A stretch of DNA of 37,913 nucleotides, from NCBI GenBank assembly GCA_020627825.1, contig JAHDGD010000027.1, positions 1-37,913 on the forward strand. Reading direction: 5' to 3'. Below the pieces are notes generated by a model, which saw only the letters and a program-made list of their open reading frames with translations, was not told the DNA's origin and searched no databases. The translations under genes and the position numbers were made by a program. Source of the stretch: Saprospiraceae bacterium (lineage in GTDB: Bacteria > Bacteroidota > Bacteroidia > Chitinophagales > Saprospiraceae). This document shows, piece by piece, positions 1 to 37,913 of the stretch (the stretch's first letter is position 1; every line of letters begins with the position of its first letter).

Positions 1-31
1 ACAAAATACAGGCATTTTAGCAATTGATGAT

Positions 32-198
32 TGACACCAAATTAATTCCTAAATAACGCATATCTTTTTATTTAATTTCTCAATTTCTTCGTTAGAAAAG
101 CCTCGCCATAACTACGGTTATGACTACGTTTTTTAACTCGAACTAGAAAAATTAAATCACAAAATATTATACGGTATTTAGAAATTAAATTGGTGTTA
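32..198. repeat. MITE-like long imperfect inverted repeat
   Basis: A gene-free AT-rich stretch folds on itself over about 167 bp. The outer arms 32-55 and 175-198 are reverse complements at roughly 21 of 24 positions (TGACACCAA... against ...TTGGTGTTA). The complementarity continues more weakly inward through TTTAATTT and AGAAAAATTAAAT, and the centre is a small hairpin, ATAAC-TACG-GTTAT (108-121). No open reading frame or transposase is inside. This could be a non-autonomous palindromic mobile element or a structured RNA gene. I see no clear target-site duplication. The structure is seen in the sequence; its nature is inference. Confidence 0.6.
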
Positions 199-200
199 CA

Positions 201-240
201 GCCTTGATTTTTTGTTTCTTTTGCATCAAGGCAAAAGAAA
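201..240. repeat. Two overlapping, mutually exclusive hairpins
   Basis: GCCTTGAT (201-208) pairs perfectly with ATCAAGGC (225-232), and TTTCTTTTGC (215-224) pairs perfectly with GCAAAAGAAA (231-240). The two stems share bases 231-232 and interleave, so only one can form at a time. The element directly follows the MITE-like repeat and may be part of it. The rest of 241-473 shows no gene. TATCTTAG near 434 is a weak match to a Bacteroidota -7 element for the gene starting at 474. Confidence 0.5.
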
Positions 241-473
241 TAACACAAAGCTTACTTAATAGCGTCTAAAATAAACCTTTTTAACAAATGCTTACTAAAC
301 ACTATTCGTCATTTTACATGTGTTAGCTCTTTTTTTAAGATTGGCAATTCAACTGGGATTCACGTTAATCAAAGAAGAATTTATGTCACAATTTAGAATT
401 TAGATGGTATTAAACAGTACTTAAAAAAATCTAGTATCTTAGAGGTAACCGTCGACCTACAATCCATGCAATC

Positions 474-986
474 ATGTTTTTATTTGAAGGAGAATTTATA
501 GTAACAAACTCATCTTTAGGTTATAATGGTGTAATCGTGCCTGCTTCCGTGATGGAAGAAGTCAAAAAACTAGAAAACAAACGTTTTATAGTTCAAATCA
601 ATGACCAAGAAGGTTATCCTGGCACTCCTGTACCTATTGAAAAAGGGATATATCTTATATTGATTAATAAAGCAAGAACTAAAAAATACAAAATCGTTCA
701 TGGTGATCAAGTAAAAGTTTCTATGGTTCCAGATACCAGTAAATATGGCATGCCTTTACCTCCTGAATTTGAGGAGGTTTTAAGCGAAGACCCTGAAGGA
801 AAAGCACTTCTAGAAAGTCTTACACCAGGAAAAATAAGAAACCTGATTTATCTAGTTGCTAAAGTTAAAAATTCAGACAAACGCATTGAAAAATCTGTCA
901 TTATTCTAGACCATTTGAAGATAAACAATGGAAAACTAGACCACAAGATGTTGAATCAAGCCTTTAAAGAATATAACCGATTCTAA
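474..986 (+). CDS. DUF1905 / YdeI-type domain protein
   Basis: A 170-residue soluble protein without a signal peptide. The N-terminal ~95 residues have the DUF1905 layout: an opening beta strand, a VPASV motif near residue 22, a GIYLILINKA strand near 58 and a GDQVKVSM segment near 77. A YdeI/OmpD-associated-like helical part follows, with LPPEFEEVL, then a DPEGKALLESLTPGKIR stretch and a KRIEKSV motif. The family is widespread in Bacteroidota and biochemically uncharacterised; proteins with it are cytoplasmic. It converges on the next gene, overlapping by four bases (CTAA), each stop codon lying in the other gene's end. ATG 474 is the only reasonable start. Family call is fairly sure; function unknown. 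Confidence 0.75.
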   Translation: MFLFEGEFIVTNSSLGYNGVIVPASVMEEVKKLENKRFIVQINDQEGYPGTPVPIEKGIYLILINKARTKKYKIVHGDQVKVSMVPDTSKYGMPLPPEFEEVLSEDPEGKALLESLTPGKIRNLIYLVAKVKNSDKRIEKSVIILDHLKINNGKLDHKMLNQAFKEYNRF

Positions 987-2788
987 TTTGCAAAACGTTT
1001 TAATGGTTTTGGAACCTTTGGTAAAAGCGAATATTGTAAACCATTGAAAATCCCTTCCCAAATACATCGAATAGTGGTGTGTTCTGGCAAATGTCTAGTA
1101 CTAACTTTAGCAATTTTGGGATCTCGATCACGTCTGTTGTTTTGTCTTAATAAAAGTGTGTTTACTATTCTATGAAAAGGATCAGGAATACCTGTAGTTC
1201 GTTCTTCAACATACTTTAATTTTAGCCCTTTATAATAGAACTCTAGTGTTCCGTCCGATCTATATTTATTCGCCTTTACGTCATAAATCAATTCATCAAA
1301 TTCTCCTCTTTTCACTCGTACCGCTGTAAGATCTTCCAGCATTCGATTCACATCTTCAAAATGTACATCTGTTAACTTCCCTTTATAAGTGTAAGAATTT
1401 TGCGCGTCAACCATATTAAAATCAATAAAAGAAGCATATGGTGCATTGCCCATTAACAATCCTTCAAAACTTGTTTTCATAATTGGTTTTTGCGCTAAGT
1501 CAGAAGGAATATTGCAAAAGTTCTGAATGGTGCCATTTATATTTTTCACAAAGATATTTCCGTAATCTGTCCTTCTCTCAGCTCTAAGATCGTACGAAAT
1601 GGAGGCATTCTTTATGTCAACCAATGGAATATTGATTTTGAGTGCCATGTCTTTAAAAAATTGACTAATAACTTTCCGGGGTCGAGGTTCTAAAACGACA
1701 TTATTATCTGTGTATATAACAGCATTTAATCTATTTAGTGATAGATGATCAGCTTGTATAACTTCTTTCTTTCGGTATGTCTGTATCACATCGCTATTTA
1801 ATACAATATTGCCAATAGCGATTTGATATAAGGTGTTTTTTTTGTGACGCCCCACAGTTAACTGTTGTCGGGTCATTCTTGAACGAAGGTCCAAATCCTC
1901 AATCTTGATATCACGCGAGTTTACTCTTATTGCGCCTGTTTGAACCGTAAACTCATTTAAATCATGATAGATCATCTTTCCTACTTTAAAGGTATTTGAG
2001 GAAAGAGAAAAATCGCTTAATCTTGCAAGATTGAGGTCATTCACTTCCATATAACATTTTCCTAATTCAATTTTCTTTTTTGTAGATCCAGCGTACAATA
2101 CATCTATTTTATCAACGTCAATTGTAGATTTTTTTAGCAGGCCTTCAAGTTCTGAACCTCTTTGATCAGTTAGAAAATCCTCTTGAATTTTCAAATACGA
2201 AGCTTTAACCATTAGACGATTAATTACTTTATTCACATCAAGCCTCATTATATCAAGCTCGGCTTGAACTTCTGAAAATATAACTGTGTTAACTGTATTT
2301 TTAAATGCTACACTTCCTTCCTTAAGCGTGATTTTTTCTTCGTTTGCAACAATTTCTACAGCATTCACATCAAATCCTTCATATGAAGTAAAAGCATTCA
2401 ATATTTCTATTGTAGGATTTTGATAATCAAATCTGTTTGATTTGAAAGAAAAATCAACATCTTTCATGATTACATTCAATGCATCACAATTAAATCTATC
2501 GATATCAACGATATGAGAAACTTTTGTTTTCCCTACGCTAATTGAAACAAAATCGCTTTTTATACGATTCAATGCATCCATTGATGGGATTTGCTTGTCA
2601 TTAAATAGACTGTAATCCAGTTGTAAACTATCCAATATTATGAAAATGGAATCAGCAGATAATGACTTCGTAGCATTTACTTTCATCCATTCTATCCCTT
2701 TGAAAACTATTTTTGGAGCCTGAATAAATTGATTGGTAGATTGATCTTGAGAAATGAATTCATCTAATTTTGCATTATAAATGATCAT
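983..2788 (-). CDS. AsmA/DUF748-like envelope protein (N-terminus probably upstream of the first ATG)
   Basis: About 600 residues from the first in-frame ATG, rich in alternating beta-strand segments (ISYDLRAERR, NIFVKNINGTI, YTYKGKLTDVHF) as in AsmA-like proteins that anchor in the inner membrane and extend into the periplasm, where some members affect lipid transport. The C-terminal third looks most like the AsmA/DUF748 C-terminal region. The same frame stays open upstream to about 2995 and encodes a clear single transmembrane helix (LLLFFILILILGIGGYAYW, around 2950-2890) followed by WVLRGDEIIENVLQSKIEEL. The real protein therefore probably begins between 2960 and 2980, but that stretch has no ATG, GTG or TTG. 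It lies directly behind the M1 peptidase gene on the same strand. Family call is moderate. Confidence 0.6.
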   Translation of the reverse strand: MIIYNAKLDEFISQDQSTNQFIQAPKIVFKGIEWMKVNATKSLSADSIFIILDSLQLDYSLFNDKQIPSMDALNRIKSDFVSISVGKTKVSHIVDIDRFNCDALNVIMKDVDFSFKSNRFDYQNPTIEILNAFTSYEGFDVNAVEIVANEEKITLKEGSVAFKNTVNTVIFSEVQAELDIMRLDVNKVINRLMVKASYLKIQEDFLTDQRGSELEGLLKKSTIDVDKIDVLYAGSTKKKIELGKCYMEVNDLNLARLSDFSLSSNTFKVGKMIYHDLNEFTVQTGAIRVNSRDIKIEDLDLRSRMTRQQLTVGRHKKNTLYQIAIGNIVLNSDVIQTYRKKEVIQADHLSLNRLNAVIYTDNNVVLEPRPRKVISQFFKDMALKINIPLVDIKNASISYDLRAERRTDYGNIFVKNINGTIQNFCNIPSDLAQKPIMKTSFEGLLMGNAPYASFIDFNMVDAQNSYTYKGKLTDVHFEDVNRMLEDLTAVRVKRGEFDELIYDVKANKYRSDGTLEFYYKGLKLKYVEERTTGIPDPFHRIVNTLLLRQNNRRDRDPKIAKVSTRHLPEHTTIRCIWEGIFNGLQYSLLPKVPKPLKRFAN

Positions 2789-2976
2789 CTCTCCTTTTTC
2801 ATAATCAACCGTAATGGAATCACTAGGAAAATCGAGTTCTTCTATTTTCGATTGAAGAACATTTTCTATTATTTCATCCCCACGCAGAACCCAATATGCA
2901 TACCCCCCAATACCTAAAATAAGGATCAGAATAAAAAATAAGAGTAACTTGTTGAGATTAATAGATCTATCTTTAC

Positions 2977-5397
2977 TTATTTGATAATAATCACTTTATG
3001 AACCGATTTTTTGGTGTTATTTTGATTCATTACTTCAACAAAATATTGGCCAGCAGGAATTGTACTCGTATTCAATTGAACATTCCTTTCATTCCTTACA
3101 ACATGTTGAAAAAGTTGTCTGCCTTGTAAGTCCATAAAGCTAATAATTCCCTTAAACGAACTTCCAAAATCTATAAAAAGTTCATCAGAACTTGGATTAG
3201 GATACACTTCTAGGTTTATCGTTTCTTCTATTTCTGCACTACTTACATCATAAACACCTTTTCCTATGGCATATTCACCAGGTTGCACATTTTCTACTTC
3301 AAGAGAGCCTTTTCCATCAATAGGAATCAATATCTTCAAATCGGCAGCAATAGGCTCCCAAAGTTGTGAAGGATCCGTTCTGTAAAAAAGCAAAATAGAA
3401 TCTTCGCTTACGGTTGCAAGTGGGTAATCAAGCCCATAAGTAGACTTACCATCGTATGGAAACCTCAGATTGATCTTATAGTCCCCAGGAAAATCACCTA
3501 TGATTCTCCAGTAATGATTTTCATTAATCTCGAGATCTCCAGCAACAATATGATCTTCTGGTTTTCCATATATGTGCTCTATACGAATATTTAAATCATC
3601 TGTTAATGCTTCTACTTCGAATGCATTTACATCAACCAAACTAAAAAAGTTGATTCCTTCTTCTGTAATTATCATTTCATCTGCTGTCCTTGCTTGGTTT
3701 AATGTATTATCTTTATTAAACACAACTCGTTTTACTTCAAAATCTGTTTCTAAATCAAGCACTGTATATTGACCTGACACTTCCACTAATTGCTCACTTA
3801 CTTCATTGTTATACCCATACAAATGAATTGTCAAAGGTGTTAATCCATGAAAAGAGTCCGTTCCATAAAGCTTTTGTTGAACATACACTGAAGTTTCATA
3901 AAGCCCTCCTCCTATTTCTTCACTAACTACAGAATCCTCTACAAAAACTGAAAATCCTGGATTAAAAACCCAAGCATCAAAAAAAGGTTGCATGTCCATT
4001 CCAGTAGATTCGGTCAATTGATCTCTAAATTGATGTGCATCCAAATGACTATAAGCAAAGTTTTCTAATATGGATCTCATTCCCACACTAAATAAAGTAT
4101 CCCCTAGGTACCCTCTCAAATTGTGAATAACACTAGCTCCTTTTCTATAGGTATGCGTACCATATGTAAATTCATTTGGCATATTGGATAATGGGCGGAA
4201 GATTTCATCGTCTCGATGTGCATTTTGTAATACATCAAAATGATTAGCACGAACTTGTTCAAGAAAATCTTCTTTCCCATATAAACATTCAGTAGTAAGA
4301 TGTGCACCATATTCCGATGGCCCTTCTTTAATCCACATATCTCTTTCCGTACTCAATGTAATTAGATTTCCAAACCAATTATGGGCTAACTCATGTGCCA
4401 TTAATCTATTGTTACTTTCCGCATTTCCATTAATTGAACTGATCGGATAAGCAATATGAGTAGGATGTTCCATAGCACCCACGGTCGTGGCTACGTACCC
4501 TACTCGCTCCCATACATATGGACCAAACCAGTCTTCCATACAATCTATTGCTGCGGGTAAATTTCCCATAGAACCTTTCATTGCCGTACTATCTTCAGGC
4601 TTTGCCATCAACTTTATATCTACAGGACCATACTGCCCATTATGTGTGCTCCACATAGTATGGTAATTTGCTATAGCAATACTTGTTTGGTAAGTAGTAA
4701 TCTCTTGCTCCATTGCATATGTCGTAGTTTTTGTTCCATCACCATTATCTACTATTCCGATTTCTGTTCCTACAGCATGAGCATTTAAAGTGGCACTATG
4801 TTTCATGCTTATTTCATAGGTAGAACGCTCCTTAAAATTATCAAAACATGGAAACCACCCTCTTCCAAAATTATGTGGATTCGCTGCGATGCCTATTCCT
4901 AAATTATAAATATAGCCTTGTTCTGTAACCAAACCGCCAAATCCCGAATCATCTCGTGTAGGATTCCCTTGATAGTACACATCCACTTTAAATTCTTCAC
5001 CAATACCAAAAGATTCAGCAATGTCCACATAAACTTGAAATCCATCATTAATAAATGTTGATGCTACTCCATTTACAAAAACACTATCAACTTGAAGGTC
5101 CAAAAGATCAAACGTAACTTGTTGAACATCTTCCATCTTTGGCTCTAGAGAAACAGTCGTATGTGCAGTAAGATATGGTGGAGCAGTAAGATCTGCAAAA
5201 ATAGTATAATGCAACACATCAAAAGTGTCACTCCTTACACCATCCGTATCAACTGGCGCCATAGGAACAAATCCAGGAGCAACCTTGTATTCTGCAAACT
5301 CTCCATGGCAAGAAACAGGGTAATCAATTTGGGTTAAACCCAAAAAACTCCATAATAACCCTATAAAGAGAAGTAACATTCGTTTCATAACTATCAT
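2977..5397 (-). CDS. Secreted M1-family metallopeptidase with T9SS sorting domain
   Basis: An 806-residue zinc aminopeptidase-like protein. A signal peptide (MKRMLLLFIGLLWSFLG, cleavage before the Gln of LTQ) is followed by the M1 N-terminal beta domain (to about residue 215). The catalytic domain has GAMEH in place of the usual GAMEN substrate-binding motif, the zinc motif HELAHNW near residue 333 and the downstream glutamate in WIKEGPSEY. A beta-rich region follows, and the last ~80 residues are a T9SS type A sorting domain (VYPNPSSDELFIDF to VIIIK). It is thus expected to be exported across the outer membrane and either released or attached to the cell surface, degrading peptides. MKR four codons in (5388) is an equally plausible start. 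The AsmA-like gene follows at once downstream. A copy of the dispersed palindrome lies on the signal-peptide cleavage codons. Confidence 0.9.
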   Translation of the reverse strand: MIVMKRMLLLFIGLLWSFLGLTQIDYPVSCHGEFAEYKVAPGFVPMAPVDTDGVRSDTFDVLHYTIFADLTAPPYLTAHTTVSLEPKMEDVQQVTFDLLDLQVDSVFVNGVASTFINDGFQVYVDIAESFGIGEEFKVDVYYQGNPTRDDSGFGGLVTEQGYIYNLGIGIAANPHNFGRGWFPCFDNFKERSTYEISMKHSATLNAHAVGTEIGIVDNGDGTKTTTYAMEQEITTYQTSIAIANYHTMWSTHNGQYGPVDIKLMAKPEDSTAMKGSMGNLPAAIDCMEDWFGPYVWERVGYVATTVGAMEHPTHIAYPISSINGNAESNNRLMAHELAHNWFGNLITLSTERDMWIKEGPSEYGAHLTTECLYGKEDFLEQVRANHFDVLQNAHRDDEIFRPLSNMPNEFTYGTHTYRKGASVIHNLRGYLGDTLFSVGMRSILENFAYSHLDAHQFRDQLTESTGMDMQPFFDAWVFNPGFSVFVEDSVVSEEIGGGLYETSVYVQQKLYGTDSFHGLTPLTIHLYGYNNEVSEQLVEVSGQYTVLDLETDFEVKRVVFNKDNTLNQARTADEMIITEEGINFFSLVDVNAFEVEALTDDLNIRIEHIYGKPEDHIVAGDLEINENHYWRIIGDFPGDYKINLRFPYDGKSTYGLDYPLATVSEDSILLFYRTDPSQLWEPIAADLKILIPIDGKGSLEVENVQPGEYAIGKGVYDVSSAEIEETINLEVYPNPSSDELFIDFGSSFKGIISFMDLQGRQLFQHVVRNERNVQLNTSTIPAGQYFVEVMNQNNTKKSVHKVIIIK
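5328..5344. repeat. Dispersed palindrome, copy 1 (GGGTT variant)
   Basis: TTTGGGTT and AACCCAAA are perfect arms around a single A at 5336. The copy lies within the M1 peptidase gene, about 52 nt after the MKR start codon, on the codons for the signal-peptide cleavage region (LGLTQ). Confidence 0.7.
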
Positions 5398-5680
5398 TTT
5401 ACACCTATAAAAGTAAAGATTTTATATGATTCGTTTAGCCTTAAATCTCAGTTCATAAAGACAATTATTAGTGTTTTTAGTTAATAAGACCACACAAGAT
5501 TAATCGAATAAATGATCTATGGACGATCAAGAACATACAATTCAATCACTTGCAAGCTATTATTCTTAATAAAATTAAAGAATGGACACAACGTTTTTAA
5601 TTTTCTGCGCGTTTCAATCATAATCTAAGGTTTCGATGATTTTATTGAAATACTTATCAAGACACTTTATTTAAAATTGA

Positions 5681-6487
5681 ATGAAATTTAATAAAACGAT
5701 ACTATTTAATTTTCTTGCATGTTTAGGACTATTATGTACTATACAGTCTTGTAGTTTCAATGAGTTTGAAAACTCCAATAGAATTATAAATATTTCAAAT
5801 GAAATAGACGTAACCATTTTACCTGACTACAAAAATTCGGATCAGTTAAAGTTTTTCATTTCGACAAAAGAGAGTAGATATTGTGAACAATCTTTTATTG
5901 AAACTCAAGTTCGCGAATTTAAAAGCAAAGTTACGTTACAAGTTCAAGGAATTATTACACCATCTAATTGTATTGGCTTAGATCAAAAATTAATTTCCAT
6001 TGAATCTTTTGAAAAGAAAGACAACTTCGATGTTCAAATAGAATTCACAAATGATTTACAATCGACTATTTCTTTTACGAAGCAAGGCGATATATTTACG
6101 ATGGATCATCAAGAAGTAGATTTCTTTTCTTTTCCTCAAAAGGAACTCATAATTCCATCTGGCATTGTAATATGGATGGGAGCTTCTAATAGTAATACTT
6201 TACCTTTCAATGAATTAAAGAATTTGTTTGTAGAGAAATTTAACGCCTATTCATTTGACAATCTTGAATACGGAAATTATGGTTATTTCGAAAAAAATGA
6301 AGATAAATACACGGTAACGAATCCTGAAAATTTCAAAAAATACGAACAAGGTGCATCATTTAAAGTGATTAATGAAGTGGCTTACGATCAGGTTTACCAA
6401 GATTTATTGGATTTTTCAATTGAAGTAAGAACATTGTATCCAGAAACTGAATTCTTTATTTCCAATAACAAAGGAGATACGTTCTAA
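5681..6487 (+). CDS. Predicted lipoprotein of unknown function
   Basis: A 268-residue protein. A basic start (MKFNKTILFNF) and hydrophobic core lead to a lipobox-like TIQSC with Cys at residue 24, which predicts lipid anchoring in the envelope. The mature part is acidic and beta-rich with no motif I recognise. Repeated Phe/Lys/Glu-rich strands and a C-terminal segment with YDQVYQDLLDF suggest one or two small globular domains. No homologous family can be named from sequence alone. It is divergent from the M1 peptidase gene across 283 bp without recognisable genes, and its stop overlaps the convergent threonine aldolase gene by the four bases CTAA. Confidence 0.65.
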   Translation: MKFNKTILFNFLACLGLLCTIQSCSFNEFENSNRIINISNEIDVTILPDYKNSDQLKFFISTKESRYCEQSFIETQVREFKSKVTLQVQGIITPSNCIGLDQKLISIESFEKKDNFDVQIEFTNDLQSTISFTKQGDIFTMDHQEVDFFSFPQKELIIPSGIVIWMGASNSNTLPFNELKNLFVEKFNAYSFDNLEYGNYGYFEKNEDKYTVTNPENFKKYEQGASFKVINEVAYDQVYQDLLDFSIEVRTLYPETEFFISNNKGDTF

Positions 6488-7515
6488 CCATTTAAAGAAA
6501 TTCGATGTTCAAGGACGTCCAATAAACGATTGATCATATCATCAGACTGGTCTTTGTGCGTAACAAAACGCATCGTTTCACCACTAATTGGTTTCGCATA
6601 AATATCATGGGCATTCAGTTGCTTAATAAAATCGGCAGAATCTATCCCCTGCAGATCAAAAACAATAATATTGGTATGGACTGGAGCAACTGAAGAAACA
6701 TATGGCTGTTGGGCAAGTACATGACCTATTTTTTTTGCTCGATCATTATCAATTTTCAGACGTTCGATGTTATGTCGTAAAGCATACAAACCTCCAGCTG
6801 CTATAATTCCAGCTTGTCGCATACCTCCTCCCATAACTTTTCGAAATTTCCTTGCCTTTTTAATAAAGGCTTTATCACCAATAAGAAGAGAGCCAACTGG
6901 AGCTCCTAGGCCTTTGGATAAACATATACTGATGCTATCAAATTGTTCTCCTACTTCTTTTGTAGATTCATTAGTCTCTACTAATACATTGAATAACCTC
7001 GCACCATCAAGATGTAATGCTAATCCTTGCTTTTGTGTATATTGAGTAATAGGTCTTATTTCATCAAGAGTGTAATACGATCCTCCAGCTTTATTGCAAG
7101 AATTTTCAAGTACAACAAGTCTTGAATTTGGTAGCCAATCAAAATCTGGTCTTACAGCTTGCTTTACTTGTTCTACTGAAATTTTTCCATGTTGCCCATG
7201 AATCAAACTAACTCCTACTCTACTATGATATGCATAACCGCTTGTTTCATATTGATAAACATGGCTAGAATAATCGCATATCATATCATCCAGTGCCTGG
7301 GTATGACATTTAATTGCTAATTGATTTGTCATTGTTCCTGAGGGACAAAACAATGCTGCCTCTTTATTAAACAATTGAGCAGCATAAGACTGGAGTTCAT
7401 TTACAGTGGGATCTTCACTAAAAACATCATCTCCTACTGGAGCCTGAGCCATGAAGGCTCGCATGTTATCGCAAGGAACTGTTACGGTATCTGAAACTAA
7501 ATTGATGGAATCCAT
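6484..7515 (-). CDS. ltaE: Low-specificity L-threonine aldolase
   Basis: A 343-residue PLP enzyme of fold type I that cleaves L-threonine or allo-threonine to glycine and acetaldehyde in the cytoplasm. Family features are the opening NLVSDTVT, the GDDVFSEDPTVNEL segment near residue 28, the FCPSGTMTNQLA cofactor loop near 56, the HLDGARLFN aspartate near 168 and the PLP lysine in SICLSKGLGAPVGS near residue 201, followed by RKVMGGGMRQAG. Length is normal for the family. Its ATG overlaps the stop of the upstream DUF151/UVR gene by one base (TAATG), so the two are probably translationally coupled. Assignment is secure; exact stereospecificity is not visible. Confidence 0.92.
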   Translation of the reverse strand: MDSINLVSDTVTVPCDNMRAFMAQAPVGDDVFSEDPTVNELQSYAAQLFNKEAALFCPSGTMTNQLAIKCHTQALDDMICDYSSHVYQYETSGYAYHSRVGVSLIHGQHGKISVEQVKQAVRPDFDWLPNSRLVVLENSCNKAGGSYYTLDEIRPITQYTQKQGLALHLDGARLFNVLVETNESTKEVGEQFDSISICLSKGLGAPVGSLLIGDKAFIKKARKFRKVMGGGMRQAGIIAAGGLYALRHNIERLKIDNDRAKKIGHVLAQQPYVSSVAPVHTNIIVFDLQGIDSADFIKQLNAHDIYAKPISGETMRFVTHKDQSDDMINRLLDVLEHRISLNG

Positions 7516-8126
7516 TATGATTGACCTGAATCTATGCCTTTTCTATTGTTGAGCTCATCCCTTATTTTCGCCGCTTTTTCATAATCCTCATTTGAAAGTA
7601 CTTTTGCAAGTAATTTTTCTAGATTTTCAACGCTCATTGTTTCAATGGAAGCTTCTTCGGCTTTCTTTTGCGATGACTTTTTCCGAATGGTTTTACTTTG
7701 TTGAGCTGCTTCTTGTTCATCCAATACAACGCCAGCTTGTTCCATTATGAATTCATATGTATAAATAGGGCATTCGAAACGAACAGCCATTGCGATTGCA
7801 TCACTAGTTCTTGAATCAATTTCATATAATTCACCATCCTTCATACACACCATTCTTGCATAAAATATTCCGTCAAGCAAGTTGTTAATGACGATTTCTT
7901 TTAAGGTAATTTGAAAAGCGTCTAGTGTATTTCTGAAAAGGTCATGAGTGAGCGGGCGATTGGGAGCCATTTTTTCCATTGCAACAGCAATTGCTTGTGC
8001 TTCGAAACCTCCTATAATTATAGGCAATCTTCTATTTCCATTTGCTTCACCTAGTACAACAGCATAATTATGGGAATTTGTCACACTATGGGACAAGGCA
8101 ACTATATCAAGTTCTACTTTCTTCAT
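7515..8126 (-). CDS. Bifunctional nuclease family protein (DUF151) with C-terminal UVR motif
   Basis: A 203-residue protein in two parts. Residues 1-135 form a DUF151/BFN domain with conserved LPIIIGGFEAQAIA, a DLFRNTLDAF segment and the DSRTSDAIAMAVR motif. Residues ~165-198 form a UvrB/UvrC-type UVR helical hairpin (ENLEKLLAKVL, DYEKAAKIRDEL), a protein-interaction motif also found on Clp adaptors. The link between has a basic Ser/Lys run (SKTIRKKSSQKK). The DUF151 plus UVR combination is common in Bacteroidota; nuclease activity was reported for plant members and is not proven for bacterial ones. It is the first gene of a pair with ltaE. A weak -7-like TATCTTCG lies at 8187-8180 on the minus strand. 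Confidence 0.85.
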   Translation of the reverse strand: MKKVELDIVALSHSVTNSHNYAVVLGEANGNRRLPIIIGGFEAQAIAVAMEKMAPNRPLTHDLFRNTLDAFQITLKEIVINNLLDGIFYARMVCMKDGELYEIDSRTSDAIAMAVRFECPIYTYEFIMEQAGVVLDEQEAAQQSKTIRKKSSQKKAEEASIETMSVENLEKLLAKVLSNEDYEKAAKIRDELNNRKGIDSGQS

Positions 8127-8226
8127 TTGCGATTTTAGATATATGACGACCCTTCATGAGTCATTTAAATTTTCAGGCACGAAGATAATTTTATCCATAG
8201 TAAATATAGAAAAATTTATAATGAAT

Positions 8227-8282
8227 AAAAAGAAAAACTCCATTACCAAAATATCATACATGGTAATGGAGTTTTTCTTTTT
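8227..8282 (-). terminator. Long perfect hairpin downstream of etfA
   Basis: The arms 8227-8248 and 8261-8282 are perfect 22-bp reverse complements with a 12-nt loop. The GC-containing core is CTCCATTACCA / TGGTAATGGAG, flanked by A-rich and T-rich tracts on both strands, so either strand would give a hairpin followed by U residues. It sits 46 bp after the etfA stop and would end the etfBA transcript before the DUF151 gene. A small plus-strand reading frame across this stretch (8143-8331) looks non-coding. Confidence 0.8.
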
Positions 8283-8327
8283 TTGTTTAATGACTTTGTT
8301 AAAAGTGCATGAAATAAACAAATCGAT

Positions 8328-9287
8328 CTAACTTGCTAAAACATTTTTAAATGCTTCATTTAATTTAGGAACTGCATCGAAAAGATCCGCAACAATTCCA
8401 TAATCAGCCGCTTTAAAGAAAGGCGCTTCAGGATCTTTATTAATAACAACAATGACTTTACTGTTATTCACACCTGCCAAATGCTGAATTGCACCTGAGA
8501 TACCTATTGCGATATATAAATTAGGACGTATAGCTACACCGGTTTGACCTACGTGTTCATGATGAGGTCTCCAGTCTGCATCTGCAACTGGTCTTGAACA
8601 AGCAGTCGTTGCACCCATAGTTTGTGCCAGGTCTTCGATGATACCCCAGTTTTCTGGTCCTTTCATACCTCGACCTGCACTAACAACTAATTCTGCTTCT
8701 GGTAATGGAATTTCACCATCAACTGTTTTGGTTTCCAATACATTAATTGATGCCGCACCTAATGTAACCTCTGCATCTACAATATCACTTACACTATCTG
8801 ATTTTGCTGGTGGGACAGTATTTCCTATTACGGTTATAACTTTATTTGTGGAATTAACTTTGTAGTCAGCAAGCGCTTTACCACTAAATAAAGATCGTCT
8901 TACGATAAAGTCGCTTCCTTCCTGAGGCAAGGAGTTAACTGCAGTTACCAATCCAGCATTCATACGAACAGCTAAACGTCCAGCAATTGATTTTCCTTGA
9001 GAAGAATGAGAAGCAACTATTGTTGTCGCACCTATTGATTGAGCCAAGTCCGCTATTGCTTTAGCAAACTGTTTACTATCAAATGGAGTTACCTCACTTT
9101 TATTAATTTGATAAATTTTATCCGCGCCATAAGAAGCTAATTCCTCAATATTTGAAACGGTTCCTATGGTTACAGCTGACATTCCTACACCCAATTTATC
9201 CGCTAACATTCTACTATATGTAAGTGCTTCGAAAGATGATTTCTTGCACACTCCTTTTAAATTTTCTGCAAATACTAAAACAGACAT
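8328..9287 (-). CDS. etfA: Electron transfer flavoprotein alpha subunit
   Basis: A 319-residue FAD-binding subunit of ETF, which passes electrons from acyl-CoA and other dehydrogenases to ETF:quinone oxidoreductase. The N-terminal half is the alpha/beta ETF fold starting SVLVFAENLKG. The C-terminal FAD domain carries GRGMKGPENWG near residue 205, then CSRPVADADWRPHHEHVGQTG-type residues with the conserved arginines, and IAIGISGAIQHLAG followed by INKDPEAPFF. All FAD-contact motifs look intact and length is standard. It lies 20 bp downstream of etfB in the usual operon order. This supports fatty acid or branched-chain amino acid oxidation, which fits the MCC-type carboxyltransferase elsewhere in the window. 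Confidence 0.95.
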   Translation of the reverse strand: MSVLVFAENLKGVCKKSSFEALTYSRMLADKLGVGMSAVTIGTVSNIEELASYGADKIYQINKSEVTPFDSKQFAKAIADLAQSIGATTIVASHSSQGKSIAGRLAVRMNAGLVTAVNSLPQEGSDFIVRRSLFSGKALADYKVNSTNKVITVIGNTVPPAKSDSVSDIVDAEVTLGAASINVLETKTVDGEIPLPEAELVVSAGRGMKGPENWGIIEDLAQTMGATTACSRPVADADWRPHHEHVGQTGVAIRPNLYIAIGISGAIQHLAGVNNSKVIVVINKDPEAPFFKAADYGIVADLFDAVPKLNEAFKNVLAS

Positions 9288-9307
9288 ATTTTTTCTTTTT
9301 ATTATTA

Positions 9308-10048
9308 TTAAATCACCTTTTCTTCATCTCTCAATATTCGAACCAACTCTTCTAAGTTCTCCATTTCGAATAGTTTCACACCCGACTTAGGTGGAGGTGT
9401 TTCATAATGGGTTATTTCAACTAAAGTTTCGCTTTCAACAGGTTCAATCACAGCGACTGGTTTTCTTTTCGACATCATGATTGATTTCATATTGGGAATA
9501 CGTTGTTCAGCTATTCCTTTTGCAGAAGAAATTGCAAAAGGTGCACGTACTTCTACTGATTGTACCCCACCTTCTATGTCTCTTTCTGCAATAAAAGATT
9601 CTCCATTCTCTTCAAGTTTGGAAGCAAAAGATATGAATGGAATATCAAGCATTTCACTTGCCATACTTCCTACTTCAGCACCATTATAGTCTATCGTTTC
9701 TTTACCAAAAAAGATAATATCTTGAGGATTGTCTTTGCAATATTGTGCAATTTGCTTTGCAACGAAAAAAGAGTCTTTTGGATCAGCATTTACCCGTACT
9801 GCTTTATCTCCACCTATAGAAAGTGCTTTTCTGATTACAATATCCGAACTAGCATCTCCTACATGAAATACAGTAACTTCACCACCATTCTTCTCCTTTA
9901 ATTCTACAGCTCTCACTAAAGCATACCATTCATCATATGGATTCATGATGTAATTAACGCCAGCAGAATCAAAAGCTGTTCCTCCTTCTACAAAGTTGAT
10001 CTTCGCAGTCGTTTCAGGAGTTTTACTAATACAAACTAATACATTCAT
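9308..10048 (-). CDS. etfB: Electron transfer flavoprotein beta subunit
   Basis: A 246-residue AMP-binding subunit that pairs with EtfA. It begins MNVLVCISKTPET, has the NPYDEWYALVRAVELKEK segment near residue 37, FFGKETIDYNGAEVG near 113 and the family signature region with VEVRAPFAISSAKGIAEQRIPNM near 166-188. It is the first gene of the etfBA operon. A TATATTTG box on the minus strand at 10091-10084 matches the Bacteroidota -7 consensus TAnnTTTG, about 36 nt before the start codon. A 17-bp perfect dyad lies further upstream at 10132-10148. Assignment is secure. Confidence 0.95.
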   Translation of the reverse strand: MNVLVCISKTPETTAKINFVEGGTAFDSAGVNYIMNPYDEWYALVRAVELKEKNGGEVTVFHVGDASSDIVIRKALSIGGDKAVRVNADPKDSFFVAKQIAQYCKDNPQDIIFFGKETIDYNGAEVGSMASEMLDIPFISFASKLEENGESFIAERDIEGGVQSVEVRAPFAISSAKGIAEQRIPNMKSIMMSKRKPVAVIEPVESETLVEITHYETPPPKSGVKLFEMENLEELVRILRDEEKVI

Positions 10049-10083
10049 ATGTTTCTTTAGTTTTTAAATTTTAATAAGTCGTA

Positions 10084-10091
10084 CAAATATA
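10084..10091 (-). promoter_or_regulatory. Putative -7 promoter element of etfBA
   Basis: TATATTTG on the minus strand fits the Bacteroidota sigma-ABfrA -7 consensus TAnnTTTG and lies 36 nt before the etfB ATG. No convincing -33 TTG at the usual spacing. Confidence 0.45.
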
Positions 10092-10131
10092 TCTTTTATA
10101 TACAGGATTTTAAGTCTCTCTAAATAAGTTT

Positions 10132-10148
10132 TTTGACTCAGAGTCAAA
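10132..10148. promoter_or_regulatory. Operator-like dyad between etfB and the DUF2141 gene
   Basis: TTTGACTC-A-GAGTCAAA is a perfect palindrome with 8-bp arms in the 164-bp divergent intergenic region, about 40 bp upstream of the etfB -7 box and 65 bp before the DUF2141 start. The odd central base rules out a tight RNA hairpin, so binding by a dimeric regulator is the simplest reading. Confidence 0.4.
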
Positions 10149-10212
10149 GAATATTGAATTTTATGAAAACTTTTTCCCTTACATCCCCTTATATAAAGGT
10201 AATAAGCTTCAA

Positions 10213-10632
10213 ATGTTTCGAATTTTTATAATCCTTTTTTTACTTTTTTTTTCTTTTTGGGCTCGAGCCCAAAATAGTATAGAAATAATGGTGCACGACA
10301 TTTTCCCAGCTGAAGGACATTTGCGATTAGCATTATATATTGAAAGTGATGAGTTTTTAGCGTCAGAAGGAATGTTTAAAAACAAAATTGTGAAAGTTAC
10401 TGGAAATTCTATGAAAGTAACCTTTGATAACATACCAAATGGAACCTACAGTGTTAGTCTTTATCACGATAAAAATTCAAATGACACATTCGATTTCAAT
10501 TTCATAGGTATGCCTCTTGAAACGTATGGTTTCTCCAATAATGTCTTTCATAGATTCTGGGCGCCCAATTTTGAAGAATGTGCATTTTATACAGAAGAAG
10601 ATGTCGCCATGTCGATAAATCTTCGTCGATGA
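10213..10632 (+). CDS. DUF2141 secreted protein
   Basis: A 139-residue protein with a signal peptide (MFRIFIILFLLFFSF, cleavage in WARAQ after the second Ala). The mature ~120 residues match DUF2141: GHLRLALYIESDEF, the NIPNGTYSVSLYHDKNSNDTFD core near residues 75-96, then the conserved GMPLETYGFSNN, APNFEECAF and a terminal SINLR strand. The family is a small periplasmic or exported beta-sandwich of unknown function, often beside outer membrane proteins. The dispersed palindrome covers the signal-peptide cleavage codons. It starts a rightward gene run; a lipoprotein follows after 66 bp. Family assignment is secure, role unknown. Confidence 0.85.
   Translation: MFRIFIILFLLFFSFWARAQNSIEIMVHDIFPAEGHLRLALYIESDEFLASEGMFKNKIVKVTGNSMKVTFDNIPNGTYSVSLYHDKNSNDTFDFNFIGMPLETYGFSNNVFHRFWAPNFEECAFYTEEDVAMSINLRR
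10255..10274. repeat. Dispersed palindrome, copy 2 (CTCGAG variant)
   Basis: TTTTGGGCTC and GAGCCCAAAA form a perfect 20-bp palindrome. It lies in the DUF2141 gene, centred about 51 nt after the ATG, on the codons for FWARAQ at the signal-peptide cleavage site. The inner 18 bp are identical to the copy at 32853-32870. Confidence 0.8.
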
Positions 10633-10698
10633 TGATCAGAATGCCATTAGTACTCCTTACAACGTTTAAGAATTTAATATCTTGCAGATAATTAGTGT

Positions 10699-11376
10699 AT
10701 GAAATTTTATTTTTTCGTTTTTTTAGTCCTCCTTTATTCCTGTTCGACAACGCGTTTTGTGGAACCTCTCGAAAAAGATGAACTTGCAGTAGGTGTTAAT
10801 GCTGGCGGTCCTTTGTTAGTTTTTGGAGGAACACCCATTGCACTTCCTTTATCCAGTATTTATGCTGGTTATGGATATAAAGAAAATCTTACGATCTATG
10901 GTGGATTACATACTACTTCTTTAGCGTTTAAAACACTACAACTAGAGGTAGGAGCACGAAAAAACATCGCAACAAATTCTGGTATTTTCCCATCAGTAAG
11001 TAGTGGCTTGGCCATTCACGGAATTATGGATTTCAGGGAATTTAATATTCGAGTGTATCCAGAATTAAACATCAATCCATACTGGAAATATGGAAAATGG
11101 AAAACATATACTGGCATTCAAGTATGGTTCGACGTATATAAATTAGGTCGAACAAATTATGGTTATCCTGGATTTTTTGTTCCTTCTGTACATCTAGGAC
11201 AATCTATTGATCTTGGAAAATGGAATATTGCTCTTGAATATAAGCGTTTGGGCTTTATTATTGATACAGAATTTTCAGTTGTGAATTACATTACACCAGG
11301 TTCGCTTGGTGCACAAGGAATTTATCTTTCTGGGCATAGATCTTTTGGATATAAAAAGAAAAAGGATGTGGAATAA
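10699..11376 (+). CDS. Predicted lipoprotein, beta-rich, unknown function
   Basis: A 225-residue protein with a short lipoprotein signal (MKFYFFVFLVLLYSC, Cys at 15). The mature part has alternating aromatic and glycine-rich strands (IYAGYGYKENLTIYGG, TLQLEVGARKN, IALEYKRLGF) like a small outer-membrane barrel or a barrel-like lipoprotein. I recognise no named family. It sits between the DUF2141 protein and an alpha/beta hydrolase lipoprotein, and its last 11 bases overlap the latter's most likely start, so the three probably form one envelope operon. Confidence 0.65.
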   Translation: MKFYFFVFLVLLYSCSTTRFVEPLEKDELAVGVNAGGPLLVFGGTPIALPLSSIYAGYGYKENLTIYGGLHTTSLAFKTLQLEVGARKNIATNSGIFPSVSSGLAIHGIMDFREFNIRVYPELNINPYWKYGKWKTYTGIQVWFDVYKLGRTNYGYPGFFVPSVHLGQSIDLGKWNIALEYKRLGFIIDTEFSVVNYITPGSLGAQGIYLSGHRSFGYKKKKDVE

Positions 11377-12247
11377 AATGATACTTCTTATTGTAGGAAT
11401 CTTGGTTTTTAGTTCTTGCCTCGACTTGAGTTCTAATCTATTTAATCCTACTCCTACCGAAGAATATCTCTATGATGCTTTTGAGACGTCTTTACGAATT
11501 GACACAAGCTACAACATACTTCCTGGAGAATTACATGAATTTAGTGTAAAAAGTACTTTTGAGGGTGTCGAAGAAACGATTTTTGGAGCTTATTTAGGTG
11601 ATCTTAATACAATGTCTACTGATACAGTTATTCTGTATTGTCATGGAAATGCATTGAATATGGATGTGTATCATGAACGTGTTAAAATGTTGTATAACGT
11701 CTTTGGTAAAAGCGGGATTGGCGTATTAAATTTTGATTATAGAGGTTTTGGCAAATCTTCGGGTTCTACGACTACAGAGAGTTTAAAAGCTGATACTAAA
11801 GCAATGATTGAGTGGTTGATGAATCAAGGTGTTCAAGAACAAAATTTCTTTATCTATGGGTTTTCTCTTGGTTCTATTCCTGCAGTCCATGCTTGTCATA
11901 CAAATCAAGGTATGATTCCTAGAAAATTATTTCTAGAAGCACCCATAGGAAGTATTGATGCAATGGCAGAAGATGGAAGTGGGCTTTCTTTGAAGGGTAG
12001 CTTTTTTGCGGATGCAGATGTTGACAATATAAGAGATATAGAAAATGTAAATCAAGACCTATATTGGATACATGGTCTTGATGATGACTTTTTGTCTCTC
12101 CAAACACATGGAAGACCTATTTTTGAAAATTCGCCCGCCGTTTATAAATCTCCTATTCTAGTTGAAAACGGGAATCACGGTGACACGCCCTTTATTTTGG
12201 GCGTAGAAAGATACATCGAAACCATAGAAGAGTTCTTAATCAATTGA
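11366..12247 (+). CDS. Alpha/beta hydrolase lipoprotein
   Basis: A ~293-residue serine hydrolase. From ATG 11366 the N-terminus is MWNKMILLIVGILVFSSC, a lipobox with Cys at 18. ATG 11378, one base after the previous stop, would lack the basic n-region, so I prefer 11366; further in-frame codons upstream lie inside the previous gene. The fold shows the oxyanion-loop YCHGNA near residue 92, the strand FDYRGFGKSSG, the nucleophile elbow GFSLGS near 166, an Asp in HGLDDDF near 238 and the catalytic-type His in NGNHGDTP near 271. It resembles BEM46/ABHD13-like hydrolases. Substrate cannot be read from sequence; membrane-anchored esterase or peptidase activity is likely. Confidence 0.8.
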   Translation: MWNKMILLIVGILVFSSCLDLSSNLFNPTPTEEYLYDAFETSLRIDTSYNILPGELHEFSVKSTFEGVEETIFGAYLGDLNTMSTDTVILYCHGNALNMDVYHERVKMLYNVFGKSGIGVLNFDYRGFGKSSGSTTTESLKADTKAMIEWLMNQGVQEQNFFIYGFSLGSIPAVHACHTNQGMIPRKLFLEAPIGSIDAMAEDGSGLSLKGSFFADADVDNIRDIENVNQDLYWIHGLDDDFLSLQTHGRPIFENSPAVYKSPILVENGNHGDTPFILGVERYIETIEEFLIN

Positions 12248-12249
12248 TC

Positions 12250-12564
12250 ATGAGAAAAAAGCAGATAGAAAATATGTTAAAGGATTCTCCGAATGACTCC
12301 TTTTTACACTTTGCCTTAGCTAAAGAATATGAAAAAGAAGAAGCATGGGAAGATGCCATGAGGGAATACGAATTTATTGTACAAAACGATCCAGACTACG
12401 TAGGAGTTTACTATCATTTAGCTCACGTGGCTATCGAATTAGAAAAACCTTCGGAATACATCCAAAAAGTATTCGACGATGGCATTGCGATATCTACTAA
12501 CCAGCACGATTTACATGCAAAAGCTGAGTTACAAAATGCTAAAACAAACTGGGAACTATCTTAG
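12250..12564 (+). CDS. Small TPR protein
   Basis: A ~104-residue cytoplasmic protein (no signal peptide) with two tetratricopeptide-like helix pairs: SFLHFALAKEYEKEEAWEDAMREYEFIVQ-type residues around 17-45, then DPDYVGVYYHLAHVAIEL, followed by KAELQNAKTNWEL. TPRs form protein-binding surfaces; no partner is evident. ATG 12250 is two bases after the stop of the hydrolase gene; an in-frame TTG at 12244 overlapping that stop is possible but unnecessary. It is the last gene of the rightward run and converges on dapF. Confidence 0.75.
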   Translation: MRKKQIENMLKDSPNDSFLHFALAKEYEKEEAWEDAMREYEFIVQNDPDYVGVYYHLAHVAIELEKPSEYIQKVFDDGIAISTNQHDLHAKAELQNAKTNWELS

Positions 12565-12591
12565 AAACATAAGCGTAGGATTATTTTCTTT

Positions 12592-12614
12592 TTTTTGGGC
12601 TTAAAGCCCAAAAA
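12592..12614. repeat. Dispersed palindrome, copy 3 (CTTAAAG variant, intergenic)
   Basis: The arms TTTTTGGGCTT and AAGCCCAAAAA surround a single A at 12603, in the 50-bp gap between the convergent TPR and dapF genes. The inner 21 bases are identical to those at 24437-24457 and 29301-29321. No U-tract follows the stem on either strand (A residues do), so it is not a standard intrinsic terminator despite its position. Confidence 0.8.
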
Positions 12615-13415
12615 TCAACAAGCATTATATCTGCCTTTAAACACTTCAATCGCAGGTCCTTTTAAAAATATATGCGTAAAACGATCTTCTTTTTTTTCAA
12701 AACTAACTTCTAACTTACCACCTTTGGTGTGAATATCTATTGAATAAATTCCATCTTTCATGTGTTCTTTGACAGCCCATGCAATAGTGGATGCAACAAC
12801 TCCAGTTCCACAAGAATAAGTTTCATCTTCTACACCTCTTTCATATGTCAACACATGTAAAGCATTATGCTTATGTTCGACAAAATTTACATTTATTCCT
12901 TCCCTCTTAAAGGGTTCCGAATATCGAATGGCTTTACCTTCTTCGAATACATCTACCCCAAAAACAGAACAAAATCTAACATAATGAGGACTTCCAGTGT
13001 CAAGCACATAATCCTCAGAATAAAGTTTTACATCCTCTACGTCTTGCATTTTTAGACTCACCCAATTTCTAGAAGGATCAAATTGTGCTAGATAAATATC
13101 TTGATTAAATAAAAAGCGAGTCCTTTGGAAGAAAAGAGATCTTTTCGCTGCTTCTTTCACAATACATCTACCACCATTTCCACACATCGAGGAAGGTTTC
13201 CCATCTGCATTAAAATACTTCATCTCAAAGTCTACATCTTCCCTATTCGTGGGGAGAATCAGCATTAAGCCGTCTGCTCCTATTCCTGTCCTGCGATCGC
13301 ACATATTCCTTATGAGCTCTATATCATAAAGATCAAAAGTCAATGAAGACTCTTGATCTATTATGATAAAATCGTTTGATGTTCCATGGTACTTTGTAAA
13401 GCCTATTGATTTCAT
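12615..13415 (-). CDS. dapF: Diaminopimelate epimerase
   Basis: A 266-residue cytoplasmic racemase that converts LL- to meso-diaminopimelate for lysine and peptidoglycan synthesis. It begins with the family's FTKYHGTSNDFIIID, has GIGADGLM near residue 43, the first catalytic Cys in SSMCGNGGRC near 78 and the second in YSCGTGVVAS near 203, both intact. Length is normal. Its ATG directly abuts the stop of the upstream secreted-propeller gene (TAAATG), so it may be translated by reinitiation from that very long message unless it has an internal promoter. No functional link between the two genes is obvious. Confidence 0.95.
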   Translation of the reverse strand: MKSIGFTKYHGTSNDFIIIDQESSLTFDLYDIELIRNMCDRRTGIGADGLMLILPTNREDVDFEMKYFNADGKPSSMCGNGGRCIVKEAAKRSLFFQRTRFLFNQDIYLAQFDPSRNWVSLKMQDVEDVKLYSEDYVLDTGSPHYVRFCSVFGVDVFEEGKAIRYSEPFKREGINVNFVEHKHNALHVLTYERGVEDETYSCGTGVVASTIAWAVKEHMKDGIYSIDIHTKGGKLEVSFEKKEDRFTHIFLKGPAIEVFKGRYNAC

Positions 13416-16400
13416 TTATTGTACAACAAGATATCTAGTTTCTGTGTTTTGGCTTGCTCCAAATTCTACAGCATATTGACCAGCTTGAAGAGGTAAAGTA
13501 TAGGATTCAATTTTTGCATTCTGCTTTATTTCTTGAATCAATCTACCATTCATATTATAAATTCTAAACTTTTCAACATTTTGCTCCCCTAAATCTACTT
13601 GGAATGCGTCGCCACTTACAACAACGTTAGGAAAAATTTTCACATCATCCAATTTTGGAACACTTACGGATACAATATCTGTATCATGAGATAATTCATC
13701 CGCATCATACACTCTGATTTTATAATACAAAATGGTACTGGATAAATCAAAATCTTCAAATCTTGCAACATGAGAATTAGCCTCTCCTTGCACAAGCACA
13801 TGGAAATCTTTCCCATTCGTACTTTTTAATAACTCATACCTTTCATAATGAGCCAATCCACTCCAATCTAGTTCAATGTAATCCTGAGAAAATTCTGCAT
13901 TCAGTAAAACTTCCCAGGCACTCAATGAAACATTCCCGTTTTCAGCAACAATGAATTTACCCGATGAACTTAATGCATTTAAAGTTTGAAACGTAATTGT
14001 ACCATCATTCTCGAGTGTCAAAGAATCTGCTTCATCAACACTTCCCCCCCATCCATATTCCCAATAGGTTGGCACTTTATATAGTTCAAAAAATTCAGGA
14101 TGTTCTTGATAAATTTCAATCCCATCCATAAAACCAGAAATGCTGACATTTTTTGGTGCTGAAATGGATTGATTAAAGCCATAATTATTCATTACCCAAT
14201 ATCCATTGCTAATTTGATTACTTTCTGGAAGTGGCAAACCTGGAAGTTCATCAAGCTTAGTAATCGAAAGTGGGCCTTGTGGAGTAATGTCGCCTTCTTC
14301 AAACGTAAGTTCTATACCTGCACATTCAAAATTATACGTACCAGGACCAAATATTTCCAGTCTATCGGAACAACCACCACCTATCGGAGCCATTGAAAAT
14401 GTTCTAGAAGCGTTTGAAATTAAGTGTGCATGATTAGAACCTGTGCGATCTGTCAGCAGCCCATCTTCGTTATTTACTTGATAATAAGCAAACAAACCTT
14501 CTTCTCCTTCTGTACTTGTGAGGTGCATGTTCTGTTGTATTTCTTCATATGTCAGCGCTCGATCGTAAAATTTCACTTCATCAATTACACCTGTTAAATA
14601 ATTGGAAATAGCGAATTCATCTGAACCAATAAGAAAATGATCTTCAAAGTCAATGGTTGAAATGTCTTTACTAAAAAAGGCACTTTGTTCATTCACATAA
14701 AGCGTGATGCCTTCATTTGAGACTGTCATTGCGATGTAAGCCCATTTATTATATGGAACATATAAGTCTGATATAACAGATGATTGGAGTTCATCCCATG
14801 AGCTCGTTAAGTAACCTGAAGAATTAATAAATAATCCAGTCCCATTCGTACCATCTCTGTGGACAACAACGCCTGCTTCATTGTAAATGGGACCATATCT
14901 TTTTACCCATGCAGAAACTGTAAAAGTAGATAAGGATTTGTTGAATGGAACGACTTTAGCATAAGCAGAATTCCCTGTTGTCAAACTATTCCCAGCTGTA
15001 GGTTCAATTGCACATCCATCCTCCACTGTAATAAAATCTGATGATTCAAAAACATAATCTCCTTCTGAAGTGAAAATTTCCAATTTCACAGCATATGTTC
15101 CTGCTTCTGCATAAGTTACTTTAGGAAAAACTTCAGTAGATGTTCCGATATCACTACCTTCAAAAGTCCATAATCTCGTGTAATTAGATTCTACTGGACT
15201 TCTATCCATAAAGTAAAACGTATCACGTAGACATGAACTGTGATGTACATTAACCATAGGAACTGCTGCTCCACCTGCTTGTGTTAATTCTGTTTCAAAA
15301 ACTCCTCTGTGTGTTGCATTAATTAATTTACCCGATTGATAATGAGGTATGATTCGAGTAGAGAACGTATGCGCTGGAAGACCACTTGCAAGCATTTCCC
15401 ATTGGGAGCCAGCATGTGTAAAAACAGTTCTTCTTGTACCAATATAAATCCTATCCTCAGTGCCTTCGTGGTGCACAATATTCGTAGGAAACTCATCATC
15501 CATTTCTGAAGGCGTTATGTTCTCCCATGTTTCTCCGGCATTTGCAGAAAAAAACACGGAGTTACCACTAAGATCAAGATTCGAAGTTGTTGAAGGAATA
15601 CGAACAGCCCATATATAAAGCGGTTTGCTGCTTCCTACTGCAATATCATAAGTAATCCATGTATCTTGATTATTATATAGAGATGGTGGAATGGTGATAT
15701 CAGTCCATGTCTGACCACCATCCATAGATCGTTTAATTTGTTTCATAGCACTAAATCCAGGATAATAAACCAAATAAATTAAATCAGGATTAATTGTACT
15801 TACTTCAATCGCTGTTACTTTTCCAGAACCAAAATCTTCGAGTTCTTCAAATGAAATTCCGTTGTTGTCTGTCTTATATAAACTTCCGCCATTTCCAACA
15901 TAAAAAGATGTATAACAATGAGGATCAAAAACGATTTCACTGCTTTCACCTAAGATCATGCTTGCATTTGGTTTTTTTGATAGATTACTATTCTTAGGAG
16001 CAACTAATCGATCACCAGTTAATTTGCGCGTTCCAGCATGATCATAAATTAAAGTACTATTTCCTCTGTTTATTGAGGCTCTAGCATTATCTCCACTTCT
16101 GGTAGAAACCCATCCATCTATATAGGTATTGCCTTCTTTTAGCATCGTCCCATTATGATAGGTGCCTCCAAGCATGATGTCTTTATCATAAAACGACAAA
16201 TCAAATGCTTTGAAATCAGTTGCATGTATTCCGTTCATTCTTTTTTGAAAAGAAGAAGCATTATCCATTGATCTGAAAATTCCTCCATCACTCGCAACCC
16301 ATATTGCTCCATTTACAAATTGAATATCGTGAATATCAGCGTGAACATATGTTTCAGGATTATTGGATCGTATATATTCGGACAAACATTCCATCTGGTT

Positions 16401-17714
16401 ACCTCCATCTAGTGATTGCCATAAATTGATCCCACCGGTAATCAGGTGATTGCTATTTTCAGGATGAACAGCAATTGCTAAATCGTAATAATATTGTCCA
16501 CCATTTTGAGTCCCTTCACAATTCCATTCCATAATATTAGGATTTTGAAGTGAAGCTAATCCTCCGTCTGTATCTCCACAGCATTTCCTAGACCAATTCT
16601 CTCCTTGATTTTCGCTTTTGTATATACCGACTAAACCATCCCCATTATTCATTTTACCTACAGCAAGTGCAAAAATTGCATCAGGTTCTGACGCTGTGAC
16701 CGAAAGTACCGTTTTCTTCTGTTCTTCAACTGCCGACGGTGCCGGATATCCTTCTTGAAAGTGTTGAAAAGTCAATCCACCATCTTCACTTTTGTAAAAT
16801 AAAGTTTGATTTCCCGAAGACTTTATGGCGTAAAGAATAGAACCATTAGTAGGATGCAATTCAATTTCAGTTACTTTTCCTGAAAATGTCTTTGTAAAAG
16901 ATTCGCCATTATCTGTCGAAACATGAACTCCTTTATTGCTTGCAATAAAGATTTCATTTTCTTTTAATGGATTGGGAAGTATTTCATAAACTACTGTGTT
17001 TTGAGCTATAGATTCACCACCTGCAATGTACCAAGAAACACCTCCATCTATTGATTTATAAAAAGATGCACCTGCTGAAAAATAAAGCTCATTTGGGGAA
17101 TGCGGTCTAAACGCCACATCAAACACACCAGCTACCGGTAAATCAGAAGTAACAGCATGCCATGATTCGCCATTATCAGATGATTTCCATACTCCAGCAG
17201 TTGCTGTTGCTGCCAATATGTGCTGTTCAGCTCCGAAACAGAAACCCAAAGCATTCACATGTGCAGTTCCAGGAGTAGCTCCAGAAACAGTAGCATCAAG
17301 ATCAATATCTGTGGGGCCAACAGAGGTCCACTGATTCGAATTTTTTTGAATAAATTCAGCTCTTTCTTTGGTGTACTTTTGATTGAAGTTTTGCAAAGCA
17401 CTTGTTGTCATTTGTGCTTGGTATGGGATTCTTGAATGCGTTCTTACCAATCGCTTGTAAAATTGAGTGTGTTGATTTTTGACAAGTGCGTTATTTTCGT
17501 AATAGGCTTCATATTTCGAAGTTATTCCTACCAGGTCAGTAGGATTTTCGTACATATAGTCGACCCACTTTGGAGTAGCAGTGGTAGATTCAATGGAGCT
17601 TGGAGTAGGTAATTCAACATCTTTGAGTAGTTGAAAAGAATTGGGCTGTTGCCCAAAAATTAAAGGTAGAAAGCTGGTTAATGCCAAATAAAAAGTTAGT
17701 AATTTCTTTTTCAT
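13416..17714 (-). CDS. Giant secreted propeller/PKD/LamG protein with T9SS sorting domain
   Basis: A 1432-residue exported protein. After a signal peptide (MKKKLLTFYLALTSFLPLIFG) and a ~110-residue linker comes a large beta-propeller region (about 125-810) with many BNR/sortilin-type Asp-box repeats (SSDNGESW, SIDGGVSW, STDNGESF, SEDGGLTF, SMDGGQTW, FSANAGETW). A PKD-like domain follows (~820-905, LWTFEGSDIG), then a LamG/concanavalin-like domain (~920-1065, FTVSAWVKRYGPIYNEAG and GVIDEVKFYDRALTYEE), a beta-rich stretch, and a T9SS type A domain (~1360-1432, VKIFPNVV to LVVQ). Likely displayed on the cell surface or released; propellers of this kind may bind glycans or proteins or hydrolyse polymers, but no catalytic residue is recognised. 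dapF abuts its stop. Confidence 0.88.
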   Translation of the reverse strand: MKKKLLTFYLALTSFLPLIFGQQPNSFQLLKDVELPTPSSIESTTATPKWVDYMYENPTDLVGITSKYEAYYENNALVKNQHTQFYKRLVRTHSRIPYQAQMTTSALQNFNQKYTKERAEFIQKNSNQWTSVGPTDIDLDATVSGATPGTAHVNALGFCFGAEQHILAATATAGVWKSSDNGESWHAVTSDLPVAGVFDVAFRPHSPNELYFSAGASFYKSIDGGVSWYIAGGESIAQNTVVYEILPNPLKENEIFIASNKGVHVSTDNGESFTKTFSGKVTEIELHPTNGSILYAIKSSGNQTLFYKSEDGGLTFQHFQEGYPAPSAVEEQKKTVLSVTASEPDAIFALAVGKMNNGDGLVGIYKSENQGENWSRKCCGDTDGGLASLQNPNIMEWNCEGTQNGGQYYYDLAIAVHPENSNHLITGGINLWQSLDGGNQMECLSEYIRSNNPETYVHADIHDIQFVNGAIWVASDGGIFRSMDNASSFQKRMNGIHATDFKAFDLSFYDKDIMLGGTYHNGTMLKEGNTYIDGWVSTRSGDNARASINRGNSTLIYDHAGTRKLTGDRLVAPKNSNLSKKPNASMILGESSEIVFDPHCYTSFYVGNGGSLYKTDNNGISFEELEDFGSGKVTAIEVSTINPDLIYLVYYPGFSAMKQIKRSMDGGQTWTDITIPPSLYNNQDTWITYDIAVGSSKPLYIWAVRIPSTTSNLDLSGNSVFFSANAGETWENITPSEMDDEFPTNIVHHEGTEDRIYIGTRRTVFTHAGSQWEMLASGLPAHTFSTRIIPHYQSGKLINATHRGVFETELTQAGGAAVPMVNVHHSSCLRDTFYFMDRSPVESNYTRLWTFEGSDIGTSTEVFPKVTYAEAGTYAVKLEIFTSEGDYVFESSDFITVEDGCAIEPTAGNSLTTGNSAYAKVVPFNKSLSTFTVSAWVKRYGPIYNEAGVVVHRDGTNGTGLFINSSGYLTSSWDELQSSVISDLYVPYNKWAYIAMTVSNEGITLYVNEQSAFFSKDISTIDFEDHFLIGSDEFAISNYLTGVIDEVKFYDRALTYEEIQQNMHLTSTEGEEGLFAYYQVNNEDGLLTDRTGSNHAHLISNASRTFSMAPIGGGCSDRLEIFGPGTYNFECAGIELTFEEGDITPQGPLSITKLDELPGLPLPESNQISNGYWVMNNYGFNQSISAPKNVSISGFMDGIEIYQEHPEFFELYKVPTYWEYGWGGSVDEADSLTLENDGTITFQTLNALSSSGKFIVAENGNVSLSAWEVLLNAEFSQDYIELDWSGLAHYERYELLKSTNGKDFHVLVQGEANSHVARFEDFDLSSTILYYKIRVYDADELSHDTDIVSVSVPKLDDVKIFPNVVVSGDAFQVDLGEQNVEKFRIYNMNGRLIQEIKQNAKIESYTLPLQAGQYAVEFGASQNTETRYLVVQ
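17641..17656. repeat. Dispersed palindrome, copy 4 (weak variant)
   Basis: TTGGGC and GCCCAA form 6-bp arms around TGTT. It lies in the giant secreted-propeller gene, centred about 65 nt after its ATG, on the codons for FGQQPN at the end of the signal peptide. Less symmetrical than the other copies. Confidence 0.5.
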
Positions 17715-18316
17715 AACGAATAACTTTGTGATGGCTTTACGGCGCTAAGAATTGTTCTTTACTTTTAAATCACACGCTATTTTCTTAGCTTAATGAAGGA
17801 CATAGGTATCCAGGCCAAGTCTATGACTCAACAATTTACATTCCTTGATTAATACCTTAAAGCATCAATTTTTTAATATAATACAACTAGCTGCAAGCCT
17901 TAACTCAAGGCAACTCCGTATTGTCAGTATATCATATGTATACGCGTCTATACATGACAATTACATGGGCTACTTCTGTTAATAGCAGCTTTTACTTCTA
18001 ACTCTTATAGGGTATTGATTCATCAAAGACTAATGACTCCAAACTTATTTAATTCTGATTGTGCTAGATAAAAAATCTCATTTCATATAACATTCTAGCT
18101 TCATCTTACAACAGAATTTAACTATTGGTTTTGGGTTTAATTAATCGTGATATATTTACTTACATTTCTTATAACTAATTGTAACATTTTGTCGTTACAT
18201 TCTTGTATTCCTTATAATGACACAAAAACCAGGATAGTTCACTAAAGCAAAATTTAAAAATGTAAAAAACTTTACATTTATTATGATAACCGTAGAAATT
18301 TAACAAATATTACAGT
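17715..18316. other. 602-bp gene-free divergent intergenic region
   Basis: No reading frame of note, no tRNA and no terminator is visible. It holds both promoters of the divergent secreted-propeller and HtrA genes, though I see no clear TAnnTTTG box. Small dyads: GCCTT-AACTC-AAGGC near 17897-17911, TGTAAC-N8-GTTACA at 18180-18199, and AAATGTAAA-AAAC-TTTACATTT at 18258-18279, the last 38 bp before the HtrA start codon. These could be operators for stress control of the protease. Confidence 0.5.
18258..18279. promoter_or_regulatory. Inverted repeat upstream of the HtrA gene
   Basis: The 9-bp perfect arms AAATGTAAA and TTTACATTT flank AAAC, 38 bp before the ATG. It has no GC-rich stem and no U-tract, so it is more like an operator than a terminator. 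A related shorter dyad TGTAAC/GTTACA lies 60 bp further upstream. Confidence 0.35.
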
Positions 18317-19720
18317 ATGAAAGGAGGCATTAAGATTTTACTAAGTTCAATTTTAACAGCGTGCGTTTGTTTTGCTATTTTTAAATATTTTGAAGAGCCA
18401 GATGTATATTACATCAATCAAGCCCCTACAACCCAGCCTGTGCATATAGTTCATACTGAACAAAATACATCTTCTATAAATTCTATCGTACCTACTGATT
18501 TTGTTGATGCATCTAAAATAGGCAAGAAGTCTTCAGTTTATATAAAGGCCATTCCGAAAAGTAAATCGAAAAGACTTCTAGGAGCTTCTAGCGGATCTGG
18601 AATTATCATTTCTCAGGACGGCTACATCGCCACGAATAATCATGTAATAGAGGGTGCAGGTGAAATTGAAGTGTTATTGGACAATAACAGAGAGTATAGT
18701 GCTAAATTAATAGGAGCTGATCCTTCCAACGATCTTGCTTTATTAAAAATAGAAGCTGATAATTTAGAGTATGCTACATTCAGTGATTCAGATTCACTGG
18801 AAGTTGGTGAATGGGTTTTAGCCATAGGAAATCCTTTTGGATTGCAATTTACTGTAACAGCAGGAATTGTAAGTGCAAAATCTCGGAATATTTCCATGCT
18901 AGAAAAATCAGGTATTGAAAGTTTTATACAAACGGATGCGGCTGTAAATCCTGGAAATAGTGGAGGGGCATTAATTAATACGAAAGGTGAAGTAGTAGGT
19001 GTAAATTCTGCTATTATAGCAAACTCCGGAAAATACGAAGGATATAGCTTTGCAATACCCAGTAATCTTGCGCAGAAGATCTTATTTGATCTCAGAAATT
19101 ATGGCGTCGTACAAAGAGGATGGCTGGGAATAAGTATGATAGAAGTAACAGACAAAAAAGCCAAAGAGCTTGGATTAAGTATTGTTAATGGTGTGGTAGT
19201 AGTTTCCGTTAATAAAGATGGAGCAGCATATGATGCTGGACTCAAAAAAGGTGATGTGATTACTTCTATTAATGAAATACCTTTCAGTTCTTCATCTCAA
19301 TTCATGGAAATTGTAGGGCGATACAGACCAGGCGACACTATCAATATAGAATATGTTCGAGAAGGAGAATATACGGTAACTGAAGCTCTTTTAAGAAATC
19401 AGCTCAATACAACGGATTTTGTTGCCATTCGGAAAGATGAGTTCTTGACAGAATTAGGATTTGAGTTGAGAGATCTTAGTGACGAAGAACTAGGAAATGT
19501 TCGCGAGAAAGGAATTTATGTTGTATCAGTGAATCGAAATTCAAAAATAGGGCGCACCAATATGGACCCTGGATACATCATCACTAAAATAAATAAGAAA
19601 AGAGTCGAAAACGTTACTGAGCTCTTAGAGATTCTTAAAAAACAAAAAGGGCAAGTTATCCTTGAAGGATTTTATGAACATCATCCTGATTACTTCCCTT
19701 ATGCATTTACTATTAACTAA
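18317..19720 (+). CDS. HtrA/Deg-family serine protease with two PDZ domains
   Basis: A 467-residue periplasmic envelope-stress protease. An N-terminal hydrophobic segment (IKILLSSILTACVCFAIF) anchors or exports it. The trypsin-like domain has SGSGIIISQDGYIATNNHV with catalytic His near residue 109, Asp in SNDLALLKI near 139 and Ser in NPGNSGGAL near 215. The first PDZ (~275-360) begins RGWLGISM and contains GAAYDAGLKKGDVITSINE. The second (~370-460) contains GRTNMDPGYIITKINKKRV. All catalytic residues are intact, so it is expected to degrade misfolded envelope proteins, possibly with chaperone activity. Bacteroidota usually carry one or two such genes; I cannot choose between degP and degQ names. 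Confidence 0.9.
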   Translation: MKGGIKILLSSILTACVCFAIFKYFEEPDVYYINQAPTTQPVHIVHTEQNTSSINSIVPTDFVDASKIGKKSSVYIKAIPKSKSKRLLGASSGSGIIISQDGYIATNNHVIEGAGEIEVLLDNNREYSAKLIGADPSNDLALLKIEADNLEYATFSDSDSLEVGEWVLAIGNPFGLQFTVTAGIVSAKSRNISMLEKSGIESFIQTDAAVNPGNSGGALINTKGEVVGVNSAIIANSGKYEGYSFAIPSNLAQKILFDLRNYGVVQRGWLGISMIEVTDKKAKELGLSIVNGVVVVSVNKDGAAYDAGLKKGDVITSINEIPFSSSSQFMEIVGRYRPGDTINIEYVREGEYTVTEALLRNQLNTTDFVAIRKDEFLTELGFELRDLSDEELGNVREKGIYVVSVNRNSKIGRTNMDPGYIITKINKKRVENVTELLEILKKQKGQVILEGFYEHHPDYFPYAFTIN

Positions 19721-19768
19721 TTAAGATTTCAAGCGTTACAACAAGACAGAATCTAATGTTCATAATTT

Positions 19769-21400
19769 ATGGCTACTAACTTACAATACAACCTAAACGA
19801 AGACTCAAATAAATTAGCAATTTCAGACTTAAGATTTAGACTAGAAAAAATTTATCAAGGAGGAGGAGAAAAGAAATTACAAAAACAACGTGATAAAGGA
19901 AAGTTGACGGCAAGAGAGCGCATAGCTTATTTAGTCGACAATGAAGATGAATTACTTGAAATTGGTGCATTCGCAGGGGATGAAATGTATAGCGAATATG
20001 GCGGTTGTCCTGCAGGTGGAGTGGTTGTCGTTATTGGGAAAGTTAGCGGTAGAACGTGCATTGTAGTAGCAAATGATGCCTCTGTAAAAGCTGGCGCATG
20101 GTTTCCTATAACAGGTAAAAAGAATTTAAGGGCACAAGAGATTGCTATGGAAAATAACATCCCTATTATCTATTTGGTAGATAGTGCAGGCGTTTTTCTA
20201 CCTATGCAAGATGAAATTTTCCCTGACAAAGAACACTTTGGTCGTATATTTAGAAACAATGCTGTGATGTCTAGTAAAGGAATTATCCAAATTGCAGCCA
20301 TCATGGGGAGTTGCGTTGCTGGGGGAGCTTATCTACCTATTATGAGTGATGAATCGTTGATTGTAGACAAAACAGGTTCTATATTTCTTGCTGGTCCTTA
20401 CCTTGTAAAAGCAGCTATTGGCGAAACAGTTGATAAAGAAACACTAGGAGGTGCAACTACACAATCTGAAATTTCCGGAGTTACGGATTATAAGATGAAA
20501 GACGACAAAGAATGCTTGGATACCATAAAAAAATTAATGGACAAAATAGGGCATTCTGATACGGCCGGTTTTGATAAAGTTAAAGCTATTGCTCCAGAAT
20601 ATGAAGCGGATCAAATAACGGGTATTCTTCCCGATGAGCGTTCCAAGCCTTATGACATGTCTGAGTTATTAAAATGTATTGTCGATAAAGATTCTCTCAT
20701 CTATTATAAAAAAGACTACGGTAAAACCATGATTACTGCATATGCCCGAATTGATGGTTGGTCAGTAGGTATCGTTGCGAATAATCGACAAGTTGTAAAA
20801 TCAGCAAAAGGTGAAATGCAATTTGGTGGAGTTATATACAGTGACTCAGCGGACAAGGCATCACGTTTTATAATGAATTGTAATCAAAAGAAAATTCCTC
20901 TGGTGTTCATTCACGATGTGACTGGATTTATGGTTGGTAAAAGAAGCGAGCATGGTGGAATTATAAAAGATGGCGCTAAATTAGTCAATGCTGTTAGTAA
21001 TTCAACTGTACCTAAATTTACTATTATTGCAGGTAATTCTTATGGAGCTGGCAACTATGCGATGTGTGGTAAAGCATACGATCCAAGATTGATTCTTGCT
21101 TGGCCGTCAGCAAAAGTTGCGGTCATGGGTGGTTCTCAAGCTGCTAAAGTTCTTGCGCAAATTCAGGTAAGTTCTATGAAAGCCAAGGGTGAAGAAGTTA
21201 GTGAAAACGATCAAAAAGAGTTGATTCAGAAAATTGAAGAACGGTATAATCGCCAAACTACTCCTTATTATGCAGCTGCAAGATTATGGGTGGATGCAGT
21301 TATTGATCCAAGAAAAACTAGAACTTATATTTCTCAAGGGATAGAAGCTGCTAATCACGCTCCTGTCGAAAAATTTAATGTGGGTGTTATCCAAACATAA
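19769..21400 (+). CDS. Acyl-CoA carboxylase carboxyltransferase, methylcrotonyl-CoA carboxylase beta type
   Basis: A 543-residue carboxyltransferase that transfers carboxyl from biotin to an acyl-CoA. It has an N-terminal ACC-beta crotonase half, with LTARERIAYLVD near residue 46, and a C-terminal ACC-alpha half. The run FPDKEHFGRIFRNNAVM and SCVAGGAYLPIMSDESL near 185-200, and GNSYGAGNYAMCGKAYDPR near 420, are typical of MCC-beta-like enzymes of leucine catabolism rather than propionyl-CoA carboxylase. The exact substrate could also be another branched acyl-CoA. The biotin carboxylase partner is not in this window. The rlmL-type gene overlaps its 3' end by 23 bases, so they are probably co-transcribed. 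Confidence 0.85.
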   Translation: MATNLQYNLNEDSNKLAISDLRFRLEKIYQGGGEKKLQKQRDKGKLTARERIAYLVDNEDELLEIGAFAGDEMYSEYGGCPAGGVVVVIGKVSGRTCIVVANDASVKAGAWFPITGKKNLRAQEIAMENNIPIIYLVDSAGVFLPMQDEIFPDKEHFGRIFRNNAVMSSKGIIQIAAIMGSCVAGGAYLPIMSDESLIVDKTGSIFLAGPYLVKAAIGETVDKETLGGATTQSEISGVTDYKMKDDKECLDTIKKLMDKIGHSDTAGFDKVKAIAPEYEADQITGILPDERSKPYDMSELLKCIVDKDSLIYYKKDYGKTMITAYARIDGWSVGIVANNRQVVKSAKGEMQFGGVIYSDSADKASRFIMNCNQKKIPLVFIHDVTGFMVGKRSEHGGIIKDGAKLVNAVSNSTVPKFTIIAGNSYGAGNYAMCGKAYDPRLILAWPSAKVAVMGGSQAAKVLAQIQVSSMKAKGEEVSENDQKELIQKIEERYNRQTTPYYAAARLWVDAVIDPRKTRTYISQGIEAANHAPVEKFNVGVIQT

Positions 21401-22547
21401 TAATGAAATCATAGTAAAAACAATGGCAGGAATGGAACACATTCTTGCTGATGAACTGAAAAATCTAGGTGTAAAAAAGATAGAAATCCTGAATCGTGCT
21501 GTAAAAGGTATAGCTTCAAAAAAAACGATTTACAGCATCAATCTTAGATCCTATTTCGCTCTTCGAGTACTTATACCTATTCGATTTGACAAAGTACATG
21601 ATGAAGATCAATTGTATTATTCTGTAAAAAGAATAAATTGGACTGACTTTATTGAACCTGATCAGACAATCGCTGTACGAAGTGCTGTAAAGTCAAAGTT
21701 TTTCAGTAACTCTCATTATGTAGAACTAAAAACGAAAGATGCGATCGTAGATCAATTCAATGCGAGAATAGGTAGAAGGCCTGATGTAGATTTGGATCAA
21801 CCTGATCTATCTGTAAATATTCATATTTTCAAAAATGCATTAACCATTTCCCTTGATAGTTCAGGAGATTCATTGCATAAAAGAGGATACAGAATTAGTT
21901 CAACAGTAGCTCCTATAAACGAAGTTTTAGCCGCTGGTCTCATTAAACTTTCAGGATGGAATTATAAAGATACTTTTATTGATCCCATGTGTGGTTCTGG
22001 TACATTTTTGGCGGAAGCCATTCTTCAAAAAAACAAAATCCCTCCACAACAATTACATCGAGCTTTTTCCTTTAAAAGATGGAAAGACTTTGATCAAGAT
22101 ATATGGGAAACTGTTATAGCTGAAGCAATGGAAAAACAAATCGATGATGATAACTTCAGAGTAATAGGAAGTGATTCCAATCCAAAGGCAGTGGAATCAG
22201 CAGAATATAACCTAGCTGAAGCAGGTCTCCTAAATTATGCGGACATTTCGACTAGAAACTTTCACAGCTATCCTGAAACTCAACACGCACATCTTATCTT
22301 TAATCCACCGTATGATGTCCGAATACAATCTGAAGACATTATTGAAGAATACAAAAAAATAGGAGACACCTTGAAACAAAAATTTGTTTCTTCTCAAGCT
22401 TGGATCATATCTGGTAATATTGATGCTTTAAAAAGAGTAGGCCTGCGACCAAGCAAGAAATTAACAATGATGAATGGCCCCATTGAATCAAAATTTTATA
22501 AATTTGAAATGTATGCCGGAAGTAAAAAGTCAAAGTATAATACATAG
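21378..22547 (+). CDS. rlmL: THUMP-domain class I rRNA methyltransferase (RlmL-type, guanine-N2)
   Basis: A ~389-residue protein related to the N-terminal methyltransferase of E. coli RlmKL, which makes m2G2445 in 23S rRNA. An N-terminal THUMP-like RNA-binding region (to about 150; KTMAGMEHILADELKNLGV, then LRVLIPIRFD) precedes a Rossmann methyltransferase with IDPMCGSGTFLAEA near residue 204, GSDSNPKAVESAEYN near 262 and the catalytic NPPYDVR near 311. The RlmK part is absent, as is usual in Bacteroidota. ATG 21378 lies inside the end of the carboxyltransferase gene; the conserved NEIIVKT start of the family argues against the later ATG at 21423. Overlap with the next gene suggests a tight operon. 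Confidence 0.85.
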   Translation: MWVLSKHNNEIIVKTMAGMEHILADELKNLGVKKIEILNRAVKGIASKKTIYSINLRSYFALRVLIPIRFDKVHDEDQLYYSVKRINWTDFIEPDQTIAVRSAVKSKFFSNSHYVELKTKDAIVDQFNARIGRRPDVDLDQPDLSVNIHIFKNALTISLDSSGDSLHKRGYRISSTVAPINEVLAAGLIKLSGWNYKDTFIDPMCGSGTFLAEAILQKNKIPPQQLHRAFSFKRWKDFDQDIWETVIAEAMEKQIDDDNFRVIGSDSNPKAVESAEYNLAEAGLLNYADISTRNFHSYPETQHAHLIFNPPYDVRIQSEDIIEEYKKIGDTLKQKFVSSQAWIISGNIDALKRVGLRPSKKLTMMNGPIESKFYKFEMYAGSKKSKYNT

Positions 22548-22836
22548 TGTTTTGATAGGTTTTGGCTTGCTATGTTGTAGCAGTTTATCCGGGCAATACT
22601 CCCCTATCTTTTTAACAGATAGTATAAAACTTGAACTATTAAATAAAACAACATTTCATTTACAACAATCGCACGTTCAAAATCTTAGTACTAATAGAAA
22701 TGAAATGGCGATTTTCTGTAAATGGGAACTTGATTTAGAAGATGTAACAAAACTACCAGTAAAATTTAGGCTCGGTAGTCAAGAGTTTGTTGATAAACTT
22801 GAACAAAAAGGGCCTTCAACTGTAAAAAATGATTAA
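22513..22836 (+). CDS. Small secreted protein of unknown function
   Basis: A 107-residue protein from ATG 22513, which overlaps the end of the methyltransferase gene by 35 bases; in-frame ATG 22474 further upstream would add residues that precede the signal peptide. The N-terminus (MPEVKSQSIIHSVLIGFGLLCCSSLSG, cleavage before the Gln of GQYSP) is a signal peptide. The mature ~80 residues (PIFLTDSIKLELL, MAIFCKWELDLEDVTKLPVKFRLGS) form alternating strands and have one Cys. No family recognised. It also overlaps the following lipoprotein gene, so all three are probably on one transcript. Confidence 0.55.
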   Translation: MPEVKSQSIIHSVLIGFGLLCCSSLSGQYSPIFLTDSIKLELLNKTTFHLQQSHVQNLSTNRNEMAIFCKWELDLEDVTKLPVKFRLGSQEFVDKLEQKGPSTVKND

Positions 22837-23350
22837 AATGAAACACATACTATTATTATTCTTCATGGGATTATTGTGCTCTATTACAAGTTGCGATAAT
22901 ACTCCAGATCCAATTCTTGGTTGTACAGATGCAGAAGCAGAAAATTATAACCCAAATGCAACTGAATCCGATAATTCATGCACTTATGCTAGGGAACAGT
23001 TCTTAGGTGATTATTCTGGTACGATTACATGTGGTTTCATCATTCCTGACCCAAGTGCATTTAGTATGTCAATTTCCGAAGGGTTAACTGGAAATAATGA
23101 TGTAATAGTTGAAATAAAGGATACTCCTACCCCATTTCCTATAGTAAATGGTATGGCAACAAGTGATTCACTTATTATAACTGAAGAGACCTATCAGCTT
23201 GAAGTATTGGGAGATTTCAGAGATGTTGACATTTCAGGCAACGCTATTTTTAGCTCCGATATGACAACACTAGAAGGTATACTTAAATTACAAACCGTTG
23301 TGAGCGGGACTGAATTAACAGATAATTGTGTTTTTACAGCAACCAAGTAA
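22829..23350 (+). CDS. Predicted lipoprotein with GCTD-type Cys motif
   Basis: A 173-residue protein. The start MIKMKHILLLFFMGLLCSITSC is a lipoprotein signal with Cys at 22; a second ATG at 22838, one base after the previous stop, is an equally good start. Next comes GCTDAEAENYNPNATESDN-SC, a short Cys-bounded, Asp/Asn-rich segment common in Bacteroidota exported proteins (GCTDxxAxNYNPxAxxxDxSC). The remaining ~120 residues are a small beta domain with a disulphide-capable Cys pair (TCGF, NCVF). Role unknown; the motif may be a calcium-type or adhesion module (inference). Confidence 0.65.
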   Translation: MIKMKHILLLFFMGLLCSITSCDNTPDPILGCTDAEAENYNPNATESDNSCTYAREQFLGDYSGTITCGFIIPDPSAFSMSISEGLTGNNDVIVEIKDTPTPFPIVNGMATSDSLIITEETYQLEVLGDFRDVDISGNAIFSSDMTTLEGILKLQTVVSGTELTDNCVFTATK

Positions 23351-23352
23351 TG

Positions 23353-24069
23353 TTATTGTAATTTCGTAATATCACTTACACCTATATATCTTTTTGAAGT
23401 AAACATTTCGGCATATTCTGCATGAATATGACGTGCATATGTTTTTGCTTTACCTCGAATAAAATCGAAAAAATCCGAGCCTGTTAATGGCGTTTCAGGT
23501 TCTTTACTGTTAGGATCATGAAATTGTGAAGCAAAACATTTCAAACAGTCTATTTTCTTTTCAAAATTTCGACTAATGTCCACTACAACATGAGGTTCTA
23601 AATTTCGATCTTGAATATAGTGATAAACTGCAGTAGGTCTCCATTTTTCTTGTCTTTTCCCGTTCCATGTTGTTTCTATTTTCAACAATCCTGACAAAAA
23701 ACATGCTCTACTTACCAATTCTGCTGCTCGACCATGATCTGGATGTCTGTCTGATTCCGAATTGGCCAATACAATATCAGGCTGGCAATATCTTATCTGT
23801 TCAATAATCAGCTTCATATTGAAGTCATTAATTTCAAAAAAACCATCTTTCATGGAAAGATTATGTCTGAAAGAAGCTCCAATGATTTTTGCTGAATCAT
23901 GGGCTTCTTTTAACCGAAGTTCAGCAGACCCTCTTGTTCCAAGTTCACCTTGTGTAAGATCGACAAGACCCACCTTTTTTCCTTCATCGACTGCATTCAT
24001 TAAGGTTCCACAACAACTTAATTCGATATCGTCGGGATGCGCACCAAATGCTAAGATGTCTACTTTCAT
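23353..24069 (-). CDS. bshB1: Bacillithiol biosynthesis deacetylase BshB1
   Basis: A 238-residue zinc LmbE/PIG-L-type deacetylase that removes acetyl from GlcNAc-malate, the second step of bacillithiol synthesis. The zinc/catalytic motif AHPDDIE is at residues 10-16 with CCGTL after it, LTQGELGTRGSAE-type substrate residues near 38-50 and the second zinc motif SDRHPDHGRA near 106-115. The mid-region AVYHYIQDRN and the C-terminal GKAKTYARHIHAEYAEMF match BshB1 closely. bshA and bshC are not in this window. It converges on the lipoprotein gene with only two bases between stops. Confidence 0.92.
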   Translation of the reverse strand: MKVDILAFGAHPDDIELSCCGTLMNAVDEGKKVGLVDLTQGELGTRGSAELRLKEAHDSAKIIGASFRHNLSMKDGFFEINDFNMKLIIEQIRYCQPDIVLANSESDRHPDHGRAAELVSRACFLSGLLKIETTWNGKRQEKWRPTAVYHYIQDRNLEPHVVVDISRNFEKKIDCLKCFASQFHDPNSKEPETPLTGSDFFDFIRGKAKTYARHIHAEYAEMFTSKRYIGVSDITKLQ

Positions 24070-24386
24070 ATTACAATTTATTAAAATTTATTACATGATA
24101 AATGCTATTTTTACTTCAATTACCTTTAAACTATAACTTGTCGGTCTTGCATTCAAATCATAAATAAGTGAATTCGAGTTTTAAATTGAGAATTAGCCTG
24201 AGCTACTTCTAAATTTACCAATAAAGAAATCACGTATTTTAAAAAAAATATCCGACAAATTTGAGTTTAAAAGGTATAAGTCCGCAAGCTAACAAAAAAG
24301 AATTATTTCTTAGATCAAACCTAGTGGAAATCATCTTTTAAGACATTGGAGTTTTAAAATAATCATTTGAATCTTAAAATATACTT
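24070..24386. other. 317-bp divergent intergenic region
   Basis: Between bshB1 and the 1097-aa T9SS gene; it holds both promoters. No gene, tRNA or strong dyad is visible, and no clean TAnnTTTG box; TAATCATTTG near 24360 is a loose match only. Confidence 0.4.
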
Positions 24387-27300
24387 ATGCGTATTCATAC
24401 TAAATTGTTCATAACTGGTTTTTGTTTGTTTTTAATTTTTGGGCTTAAAGCCCAAAACCCTTTCAACGAAAAAGGCAAAGCCATAGACACAAAAGCAATC
24501 CATCTTGGTAAAACATCTCCAGTAAGAGATCTCATTCCTATGGGTCCTATTGCTAAAGAAAAAAAATCACAATGGAAAAAAGAGAATAAAGTACCTAGAA
24601 ACTTTGTAGGAAGAAGTCAAAATAAAGTTGTACACCCCGACCTTGAACACCAAGGTGTTGATAAATTAAGGCAAGGAATCCTTGCTGGTTCAAAAACAAC
24701 TACACCAAATTTATTGGTCAATGTAGATGGTATTACAAATAGTTCTCCAAATGACCCTTCAGGAGATATTGGTAAAGATTATTATGTGTTAGCGATTAAT
24801 GTTACAGAAATTGCAGTGTATGATAAAGCTGGTGCACAAATTACTACGTTTGCAGCAAATACACTATGGCAAGAAATTGGTTTTAGTTCAGCTGGCGATC
24901 CTATTGTCTTATACGATCAGATCGCTGACCGATGGTTAATCACTGAGTTCCCTTCAGGAAATCAGCTATTAGTGGCCATTTCAGAAAACAGTGACCCACT
25001 AGGTTCGTACGATGTTTACAATTTTCAAACTCCAAATTTTCCGGATTATCCAAAATATGCCATTTGGGATGATGTGATAACCGTAACAACAAATGAACAG
25101 GGCGCAGGTAATCTTACCACGTATTACATTAATAAAACAGAACTATATAAAGGGAACGAAACCGTCAGTATTCAGCGGTTGAACTTGCCAGGAAATTCCA
25201 ATACAGAATGGGGATTTTTTGTTGCCACTCCTGTAGACTGGATGGGACAAACTCCTCCTAAATCCAGTAATCCTATCTTTTTAAATTTAGAAGATTCTTC
25301 GTGGGGAGCCGTAGACGAAGACCAAATCGTAATTTCTACTGTTGAAATAGACTGGCAAAATCCTGACAACACAACCGTTGTAACACAATCTGTTGAAACT
25401 TCTCCATTTGATAGTAATCCCTGTTCGGTATTCGGGTTTGGGTTTTCATGTATGCCTCAAGCAGGTAATGGTGGTGGATTAGATGGAATTCCTGAAACTA
25501 TAATGAATCAGGCTGTTTACCGTAATTTCAATACACATGAATCTATGGTTTTTAATTTTATAACAGATGTAACTGATGGTGATAATCTTTCTGGAATAAG
25601 ATGGATGGAATTAAGAAGAGAAGATGCCGATTGGTATATTTATCAAGAAGGAACATTTTCACCAGATGATGGTCTTGACCGATACATGGGTGGGACAGCA
25701 ATAGATGGCGCTGGAAATATAGGATTAGCCTATAATGTTTCTAGTGAAGATGAATTTGTTGGTGTGCGTTATACTGGGCGAAAGCATGATGATCCACTTG
25801 GTGAAATGACAATTGCAGAACAAATTTTAGTTGAGGGAGAGAATACCATTCAAAGTGGAGCTCGGTTTGGAGACTATGCTCAGATGGGAGTTGATCCCAT
25901 CAATGATAGAACATTTTGGTATGTTACAGAATACGGAAAAGGTAGTGGATCATCATCGTCAACGCGAATTGCTGCATTTGAAATAGAAAGAGATAGTTTC
26001 GATATCGGTGCATATAAATTTAATGGAGCACTTACTGGCGGATTTATGGAAGATGAAGTGATTAGTTTTCAAGTTCAAAATTTTGGTACAGAAGCTATCA
26101 ACTCTTTTACCGCTGGATACATATTTGAAAATGGTGCACCTGTATCACAGCAATTTGATATAGAATTGAAAGGTGGAGAATCTACTATTGTATTTTTTGA
26201 TGAAACGGTAGATTTCATCGGAGCTGGAACCTATTCCTTAACTGGATTCACTCAACTAGAATCGGATCAAGTGATTGTAAACGATTCATTTCGAGTGGAT
26301 TTAACGAGTATCGCAGCTCTTGATGCAGGTATTGTGGGAGTTTCACTAGAAAGCCCTACATTGTGTGATAGCATTGCACCTTTGACTGTCACCCTAAGCA
26401 ATTTCGGAGGTGATACTTTGACGAGTGCAGATATCGAAATCTTATTAAATGGGACTAGCATTTATAATGAACCTTGGGAAGGTTCCCTTGCCTTTTGTGA
26501 GCAAGAGATTTTTCAGATTGACATCTCTGGTTTCATTAGTGGTGAAAACGAAATTATAGCTTCTGTTTCCAATCCAAATGGAGGCACAGATCAAGGGCTT
26601 CAAAACAATGAATCTACCACATCTTTGCAATTCATCTCCAATGCTGTTACCTTGTCAATTAACTTTGATTTTGATGCATATCCTGAAGAAACTACCTATG
26701 AAATTCTTGATGAAAACAATAATGTTGTAGCCTCAGGAGGACCTTTTTCAGGCAATATAGCAACAGAGCAATTCTGTGCAGATCCGGATGCTTGCTACAC
26801 CTTTGTGATTTTTGATTCATTTGGAGATGGGATTTTCTTCCCAGGTGGTTATGAAATTGTAGATGAAAGTGGAAATGTGTTAGCTTCTATCTTGAATAAT
26901 GACTTTGGAACGGAAGAACAAAACGAATTTTGTGCAACATTTATGTGTATGTTGGAAGTAGATATTGACATTACACCAGCACTAGAGAATGAAGGTGGAA
27001 CAATATTAATTACTCCTCAAAATGGTGTAGGGCCATTTTCTTACTCTATTGATGGTGGAAATACTTTTCAAGACAGTCCACTTTTCGAGAACGTGCCTGT
27101 AGGAAGTTATGCAATTGTCGTACTAGGGGGTGAGGATTGTGCATTTGAAGGTGAAGCGCTTGTTGAAGAATGCTCTTTAAGTGTTGTTATTGAAAAAGAA
27201 GATGAAACGGAAGGCATACCAGGTTCAATATTTATACAAGTTACAAATGGAAACCCTCCATACCAATATTCTATTGATGGAGGTGAAAATTTCAGTAATA

Positions 27301-27680
27301 ATCCTTTGTTTACCGGATTAGAAGAAGGAGACTATGAAATCGTAGTACGAGACGCTGACGGATGTGAATTTACAACTGTTATCACTATCGACTTTGTTGT
27401 GGCTACTGATACAGAAAAGAAAGGATATCGTATATCAGCAACACCTAATCCTACCAATGGAATTTTCTCTATTTTTATAGAAGGTGACATTCCAGGAGGT
27501 GAAAGATTAGGATACGTGATTTATAATGCAGCAGGTAAAATCATACGTACCGATGATCTTGTGCGATATGGTGATACATTCGTAAGTCAAGTAAGTTTAT
27601 ATCATGAAGCATCTGGGAATTATTATATTCGTTTCAATTCAGATGAAATAAACGAATTATTACGTGTCATAAAAATATAA
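24387..27680 (+). CDS. Large exported protein with SprB-like repeats and T9SS sorting domain
   Basis: A 1097-residue protein. Signal peptide MRIHTKLFITGFCLFLIFG with cleavage in LKAQN. Residues ~110-520 are a conserved beta-rich region (DPSGDIGKDYYVLAINVTEIAVYD, DPIVLYDQIADRWLITEF, FGDYAQMGVDP), known to me only as a recurrent module in marine Bacteroidota surface proteins. CARDB-like beta domains follow (~535-755). Two SprB-like repeats are visible near 880-905 (FSYSIDGGNTFQ) and 955-985 (YQYSIDGGENFSN, then LEEGDYEIVVRDADGC). The end (~1016-1097, ATPNPTNGIFSIF to IKI) is a T9SS type A domain. SprB is a gliding adhesin; repeats here are too few to imply motility. Likely surface adhesin or cargo. 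Confidence 0.85.
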   Translation: MRIHTKLFITGFCLFLIFGLKAQNPFNEKGKAIDTKAIHLGKTSPVRDLIPMGPIAKEKKSQWKKENKVPRNFVGRSQNKVVHPDLEHQGVDKLRQGILAGSKTTTPNLLVNVDGITNSSPNDPSGDIGKDYYVLAINVTEIAVYDKAGAQITTFAANTLWQEIGFSSAGDPIVLYDQIADRWLITEFPSGNQLLVAISENSDPLGSYDVYNFQTPNFPDYPKYAIWDDVITVTTNEQGAGNLTTYYINKTELYKGNETVSIQRLNLPGNSNTEWGFFVATPVDWMGQTPPKSSNPIFLNLEDSSWGAVDEDQIVISTVEIDWQNPDNTTVVTQSVETSPFDSNPCSVFGFGFSCMPQAGNGGGLDGIPETIMNQAVYRNFNTHESMVFNFITDVTDGDNLSGIRWMELRREDADWYIYQEGTFSPDDGLDRYMGGTAIDGAGNIGLAYNVSSEDEFVGVRYTGRKHDDPLGEMTIAEQILVEGENTIQSGARFGDYAQMGVDPINDRTFWYVTEYGKGSGSSSSTRIAAFEIERDSFDIGAYKFNGALTGGFMEDEVISFQVQNFGTEAINSFTAGYIFENGAPVSQQFDIELKGGESTIVFFDETVDFIGAGTYSLTGFTQLESDQVIVNDSFRVDLTSIAALDAGIVGVSLESPTLCDSIAPLTVTLSNFGGDTLTSADIEILLNGTSIYNEPWEGSLAFCEQEIFQIDISGFISGENEIIASVSNPNGGTDQGLQNNESTTSLQFISNAVTLSINFDFDAYPEETTYEILDENNNVVASGGPFSGNIATEQFCADPDACYTFVIFDSFGDGIFFPGGYEIVDESGNVLASILNNDFGTEEQNEFCATFMCMLEVDIDITPALENEGGTILITPQNGVGPFSYSIDGGNTFQDSPLFENVPVGSYAIVVLGGEDCAFEGEALVEECSLSVVIEKEDETEGIPGSIFIQVTNGNPPYQYSIDGGENFSNNPLFTGLEEGDYEIVVRDADGCEFTTVITIDFVVATDTEKKGYRISATPNPTNGIFSIFIEGDIPGGERLGYVIYNAAGKIIRTDDLVRYGDTFVSQVSLYHEASGNYYIRFNSDEINELLRVIKI
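24437..24457. repeat. Dispersed palindrome, copy 5 (CTTAAAG variant)
   Basis: TTTTGGGCTT and AAGCCCAAAA around A 24447, centred 60 nt after the start of the 1097-aa gene, on the codons for FGLKAQ at the signal-peptide cleavage site. All 21 bases match the intergenic copies at 12592 and 29301. Confidence 0.85.
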
Positions 27681-27703
27681 CTTCAAGTAACAAGAATATT
27701 TTT

Positions 27704-27740
27704 AAAGGTGTAGTTTGTATGTTTAACTACACCTTTTTTT
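27704..27740 (+). terminator. Intrinsic terminator after the 1097-aa T9SS gene
   Basis: AAAGGTGTAGTT (27704-27715) pairs perfectly with AACTACACCTTT (27725-27736), with a 9-nt loop and a T-tract through 27740. A standard plus-strand terminator 24 bp after the stop. Confidence 0.9.
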
Positions 27741-27775
27741 ATTACTTTTACTTTATAACACACAAAAATTAACAC

Positions 27776-28477
27776 ATGAAAGCATTCCTTTTTACAGTGC
27801 TAATCTTATTATGCACTATTCCTTCATTTAGTCAAGACTCTTTGCAATTCACTCCATGTTATTATGTCGGCAGCTCCTTCAATGTATTATTGTTAAGAAA
27901 CATTTCTCCTGGCCAAATTGTAACCATCAATCCACCGAATGGTAGCTTATTTGGAGATATTACTTTTAGTAACTCGAGGTATAAATCAGTGTCAGTAGCT
28001 CCTTTTATCGGTAAAGAATTGAATGCAAAAACTATGATTGGAATTCAATCAACTTATACCTCTGCTGAATTTATACAACGAGATGTTATAAACATTGTGC
28101 CTTTTGAAATAGGAGATCTTACTTCTAATATTCATTTACTCCGAGCAAGTTTATTTTTAAGATATAAATTAATATCTGCATTTTCATTCACACCATTTAT
28201 TGAACCCTCCATTAACTATGGTTTTTTAACCCAAAAGAATCAATTTTTAGATGTAATTGATTCTAGAGAAGTTGCCCATTATGCTCAAGTTATGATAAAC
28301 TTTGGTTTGTTATATAAAATAAATGAGCACTTTAATATAAGCTTAAGAGCAAATGGTATTAATTTGGTCAATGGTTATGTACAAACCAAAGGCATTGATC
28401 AAAAGGATTATTTTAAAGGATCCATGACAAGAGTGACTATTTCAGGTCTTTTTCTTGGATTTGAATACAAATTGTAA
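27776..28477 (+). CDS. Putative outer-membrane beta-barrel protein
   Basis: A 233-residue protein. A signal peptide (MKAFLFTVLILLCTIPSFS, cleavage before QDSL) precedes ~215 residues of alternating amphipathic strands (FSNSRYKSVSVAPFIGKELN, AKTMIGIQSTYTS, FTPFIEPSINYGFL, VMINFGLLYKI) ending in FLGFEYKL, a typical barrel closing strand with C-terminal aromatic pattern. Eight to ten strands are likely. The family cannot be named and its cargo or role is not seen. It follows its own terminator-separated promoter region (27741-27775) and lies 8 bases before the DUF1835 gene. Confidence 0.7.
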   Translation: MKAFLFTVLILLCTIPSFSQDSLQFTPCYYVGSSFNVLLLRNISPGQIVTINPPNGSLFGDITFSNSRYKSVSVAPFIGKELNAKTMIGIQSTYTSAEFIQRDVINIVPFEIGDLTSNIHLLRASLFLRYKLISAFSFTPFIEPSINYGFLTQKNQFLDVIDSREVAHYAQVMINFGLLYKINEHFNISLRANGINLVNGYVQTKGIDQKDYFKGSMTRVTISGLFLGFEYKL

Positions 28478-28485
28478 GGAGTTCT

Positions 28486-29223
28486 ATGGGACAATATCAT
28501 ATTCTGAATGGAGATTGCTTAGCTGACCAATTGGCTTTTTGGGTTGAACCCAAAATTGTTTTCAGAGAATGCTTGGTTACTGGACCTATTGAAGGGGATA
28601 ATATGCAAGAACTACTGGAGAATAGGATATCGTATTTTAATAAATATCATAATATTAGCAGTCAAGATTACAGGCAAAAATCCATAGATGAAATCTTGAA
28701 AATTCGCACATTCAATTCTGATGATCATATTCATCTTTGGTTCGAAAAGGATTTGTTTTGCCAAGTGAATATGTGGGCTGCTATGCATCTCCTGCCTTTG
28801 AATTCAAGATGGTTTGTTGTACAACCGATAGCAGATTCGTGGGAAGGTTTTGGATTATTGAACATGGAACAGCTGATTTCTTGTTATGACCACAAAACAG
28901 AAGTTAACCAGCAACAAAAAACATTATTTAAAGCATTGTGGCAAGATTACGTAATGAATGACTGGGATAATATGATCAAAAATGGAAATCAACTTCTTTC
29001 CATTCATCCATTCATGAACGAAGTCATAAAAGCACACATTGACAGATTTCCAAAGAACAATTCGCTAGGACGGCCACAGCAAACCCTACAAAACATTTTA
29101 AACACAACTGATCCCACTGATTTTCAGGCTATTTTTAAACAATTTAAAGAAATAGAAGGTATCTATGGATTTGGAGATGTACAAGTAAACACAATGATAC
29201 AAGAGTTAAAGATACAGCCTTAG
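28486..29223 (+). CDS. DUF1835 domain protein
   Basis: A 245-residue cytoplasmic protein with the DUF1835 start YHILNGDCLADQL (residues 4-16), followed by IVFRECLVTGPI near 26-37. This is the family's HIVNGD ... W.E.L..GP pattern. The rest is helical, including FEKDLFCQVNMWAA near 85. The family is uncharacterised. It has one of the few Shine-Dalgarno-like sequences here: AAGGAG at 28477-28482, partly within the preceding stop. The dispersed palindrome lies on the codons for AFWVEPK, centred 60 nt after the ATG, although this protein has no signal peptide. Confidence 0.75.
   Translation: MGQYHILNGDCLADQLAFWVEPKIVFRECLVTGPIEGDNMQELLENRISYFNKYHNISSQDYRQKSIDEILKIRTFNSDDHIHLWFEKDLFCQVNMWAAMHLLPLNSRWFVVQPIADSWEGFGLLNMEQLISCYDHKTEVNQQQKTLFKALWQDYVMNDWDNMIKNGNQLLSIHPFMNEVIKAHIDRFPKNNSLGRPQQTLQNILNTTDPTDFQAIFKQFKEIEGIYGFGDVQVNTMIQELKIQP
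28537..28555. repeat. Dispersed palindrome, copy 6 (GGGTT variant)
   Basis: TTTTGGGTT and AACCCAAAA around G 28546, inside the DUF1835 coding region, 60 nt after its start. It is the only coding copy in this offset range not on a signal peptide. Confidence 0.7.
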
Positions 29224-29300
29224 CTAATTTCAAAATCTTATACCTTTTAAATTCTAAATTGTATTATTTACAGTACGATTTTAGAAATGAGTGCAATCAT

Positions 29301-29321
29301 TTTTGGGCTTAAAGCCCAAAA
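29301..29321. repeat. Dispersed palindrome, copy 7 (CTTAAAG variant, intergenic)
   Basis: TTTTGGGCTT and AAGCCCAAAA around A 29311, ending one base before the stop codon of the MutS-like gene, in the 99-bp gap between convergent genes. Identical in 21 bases to the copies at 12592 and 24437. The rest of the gap is AT-rich with no other feature. Confidence 0.8.
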
Positions 29322-29322
29322 C

Positions 29323-31071
29323 TCAATTATCTACAATCCCCATTTTGCGCATTAAAAAAGAAGCATTCATGTTTTTACACACTCCTTCTTTCAAGGTATA
29401 ATCGAAAAACAATTCATCATCTTTGATCTCTGCATCAAAGTATTTATTCTCCACACTATCAATAGTATCAGCAACTTTACAAAGCGATAAATCATGGGTC
29501 GCAATAATTCCAGTAGATTTTGTTTTACTCAGTTTCGTAAGAAACTTTTCAGAGCCTTCTGCTTTGTCTTTGCTATTCGTGCCTTTTAGTATTTCATCAA
29601 GAATTATAAAATATTCATCCTGTTTAATCTCCTTTACAATGTACTGTAATCGTTTTAATTCAGAAAAGAAATAAGATTCATTTTCAGACAAAGAATCACT
29701 TGTTCGCATGCTACTGATTAACTTAATCGGTTTGTAGCGAAATGAGGTAGCACAGATTGGCAAACCACTATTGGCGAGAACAATAGATAACCCAACAGTC
29801 CTCAGGAACGTAGATTTTCCAGCCATATTAGCACCCGTTATAACAAAAAACTGATTCTTAAGAATAGTAAAATCATTGGATACCCGCTGTTGTTCAGGTA
29901 ATAACGGATGGCCAAGAGCTGCAGCCATTATGCCTTTTTCTTCAGCTATCAAGGGATAGGATGTTTGTTGTGCATGATTGAATGCAAATATTCCAAGACT
30001 TATATATCGATCGTAGTCATGAAGTGTTTGAAACCATACACTGACTTCATTTTTATTGTTTTTAACCCACTTATCAATTTTAGAACACAACCAAATATCT
30101 CGAAGAAAAAAGCCATTAGCAAAAATTGAAATCATAATATTATTCCGTTGATTCAAGCTATTTAACAGGGAAGAAAATCTTTTAATTTTAGGAGACACAC
30201 CGCTTTGATCGAAAGGAATGTCACAGTGAAATGTCTTGTTTTCAATTCGATAAACCAACTTACTATATTGCTCTAGCATATCGTGAGCACTTGCCATTTT
30301 TGCCGCTGTCTTATTGATTTCTTTTAGTTTAAGACTGCTAAAGAATAAGCCAATTAATAGTAAAATCATCAAGACTCCTTCAGGGATTACACCTATTATA
30401 AAAGCAATGAAGCTTAGTATTGAAATTCCAGAAAGAATGAAAGGAAGGAATTGGAATATTCCAGTCGAGATATACGAATAATGTTGTAACCAATCTAAAA
30501 TTCCTTCTTCAGTTACTTCTGACTTTATTGATTTGGCTTCCGCCAAAAATTGTTGGCACCAATCGTTTTCCACACTTAACTGCTTCACAATGTTTTGCCT
30601 TGCATCTACGTCTTCTATAGAATTGGCTAAGAGATGCGCTCCCAATTTCCTACGTGCTGGAGGAAGAACTGTTCTGTTTATATATTGAAAAATTGATCCT
30701 TTACCGAATACATCTATATCAAGGCAATAGGGATGTTCTGATACTTTTAAGTCTTCTCCACTATCAAAGGATTTAAACTGAAATTTTAGGCAATGGAGTT
30801 CTTTTTCATTAATTTCTTGAAGTGCTTGGTGATGCGCATACTCTTTCTTAAGGTCCACTTGACGCTTGACAAAAAACAAGAAAATGGCTGCTGAAAGTAT
30901 AAAAGAAATTAAAACAATACTTCCCGATGTATGAAAATAATAAATGGAACAAACACCTATTACAAAAATGGCAACACGTATAAGAGAATTATAAAAGATT
31001 TGTTGCTTTAGATGCGATGCTTTGTCACTAAATTCCTTTCTTCTATTTTCATAATAAGCTTCTAATTTCAC
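29323..31071 (-). CDS. Membrane-bound MutS-like ATPase
   Basis: A 582-residue MutS paralogue without the mismatch-recognition domain. The N-terminus has a hydrophobic hairpin (about residues 28-68: RVAIFVIGVCSIYYF and VLISFILSAAIFLFF), and a second hydrophobic pair (about 200-245) ends in GVLMILLLIGLFF. The C-terminal MutS ATPase has Walker A GANMAGKST near residue 413, the SENESYFFSELKRLQ region, Walker B FIILDEILKGTN and the ATHDLSLC switch. MutS paralogues with transmembrane segments are widespread in Bacteroidota but their function is unknown to me; classical mismatch repair (MutS1) is unlikely. TACCTTTG on the minus strand at 31099-31092 fits a -7 element. Confidence 0.85.
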   Translation of the reverse strand: MKLEAYYENRRKEFSDKASHLKQQIFYNSLIRVAIFVIGVCSIYYFHTSGSIVLISFILSAAIFLFFVKRQVDLKKEYAHHQALQEINEKELHCLKFQFKSFDSGEDLKVSEHPYCLDIDVFGKGSIFQYINRTVLPPARRKLGAHLLANSIEDVDARQNIVKQLSVENDWCQQFLAEAKSIKSEVTEEGILDWLQHYSYISTGIFQFLPFILSGISILSFIAFIIGVIPEGVLMILLLIGLFFSSLKLKEINKTAAKMASAHDMLEQYSKLVYRIENKTFHCDIPFDQSGVSPKIKRFSSLLNSLNQRNNIMISIFANGFFLRDIWLCSKIDKWVKNNKNEVSVWFQTLHDYDRYISLGIFAFNHAQQTSYPLIAEEKGIMAAALGHPLLPEQQRVSNDFTILKNQFFVITGANMAGKSTFLRTVGLSIVLANSGLPICATSFRYKPIKLISSMRTSDSLSENESYFFSELKRLQYIVKEIKQDEYFIILDEILKGTNSKDKAEGSEKFLTKLSKTKSTGIIATHDLSLCKVADTIDSVENKYFDAEIKDDELFFDYTLKEGVCKNMNASFLMRKMGIVDN

Positions 31072-31091
31072 TTCTTTTATTTTTTTACTGT

Positions 31092-31099
31092 CAAAGGTA
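31092..31099 (-). promoter_or_regulatory. Putative -7 element of the MutS-like gene
   Basis: TACCTTTG on the minus strand fits TAnnTTTG and lies 21 nt before the gene's ATG; a TATAAT-like stretch is just upstream. Confidence 0.45.
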
Positions 31100-31159
31100 T
31101 AATATTATAGCATTGTCCTTTTAATACAGAAGCTTTTCGACCGAATAAGGATTATTTTA

Positions 31160-31167
31160 TATCTTTG
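31160..31167 (+). promoter_or_regulatory. Putative -7 element of the nucleosidase-like gene
   Basis: TATCTTTG fits TAnnTTTG and lies 14 nt before the start codon at 31182. The two divergent genes both carry such boxes in a 110-bp spacer. No clear -33 TTG. Confidence 0.5.
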
Positions 31168-31181
31168 TTCTGTAAAAGCCT

Positions 31182-32879
31182 ATGCACAACACTTCTGCTG
31201 ACATTTCCAGAGCACAAATTTCTCGCCAATCAATAGAACGACTTTATATTTCCATGAGACACTTATTTCTCCGAGGGAAATACAAACCACTAGGAATGAG
31301 TGGAGAAGCTATGATTAAAGCACTTCTCGCTTTAAATCCAGAAATTTACGGATTAATCAACGATCCTGAAAAAGTGGAACTTGAAGGACTTCTATATATT
31401 TTTCAACGTTTGCCAAAAGGGATAGAACAGTGTCGTTATATTCATCTTATTTCTCGTGAAGGATATGAAGATAGTGGATTCAATGCCTTAGTTCCTAGCA
31501 AGAGAAGAAGAAACTGTTACCGCTTAGACAAGGAGCAAATGTTGATCGAAATGACAAGAGGGCTTAGTGATATTTTTGATTGTTTGACGCACCTCACCTT
31601 CATGTTTATAGAAAGTGAAAAGATTCGCAGAAACGCATTGGACTCCAAAAATAGAGAAACAAGGTCTTGGAAAATGTTGAGAGAAATCGTCAAAGCGATT
31701 GATGAAAAAGAAGAGATAGATGAACAAGTTGGCTTTTCTTATTTGTCAAGCTTACTAGGACGAACTTACGATGACGTAAAAGATGCTTTTGGCAAGTTTG
31801 AAGAGGCTGAGAAGATCAATAGCTTATTTGAAATAATTTACTGGATGGGAGAAATCAGTATTCAGGAGCATATTCAAGACATTGATAGAGAAATCGTCTT
31901 CTCTCCAAGTCTCAGGCAACGAATCGGACATCACCTATATGGAGAATCATGGGCAAATCAAATCAAGAGCAAGTTGGTTGAATTGAACCTTTTTGATAAA
32001 GAAATCCATGTCATTTCAGCAAATCAACACAGTGTTATGAATTGTCTTTTTGCTAGTTCGGCATTGCAAAAAAACCTAGCTGACAAATCCATAGAAGAGA
32101 TTGCTGAGGTGCTAAGTGATGATGATAATAAAGCACTCAGAAAAAAGGTGAAAAAGTATGCGTTGTCACATGGCATGTATGAATTGCATGATGTTTCTGG
32201 AACCAATATTACTGTTCAAATATTTGATGTTTCGAAAATTGACAAAGTAGATCTGACTAAAGCAGGTTTAGATACAGGTCCTCATGATACGGTTATTATT
32301 GTCATGGATTATGCTTTTGGGCAACAGGCTTACGAGACAATGGATGAATTATTAAAACCATATGAACTAGATACCATCCGTTCCAAAATGGATGTTCGCT
32401 CAGTTAATATAATGGGAAAAGCTGGAATTTTGACAGGTGTAAAAGGTGATATAATGATACCTTCCGCACATATTTTTGAAGGCAGTGCGGACAATTATCC
32501 ATTCAAAAATGCCTTGACAGTAGATATGTTTCAAGATGATGAAATCAATGTTTACGAAGGACCTATGATAACTGTTCTTGGGACTAGTCTTCAGAATAAA
32601 GATATACTGCGATATTTCATGAAATCATCATGGCAAGTAGTAGGACTCGAAATGGAAGGTGCGCATTATCAAAAAGCCATTCAATCCGCAAGTCAAATTC
32701 GAAAAAGTGTGCAATCCGATATAGATGTTAGATATGCATATTATGCATCGGATAATCCGTTGGAGTCAGGAGCAACATTGGCTTCAGGAAGTCTGGGTCT
32801 CGATGGTGTAAAACCAACGTATATGATCACCTTACAAATTCTTTTAGGAATTTTGGGCTCGAGCCCAAAGAAATCCTAA
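31182..32879 (+). CDS. DUF6909-like protein with nucleoside phosphorylase/AMP nucleosidase-like C-terminal half
   Basis: A 565-residue cytoplasmic protein. The N-terminal ~250 residues (SRAQISRQSIERLYISMRHLF, EIYGLINDPEKVELEGLLYI, SKRRRNCYRLDKEQM) match the DUF6909 block that I recall from flavobacterial genomes. The C-terminal half (about 275-560) resembles the phosphorylase superfamily: GLDTGPHDTVIIVMDYAFGQQ, an AKxGIL-type loop, YEGPMITVLGTSLQNK, and WQVVGLEMEGAHYQKA near residue 493, with the EMEG residues that bind ribose in PNP and AMP nucleosidase. A plausible role is purine salvage or nucleotide hydrolysis, untested. The dispersed palindrome overlaps the last codons. Compare with AMP nucleosidase Amn, which is shorter (~480 aa). 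Confidence 0.6.
   Translation: MHNTSADISRAQISRQSIERLYISMRHLFLRGKYKPLGMSGEAMIKALLALNPEIYGLINDPEKVELEGLLYIFQRLPKGIEQCRYIHLISREGYEDSGFNALVPSKRRRNCYRLDKEQMLIEMTRGLSDIFDCLTHLTFMFIESEKIRRNALDSKNRETRSWKMLREIVKAIDEKEEIDEQVGFSYLSSLLGRTYDDVKDAFGKFEEAEKINSLFEIIYWMGEISIQEHIQDIDREIVFSPSLRQRIGHHLYGESWANQIKSKLVELNLFDKEIHVISANQHSVMNCLFASSALQKNLADKSIEEIAEVLSDDDNKALRKKVKKYALSHGMYELHDVSGTNITVQIFDVSKIDKVDLTKAGLDTGPHDTVIIVMDYAFGQQAYETMDELLKPYELDTIRSKMDVRSVNIMGKAGILTGVKGDIMIPSAHIFEGSADNYPFKNALTVDMFQDDEINVYEGPMITVLGTSLQNKDILRYFMKSSWQVVGLEMEGAHYQKAIQSASQIRKSVQSDIDVRYAYYASDNPLESGATLASGSLGLDGVKPTYMITLQILLGILGSSPKKS
32853..32870. repeat. Dispersed palindrome, copy 8 (CTCGAG variant)
   Basis: TTTGGGCTC and GAGCCCAAA form a perfect 18-bp palindrome, identical to the inner part of copy 2. 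It falls on the codons for ILGSSPK just before the stop of the nucleosidase-like gene, 17 bp from the stop of the convergent START-domain gene. Outer bases AGGA...TCCT extend the symmetry weakly. Confidence 0.75.
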
Positions 32880-32886
32880 GTAAGAA

Positions 32887-33498
32887 TCACAGAAATTGCT
32901 TTCGTAAATTTAGTAGTGTATTAAAAGGTCCTACCATTGAAATTTTATCTTGTAACCAAGAAGGTAATGTTGCGGCAGTATAGAAATCATAAGTTACTCG
33001 TGTAGATTGTGCATCCAAATGTTCAAAATTCCATATGGCTTTGAATTCAGTTACACGCACAAGGTCCGAATCAATTTCCTTTTCGGCATAGTTTTCAGAA
33101 ATAGTCTGCATGCTTAATCCATCAGGGGATCTTACTTTATTCTTTTTAACTAAACAATATCGATCAGACATGGGGAAAGGCAAATCAGTTTCAGTGTAAT
33201 AAGTTGTCTCATTTTCAGTGTCCGAATATACCTTAGAATTTTGACAAGCATATACCCAGTTGGGGAGTTTATCTATTTCACTTGTATAATTGACTACTTC
33301 ATTGATCGAAGCTGGTATAACAGTTGAAAGTCTGATCCATTTTTTACCATTTTCTTCTACTTTGGTAAAAATCTCAACTTGGTCTTTTTTCTCCACGAAT
33401 TTCCAGTCCTCTTGTGGAATAAAACCAGAGAAGGTCACAACGAATAAAACTATAAATAAAGATGTGATATTCATATAAATCAAAGCTTTCAAGAACAT
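32887..33498 (-). CDS. Exported START/SRPBCC-domain protein
   Basis: A 203-residue protein. A hydrophobic N-terminus (MNITSLFIVLFVVTFSG, if starting at the second Met) looks like a signal peptide or membrane anchor, followed by a START-like lipid-binding fold: WKFVEKKDQVEIFTK, IPASINEVVNYTSEIDKLPNWVYACQNSKV, and the PFPMSDRYCLVKKN strand near residue 110, then VTYDFYTAATLPSWLQDKI. Such proteins bind hydrophobic ligands; ligand unknown. Convergent with the nucleosidase-like gene, with seven bases between stops. ATG 33474 is an alternative start that removes the first eight residues. Confidence 0.7.
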   Translation of the reverse strand: MFLKALIYMNITSLFIVLFVVTFSGFIPQEDWKFVEKKDQVEIFTKVEENGKKWIRLSTVIPASINEVVNYTSEIDKLPNWVYACQNSKVYSDTENETTYYTETDLPFPMSDRYCLVKKNKVRSPDGLSMQTISENYAEKEIDSDLVRVTEFKAIWNFEHLDAQSTRVTYDFYTAATLPSWLQDKISMVGPFNTLLNLRKQFL

Positions 33499-33664
33499 AA
33501 ACTTTTAAAATGTAAAGTGAGTTCCTGATGAATTAAGTGAAATATTGAAATTAATTGGTATTATAACGTAAAATTAATCTTGAGAGGTATGAAAACATAT
33601 TAAAAAAGTCAACTTTGTACAATTAATTGAATATGAAATCACAACATAAATTAGAACGTAGTAT

Positions 33665-34258
33665 ATGATTATAATACCACAACACATAGAGGCCTTGATA
33701 TTTGATTTGGATGGGACATTAGCTGATACTATGCCTTTGCATATTGATTCTTGGATAAGAACTGGACAACATTTTAATGTTCCTATAACCGCATCACTTA
33801 TTGTTGAAAATAGCGGAACACCTACTTTTCAATTGGTAGAAACATTTAATGCGCAATTTGGCTGGCAACTTGATGCACAAGAAGTGAAAAAAGAAAAGCA
33901 AAAACATTTTGATGCCATTAAAAAAGCTCATGGAAAGGTAAAAGCAATACCAACTATATATGAAGTCGCAAAGAATATGAGAGGTGTATTGCCTATGAGC
34001 ATAGGTACTGGCTCTTCTCGGGGAAATGCAGAAAAAAGTTTAGCGGATATGGGAATGGTGGATTGGTGGATAACAGTAGTAACTGGAAGTGATCAAGTAA
34101 AAGGAAAGCCTGCTCCCGATATATTTTTAGAATGCGCAAAAAGAATGAATGTAGCTCCTGAGAATTGTTTAGTCTTTGAAGATGGTGCGGCAGGAATAAA
34201 AGCAGCAAAAGCAGCAAATATGTCTTATATAGACGTTAAATTACTGGAGCAAAGTTGA
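33665..34258 (+). CDS. HAD-superfamily phosphatase (beta-phosphoglucomutase-like)
   Basis: A 197-residue cytoplasmic hydrolase of HAD subfamily IA. Motif I FDLDGTLADT gives the nucleophile Asp14 and acid/base Asp16. A helical cap domain spans about 25-90, motif II is SIGTGSSRGN near 117, motif III lysine is in GKPAPDIF near 152, and motif IV is VFEDGAAGIKAA near 175. It resembles YqaB and beta-phosphoglucomutase-like phosphatases that act on fructose-1-phosphate or 6-phosphogluconate, but the exact substrate is not determinable. CAACTTTG at 33610-33617 is one mismatch from a -7 box. Confidence 0.8.
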   Translation: MIIIPQHIEALIFDLDGTLADTMPLHIDSWIRTGQHFNVPITASLIVENSGTPTFQLVETFNAQFGWQLDAQEVKKEKQKHFDAIKKAHGKVKAIPTIYEVAKNMRGVLPMSIGTGSSRGNAEKSLADMGMVDWWITVVTGSDQVKGKPAPDIFLECAKRMNVAPENCLVFEDGAAGIKAAKAANMSYIDVKLLEQS

Positions 34259-34345
34259 ATAATTACTAAAAAATAGCTCATACTATTTCACATATAAAAT
34301 GAAAAACATATATTGCAATACTATTAAAAATATAAAAACTAAATT

Positions 34346-34717
34346 ATGAAACAAATCATTACATTTTTCGCCTTATTTTTAGCATTTACGACTTCTAGTT
34401 ATGCAGTAAATTCAGCTGCACTTGTGACTCAAGATGCTACATCAATTACGGCAGATTCTCAATCTAATTTCTTTGGAAAAGCAAAAGTTACTATCAAAAA
34501 TGCAGTAAACAAAGTGAAAAAAGTTGCCAAAAATATGGATGAAAATGAGCAACTTATCCTTATTATATTAGCAATTGTAATTTCGCCTGTAGCTGTATGG
34601 ATGTATGAAGGTCAAACATGGACGAATAGAGTAACTCTAAACCTTATTTTGTGGCTCCTGACTGCTGGTTTAGGTGGTATAATACACGCACTATACTTAA
34701 TCTTAGGAGAAAAATAA
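34346..34717 (+). CDS. Pmp3/YqaE-family small membrane protein with secretion signal
   Basis: A 123-residue protein. The last ~55 residues are a Pmp3/YqaE domain: two transmembrane segments (IILAIVISPVAVWMYEG and LNLILWLLTAGLGGIIHALYLI) with the SPVAVWM and GGIIHALY signatures, modified from the usual PPLAVFL. Unusually, it is preceded by a cleavable signal peptide (MKQIITFFALFLAFTTSSYA) and a ~50-residue linker with a Lys-rich helix (KAKVTIKNAVNKVKKVAKNM). Pmp3 proteins affect membrane potential and cation stress tolerance in yeast; bacterial roles are unclear. A terminator lies 22 bases downstream, before osmC. Confidence 0.75.
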   Translation: MKQIITFFALFLAFTTSSYAVNSAALVTQDATSITADSQSNFFGKAKVTIKNAVNKVKKVAKNMDENEQLILIILAIVISPVAVWMYEGQTWTNRVTLNLILWLLTAGLGGIIHALYLILGEK

Positions 34718-34739
34718 AAATTCTATTTTTACAGAAAAC

Positions 34740-34772
34740 AAGCAGAATCAAAACTTTTGGTTCTGCTTTTTT
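34740..34772 (+). terminator. Terminator between the Pmp3-like and OsmC genes
   Basis: AAGCAGAATCAAAA (34740-34753) pairs with TTTTGGTTCTGCTT (34755-34768), with one G-T wobble, then a run of T to 34772. As RNA a few inner pairs must open to leave a loop. It ends 13 bases before the OsmC ATG, so it would also lie in that gene's leader. Confidence 0.75.
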
Positions 34773-34785
34773 ATTTAAAAAATCA

Positions 34786-35187
34786 ATGAAGATACAATTA
34801 AAAAGTACAGATAACGAACTCTCCTATACAGGAATGAACGAAAACGGTTTTGAACAATTTTTTTCTGGTAAAAAAGCAGCTTGTTCTCCTATGGAAACAT
34901 TGCTCATGTCAGCTGCTGCCTGTAGCTCAATAGATCTTGAAATATTACTTAAAAAAATGCGTCAATCCTATGCATCAATCGAAGTAGAAGTAACTGGAGA
35001 AAGAAGGCAAGAAATTACGCCTGCCAAATTTATTGCCATTCATCTACATTTCAAGATCACAGGAGAAGTTACTGAAAAAAAGGCAAACAAAGCCGTTCAA
35101 ATGAGTCTCGAAAAAATGTGTTCTGTTACACATTCTCTAGATCCTTCTATAGAGATAACTTCGAGTGTTGAGATTATTCAAAATTAA
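34786..35187 (+). CDS. OsmC-family peroxidase-like protein
   Basis: A 133-residue cytoplasmic protein from ATG 34786 (the open frame runs upstream to 34651 but that part overlaps the previous gene and its terminator). It has the OsmC fold: N-terminal strands KIQLKSTDNELSYTGM, ACSPMETLLMSAAACSSIDLEILLKKM with the first Cys at residue 46, VEVEVTGERRQEITPAKFIAIHLHFKITGEV, and SLEKMCSVTHSLDPS with the second Cys near 112. The two-cysteine pair is as in hydroperoxide-reducing OsmC/Ohr proteins. Organic peroxide detoxification is likely. Confidence 0.85.
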   Translation: MKIQLKSTDNELSYTGMNENGFEQFFSGKKAACSPMETLLMSAAACSSIDLEILLKKMRQSYASIEVEVTGERRQEITPAKFIAIHLHFKITGEVTEKKANKAVQMSLEKMCSVTHSLDPSIEITSSVEIIQN

Positions 35188-35189
35188 TT

Positions 35190-35654
35190 CTGTATGATTA
35201 TAAATTTCGTACCATTTTATATGTCATTACTTTATTTAGTGTTTACCCTATATCACTTCCAGCTCAAGATATCTCATCAACAAAAAATGGTATAAAGAAA
35301 GAGATTTATTTAGATAGGAGTGAAGCATGCAATCCTGATCTAGTCTACATGATATTAGAGGTATCGCCAAGATATAAAGACGGAATTTCTTCACTAGAAA
35401 AAATATTAAACGATGCTATTTTTATAGATAGGAAAGTAAAAAAAGAATATTTTTTAAGATGTACAATAAATTGTAAAGGAGAAATATTTGGTTTCGTAGA
35501 CACCAATTCTGAACAGGAACCACTTCAAGAAGAAATACAAAAAACGATTTTAAAAATTCAAGGCTGGCAGGCCGGTATGCAAAATGGAGAGACTGTTGAT
35601 TCTTTTTTCGTTTTTCATTTCAAGATAAAAAAAGGCAAACTCAAAATCCTATAA
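35190..35654 (+). CDS. Secreted TonB-C-like protein with disrupted start codon
   Basis: The first in-frame ATG (35349) lies in mid-protein. The frame is open upstream to the OsmC stop and encodes a credible signal peptide (KFRTILYVITLFSVYPISLPAQDIS) directly before it. The C-terminal ~75 residues (RCTINCKGEIFGFVDTNSE, LKIQGWQAGMQNGETVDSFFVFHFKI) match the TonB C-terminal fold (G-x-V/I, W-x-A-G, NG-x-x-V). No ATG, GTG or TTG is in this frame between 35190 and the signal peptide; only CTG 35190. An ATG at 35194 is one frame off: inserting one A after it would read MNYKFRTIL in frame. So either a frameshift, a sequencing error, or a non-standard start. It follows osmC by two bases. Confidence 0.5.
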   Translation: MYDYKFRTILYVITLFSVYPISLPAQDISSTKNGIKKEIYLDRSEACNPDLVYMILEVSPRYKDGISSLEKILNDAIFIDRKVKKEYFLRCTINCKGEIFGFVDTNSEQEPLQEEIQKTILKIQGWQAGMQNGETVDSFFVFHFKIKKGKLKIL

Positions 35655-35672
35655 GTGTATCTAACAATAACG

Positions 35673-36269
35673 TCATGAATTTTGCTGTTTCAAAAAACCA
35701 ACTAATCCTTCAACAGCCTTTGCACGGTGAGAAAATGAATTCTTTATCTCATCTCCTAGCTCTGCAAAAGTAGCTGTATATCCTTCAGGAATAAAAATAG
35801 GATCGTAGCCAAAACCACCTTTTCCCCTTTTTTCGTTCGCAATAGATCCTTTTACAATACCTTCAAAGTAATACACTTCATTTTCAATATGTAAAGCAAT
35901 TACGGAGCGGAATTGTGCAGATCTGTTTGCAATACCTTCTAACTCAGCTAACACCTTATCCATATTATCTTGATCATTACGTTGAGGACCAGCATACCTT
36001 GCAGTGAAAATCCCGGGCCTTCCATCAAGGGCATCTATCTCCAGTCCACTGTCCTCACCAAATGCTGATATCGATAATCTATCTGCCAAAAAATCAGCTT
36101 TAATTTTAGCATTTTCGTGCATTGAAATTCCATTTTCTTCTATATCATCTACTATCCCAAACTCTTTCATTGCCTTTGCAACATAACCTGTTGTATGAAT
36201 CATCATATTCACTTCTCGCAATTTATGATCATTCCCAGTAGCGAAGACTATTATCTTTTCCTTGTTCAT
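35673..36269 (-). CDS. rdgB: Non-canonical purine NTP pyrophosphatase (ITP/XTP diphosphatase)
   Basis: A 198-residue HAM1/RdgB-type enzyme that hydrolyses ITP, dITP and XTP to monophosphates and clears deaminated purines. It has FATGNDHKLREV at residues 9-20, FGEDSGLEIDALDGRPGIFTARYAG near 70-95, KRGKGGFGYDPIFIPEG near 147-163 and AELGDEIKNSFSHRAKA near 168-184, all motif positions intact. Its ATG overlaps the stop of the upstream unknown gene (ATGA), so they are coupled. Assignment is secure. Confidence 0.95.
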   Translation of the reverse strand: MNKEKIIVFATGNDHKLREVNMMIHTTGYVAKAMKEFGIVDDIEENGISMHENAKIKADFLADRLSISAFGEDSGLEIDALDGRPGIFTARYAGPQRNDQDNMDKVLAELEGIANRSAQFRSVIALHIENEVYYFEGIVKGSIANEKRGKGGFGYDPIFIPEGYTATFAELGDEIKNSFSHRAKAVEGLVGFLKQQNS

Positions 36270-36658
36270 TTATTTCCCATTTGTTTAAGACAAGACCATA
36301 GTTTTTTCTTTAAATCATTGCTTTTGTACAGATCTGTTAACGCGTGAGAAAATAATACGTTCAATGTACTAAATGACATCCATTTATAAGGGATTGTTCT
36401 ACATTGCAAACCAATTCTTTTTGCATTTAGTCCGAAAGCAAAAAAGTAGTTTGCCTTTGAAAGATCGAGCTCTTCCATTAAAAATACATGCTCCTCATCT
36501 TTTAATAAGAAAACTTGTACGGATGCCTGAACATCTAATTGAACAGCAGATAGAATTTTCCTCAATAAATCTGCATTTTCTTGTGAATAATCTTCGGCTT
36601 TCAAAAAAACAAAATGCACCACTTCATTTGTCTTATTAAGACGTTGAATTTGATCCAT
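36266..36658 (-). CDS. Small protein of unknown function coupled to rdgB
   Basis: A 130-residue cytoplasmic protein from ATG 36658. The frame extends to a TTG at 36700, but that triplet is the end of a TAATTTTG box that fits a -7 promoter element (36705-36698), so the downstream ATG is the better start. The C-terminal part (NYFFAFGLNAKRIGL, LFSHALTDLYKSNDLKKKLWSCLKQM) is faintly like DNA polymerase III psi (HolD) in its LGL and terminal K-x-LW pattern, but no family can be named with confidence. The stop overlaps the start of rdgB, a nucleotide-pool sanitising gene, which may hint at a link to replication. Confidence 0.6.
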   Translation of the reverse strand: MDQIQRLNKTNEVVHFVFLKAEDYSQENADLLRKILSAVQLDVQASVQVFLLKDEEHVFLMEELDLSKANYFFAFGLNAKRIGLQCRTIPYKWMSFSTLNVLFSHALTDLYKSNDLKKKLWSCLKQMGNK

Positions 36659-36697
36659 TTTATCAGTATAAACAGGTATAGTAAAAAAGTCTTTTGA

Positions 36698-36705
36698 CAA
36701 AATTA
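36698..36705 (-). promoter_or_regulatory. Putative -7 element of the rdgB operon
   Basis: TAATTTTG on the minus strand matches TAnnTTTG, 40 nt before ATG 36658. It overlaps the alternative TTG start at 36700, which it argues against. Confidence 0.45.
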
Positions 36706-36791
36706 TTATTTGGTAAAATAAATAAACATAAAATTGTATTCTGAATTACAGAACAATTCCTCTTAATATTTAGTTTTAATTTTAAAAGTAG

Positions 36792-36799
36792 TATTTTTG
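36792..36799 (+). promoter_or_regulatory. Putative -7 element of ilvE
   Basis: TATTTTTG matches TAnnTTTG, 16 nt before the ilvE start codon; a short leader of about 10 nt is predicted. No clear -33 element. Confidence 0.5.
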
Positions 36800-36815
36800 T
36801 TTAAAATTAAGTAAT

Positions 36816-37886
36816 ATGGCAGCTAATATAAAAATTACGAAGACAAAAAACAGTAAAATACACACTGTTGATTTCAATAACATTCCATTTGGTAAGGTAT
36901 TTTCTGACCATATGTTTGTTGCTGATTACATAGATGGAGAATGGACCAACATGGAGATTAAAGAATTAGCTCCATTTTCTATCCATCCAGGAAATTTAGC
37001 ATGGCATTATGGTCAATCCATATTTGAAGGTATGAAGGCAACTGCAAAACCAGATGGTACTCCTCTCCTATTGAGACCTGAACAGCACATTATACGACTG
37101 AATAGATCTGCAAAAAGAATGTGTATGCCAACATTTTCTGAAGAGATTTTTGTTCAAGCTCTAAAAGAATTAGTCGGTTTAGACAAGGATTGGATACCCC
37201 AAGAAAAAGGCTCAGCACTTTATATCAGACCACTTATGTTTGCAATGGATGAAGCTTTGGGCGTAAGACCCAGCGACACATATAGACTAGTAATCTTCAC
37301 CCTTCCAGTTGGTCCATATTATGAAAAGCCCGTTTCACTTTTAGCAGAGAAAAAGTATGTAAGAGCAGCTGATGGAGGCGTAGGTGAAGCTAAAACTGCT
37401 GGAAATTATGCAGCCTCTTTATTACCTGCAAAACTTGCTAAAGAAGCTGGATATGACCAAATTATGTGGATGGACGCCAAAGAATTTAAATACATTCAGG
37501 AAGTTGGTACGATGAATATTTTCTTCGTTGTTAATAATACTATATACACTCCGAAAGCAGGTGGAACCATATTAAAAGGTATTACGCGTGATTCTGTTAT
37601 TACCATTTTAAAAGATGAAGGATATGAAGTTGTAGAAAATGAAATTTCAATAGATTTCATAGTGGAAGCCCATAATAAAGGTGAATTAACTGAAATTTTT
37701 GGGACGGGAACAGCAGCTGTTATTGCTAATGTATTTAAATTCGGTCATGAAGGACAAGATTATCATTTGAATGTTTCAGACTATAAAATTTCTCCTTTCT
37801 TAAAATCCTATATCGAAGATTTACGAGCAGGTGAAAAAGAAGACAAATTTGGTTGGTTACATGAAGTAGTAGCTGTAATCGCATAA
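36816..37886 (+). CDS. ilvE: Branched-chain amino acid aminotransferase
   Basis: A 356-residue class IV PLP aminotransferase that catalyses the last step of valine, leucine and isoleucine synthesis and the first of their breakdown. It shows HYGQSIFEGMKA near residue 68, ALYIRPLMFAMDEALGVRPSDTYR near 132-155, the PLP lysine in GEAKTAGNYAASLLPA near 193, then YIQEVGTMNIFFV near 228, and EIFGTGTAAVIANV near 308. Length and motifs match the ~350-aa mitochondrial/Bacteroidota type. The last 27 bases of the window after it hold nothing recognisable. With the MCC-type carboxyltransferase and ETF genes it fits branched-chain amino acid turnover, but they are not linked in an operon. Confidence 0.95.
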   Translation: MAANIKITKTKNSKIHTVDFNNIPFGKVFSDHMFVADYIDGEWTNMEIKELAPFSIHPGNLAWHYGQSIFEGMKATAKPDGTPLLLRPEQHIIRLNRSAKRMCMPTFSEEIFVQALKELVGLDKDWIPQEKGSALYIRPLMFAMDEALGVRPSDTYRLVIFTLPVGPYYEKPVSLLAEKKYVRAADGGVGEAKTAGNYAASLLPAKLAKEAGYDQIMWMDAKEFKYIQEVGTMNIFFVVNNTIYTPKAGGTILKGITRDSVITILKDEGYEVVENEISIDFIVEAHNKGELTEIFGTGTAAVIANVFKFGHEGQDYHLNVSDYKISPFLKSYIEDLRAGEKEDKFGWLHEVVAVIA

Positions 37887-37913
37887 AATTTAACCACCTA
37901 TTTTAACGTGAAT

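Follow-up and report, generated by a model that had tools for sequence, protein, structure and literature searches.

A chromosome-wide hairpin motif as the probable origin of start-proximal palindromes in a Saprospiraceae bacterium

The palindromes near gene starts in the 37,913-nt stretch of DNA analysed here (the window) are probably copies of a highly iterated, chromosome-wide hairpin motif whose folded DNA strand has a putative reader, as judged from sequence comparison. A broader, polar hairpin motif, of which the palindrome is one variant, occurs in several genera of the family (probably Saprospiraceae). A hairpin is favoured by its many copies, its covarying stem, the persistence of copies at a small sample of orthologous gaps, strand neutrality and, in alignable cases, gap-free gain and loss. 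We propose that a factor would recognise the folded motif strand of DNA, either single-stranded or extruded, and that selection or biased transfer would maintain the sites. An extended, two-way palindrome has multiplied in the source genus, and copies would settle wherever they are tolerated, that is, in intergenic DNA and in coding stretches whose peptide can spell the motif. The most tolerant coding stretch would be the signal-peptide end F-G-x-x-A-Q or F-W-A-x-A-Q.

No description of the extended two-way palindrome or the polar GNAA hairpin was found among the matches listed in the open-licence literature. If this reading is right, a bacterial family carries an overlooked chromosome-wide DNA motif that is conserved in fold, not in sequence alone, and that visibly touches proteins (signal-peptide ends FGLKAQ, FWARAQ and GAFAQ). 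The motif is a clear, searchable handle toward its putative reader, and a warning that peptides or hairpins recurring at the ends of signal peptides may be by-products of pressure at the DNA level.

Palindrome copies in the window and in the genome

An earlier note on this DNA had described five start-proximal palindromes, and all five were recovered where it placed them (Table 1). The distances that it gave from the start codons also hold: about 52 nt for the M1 peptidase copy, counted from the MKR start (61.5 nt from a longer ATG), 52 nt for DUF2141, about 65 nt for the 1432-aa protein and 60.5 nt for both the 1097-aa protein and DUF1835. Four of the five encode signal-peptide ends, as claimed; the DUF1835 copy does not. 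T9SS domains had been assigned to three proteins. For the M1 peptidase, which scores above the Pfam Por_Secre_tail cut-off of 27, this stood; the 1432-aa and 1097-aa proteins fell below it (20.9 and 20.5 bits). The window holds eight copies in total, and the three that are not start-proximal are equally good. GGGCN{3,6}GCCC matched six times, against 0.25 in shuffled sequence, and no Rfam family scored above its gathering score in the window.

Table 1. Palindromes and asymmetric sister motifs in the window
Feature	Context	Position	Strand
Palindrome TTTGGGTTAAACCCAAA	Signal-peptide end FLGLTQ, M1 peptidase / T9SS protein 2977-5397	5328..5344	-
Palindrome TTTTGGGCTCGAGCCCAAAA	Signal-peptide end FWARAQ, DUF2141 protein 10213-10632	10255..10274	+
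Palindrome TTTTTGGGCTTAAAGCCCAAAAA	Gap of convergent gene ends 12564 / 12615, not start-proximal	12592..12614	.
Imperfect TTGGGC-loop-GCCCAA, loop asymmetric	Signal-peptide end FGQQ, 1432-aa protein 13416-17714	17641..17656	-
Palindrome TTTTGGGCTTAAAGCCCAAAA	Signal-peptide end FGLKAQ, 1097-aa protein 24387-27680	24437..24457	+
Palindrome TTTTGGGTTGAACCCAAAA	60 nt into DUF1835 gene 28486-29223, no signal peptide	28537..28555	+
Palindrome TTTTGGGCTTAAAGCCCAAAA	Gap of convergent gene ends 29223 / 29323	29301..29321	.
Palindrome TTTGGGCTCGAGCCCAAA	Last codons (ILGSSPK) of gene 31182-32879, convergent gene next	32852..32869	.
Sister motif TTTTGGC-GGAA-GCC	Within gene 21378-22547	22006..22019	+
Sister motif TTTTGGC-GGAA-GCC	Within MutS-domain gene 29323-31071	30535..30548	-

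Genome-wide, TTTGGGN{2,9}CCCAAA occurs 451 times, against 2 for the reversed control. The stricter TTTGGGCN{4,5}GCCCAAA is present 284 times in the source genome (G000) and 0-1 times in each of 295 other genomes of the phylum, a set that contained no congener. Neither of the two dominant cores matched a viral contig, and no other dominant palindrome stands out in a sample of genome G043. Placement was studied in a 979-kb sample of the source genome that includes the window (extended afterwards to 1.03 Mb out of 4.46 Mb), with genes called by a simple longest-ORF method using ATG starts. There, 70 of 125 copies are intergenic, 20 of all copies lying in divergent gaps, and 55 are in genes. Copies are densest in convergent gaps (1.19 per kb), followed by divergent gaps (0.73), tandem gaps (0.52) and genes (0.06), and the interval 30-90 nt downstream of starts reaches 0.44 per kb; the sampled contigs were largely chosen for search-listed copies, which inflates these densities and should leave placement within contigs unaffected.

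The density in convergent gaps would fit an intrinsic transcription terminator, and tandem intergenic copies lie closer to the upstream stop in the source genome (KS p 0.016), an effect absent in congener G210 (p 0.61) and one that also counts against a folded DNA hairpin. However, a terminator is a GC stem followed by a T-run, whereas here the stem has the T-run in front of it and an A-run behind it, whichever strand is read, and copies also lie within genes and divergent gaps, so that termination is highly improbable as the role of the motif.

The dyad symmetry of the palindrome reaches its centre, and a T at -5 is found in 67% of 144 intergenic half-sites, for which P-values treat both halves of one site as independent. 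These two features resemble a site for a protein on double-stranded DNA and stand against the hairpin; together with the dominant 18 and 19-nt forms they would suit an operator bound by a dimer (a nucleoid protein or a global regulator, for example). We regard an operator as distinctly unlikely, since palindromes of anything between 16 and 20 nt occur and the polar sister motif is non-palindromic outside its covarying stem.

Start-proximal copies and signal peptides

Among in-gene copies with a known start in the sample, 18 of 54 have their centre 40-80 nt into the gene. Of 21 copies lying no more than 100 nt from a start, 16 were judged by eye to fall on ends resembling those of signal peptides, including a Tat-like one. 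A tabulation of signal-peptide-like genes against others, using a crude automatic rule, found a copy in 15/228 and 7/527, respectively (p 2e-4). The even spread that the note had named as its refutation is not what is observed: a start-proximal peak and a signal-peptide enrichment are both seen. Seventeen of 310 genes with a hydrophobic N-terminus carry a copy, where 0.45 would be expected with synonymous codons, which bears out the earlier argument that protein constraint fails to explain the shared DNA.

The note went further and suggested that an mRNA hairpin could hold ribosomes back while the signal peptide is emerging, or could label these messages. The peak on signal-peptide ends is in line with this, as are the presence of the hairpin in the predicted folds of all five message starts of the window and the retention of signal-peptide copies in G210 described below. 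Yet the majority of copies lie outside signal-peptide messages, and the fold excess over a synonymous-codon null is alike elsewhere (about 38 for signal-peptide-type N-termini, 28 for other N-termini and 26 for the rest of genes). None of the five message starts has an unusual folding energy (z 0.07 to -1.6), and the TTAAA loop has no sense preference in tandem gaps (sense to antisense 9:9 in G000 and 0:4 in G210). AQ/GQ signal-peptide ends elsewhere show no stem excess: in other genomes, sampled at 80 loci, 7 of 171 genes have a stem where 7.2 are expected, and 27 G043 genes likewise give no excess. Palindromes with one mismatch show the RNA wobble pair G.U four times in sense and three times in antisense orientation, a split that favours neither side. 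A purpose in translation or message marking is very unlikely and this part of the proposal found no support, although the hairpin may have a local effect on the translation of signal-peptide messages.

The earlier interpretation is thus partly supported. Start-proximal copies occur at secreted genes mainly because the codons of the export signal can spell the word: ends of the type (F)GxxAQ or (F)WAxAQ are easily written with the palindrome. The near-constant spacing of 50-60 nt reflects how long a signal peptide is.

The polar hairpin and its folding strand

The polar form, 5'-TTTK-GRC-GNAA-GYC-3', is a GNAA-loop hairpin with a T-run on its 5' side and is non-palindromic outside the stem. It occurs in 80 to 670 copies per genome in 14 chosen genomes of the family. 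The extended form of the source genus, TTTTTGGGC-TTWAA/TCGA-GCCCAAAAA, presents T-run and hairpin on either strand. In the source genome TTTKGGCGNAAGCC is found 335 times (163 forward, 172 reverse). Lone half-sites (98 against 21) include the polar GNAA form, and their interpretation as independent half-sites was dropped once this form was found among them.

In the 14 genomes, which were picked for motif richness and whose copies are non-independent where genomes are related, the middle stem pair of the polar form is G-C in 2809 copies, A-T in 765, G.T in 56 and A.C in 17, so that 3574 are paired and 73 unpaired (98% paired against 66% expected). These are compensatory changes of the kind seen in structured hairpins. 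G.T exceeds A.C (p 5e-6), which indicates that the motif strand is the folding strand.

No replication polarity of the KOPS or Chi type emerged from strand counts against GC skew, and this candidate was rejected. The TTAAA loop divides 28:29 in G000, and in G210 leans 13 to 6 toward the G-poor strand; the 15-nt polar form divides 18:22 in G000 and 12:12 in G210 (stretches with |skew| above 0.02). Within genes of three sampled genomes the polar motif is antisense 83 times and sense 56 times (35 and 10 for the 15-nt form), presumably owing to codon choice. The antisense lean in genes and the lean of the G210 loop are both points against a folded hairpin. The promoter-like word TAnnTTTG gave no peak near intergenic copies, save for one bin overlapping the T-run of the motif.

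A polar short word with up to hundreds of copies in both orientations, variants in relatives and gap-free gain and loss recalls a DNA-uptake signal spread by biased transformation, polar, placed in permissive codons and often in inverted pairs. Spacing is mildly even, as well (p 0.05 for palindromes alone; CV 0.81, random 0.94, p 0.02, once the polar motif is included). Uptake sequences are not known to show stem covariation, whereas the stem covaries here, and the T-run is on the wrong side for terminators. The uptake sequences of Neisseria and Pasteurellaceae (PMC2346458, PMC1852404) share the polar word, both orientations, coding tolerance with a bias within genes, and inverted intergenic pairs. 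No uptake word of Bacteroidetes was found in the literature by titles and the beginnings of abstracts, among the matches listed. An uptake-like word is rather unlikely as the explanation.

Integron attC sites and IS200/IS605 ends are recognised in folded form, as a single-strand hairpin that a short tract flanks. The present motif, as a putative folded single-strand site with a short tract, would resemble them; it differs in being smaller, and a Y1 transposase was not found in four genomes of the genus. Tentatively, as a possibility that we hold with less confidence than not, tiny hairpins (T-run plus GNAA stem-loop), up to hundreds per chromosome, may form a code in this family. A dedicated putative factor would read each of them as a folded single strand, perhaps when DNA is taken up, recombined or otherwise handled in the chromosome, and the two-way form would shape signal peptides in the source genus.

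Gain, loss and retention in relatives

G000 and G210 were compared over 73 ortholog pairs with a median amino acid identity of 75%. Among 27 syntenic gaps the motif is present in both genomes in 5, in G210 only in 1, in G000 only in 0 and in neither in 21 (p 7e-5), numbers that are small and a test that may be flattered, as the G210 stretches are, with five exceptions, contigs known to hold copies. All five intergenic gaps with a copy in G000 keep one in G210 while their flanks differ; one of them, GGGC..GCCC against GGGG..CCCC, is the sole pair with a clear two-sided change. Both signal-peptide copies compared are likewise kept despite changed peptides (IWAGAQ/FLGQAQ and FGARAQ/FWAEAQ). Conversely, G210 lacks all four internal polar copies of G000 that were compared, and G043 lacks the only polar signal-peptide copy for which a comparison was possible (GAFAQ against RAYAQ); these absences count against the hairpin. 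Alignable absences were gap-free in 10 of 10 cases, rows with long alignment gaps (three from G210, one from G043) being left out.

Gap-free origin, together with an abundance that varies widely among congeners, would also fit a mutational or repair by-product. Template switching may be involved; it would perfect hairpin arms and yield paired arms without selection. Retention at orthologous gaps and the sequence specificity required by a fixed T-run and GNAA loop make such an origin improbable. A by-product model has been proposed for cyanobacterial HIP1 (PMC4390886), which is likewise a short palindrome iterated through the genome with unclear function. HIP1 is GCGATCGC and the present motif TTTGGGC-loop-GCCCAAA, with a variable core, hairpin covariation and a polar sister motif.

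REP elements (PMC12306157) are short high-copy stem-loops often near gene ends. Transposition of a REP or MITE-like element would explain a short, palindromic, often intergenic sequence, and 451 copies with a common-consensus stem-loop and two dominant cores match this description. However, REP elements are extragenic and rarely overlap genes, whereas 55 of 125 copies here are in genes; RAYT or Y1 transposase (PF01797) was found in 0/4 genus genomes (two only 51 and 61% complete) against 5/14 control genomes; alignable cases show no insertion footprint; and flanks are little conserved beyond about 7 bp. Such an element is hardly credible as the source of the copies. By eye, G000 (L028) and G144 (L070) contain an apparent signal-peptide ortholog pair, left out of the counts, in which both members carry the palindrome.

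Palindromes in the window and across the genome

All five palindromes (TTTGGGC-loop-GCCCAAA) that the earlier note had placed shortly after start codons are present at the positions and start distances reported there, although the copy in the gene for a 1432-aa protein is imperfect. T9SS domains had been ascribed to three of the products; only the tail of the M1 peptidase scored above the Pfam cut-off. Three further copies lie outside the start-proximal pattern, and the window also holds two other structures (table).

Palindromes and other structures in the window and in sampled stretches
Feature	Stretch	Position	Setting
Palindrome	window	12592-12614	between convergent gene ends
Palindrome	window	29301-29321	between convergent gene ends
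Palindrome	window	32852-32869	last codons of a gene
37-nt inverted repeat, arms 81% complementary, 12 nt apart; unrelated to the palindrome	window	8212-8297	genes 7515-8126 and 8328-9287 on either side
Terminator-like 13-pair stem, then T-run; ordinary polarity, which the palindromes lack	window	34740-34768	
TCGA palindrome flanked by two GNAA forms in opposite orientations	L010	9116-9363	one convergent gap, three copies in 250 bp
Palindrome	L028 (G000)	10891	signal-peptide end
Palindrome	L070 (G144)	1501	signal-peptide end

G000, the genome containing the window (4.46 Mb in 297 contigs), probably belongs to Saprospiraceae, a name carried by 8 of the first 10 named relatives of its carboxyl-transferase gene. 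TTTGGGN{2,9}CCCAAA has 451 matches in G000, and the reversed control pattern has 2. Among 125 palindromes in a 979-kb sample, GGGCTTWAAGCCC (48/125) and GGGCTCGAGCCC (28/125) were the dominant cores. Genes held 55 of them and intergenic DNA 70: 27 in tandem, 20 in divergent and 18 in convergent gaps, plus 5 at the edges of stretches. Where the start was known, 18 of 54 in-gene palindromes were centred 40-80 nt from it, and signal-peptide-like ends, judged by eye, underlay 16 of the 21 palindromes within 100 nt of a start. Signal-peptide-like genes carried such a palindrome more often than other genes (15/228 versus 7/527; Fisher p 2e-4). The enrichment near starts and at signal peptides is therefore real, and copies are not spread evenly through coding regions. 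We conclude that the earlier note caught the coding-region tip of a hairpin motif that runs through the whole chromosome.

The strict extended palindrome was found 284 times in G000 and 0-1 times per genome in a draw of 295 others from the phylum. A looser form occurred 168, 52 and 25 times in three congeners (genomes 51, 96 and 61% complete), and at most 39 times per genome elsewhere in the family, where controls reached up to 41. The extended form is thus a feature of this genus.

A polar sister motif and its probable folding strand

Half-sites lying outside palindromes revealed an asymmetric sister motif, TTTGGGC-GNAA-GCCC. A 5' TTT accompanied all GGGC-GNAA-GCCC stems sampled in G000 (41/41) and in the congener G210 (28/28), whereas a 3' AAA followed only 3/41 and 10/28. 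In G000, 81 of 82 GGC-GNAA-GCC stems had TTTG or TTTT before them, and GAC-GNAA-GTC stood in the same context in 13/15 (G000) and 17/20 (G210). In 14 chosen genomes from seven genera of the family, TTTKGGCGNAAGCC was present 67 to 590 times per genome and TTTKGACGNAAGTC a further 2 to 80 times. Counts of the degenerate form TTTKGRCGNAAGYC were also somewhat raised in G313, G387, G444 and G460, which belong to a single genus in another family of the same class (23, 20, 20 and 15 versus controls of 3, 3, 4 and 6); this suggests a polar hairpin motif extending past this family.

Tallied over the 14 genomes, the polar form's middle stem pair was G-C 2809, A-T 765, G.T 56 and A.C 17 times. These genomes were picked for motif richness, and related ones among them do not contribute independent copies. 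The two sides were paired in 98.0% of copies, versus 65.7% expected with independent sides. G.T was commoner than A.C (p 5e-6), a bias that favours the strand with the T-run and GNAA as the folding strand; since G.T is the milder mismatch in DNA too, this does not tell DNA from RNA.

The TTAAA loop was sense in 9 and antisense in 9 tandem gaps of G000 and lay 29 times on the G-rich and 28 times on the G-poor strand; the corresponding counts in G210 were 0 and 4, and 6 and 13. Inside genes of three sampled genomes the polar motif was sense 56 and antisense 83 times, and its 15-nt form 10 and 35 times, an antisense bias that may come from codon choice, as GLSPK, GAFAQ and similar peptides dominate. 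In tandem gaps the polar motif was sense 11 and antisense 17 times, and no replication-strand preference was found for the 15-nt form. Given these counts without sense preference, an RNA signal in sense transcripts is unlikely as the main function. A putative reader of folded DNA fits best with the covariation and the absent sense-strand preference. A double-stranded operator fits in part: the palindrome's additional conserved T at -5, seen in 67% of 144 intergenic half-sites, agrees with it, but the variable spacing and the polar form do not.

Palindrome density was highest in convergent gaps, and tandem copies in G000, though not in G210, lay closer to the upstream stop (KS p 0.016), as intrinsic terminators would. 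These were rejected because on either strand the stem comes after the T-run and before the A-run, the reverse of terminator polarity.

Copies at signal-peptide ends

Under a synonymous null with codons drawn from usage in the sample, and conditioned on proteins possibly shaped by the motif itself, 17 of 310 genes with hydrophobic N-termini carried a copy in the first 150 nt versus 0.45 expected (~38 fold). For other N-termini the figures were 6 of 445 genes versus 0.21 (~28 fold), and for the remainder of genes 31 copies versus 1.2 (~26 fold). With such similar excesses, DNA-level pressure looks alike in all three; the motif is frequent in signal peptides since it can encode sequences such as FGLKAQ and FWARAQ. 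Ribosome slowing at signal peptides, as proposed earlier, is unsupported and superfluous for explaining the pattern, though it may be a secondary effect at individual genes.

At AQ ends the Ala codon was GCC in 23/86 cases, palindrome-bearing ends counted, versus 1774/17095 among the Ala codons sampled. Stems at AQ/GQ signal-peptide ends exceeded expectation in G000 (19/115 versus 3.4) and G210 (10/40 versus 1.3), and showed no excess in the more distant G043 (0/27 versus 0.5) or in 80 loci of other genomes (7/171 versus 7.2). The genes at the L028 and L070 sites have similar N-termini, and their palindromes differ in length and frame.

Retention and origin

Across 27 syntenic gaps of G000 and G210, the motif was present in both in 5, only in G210 in 1, only in G000 in 0 and in neither in 21 (p 7e-5); for palindromes alone the counts were 4, 2, 0 and 21 (p 9e-4). 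In one kept pair GGGCTTAAAGCCC is the counterpart of GGGGTTTAACCCC, and the flanks are unalignable by eye; the remaining pairs show small arm differences, one with the GNAA loop on the opposite strand. Both comparable signal-peptide copies were kept in G210 with peptides and left-arm frame changed (IWAGAQ versus FLGQAQ; FGARAQ versus FWAEAQ). Among 11 aligned in-gene copies of G000, 6/7 palindromic and 0/4 polar ones were kept in G210; four of those kept lie where the peptide is conserved and may be explained by protein constraint. G043 lacks both the sole polar signal-peptide copy that was compared (GAFAQ versus RAYAQ) and one internal palindrome.

All ten alignable absent cases (8 versus G210, in either direction; 2 versus G043) were gap-free in the other genome, which argues for an origin by substitution rather than insertion. 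Four genus genomes were searched for the Y1 transposase family without a hit. An uptake-like drive fits in part, agreeing with the distribution and origin of copies but not with the covariation, which uptake words are not known to show. HIP1, REPs and DNA uptake sequences are relatives by behaviour, and the motif is assigned to none of the three.
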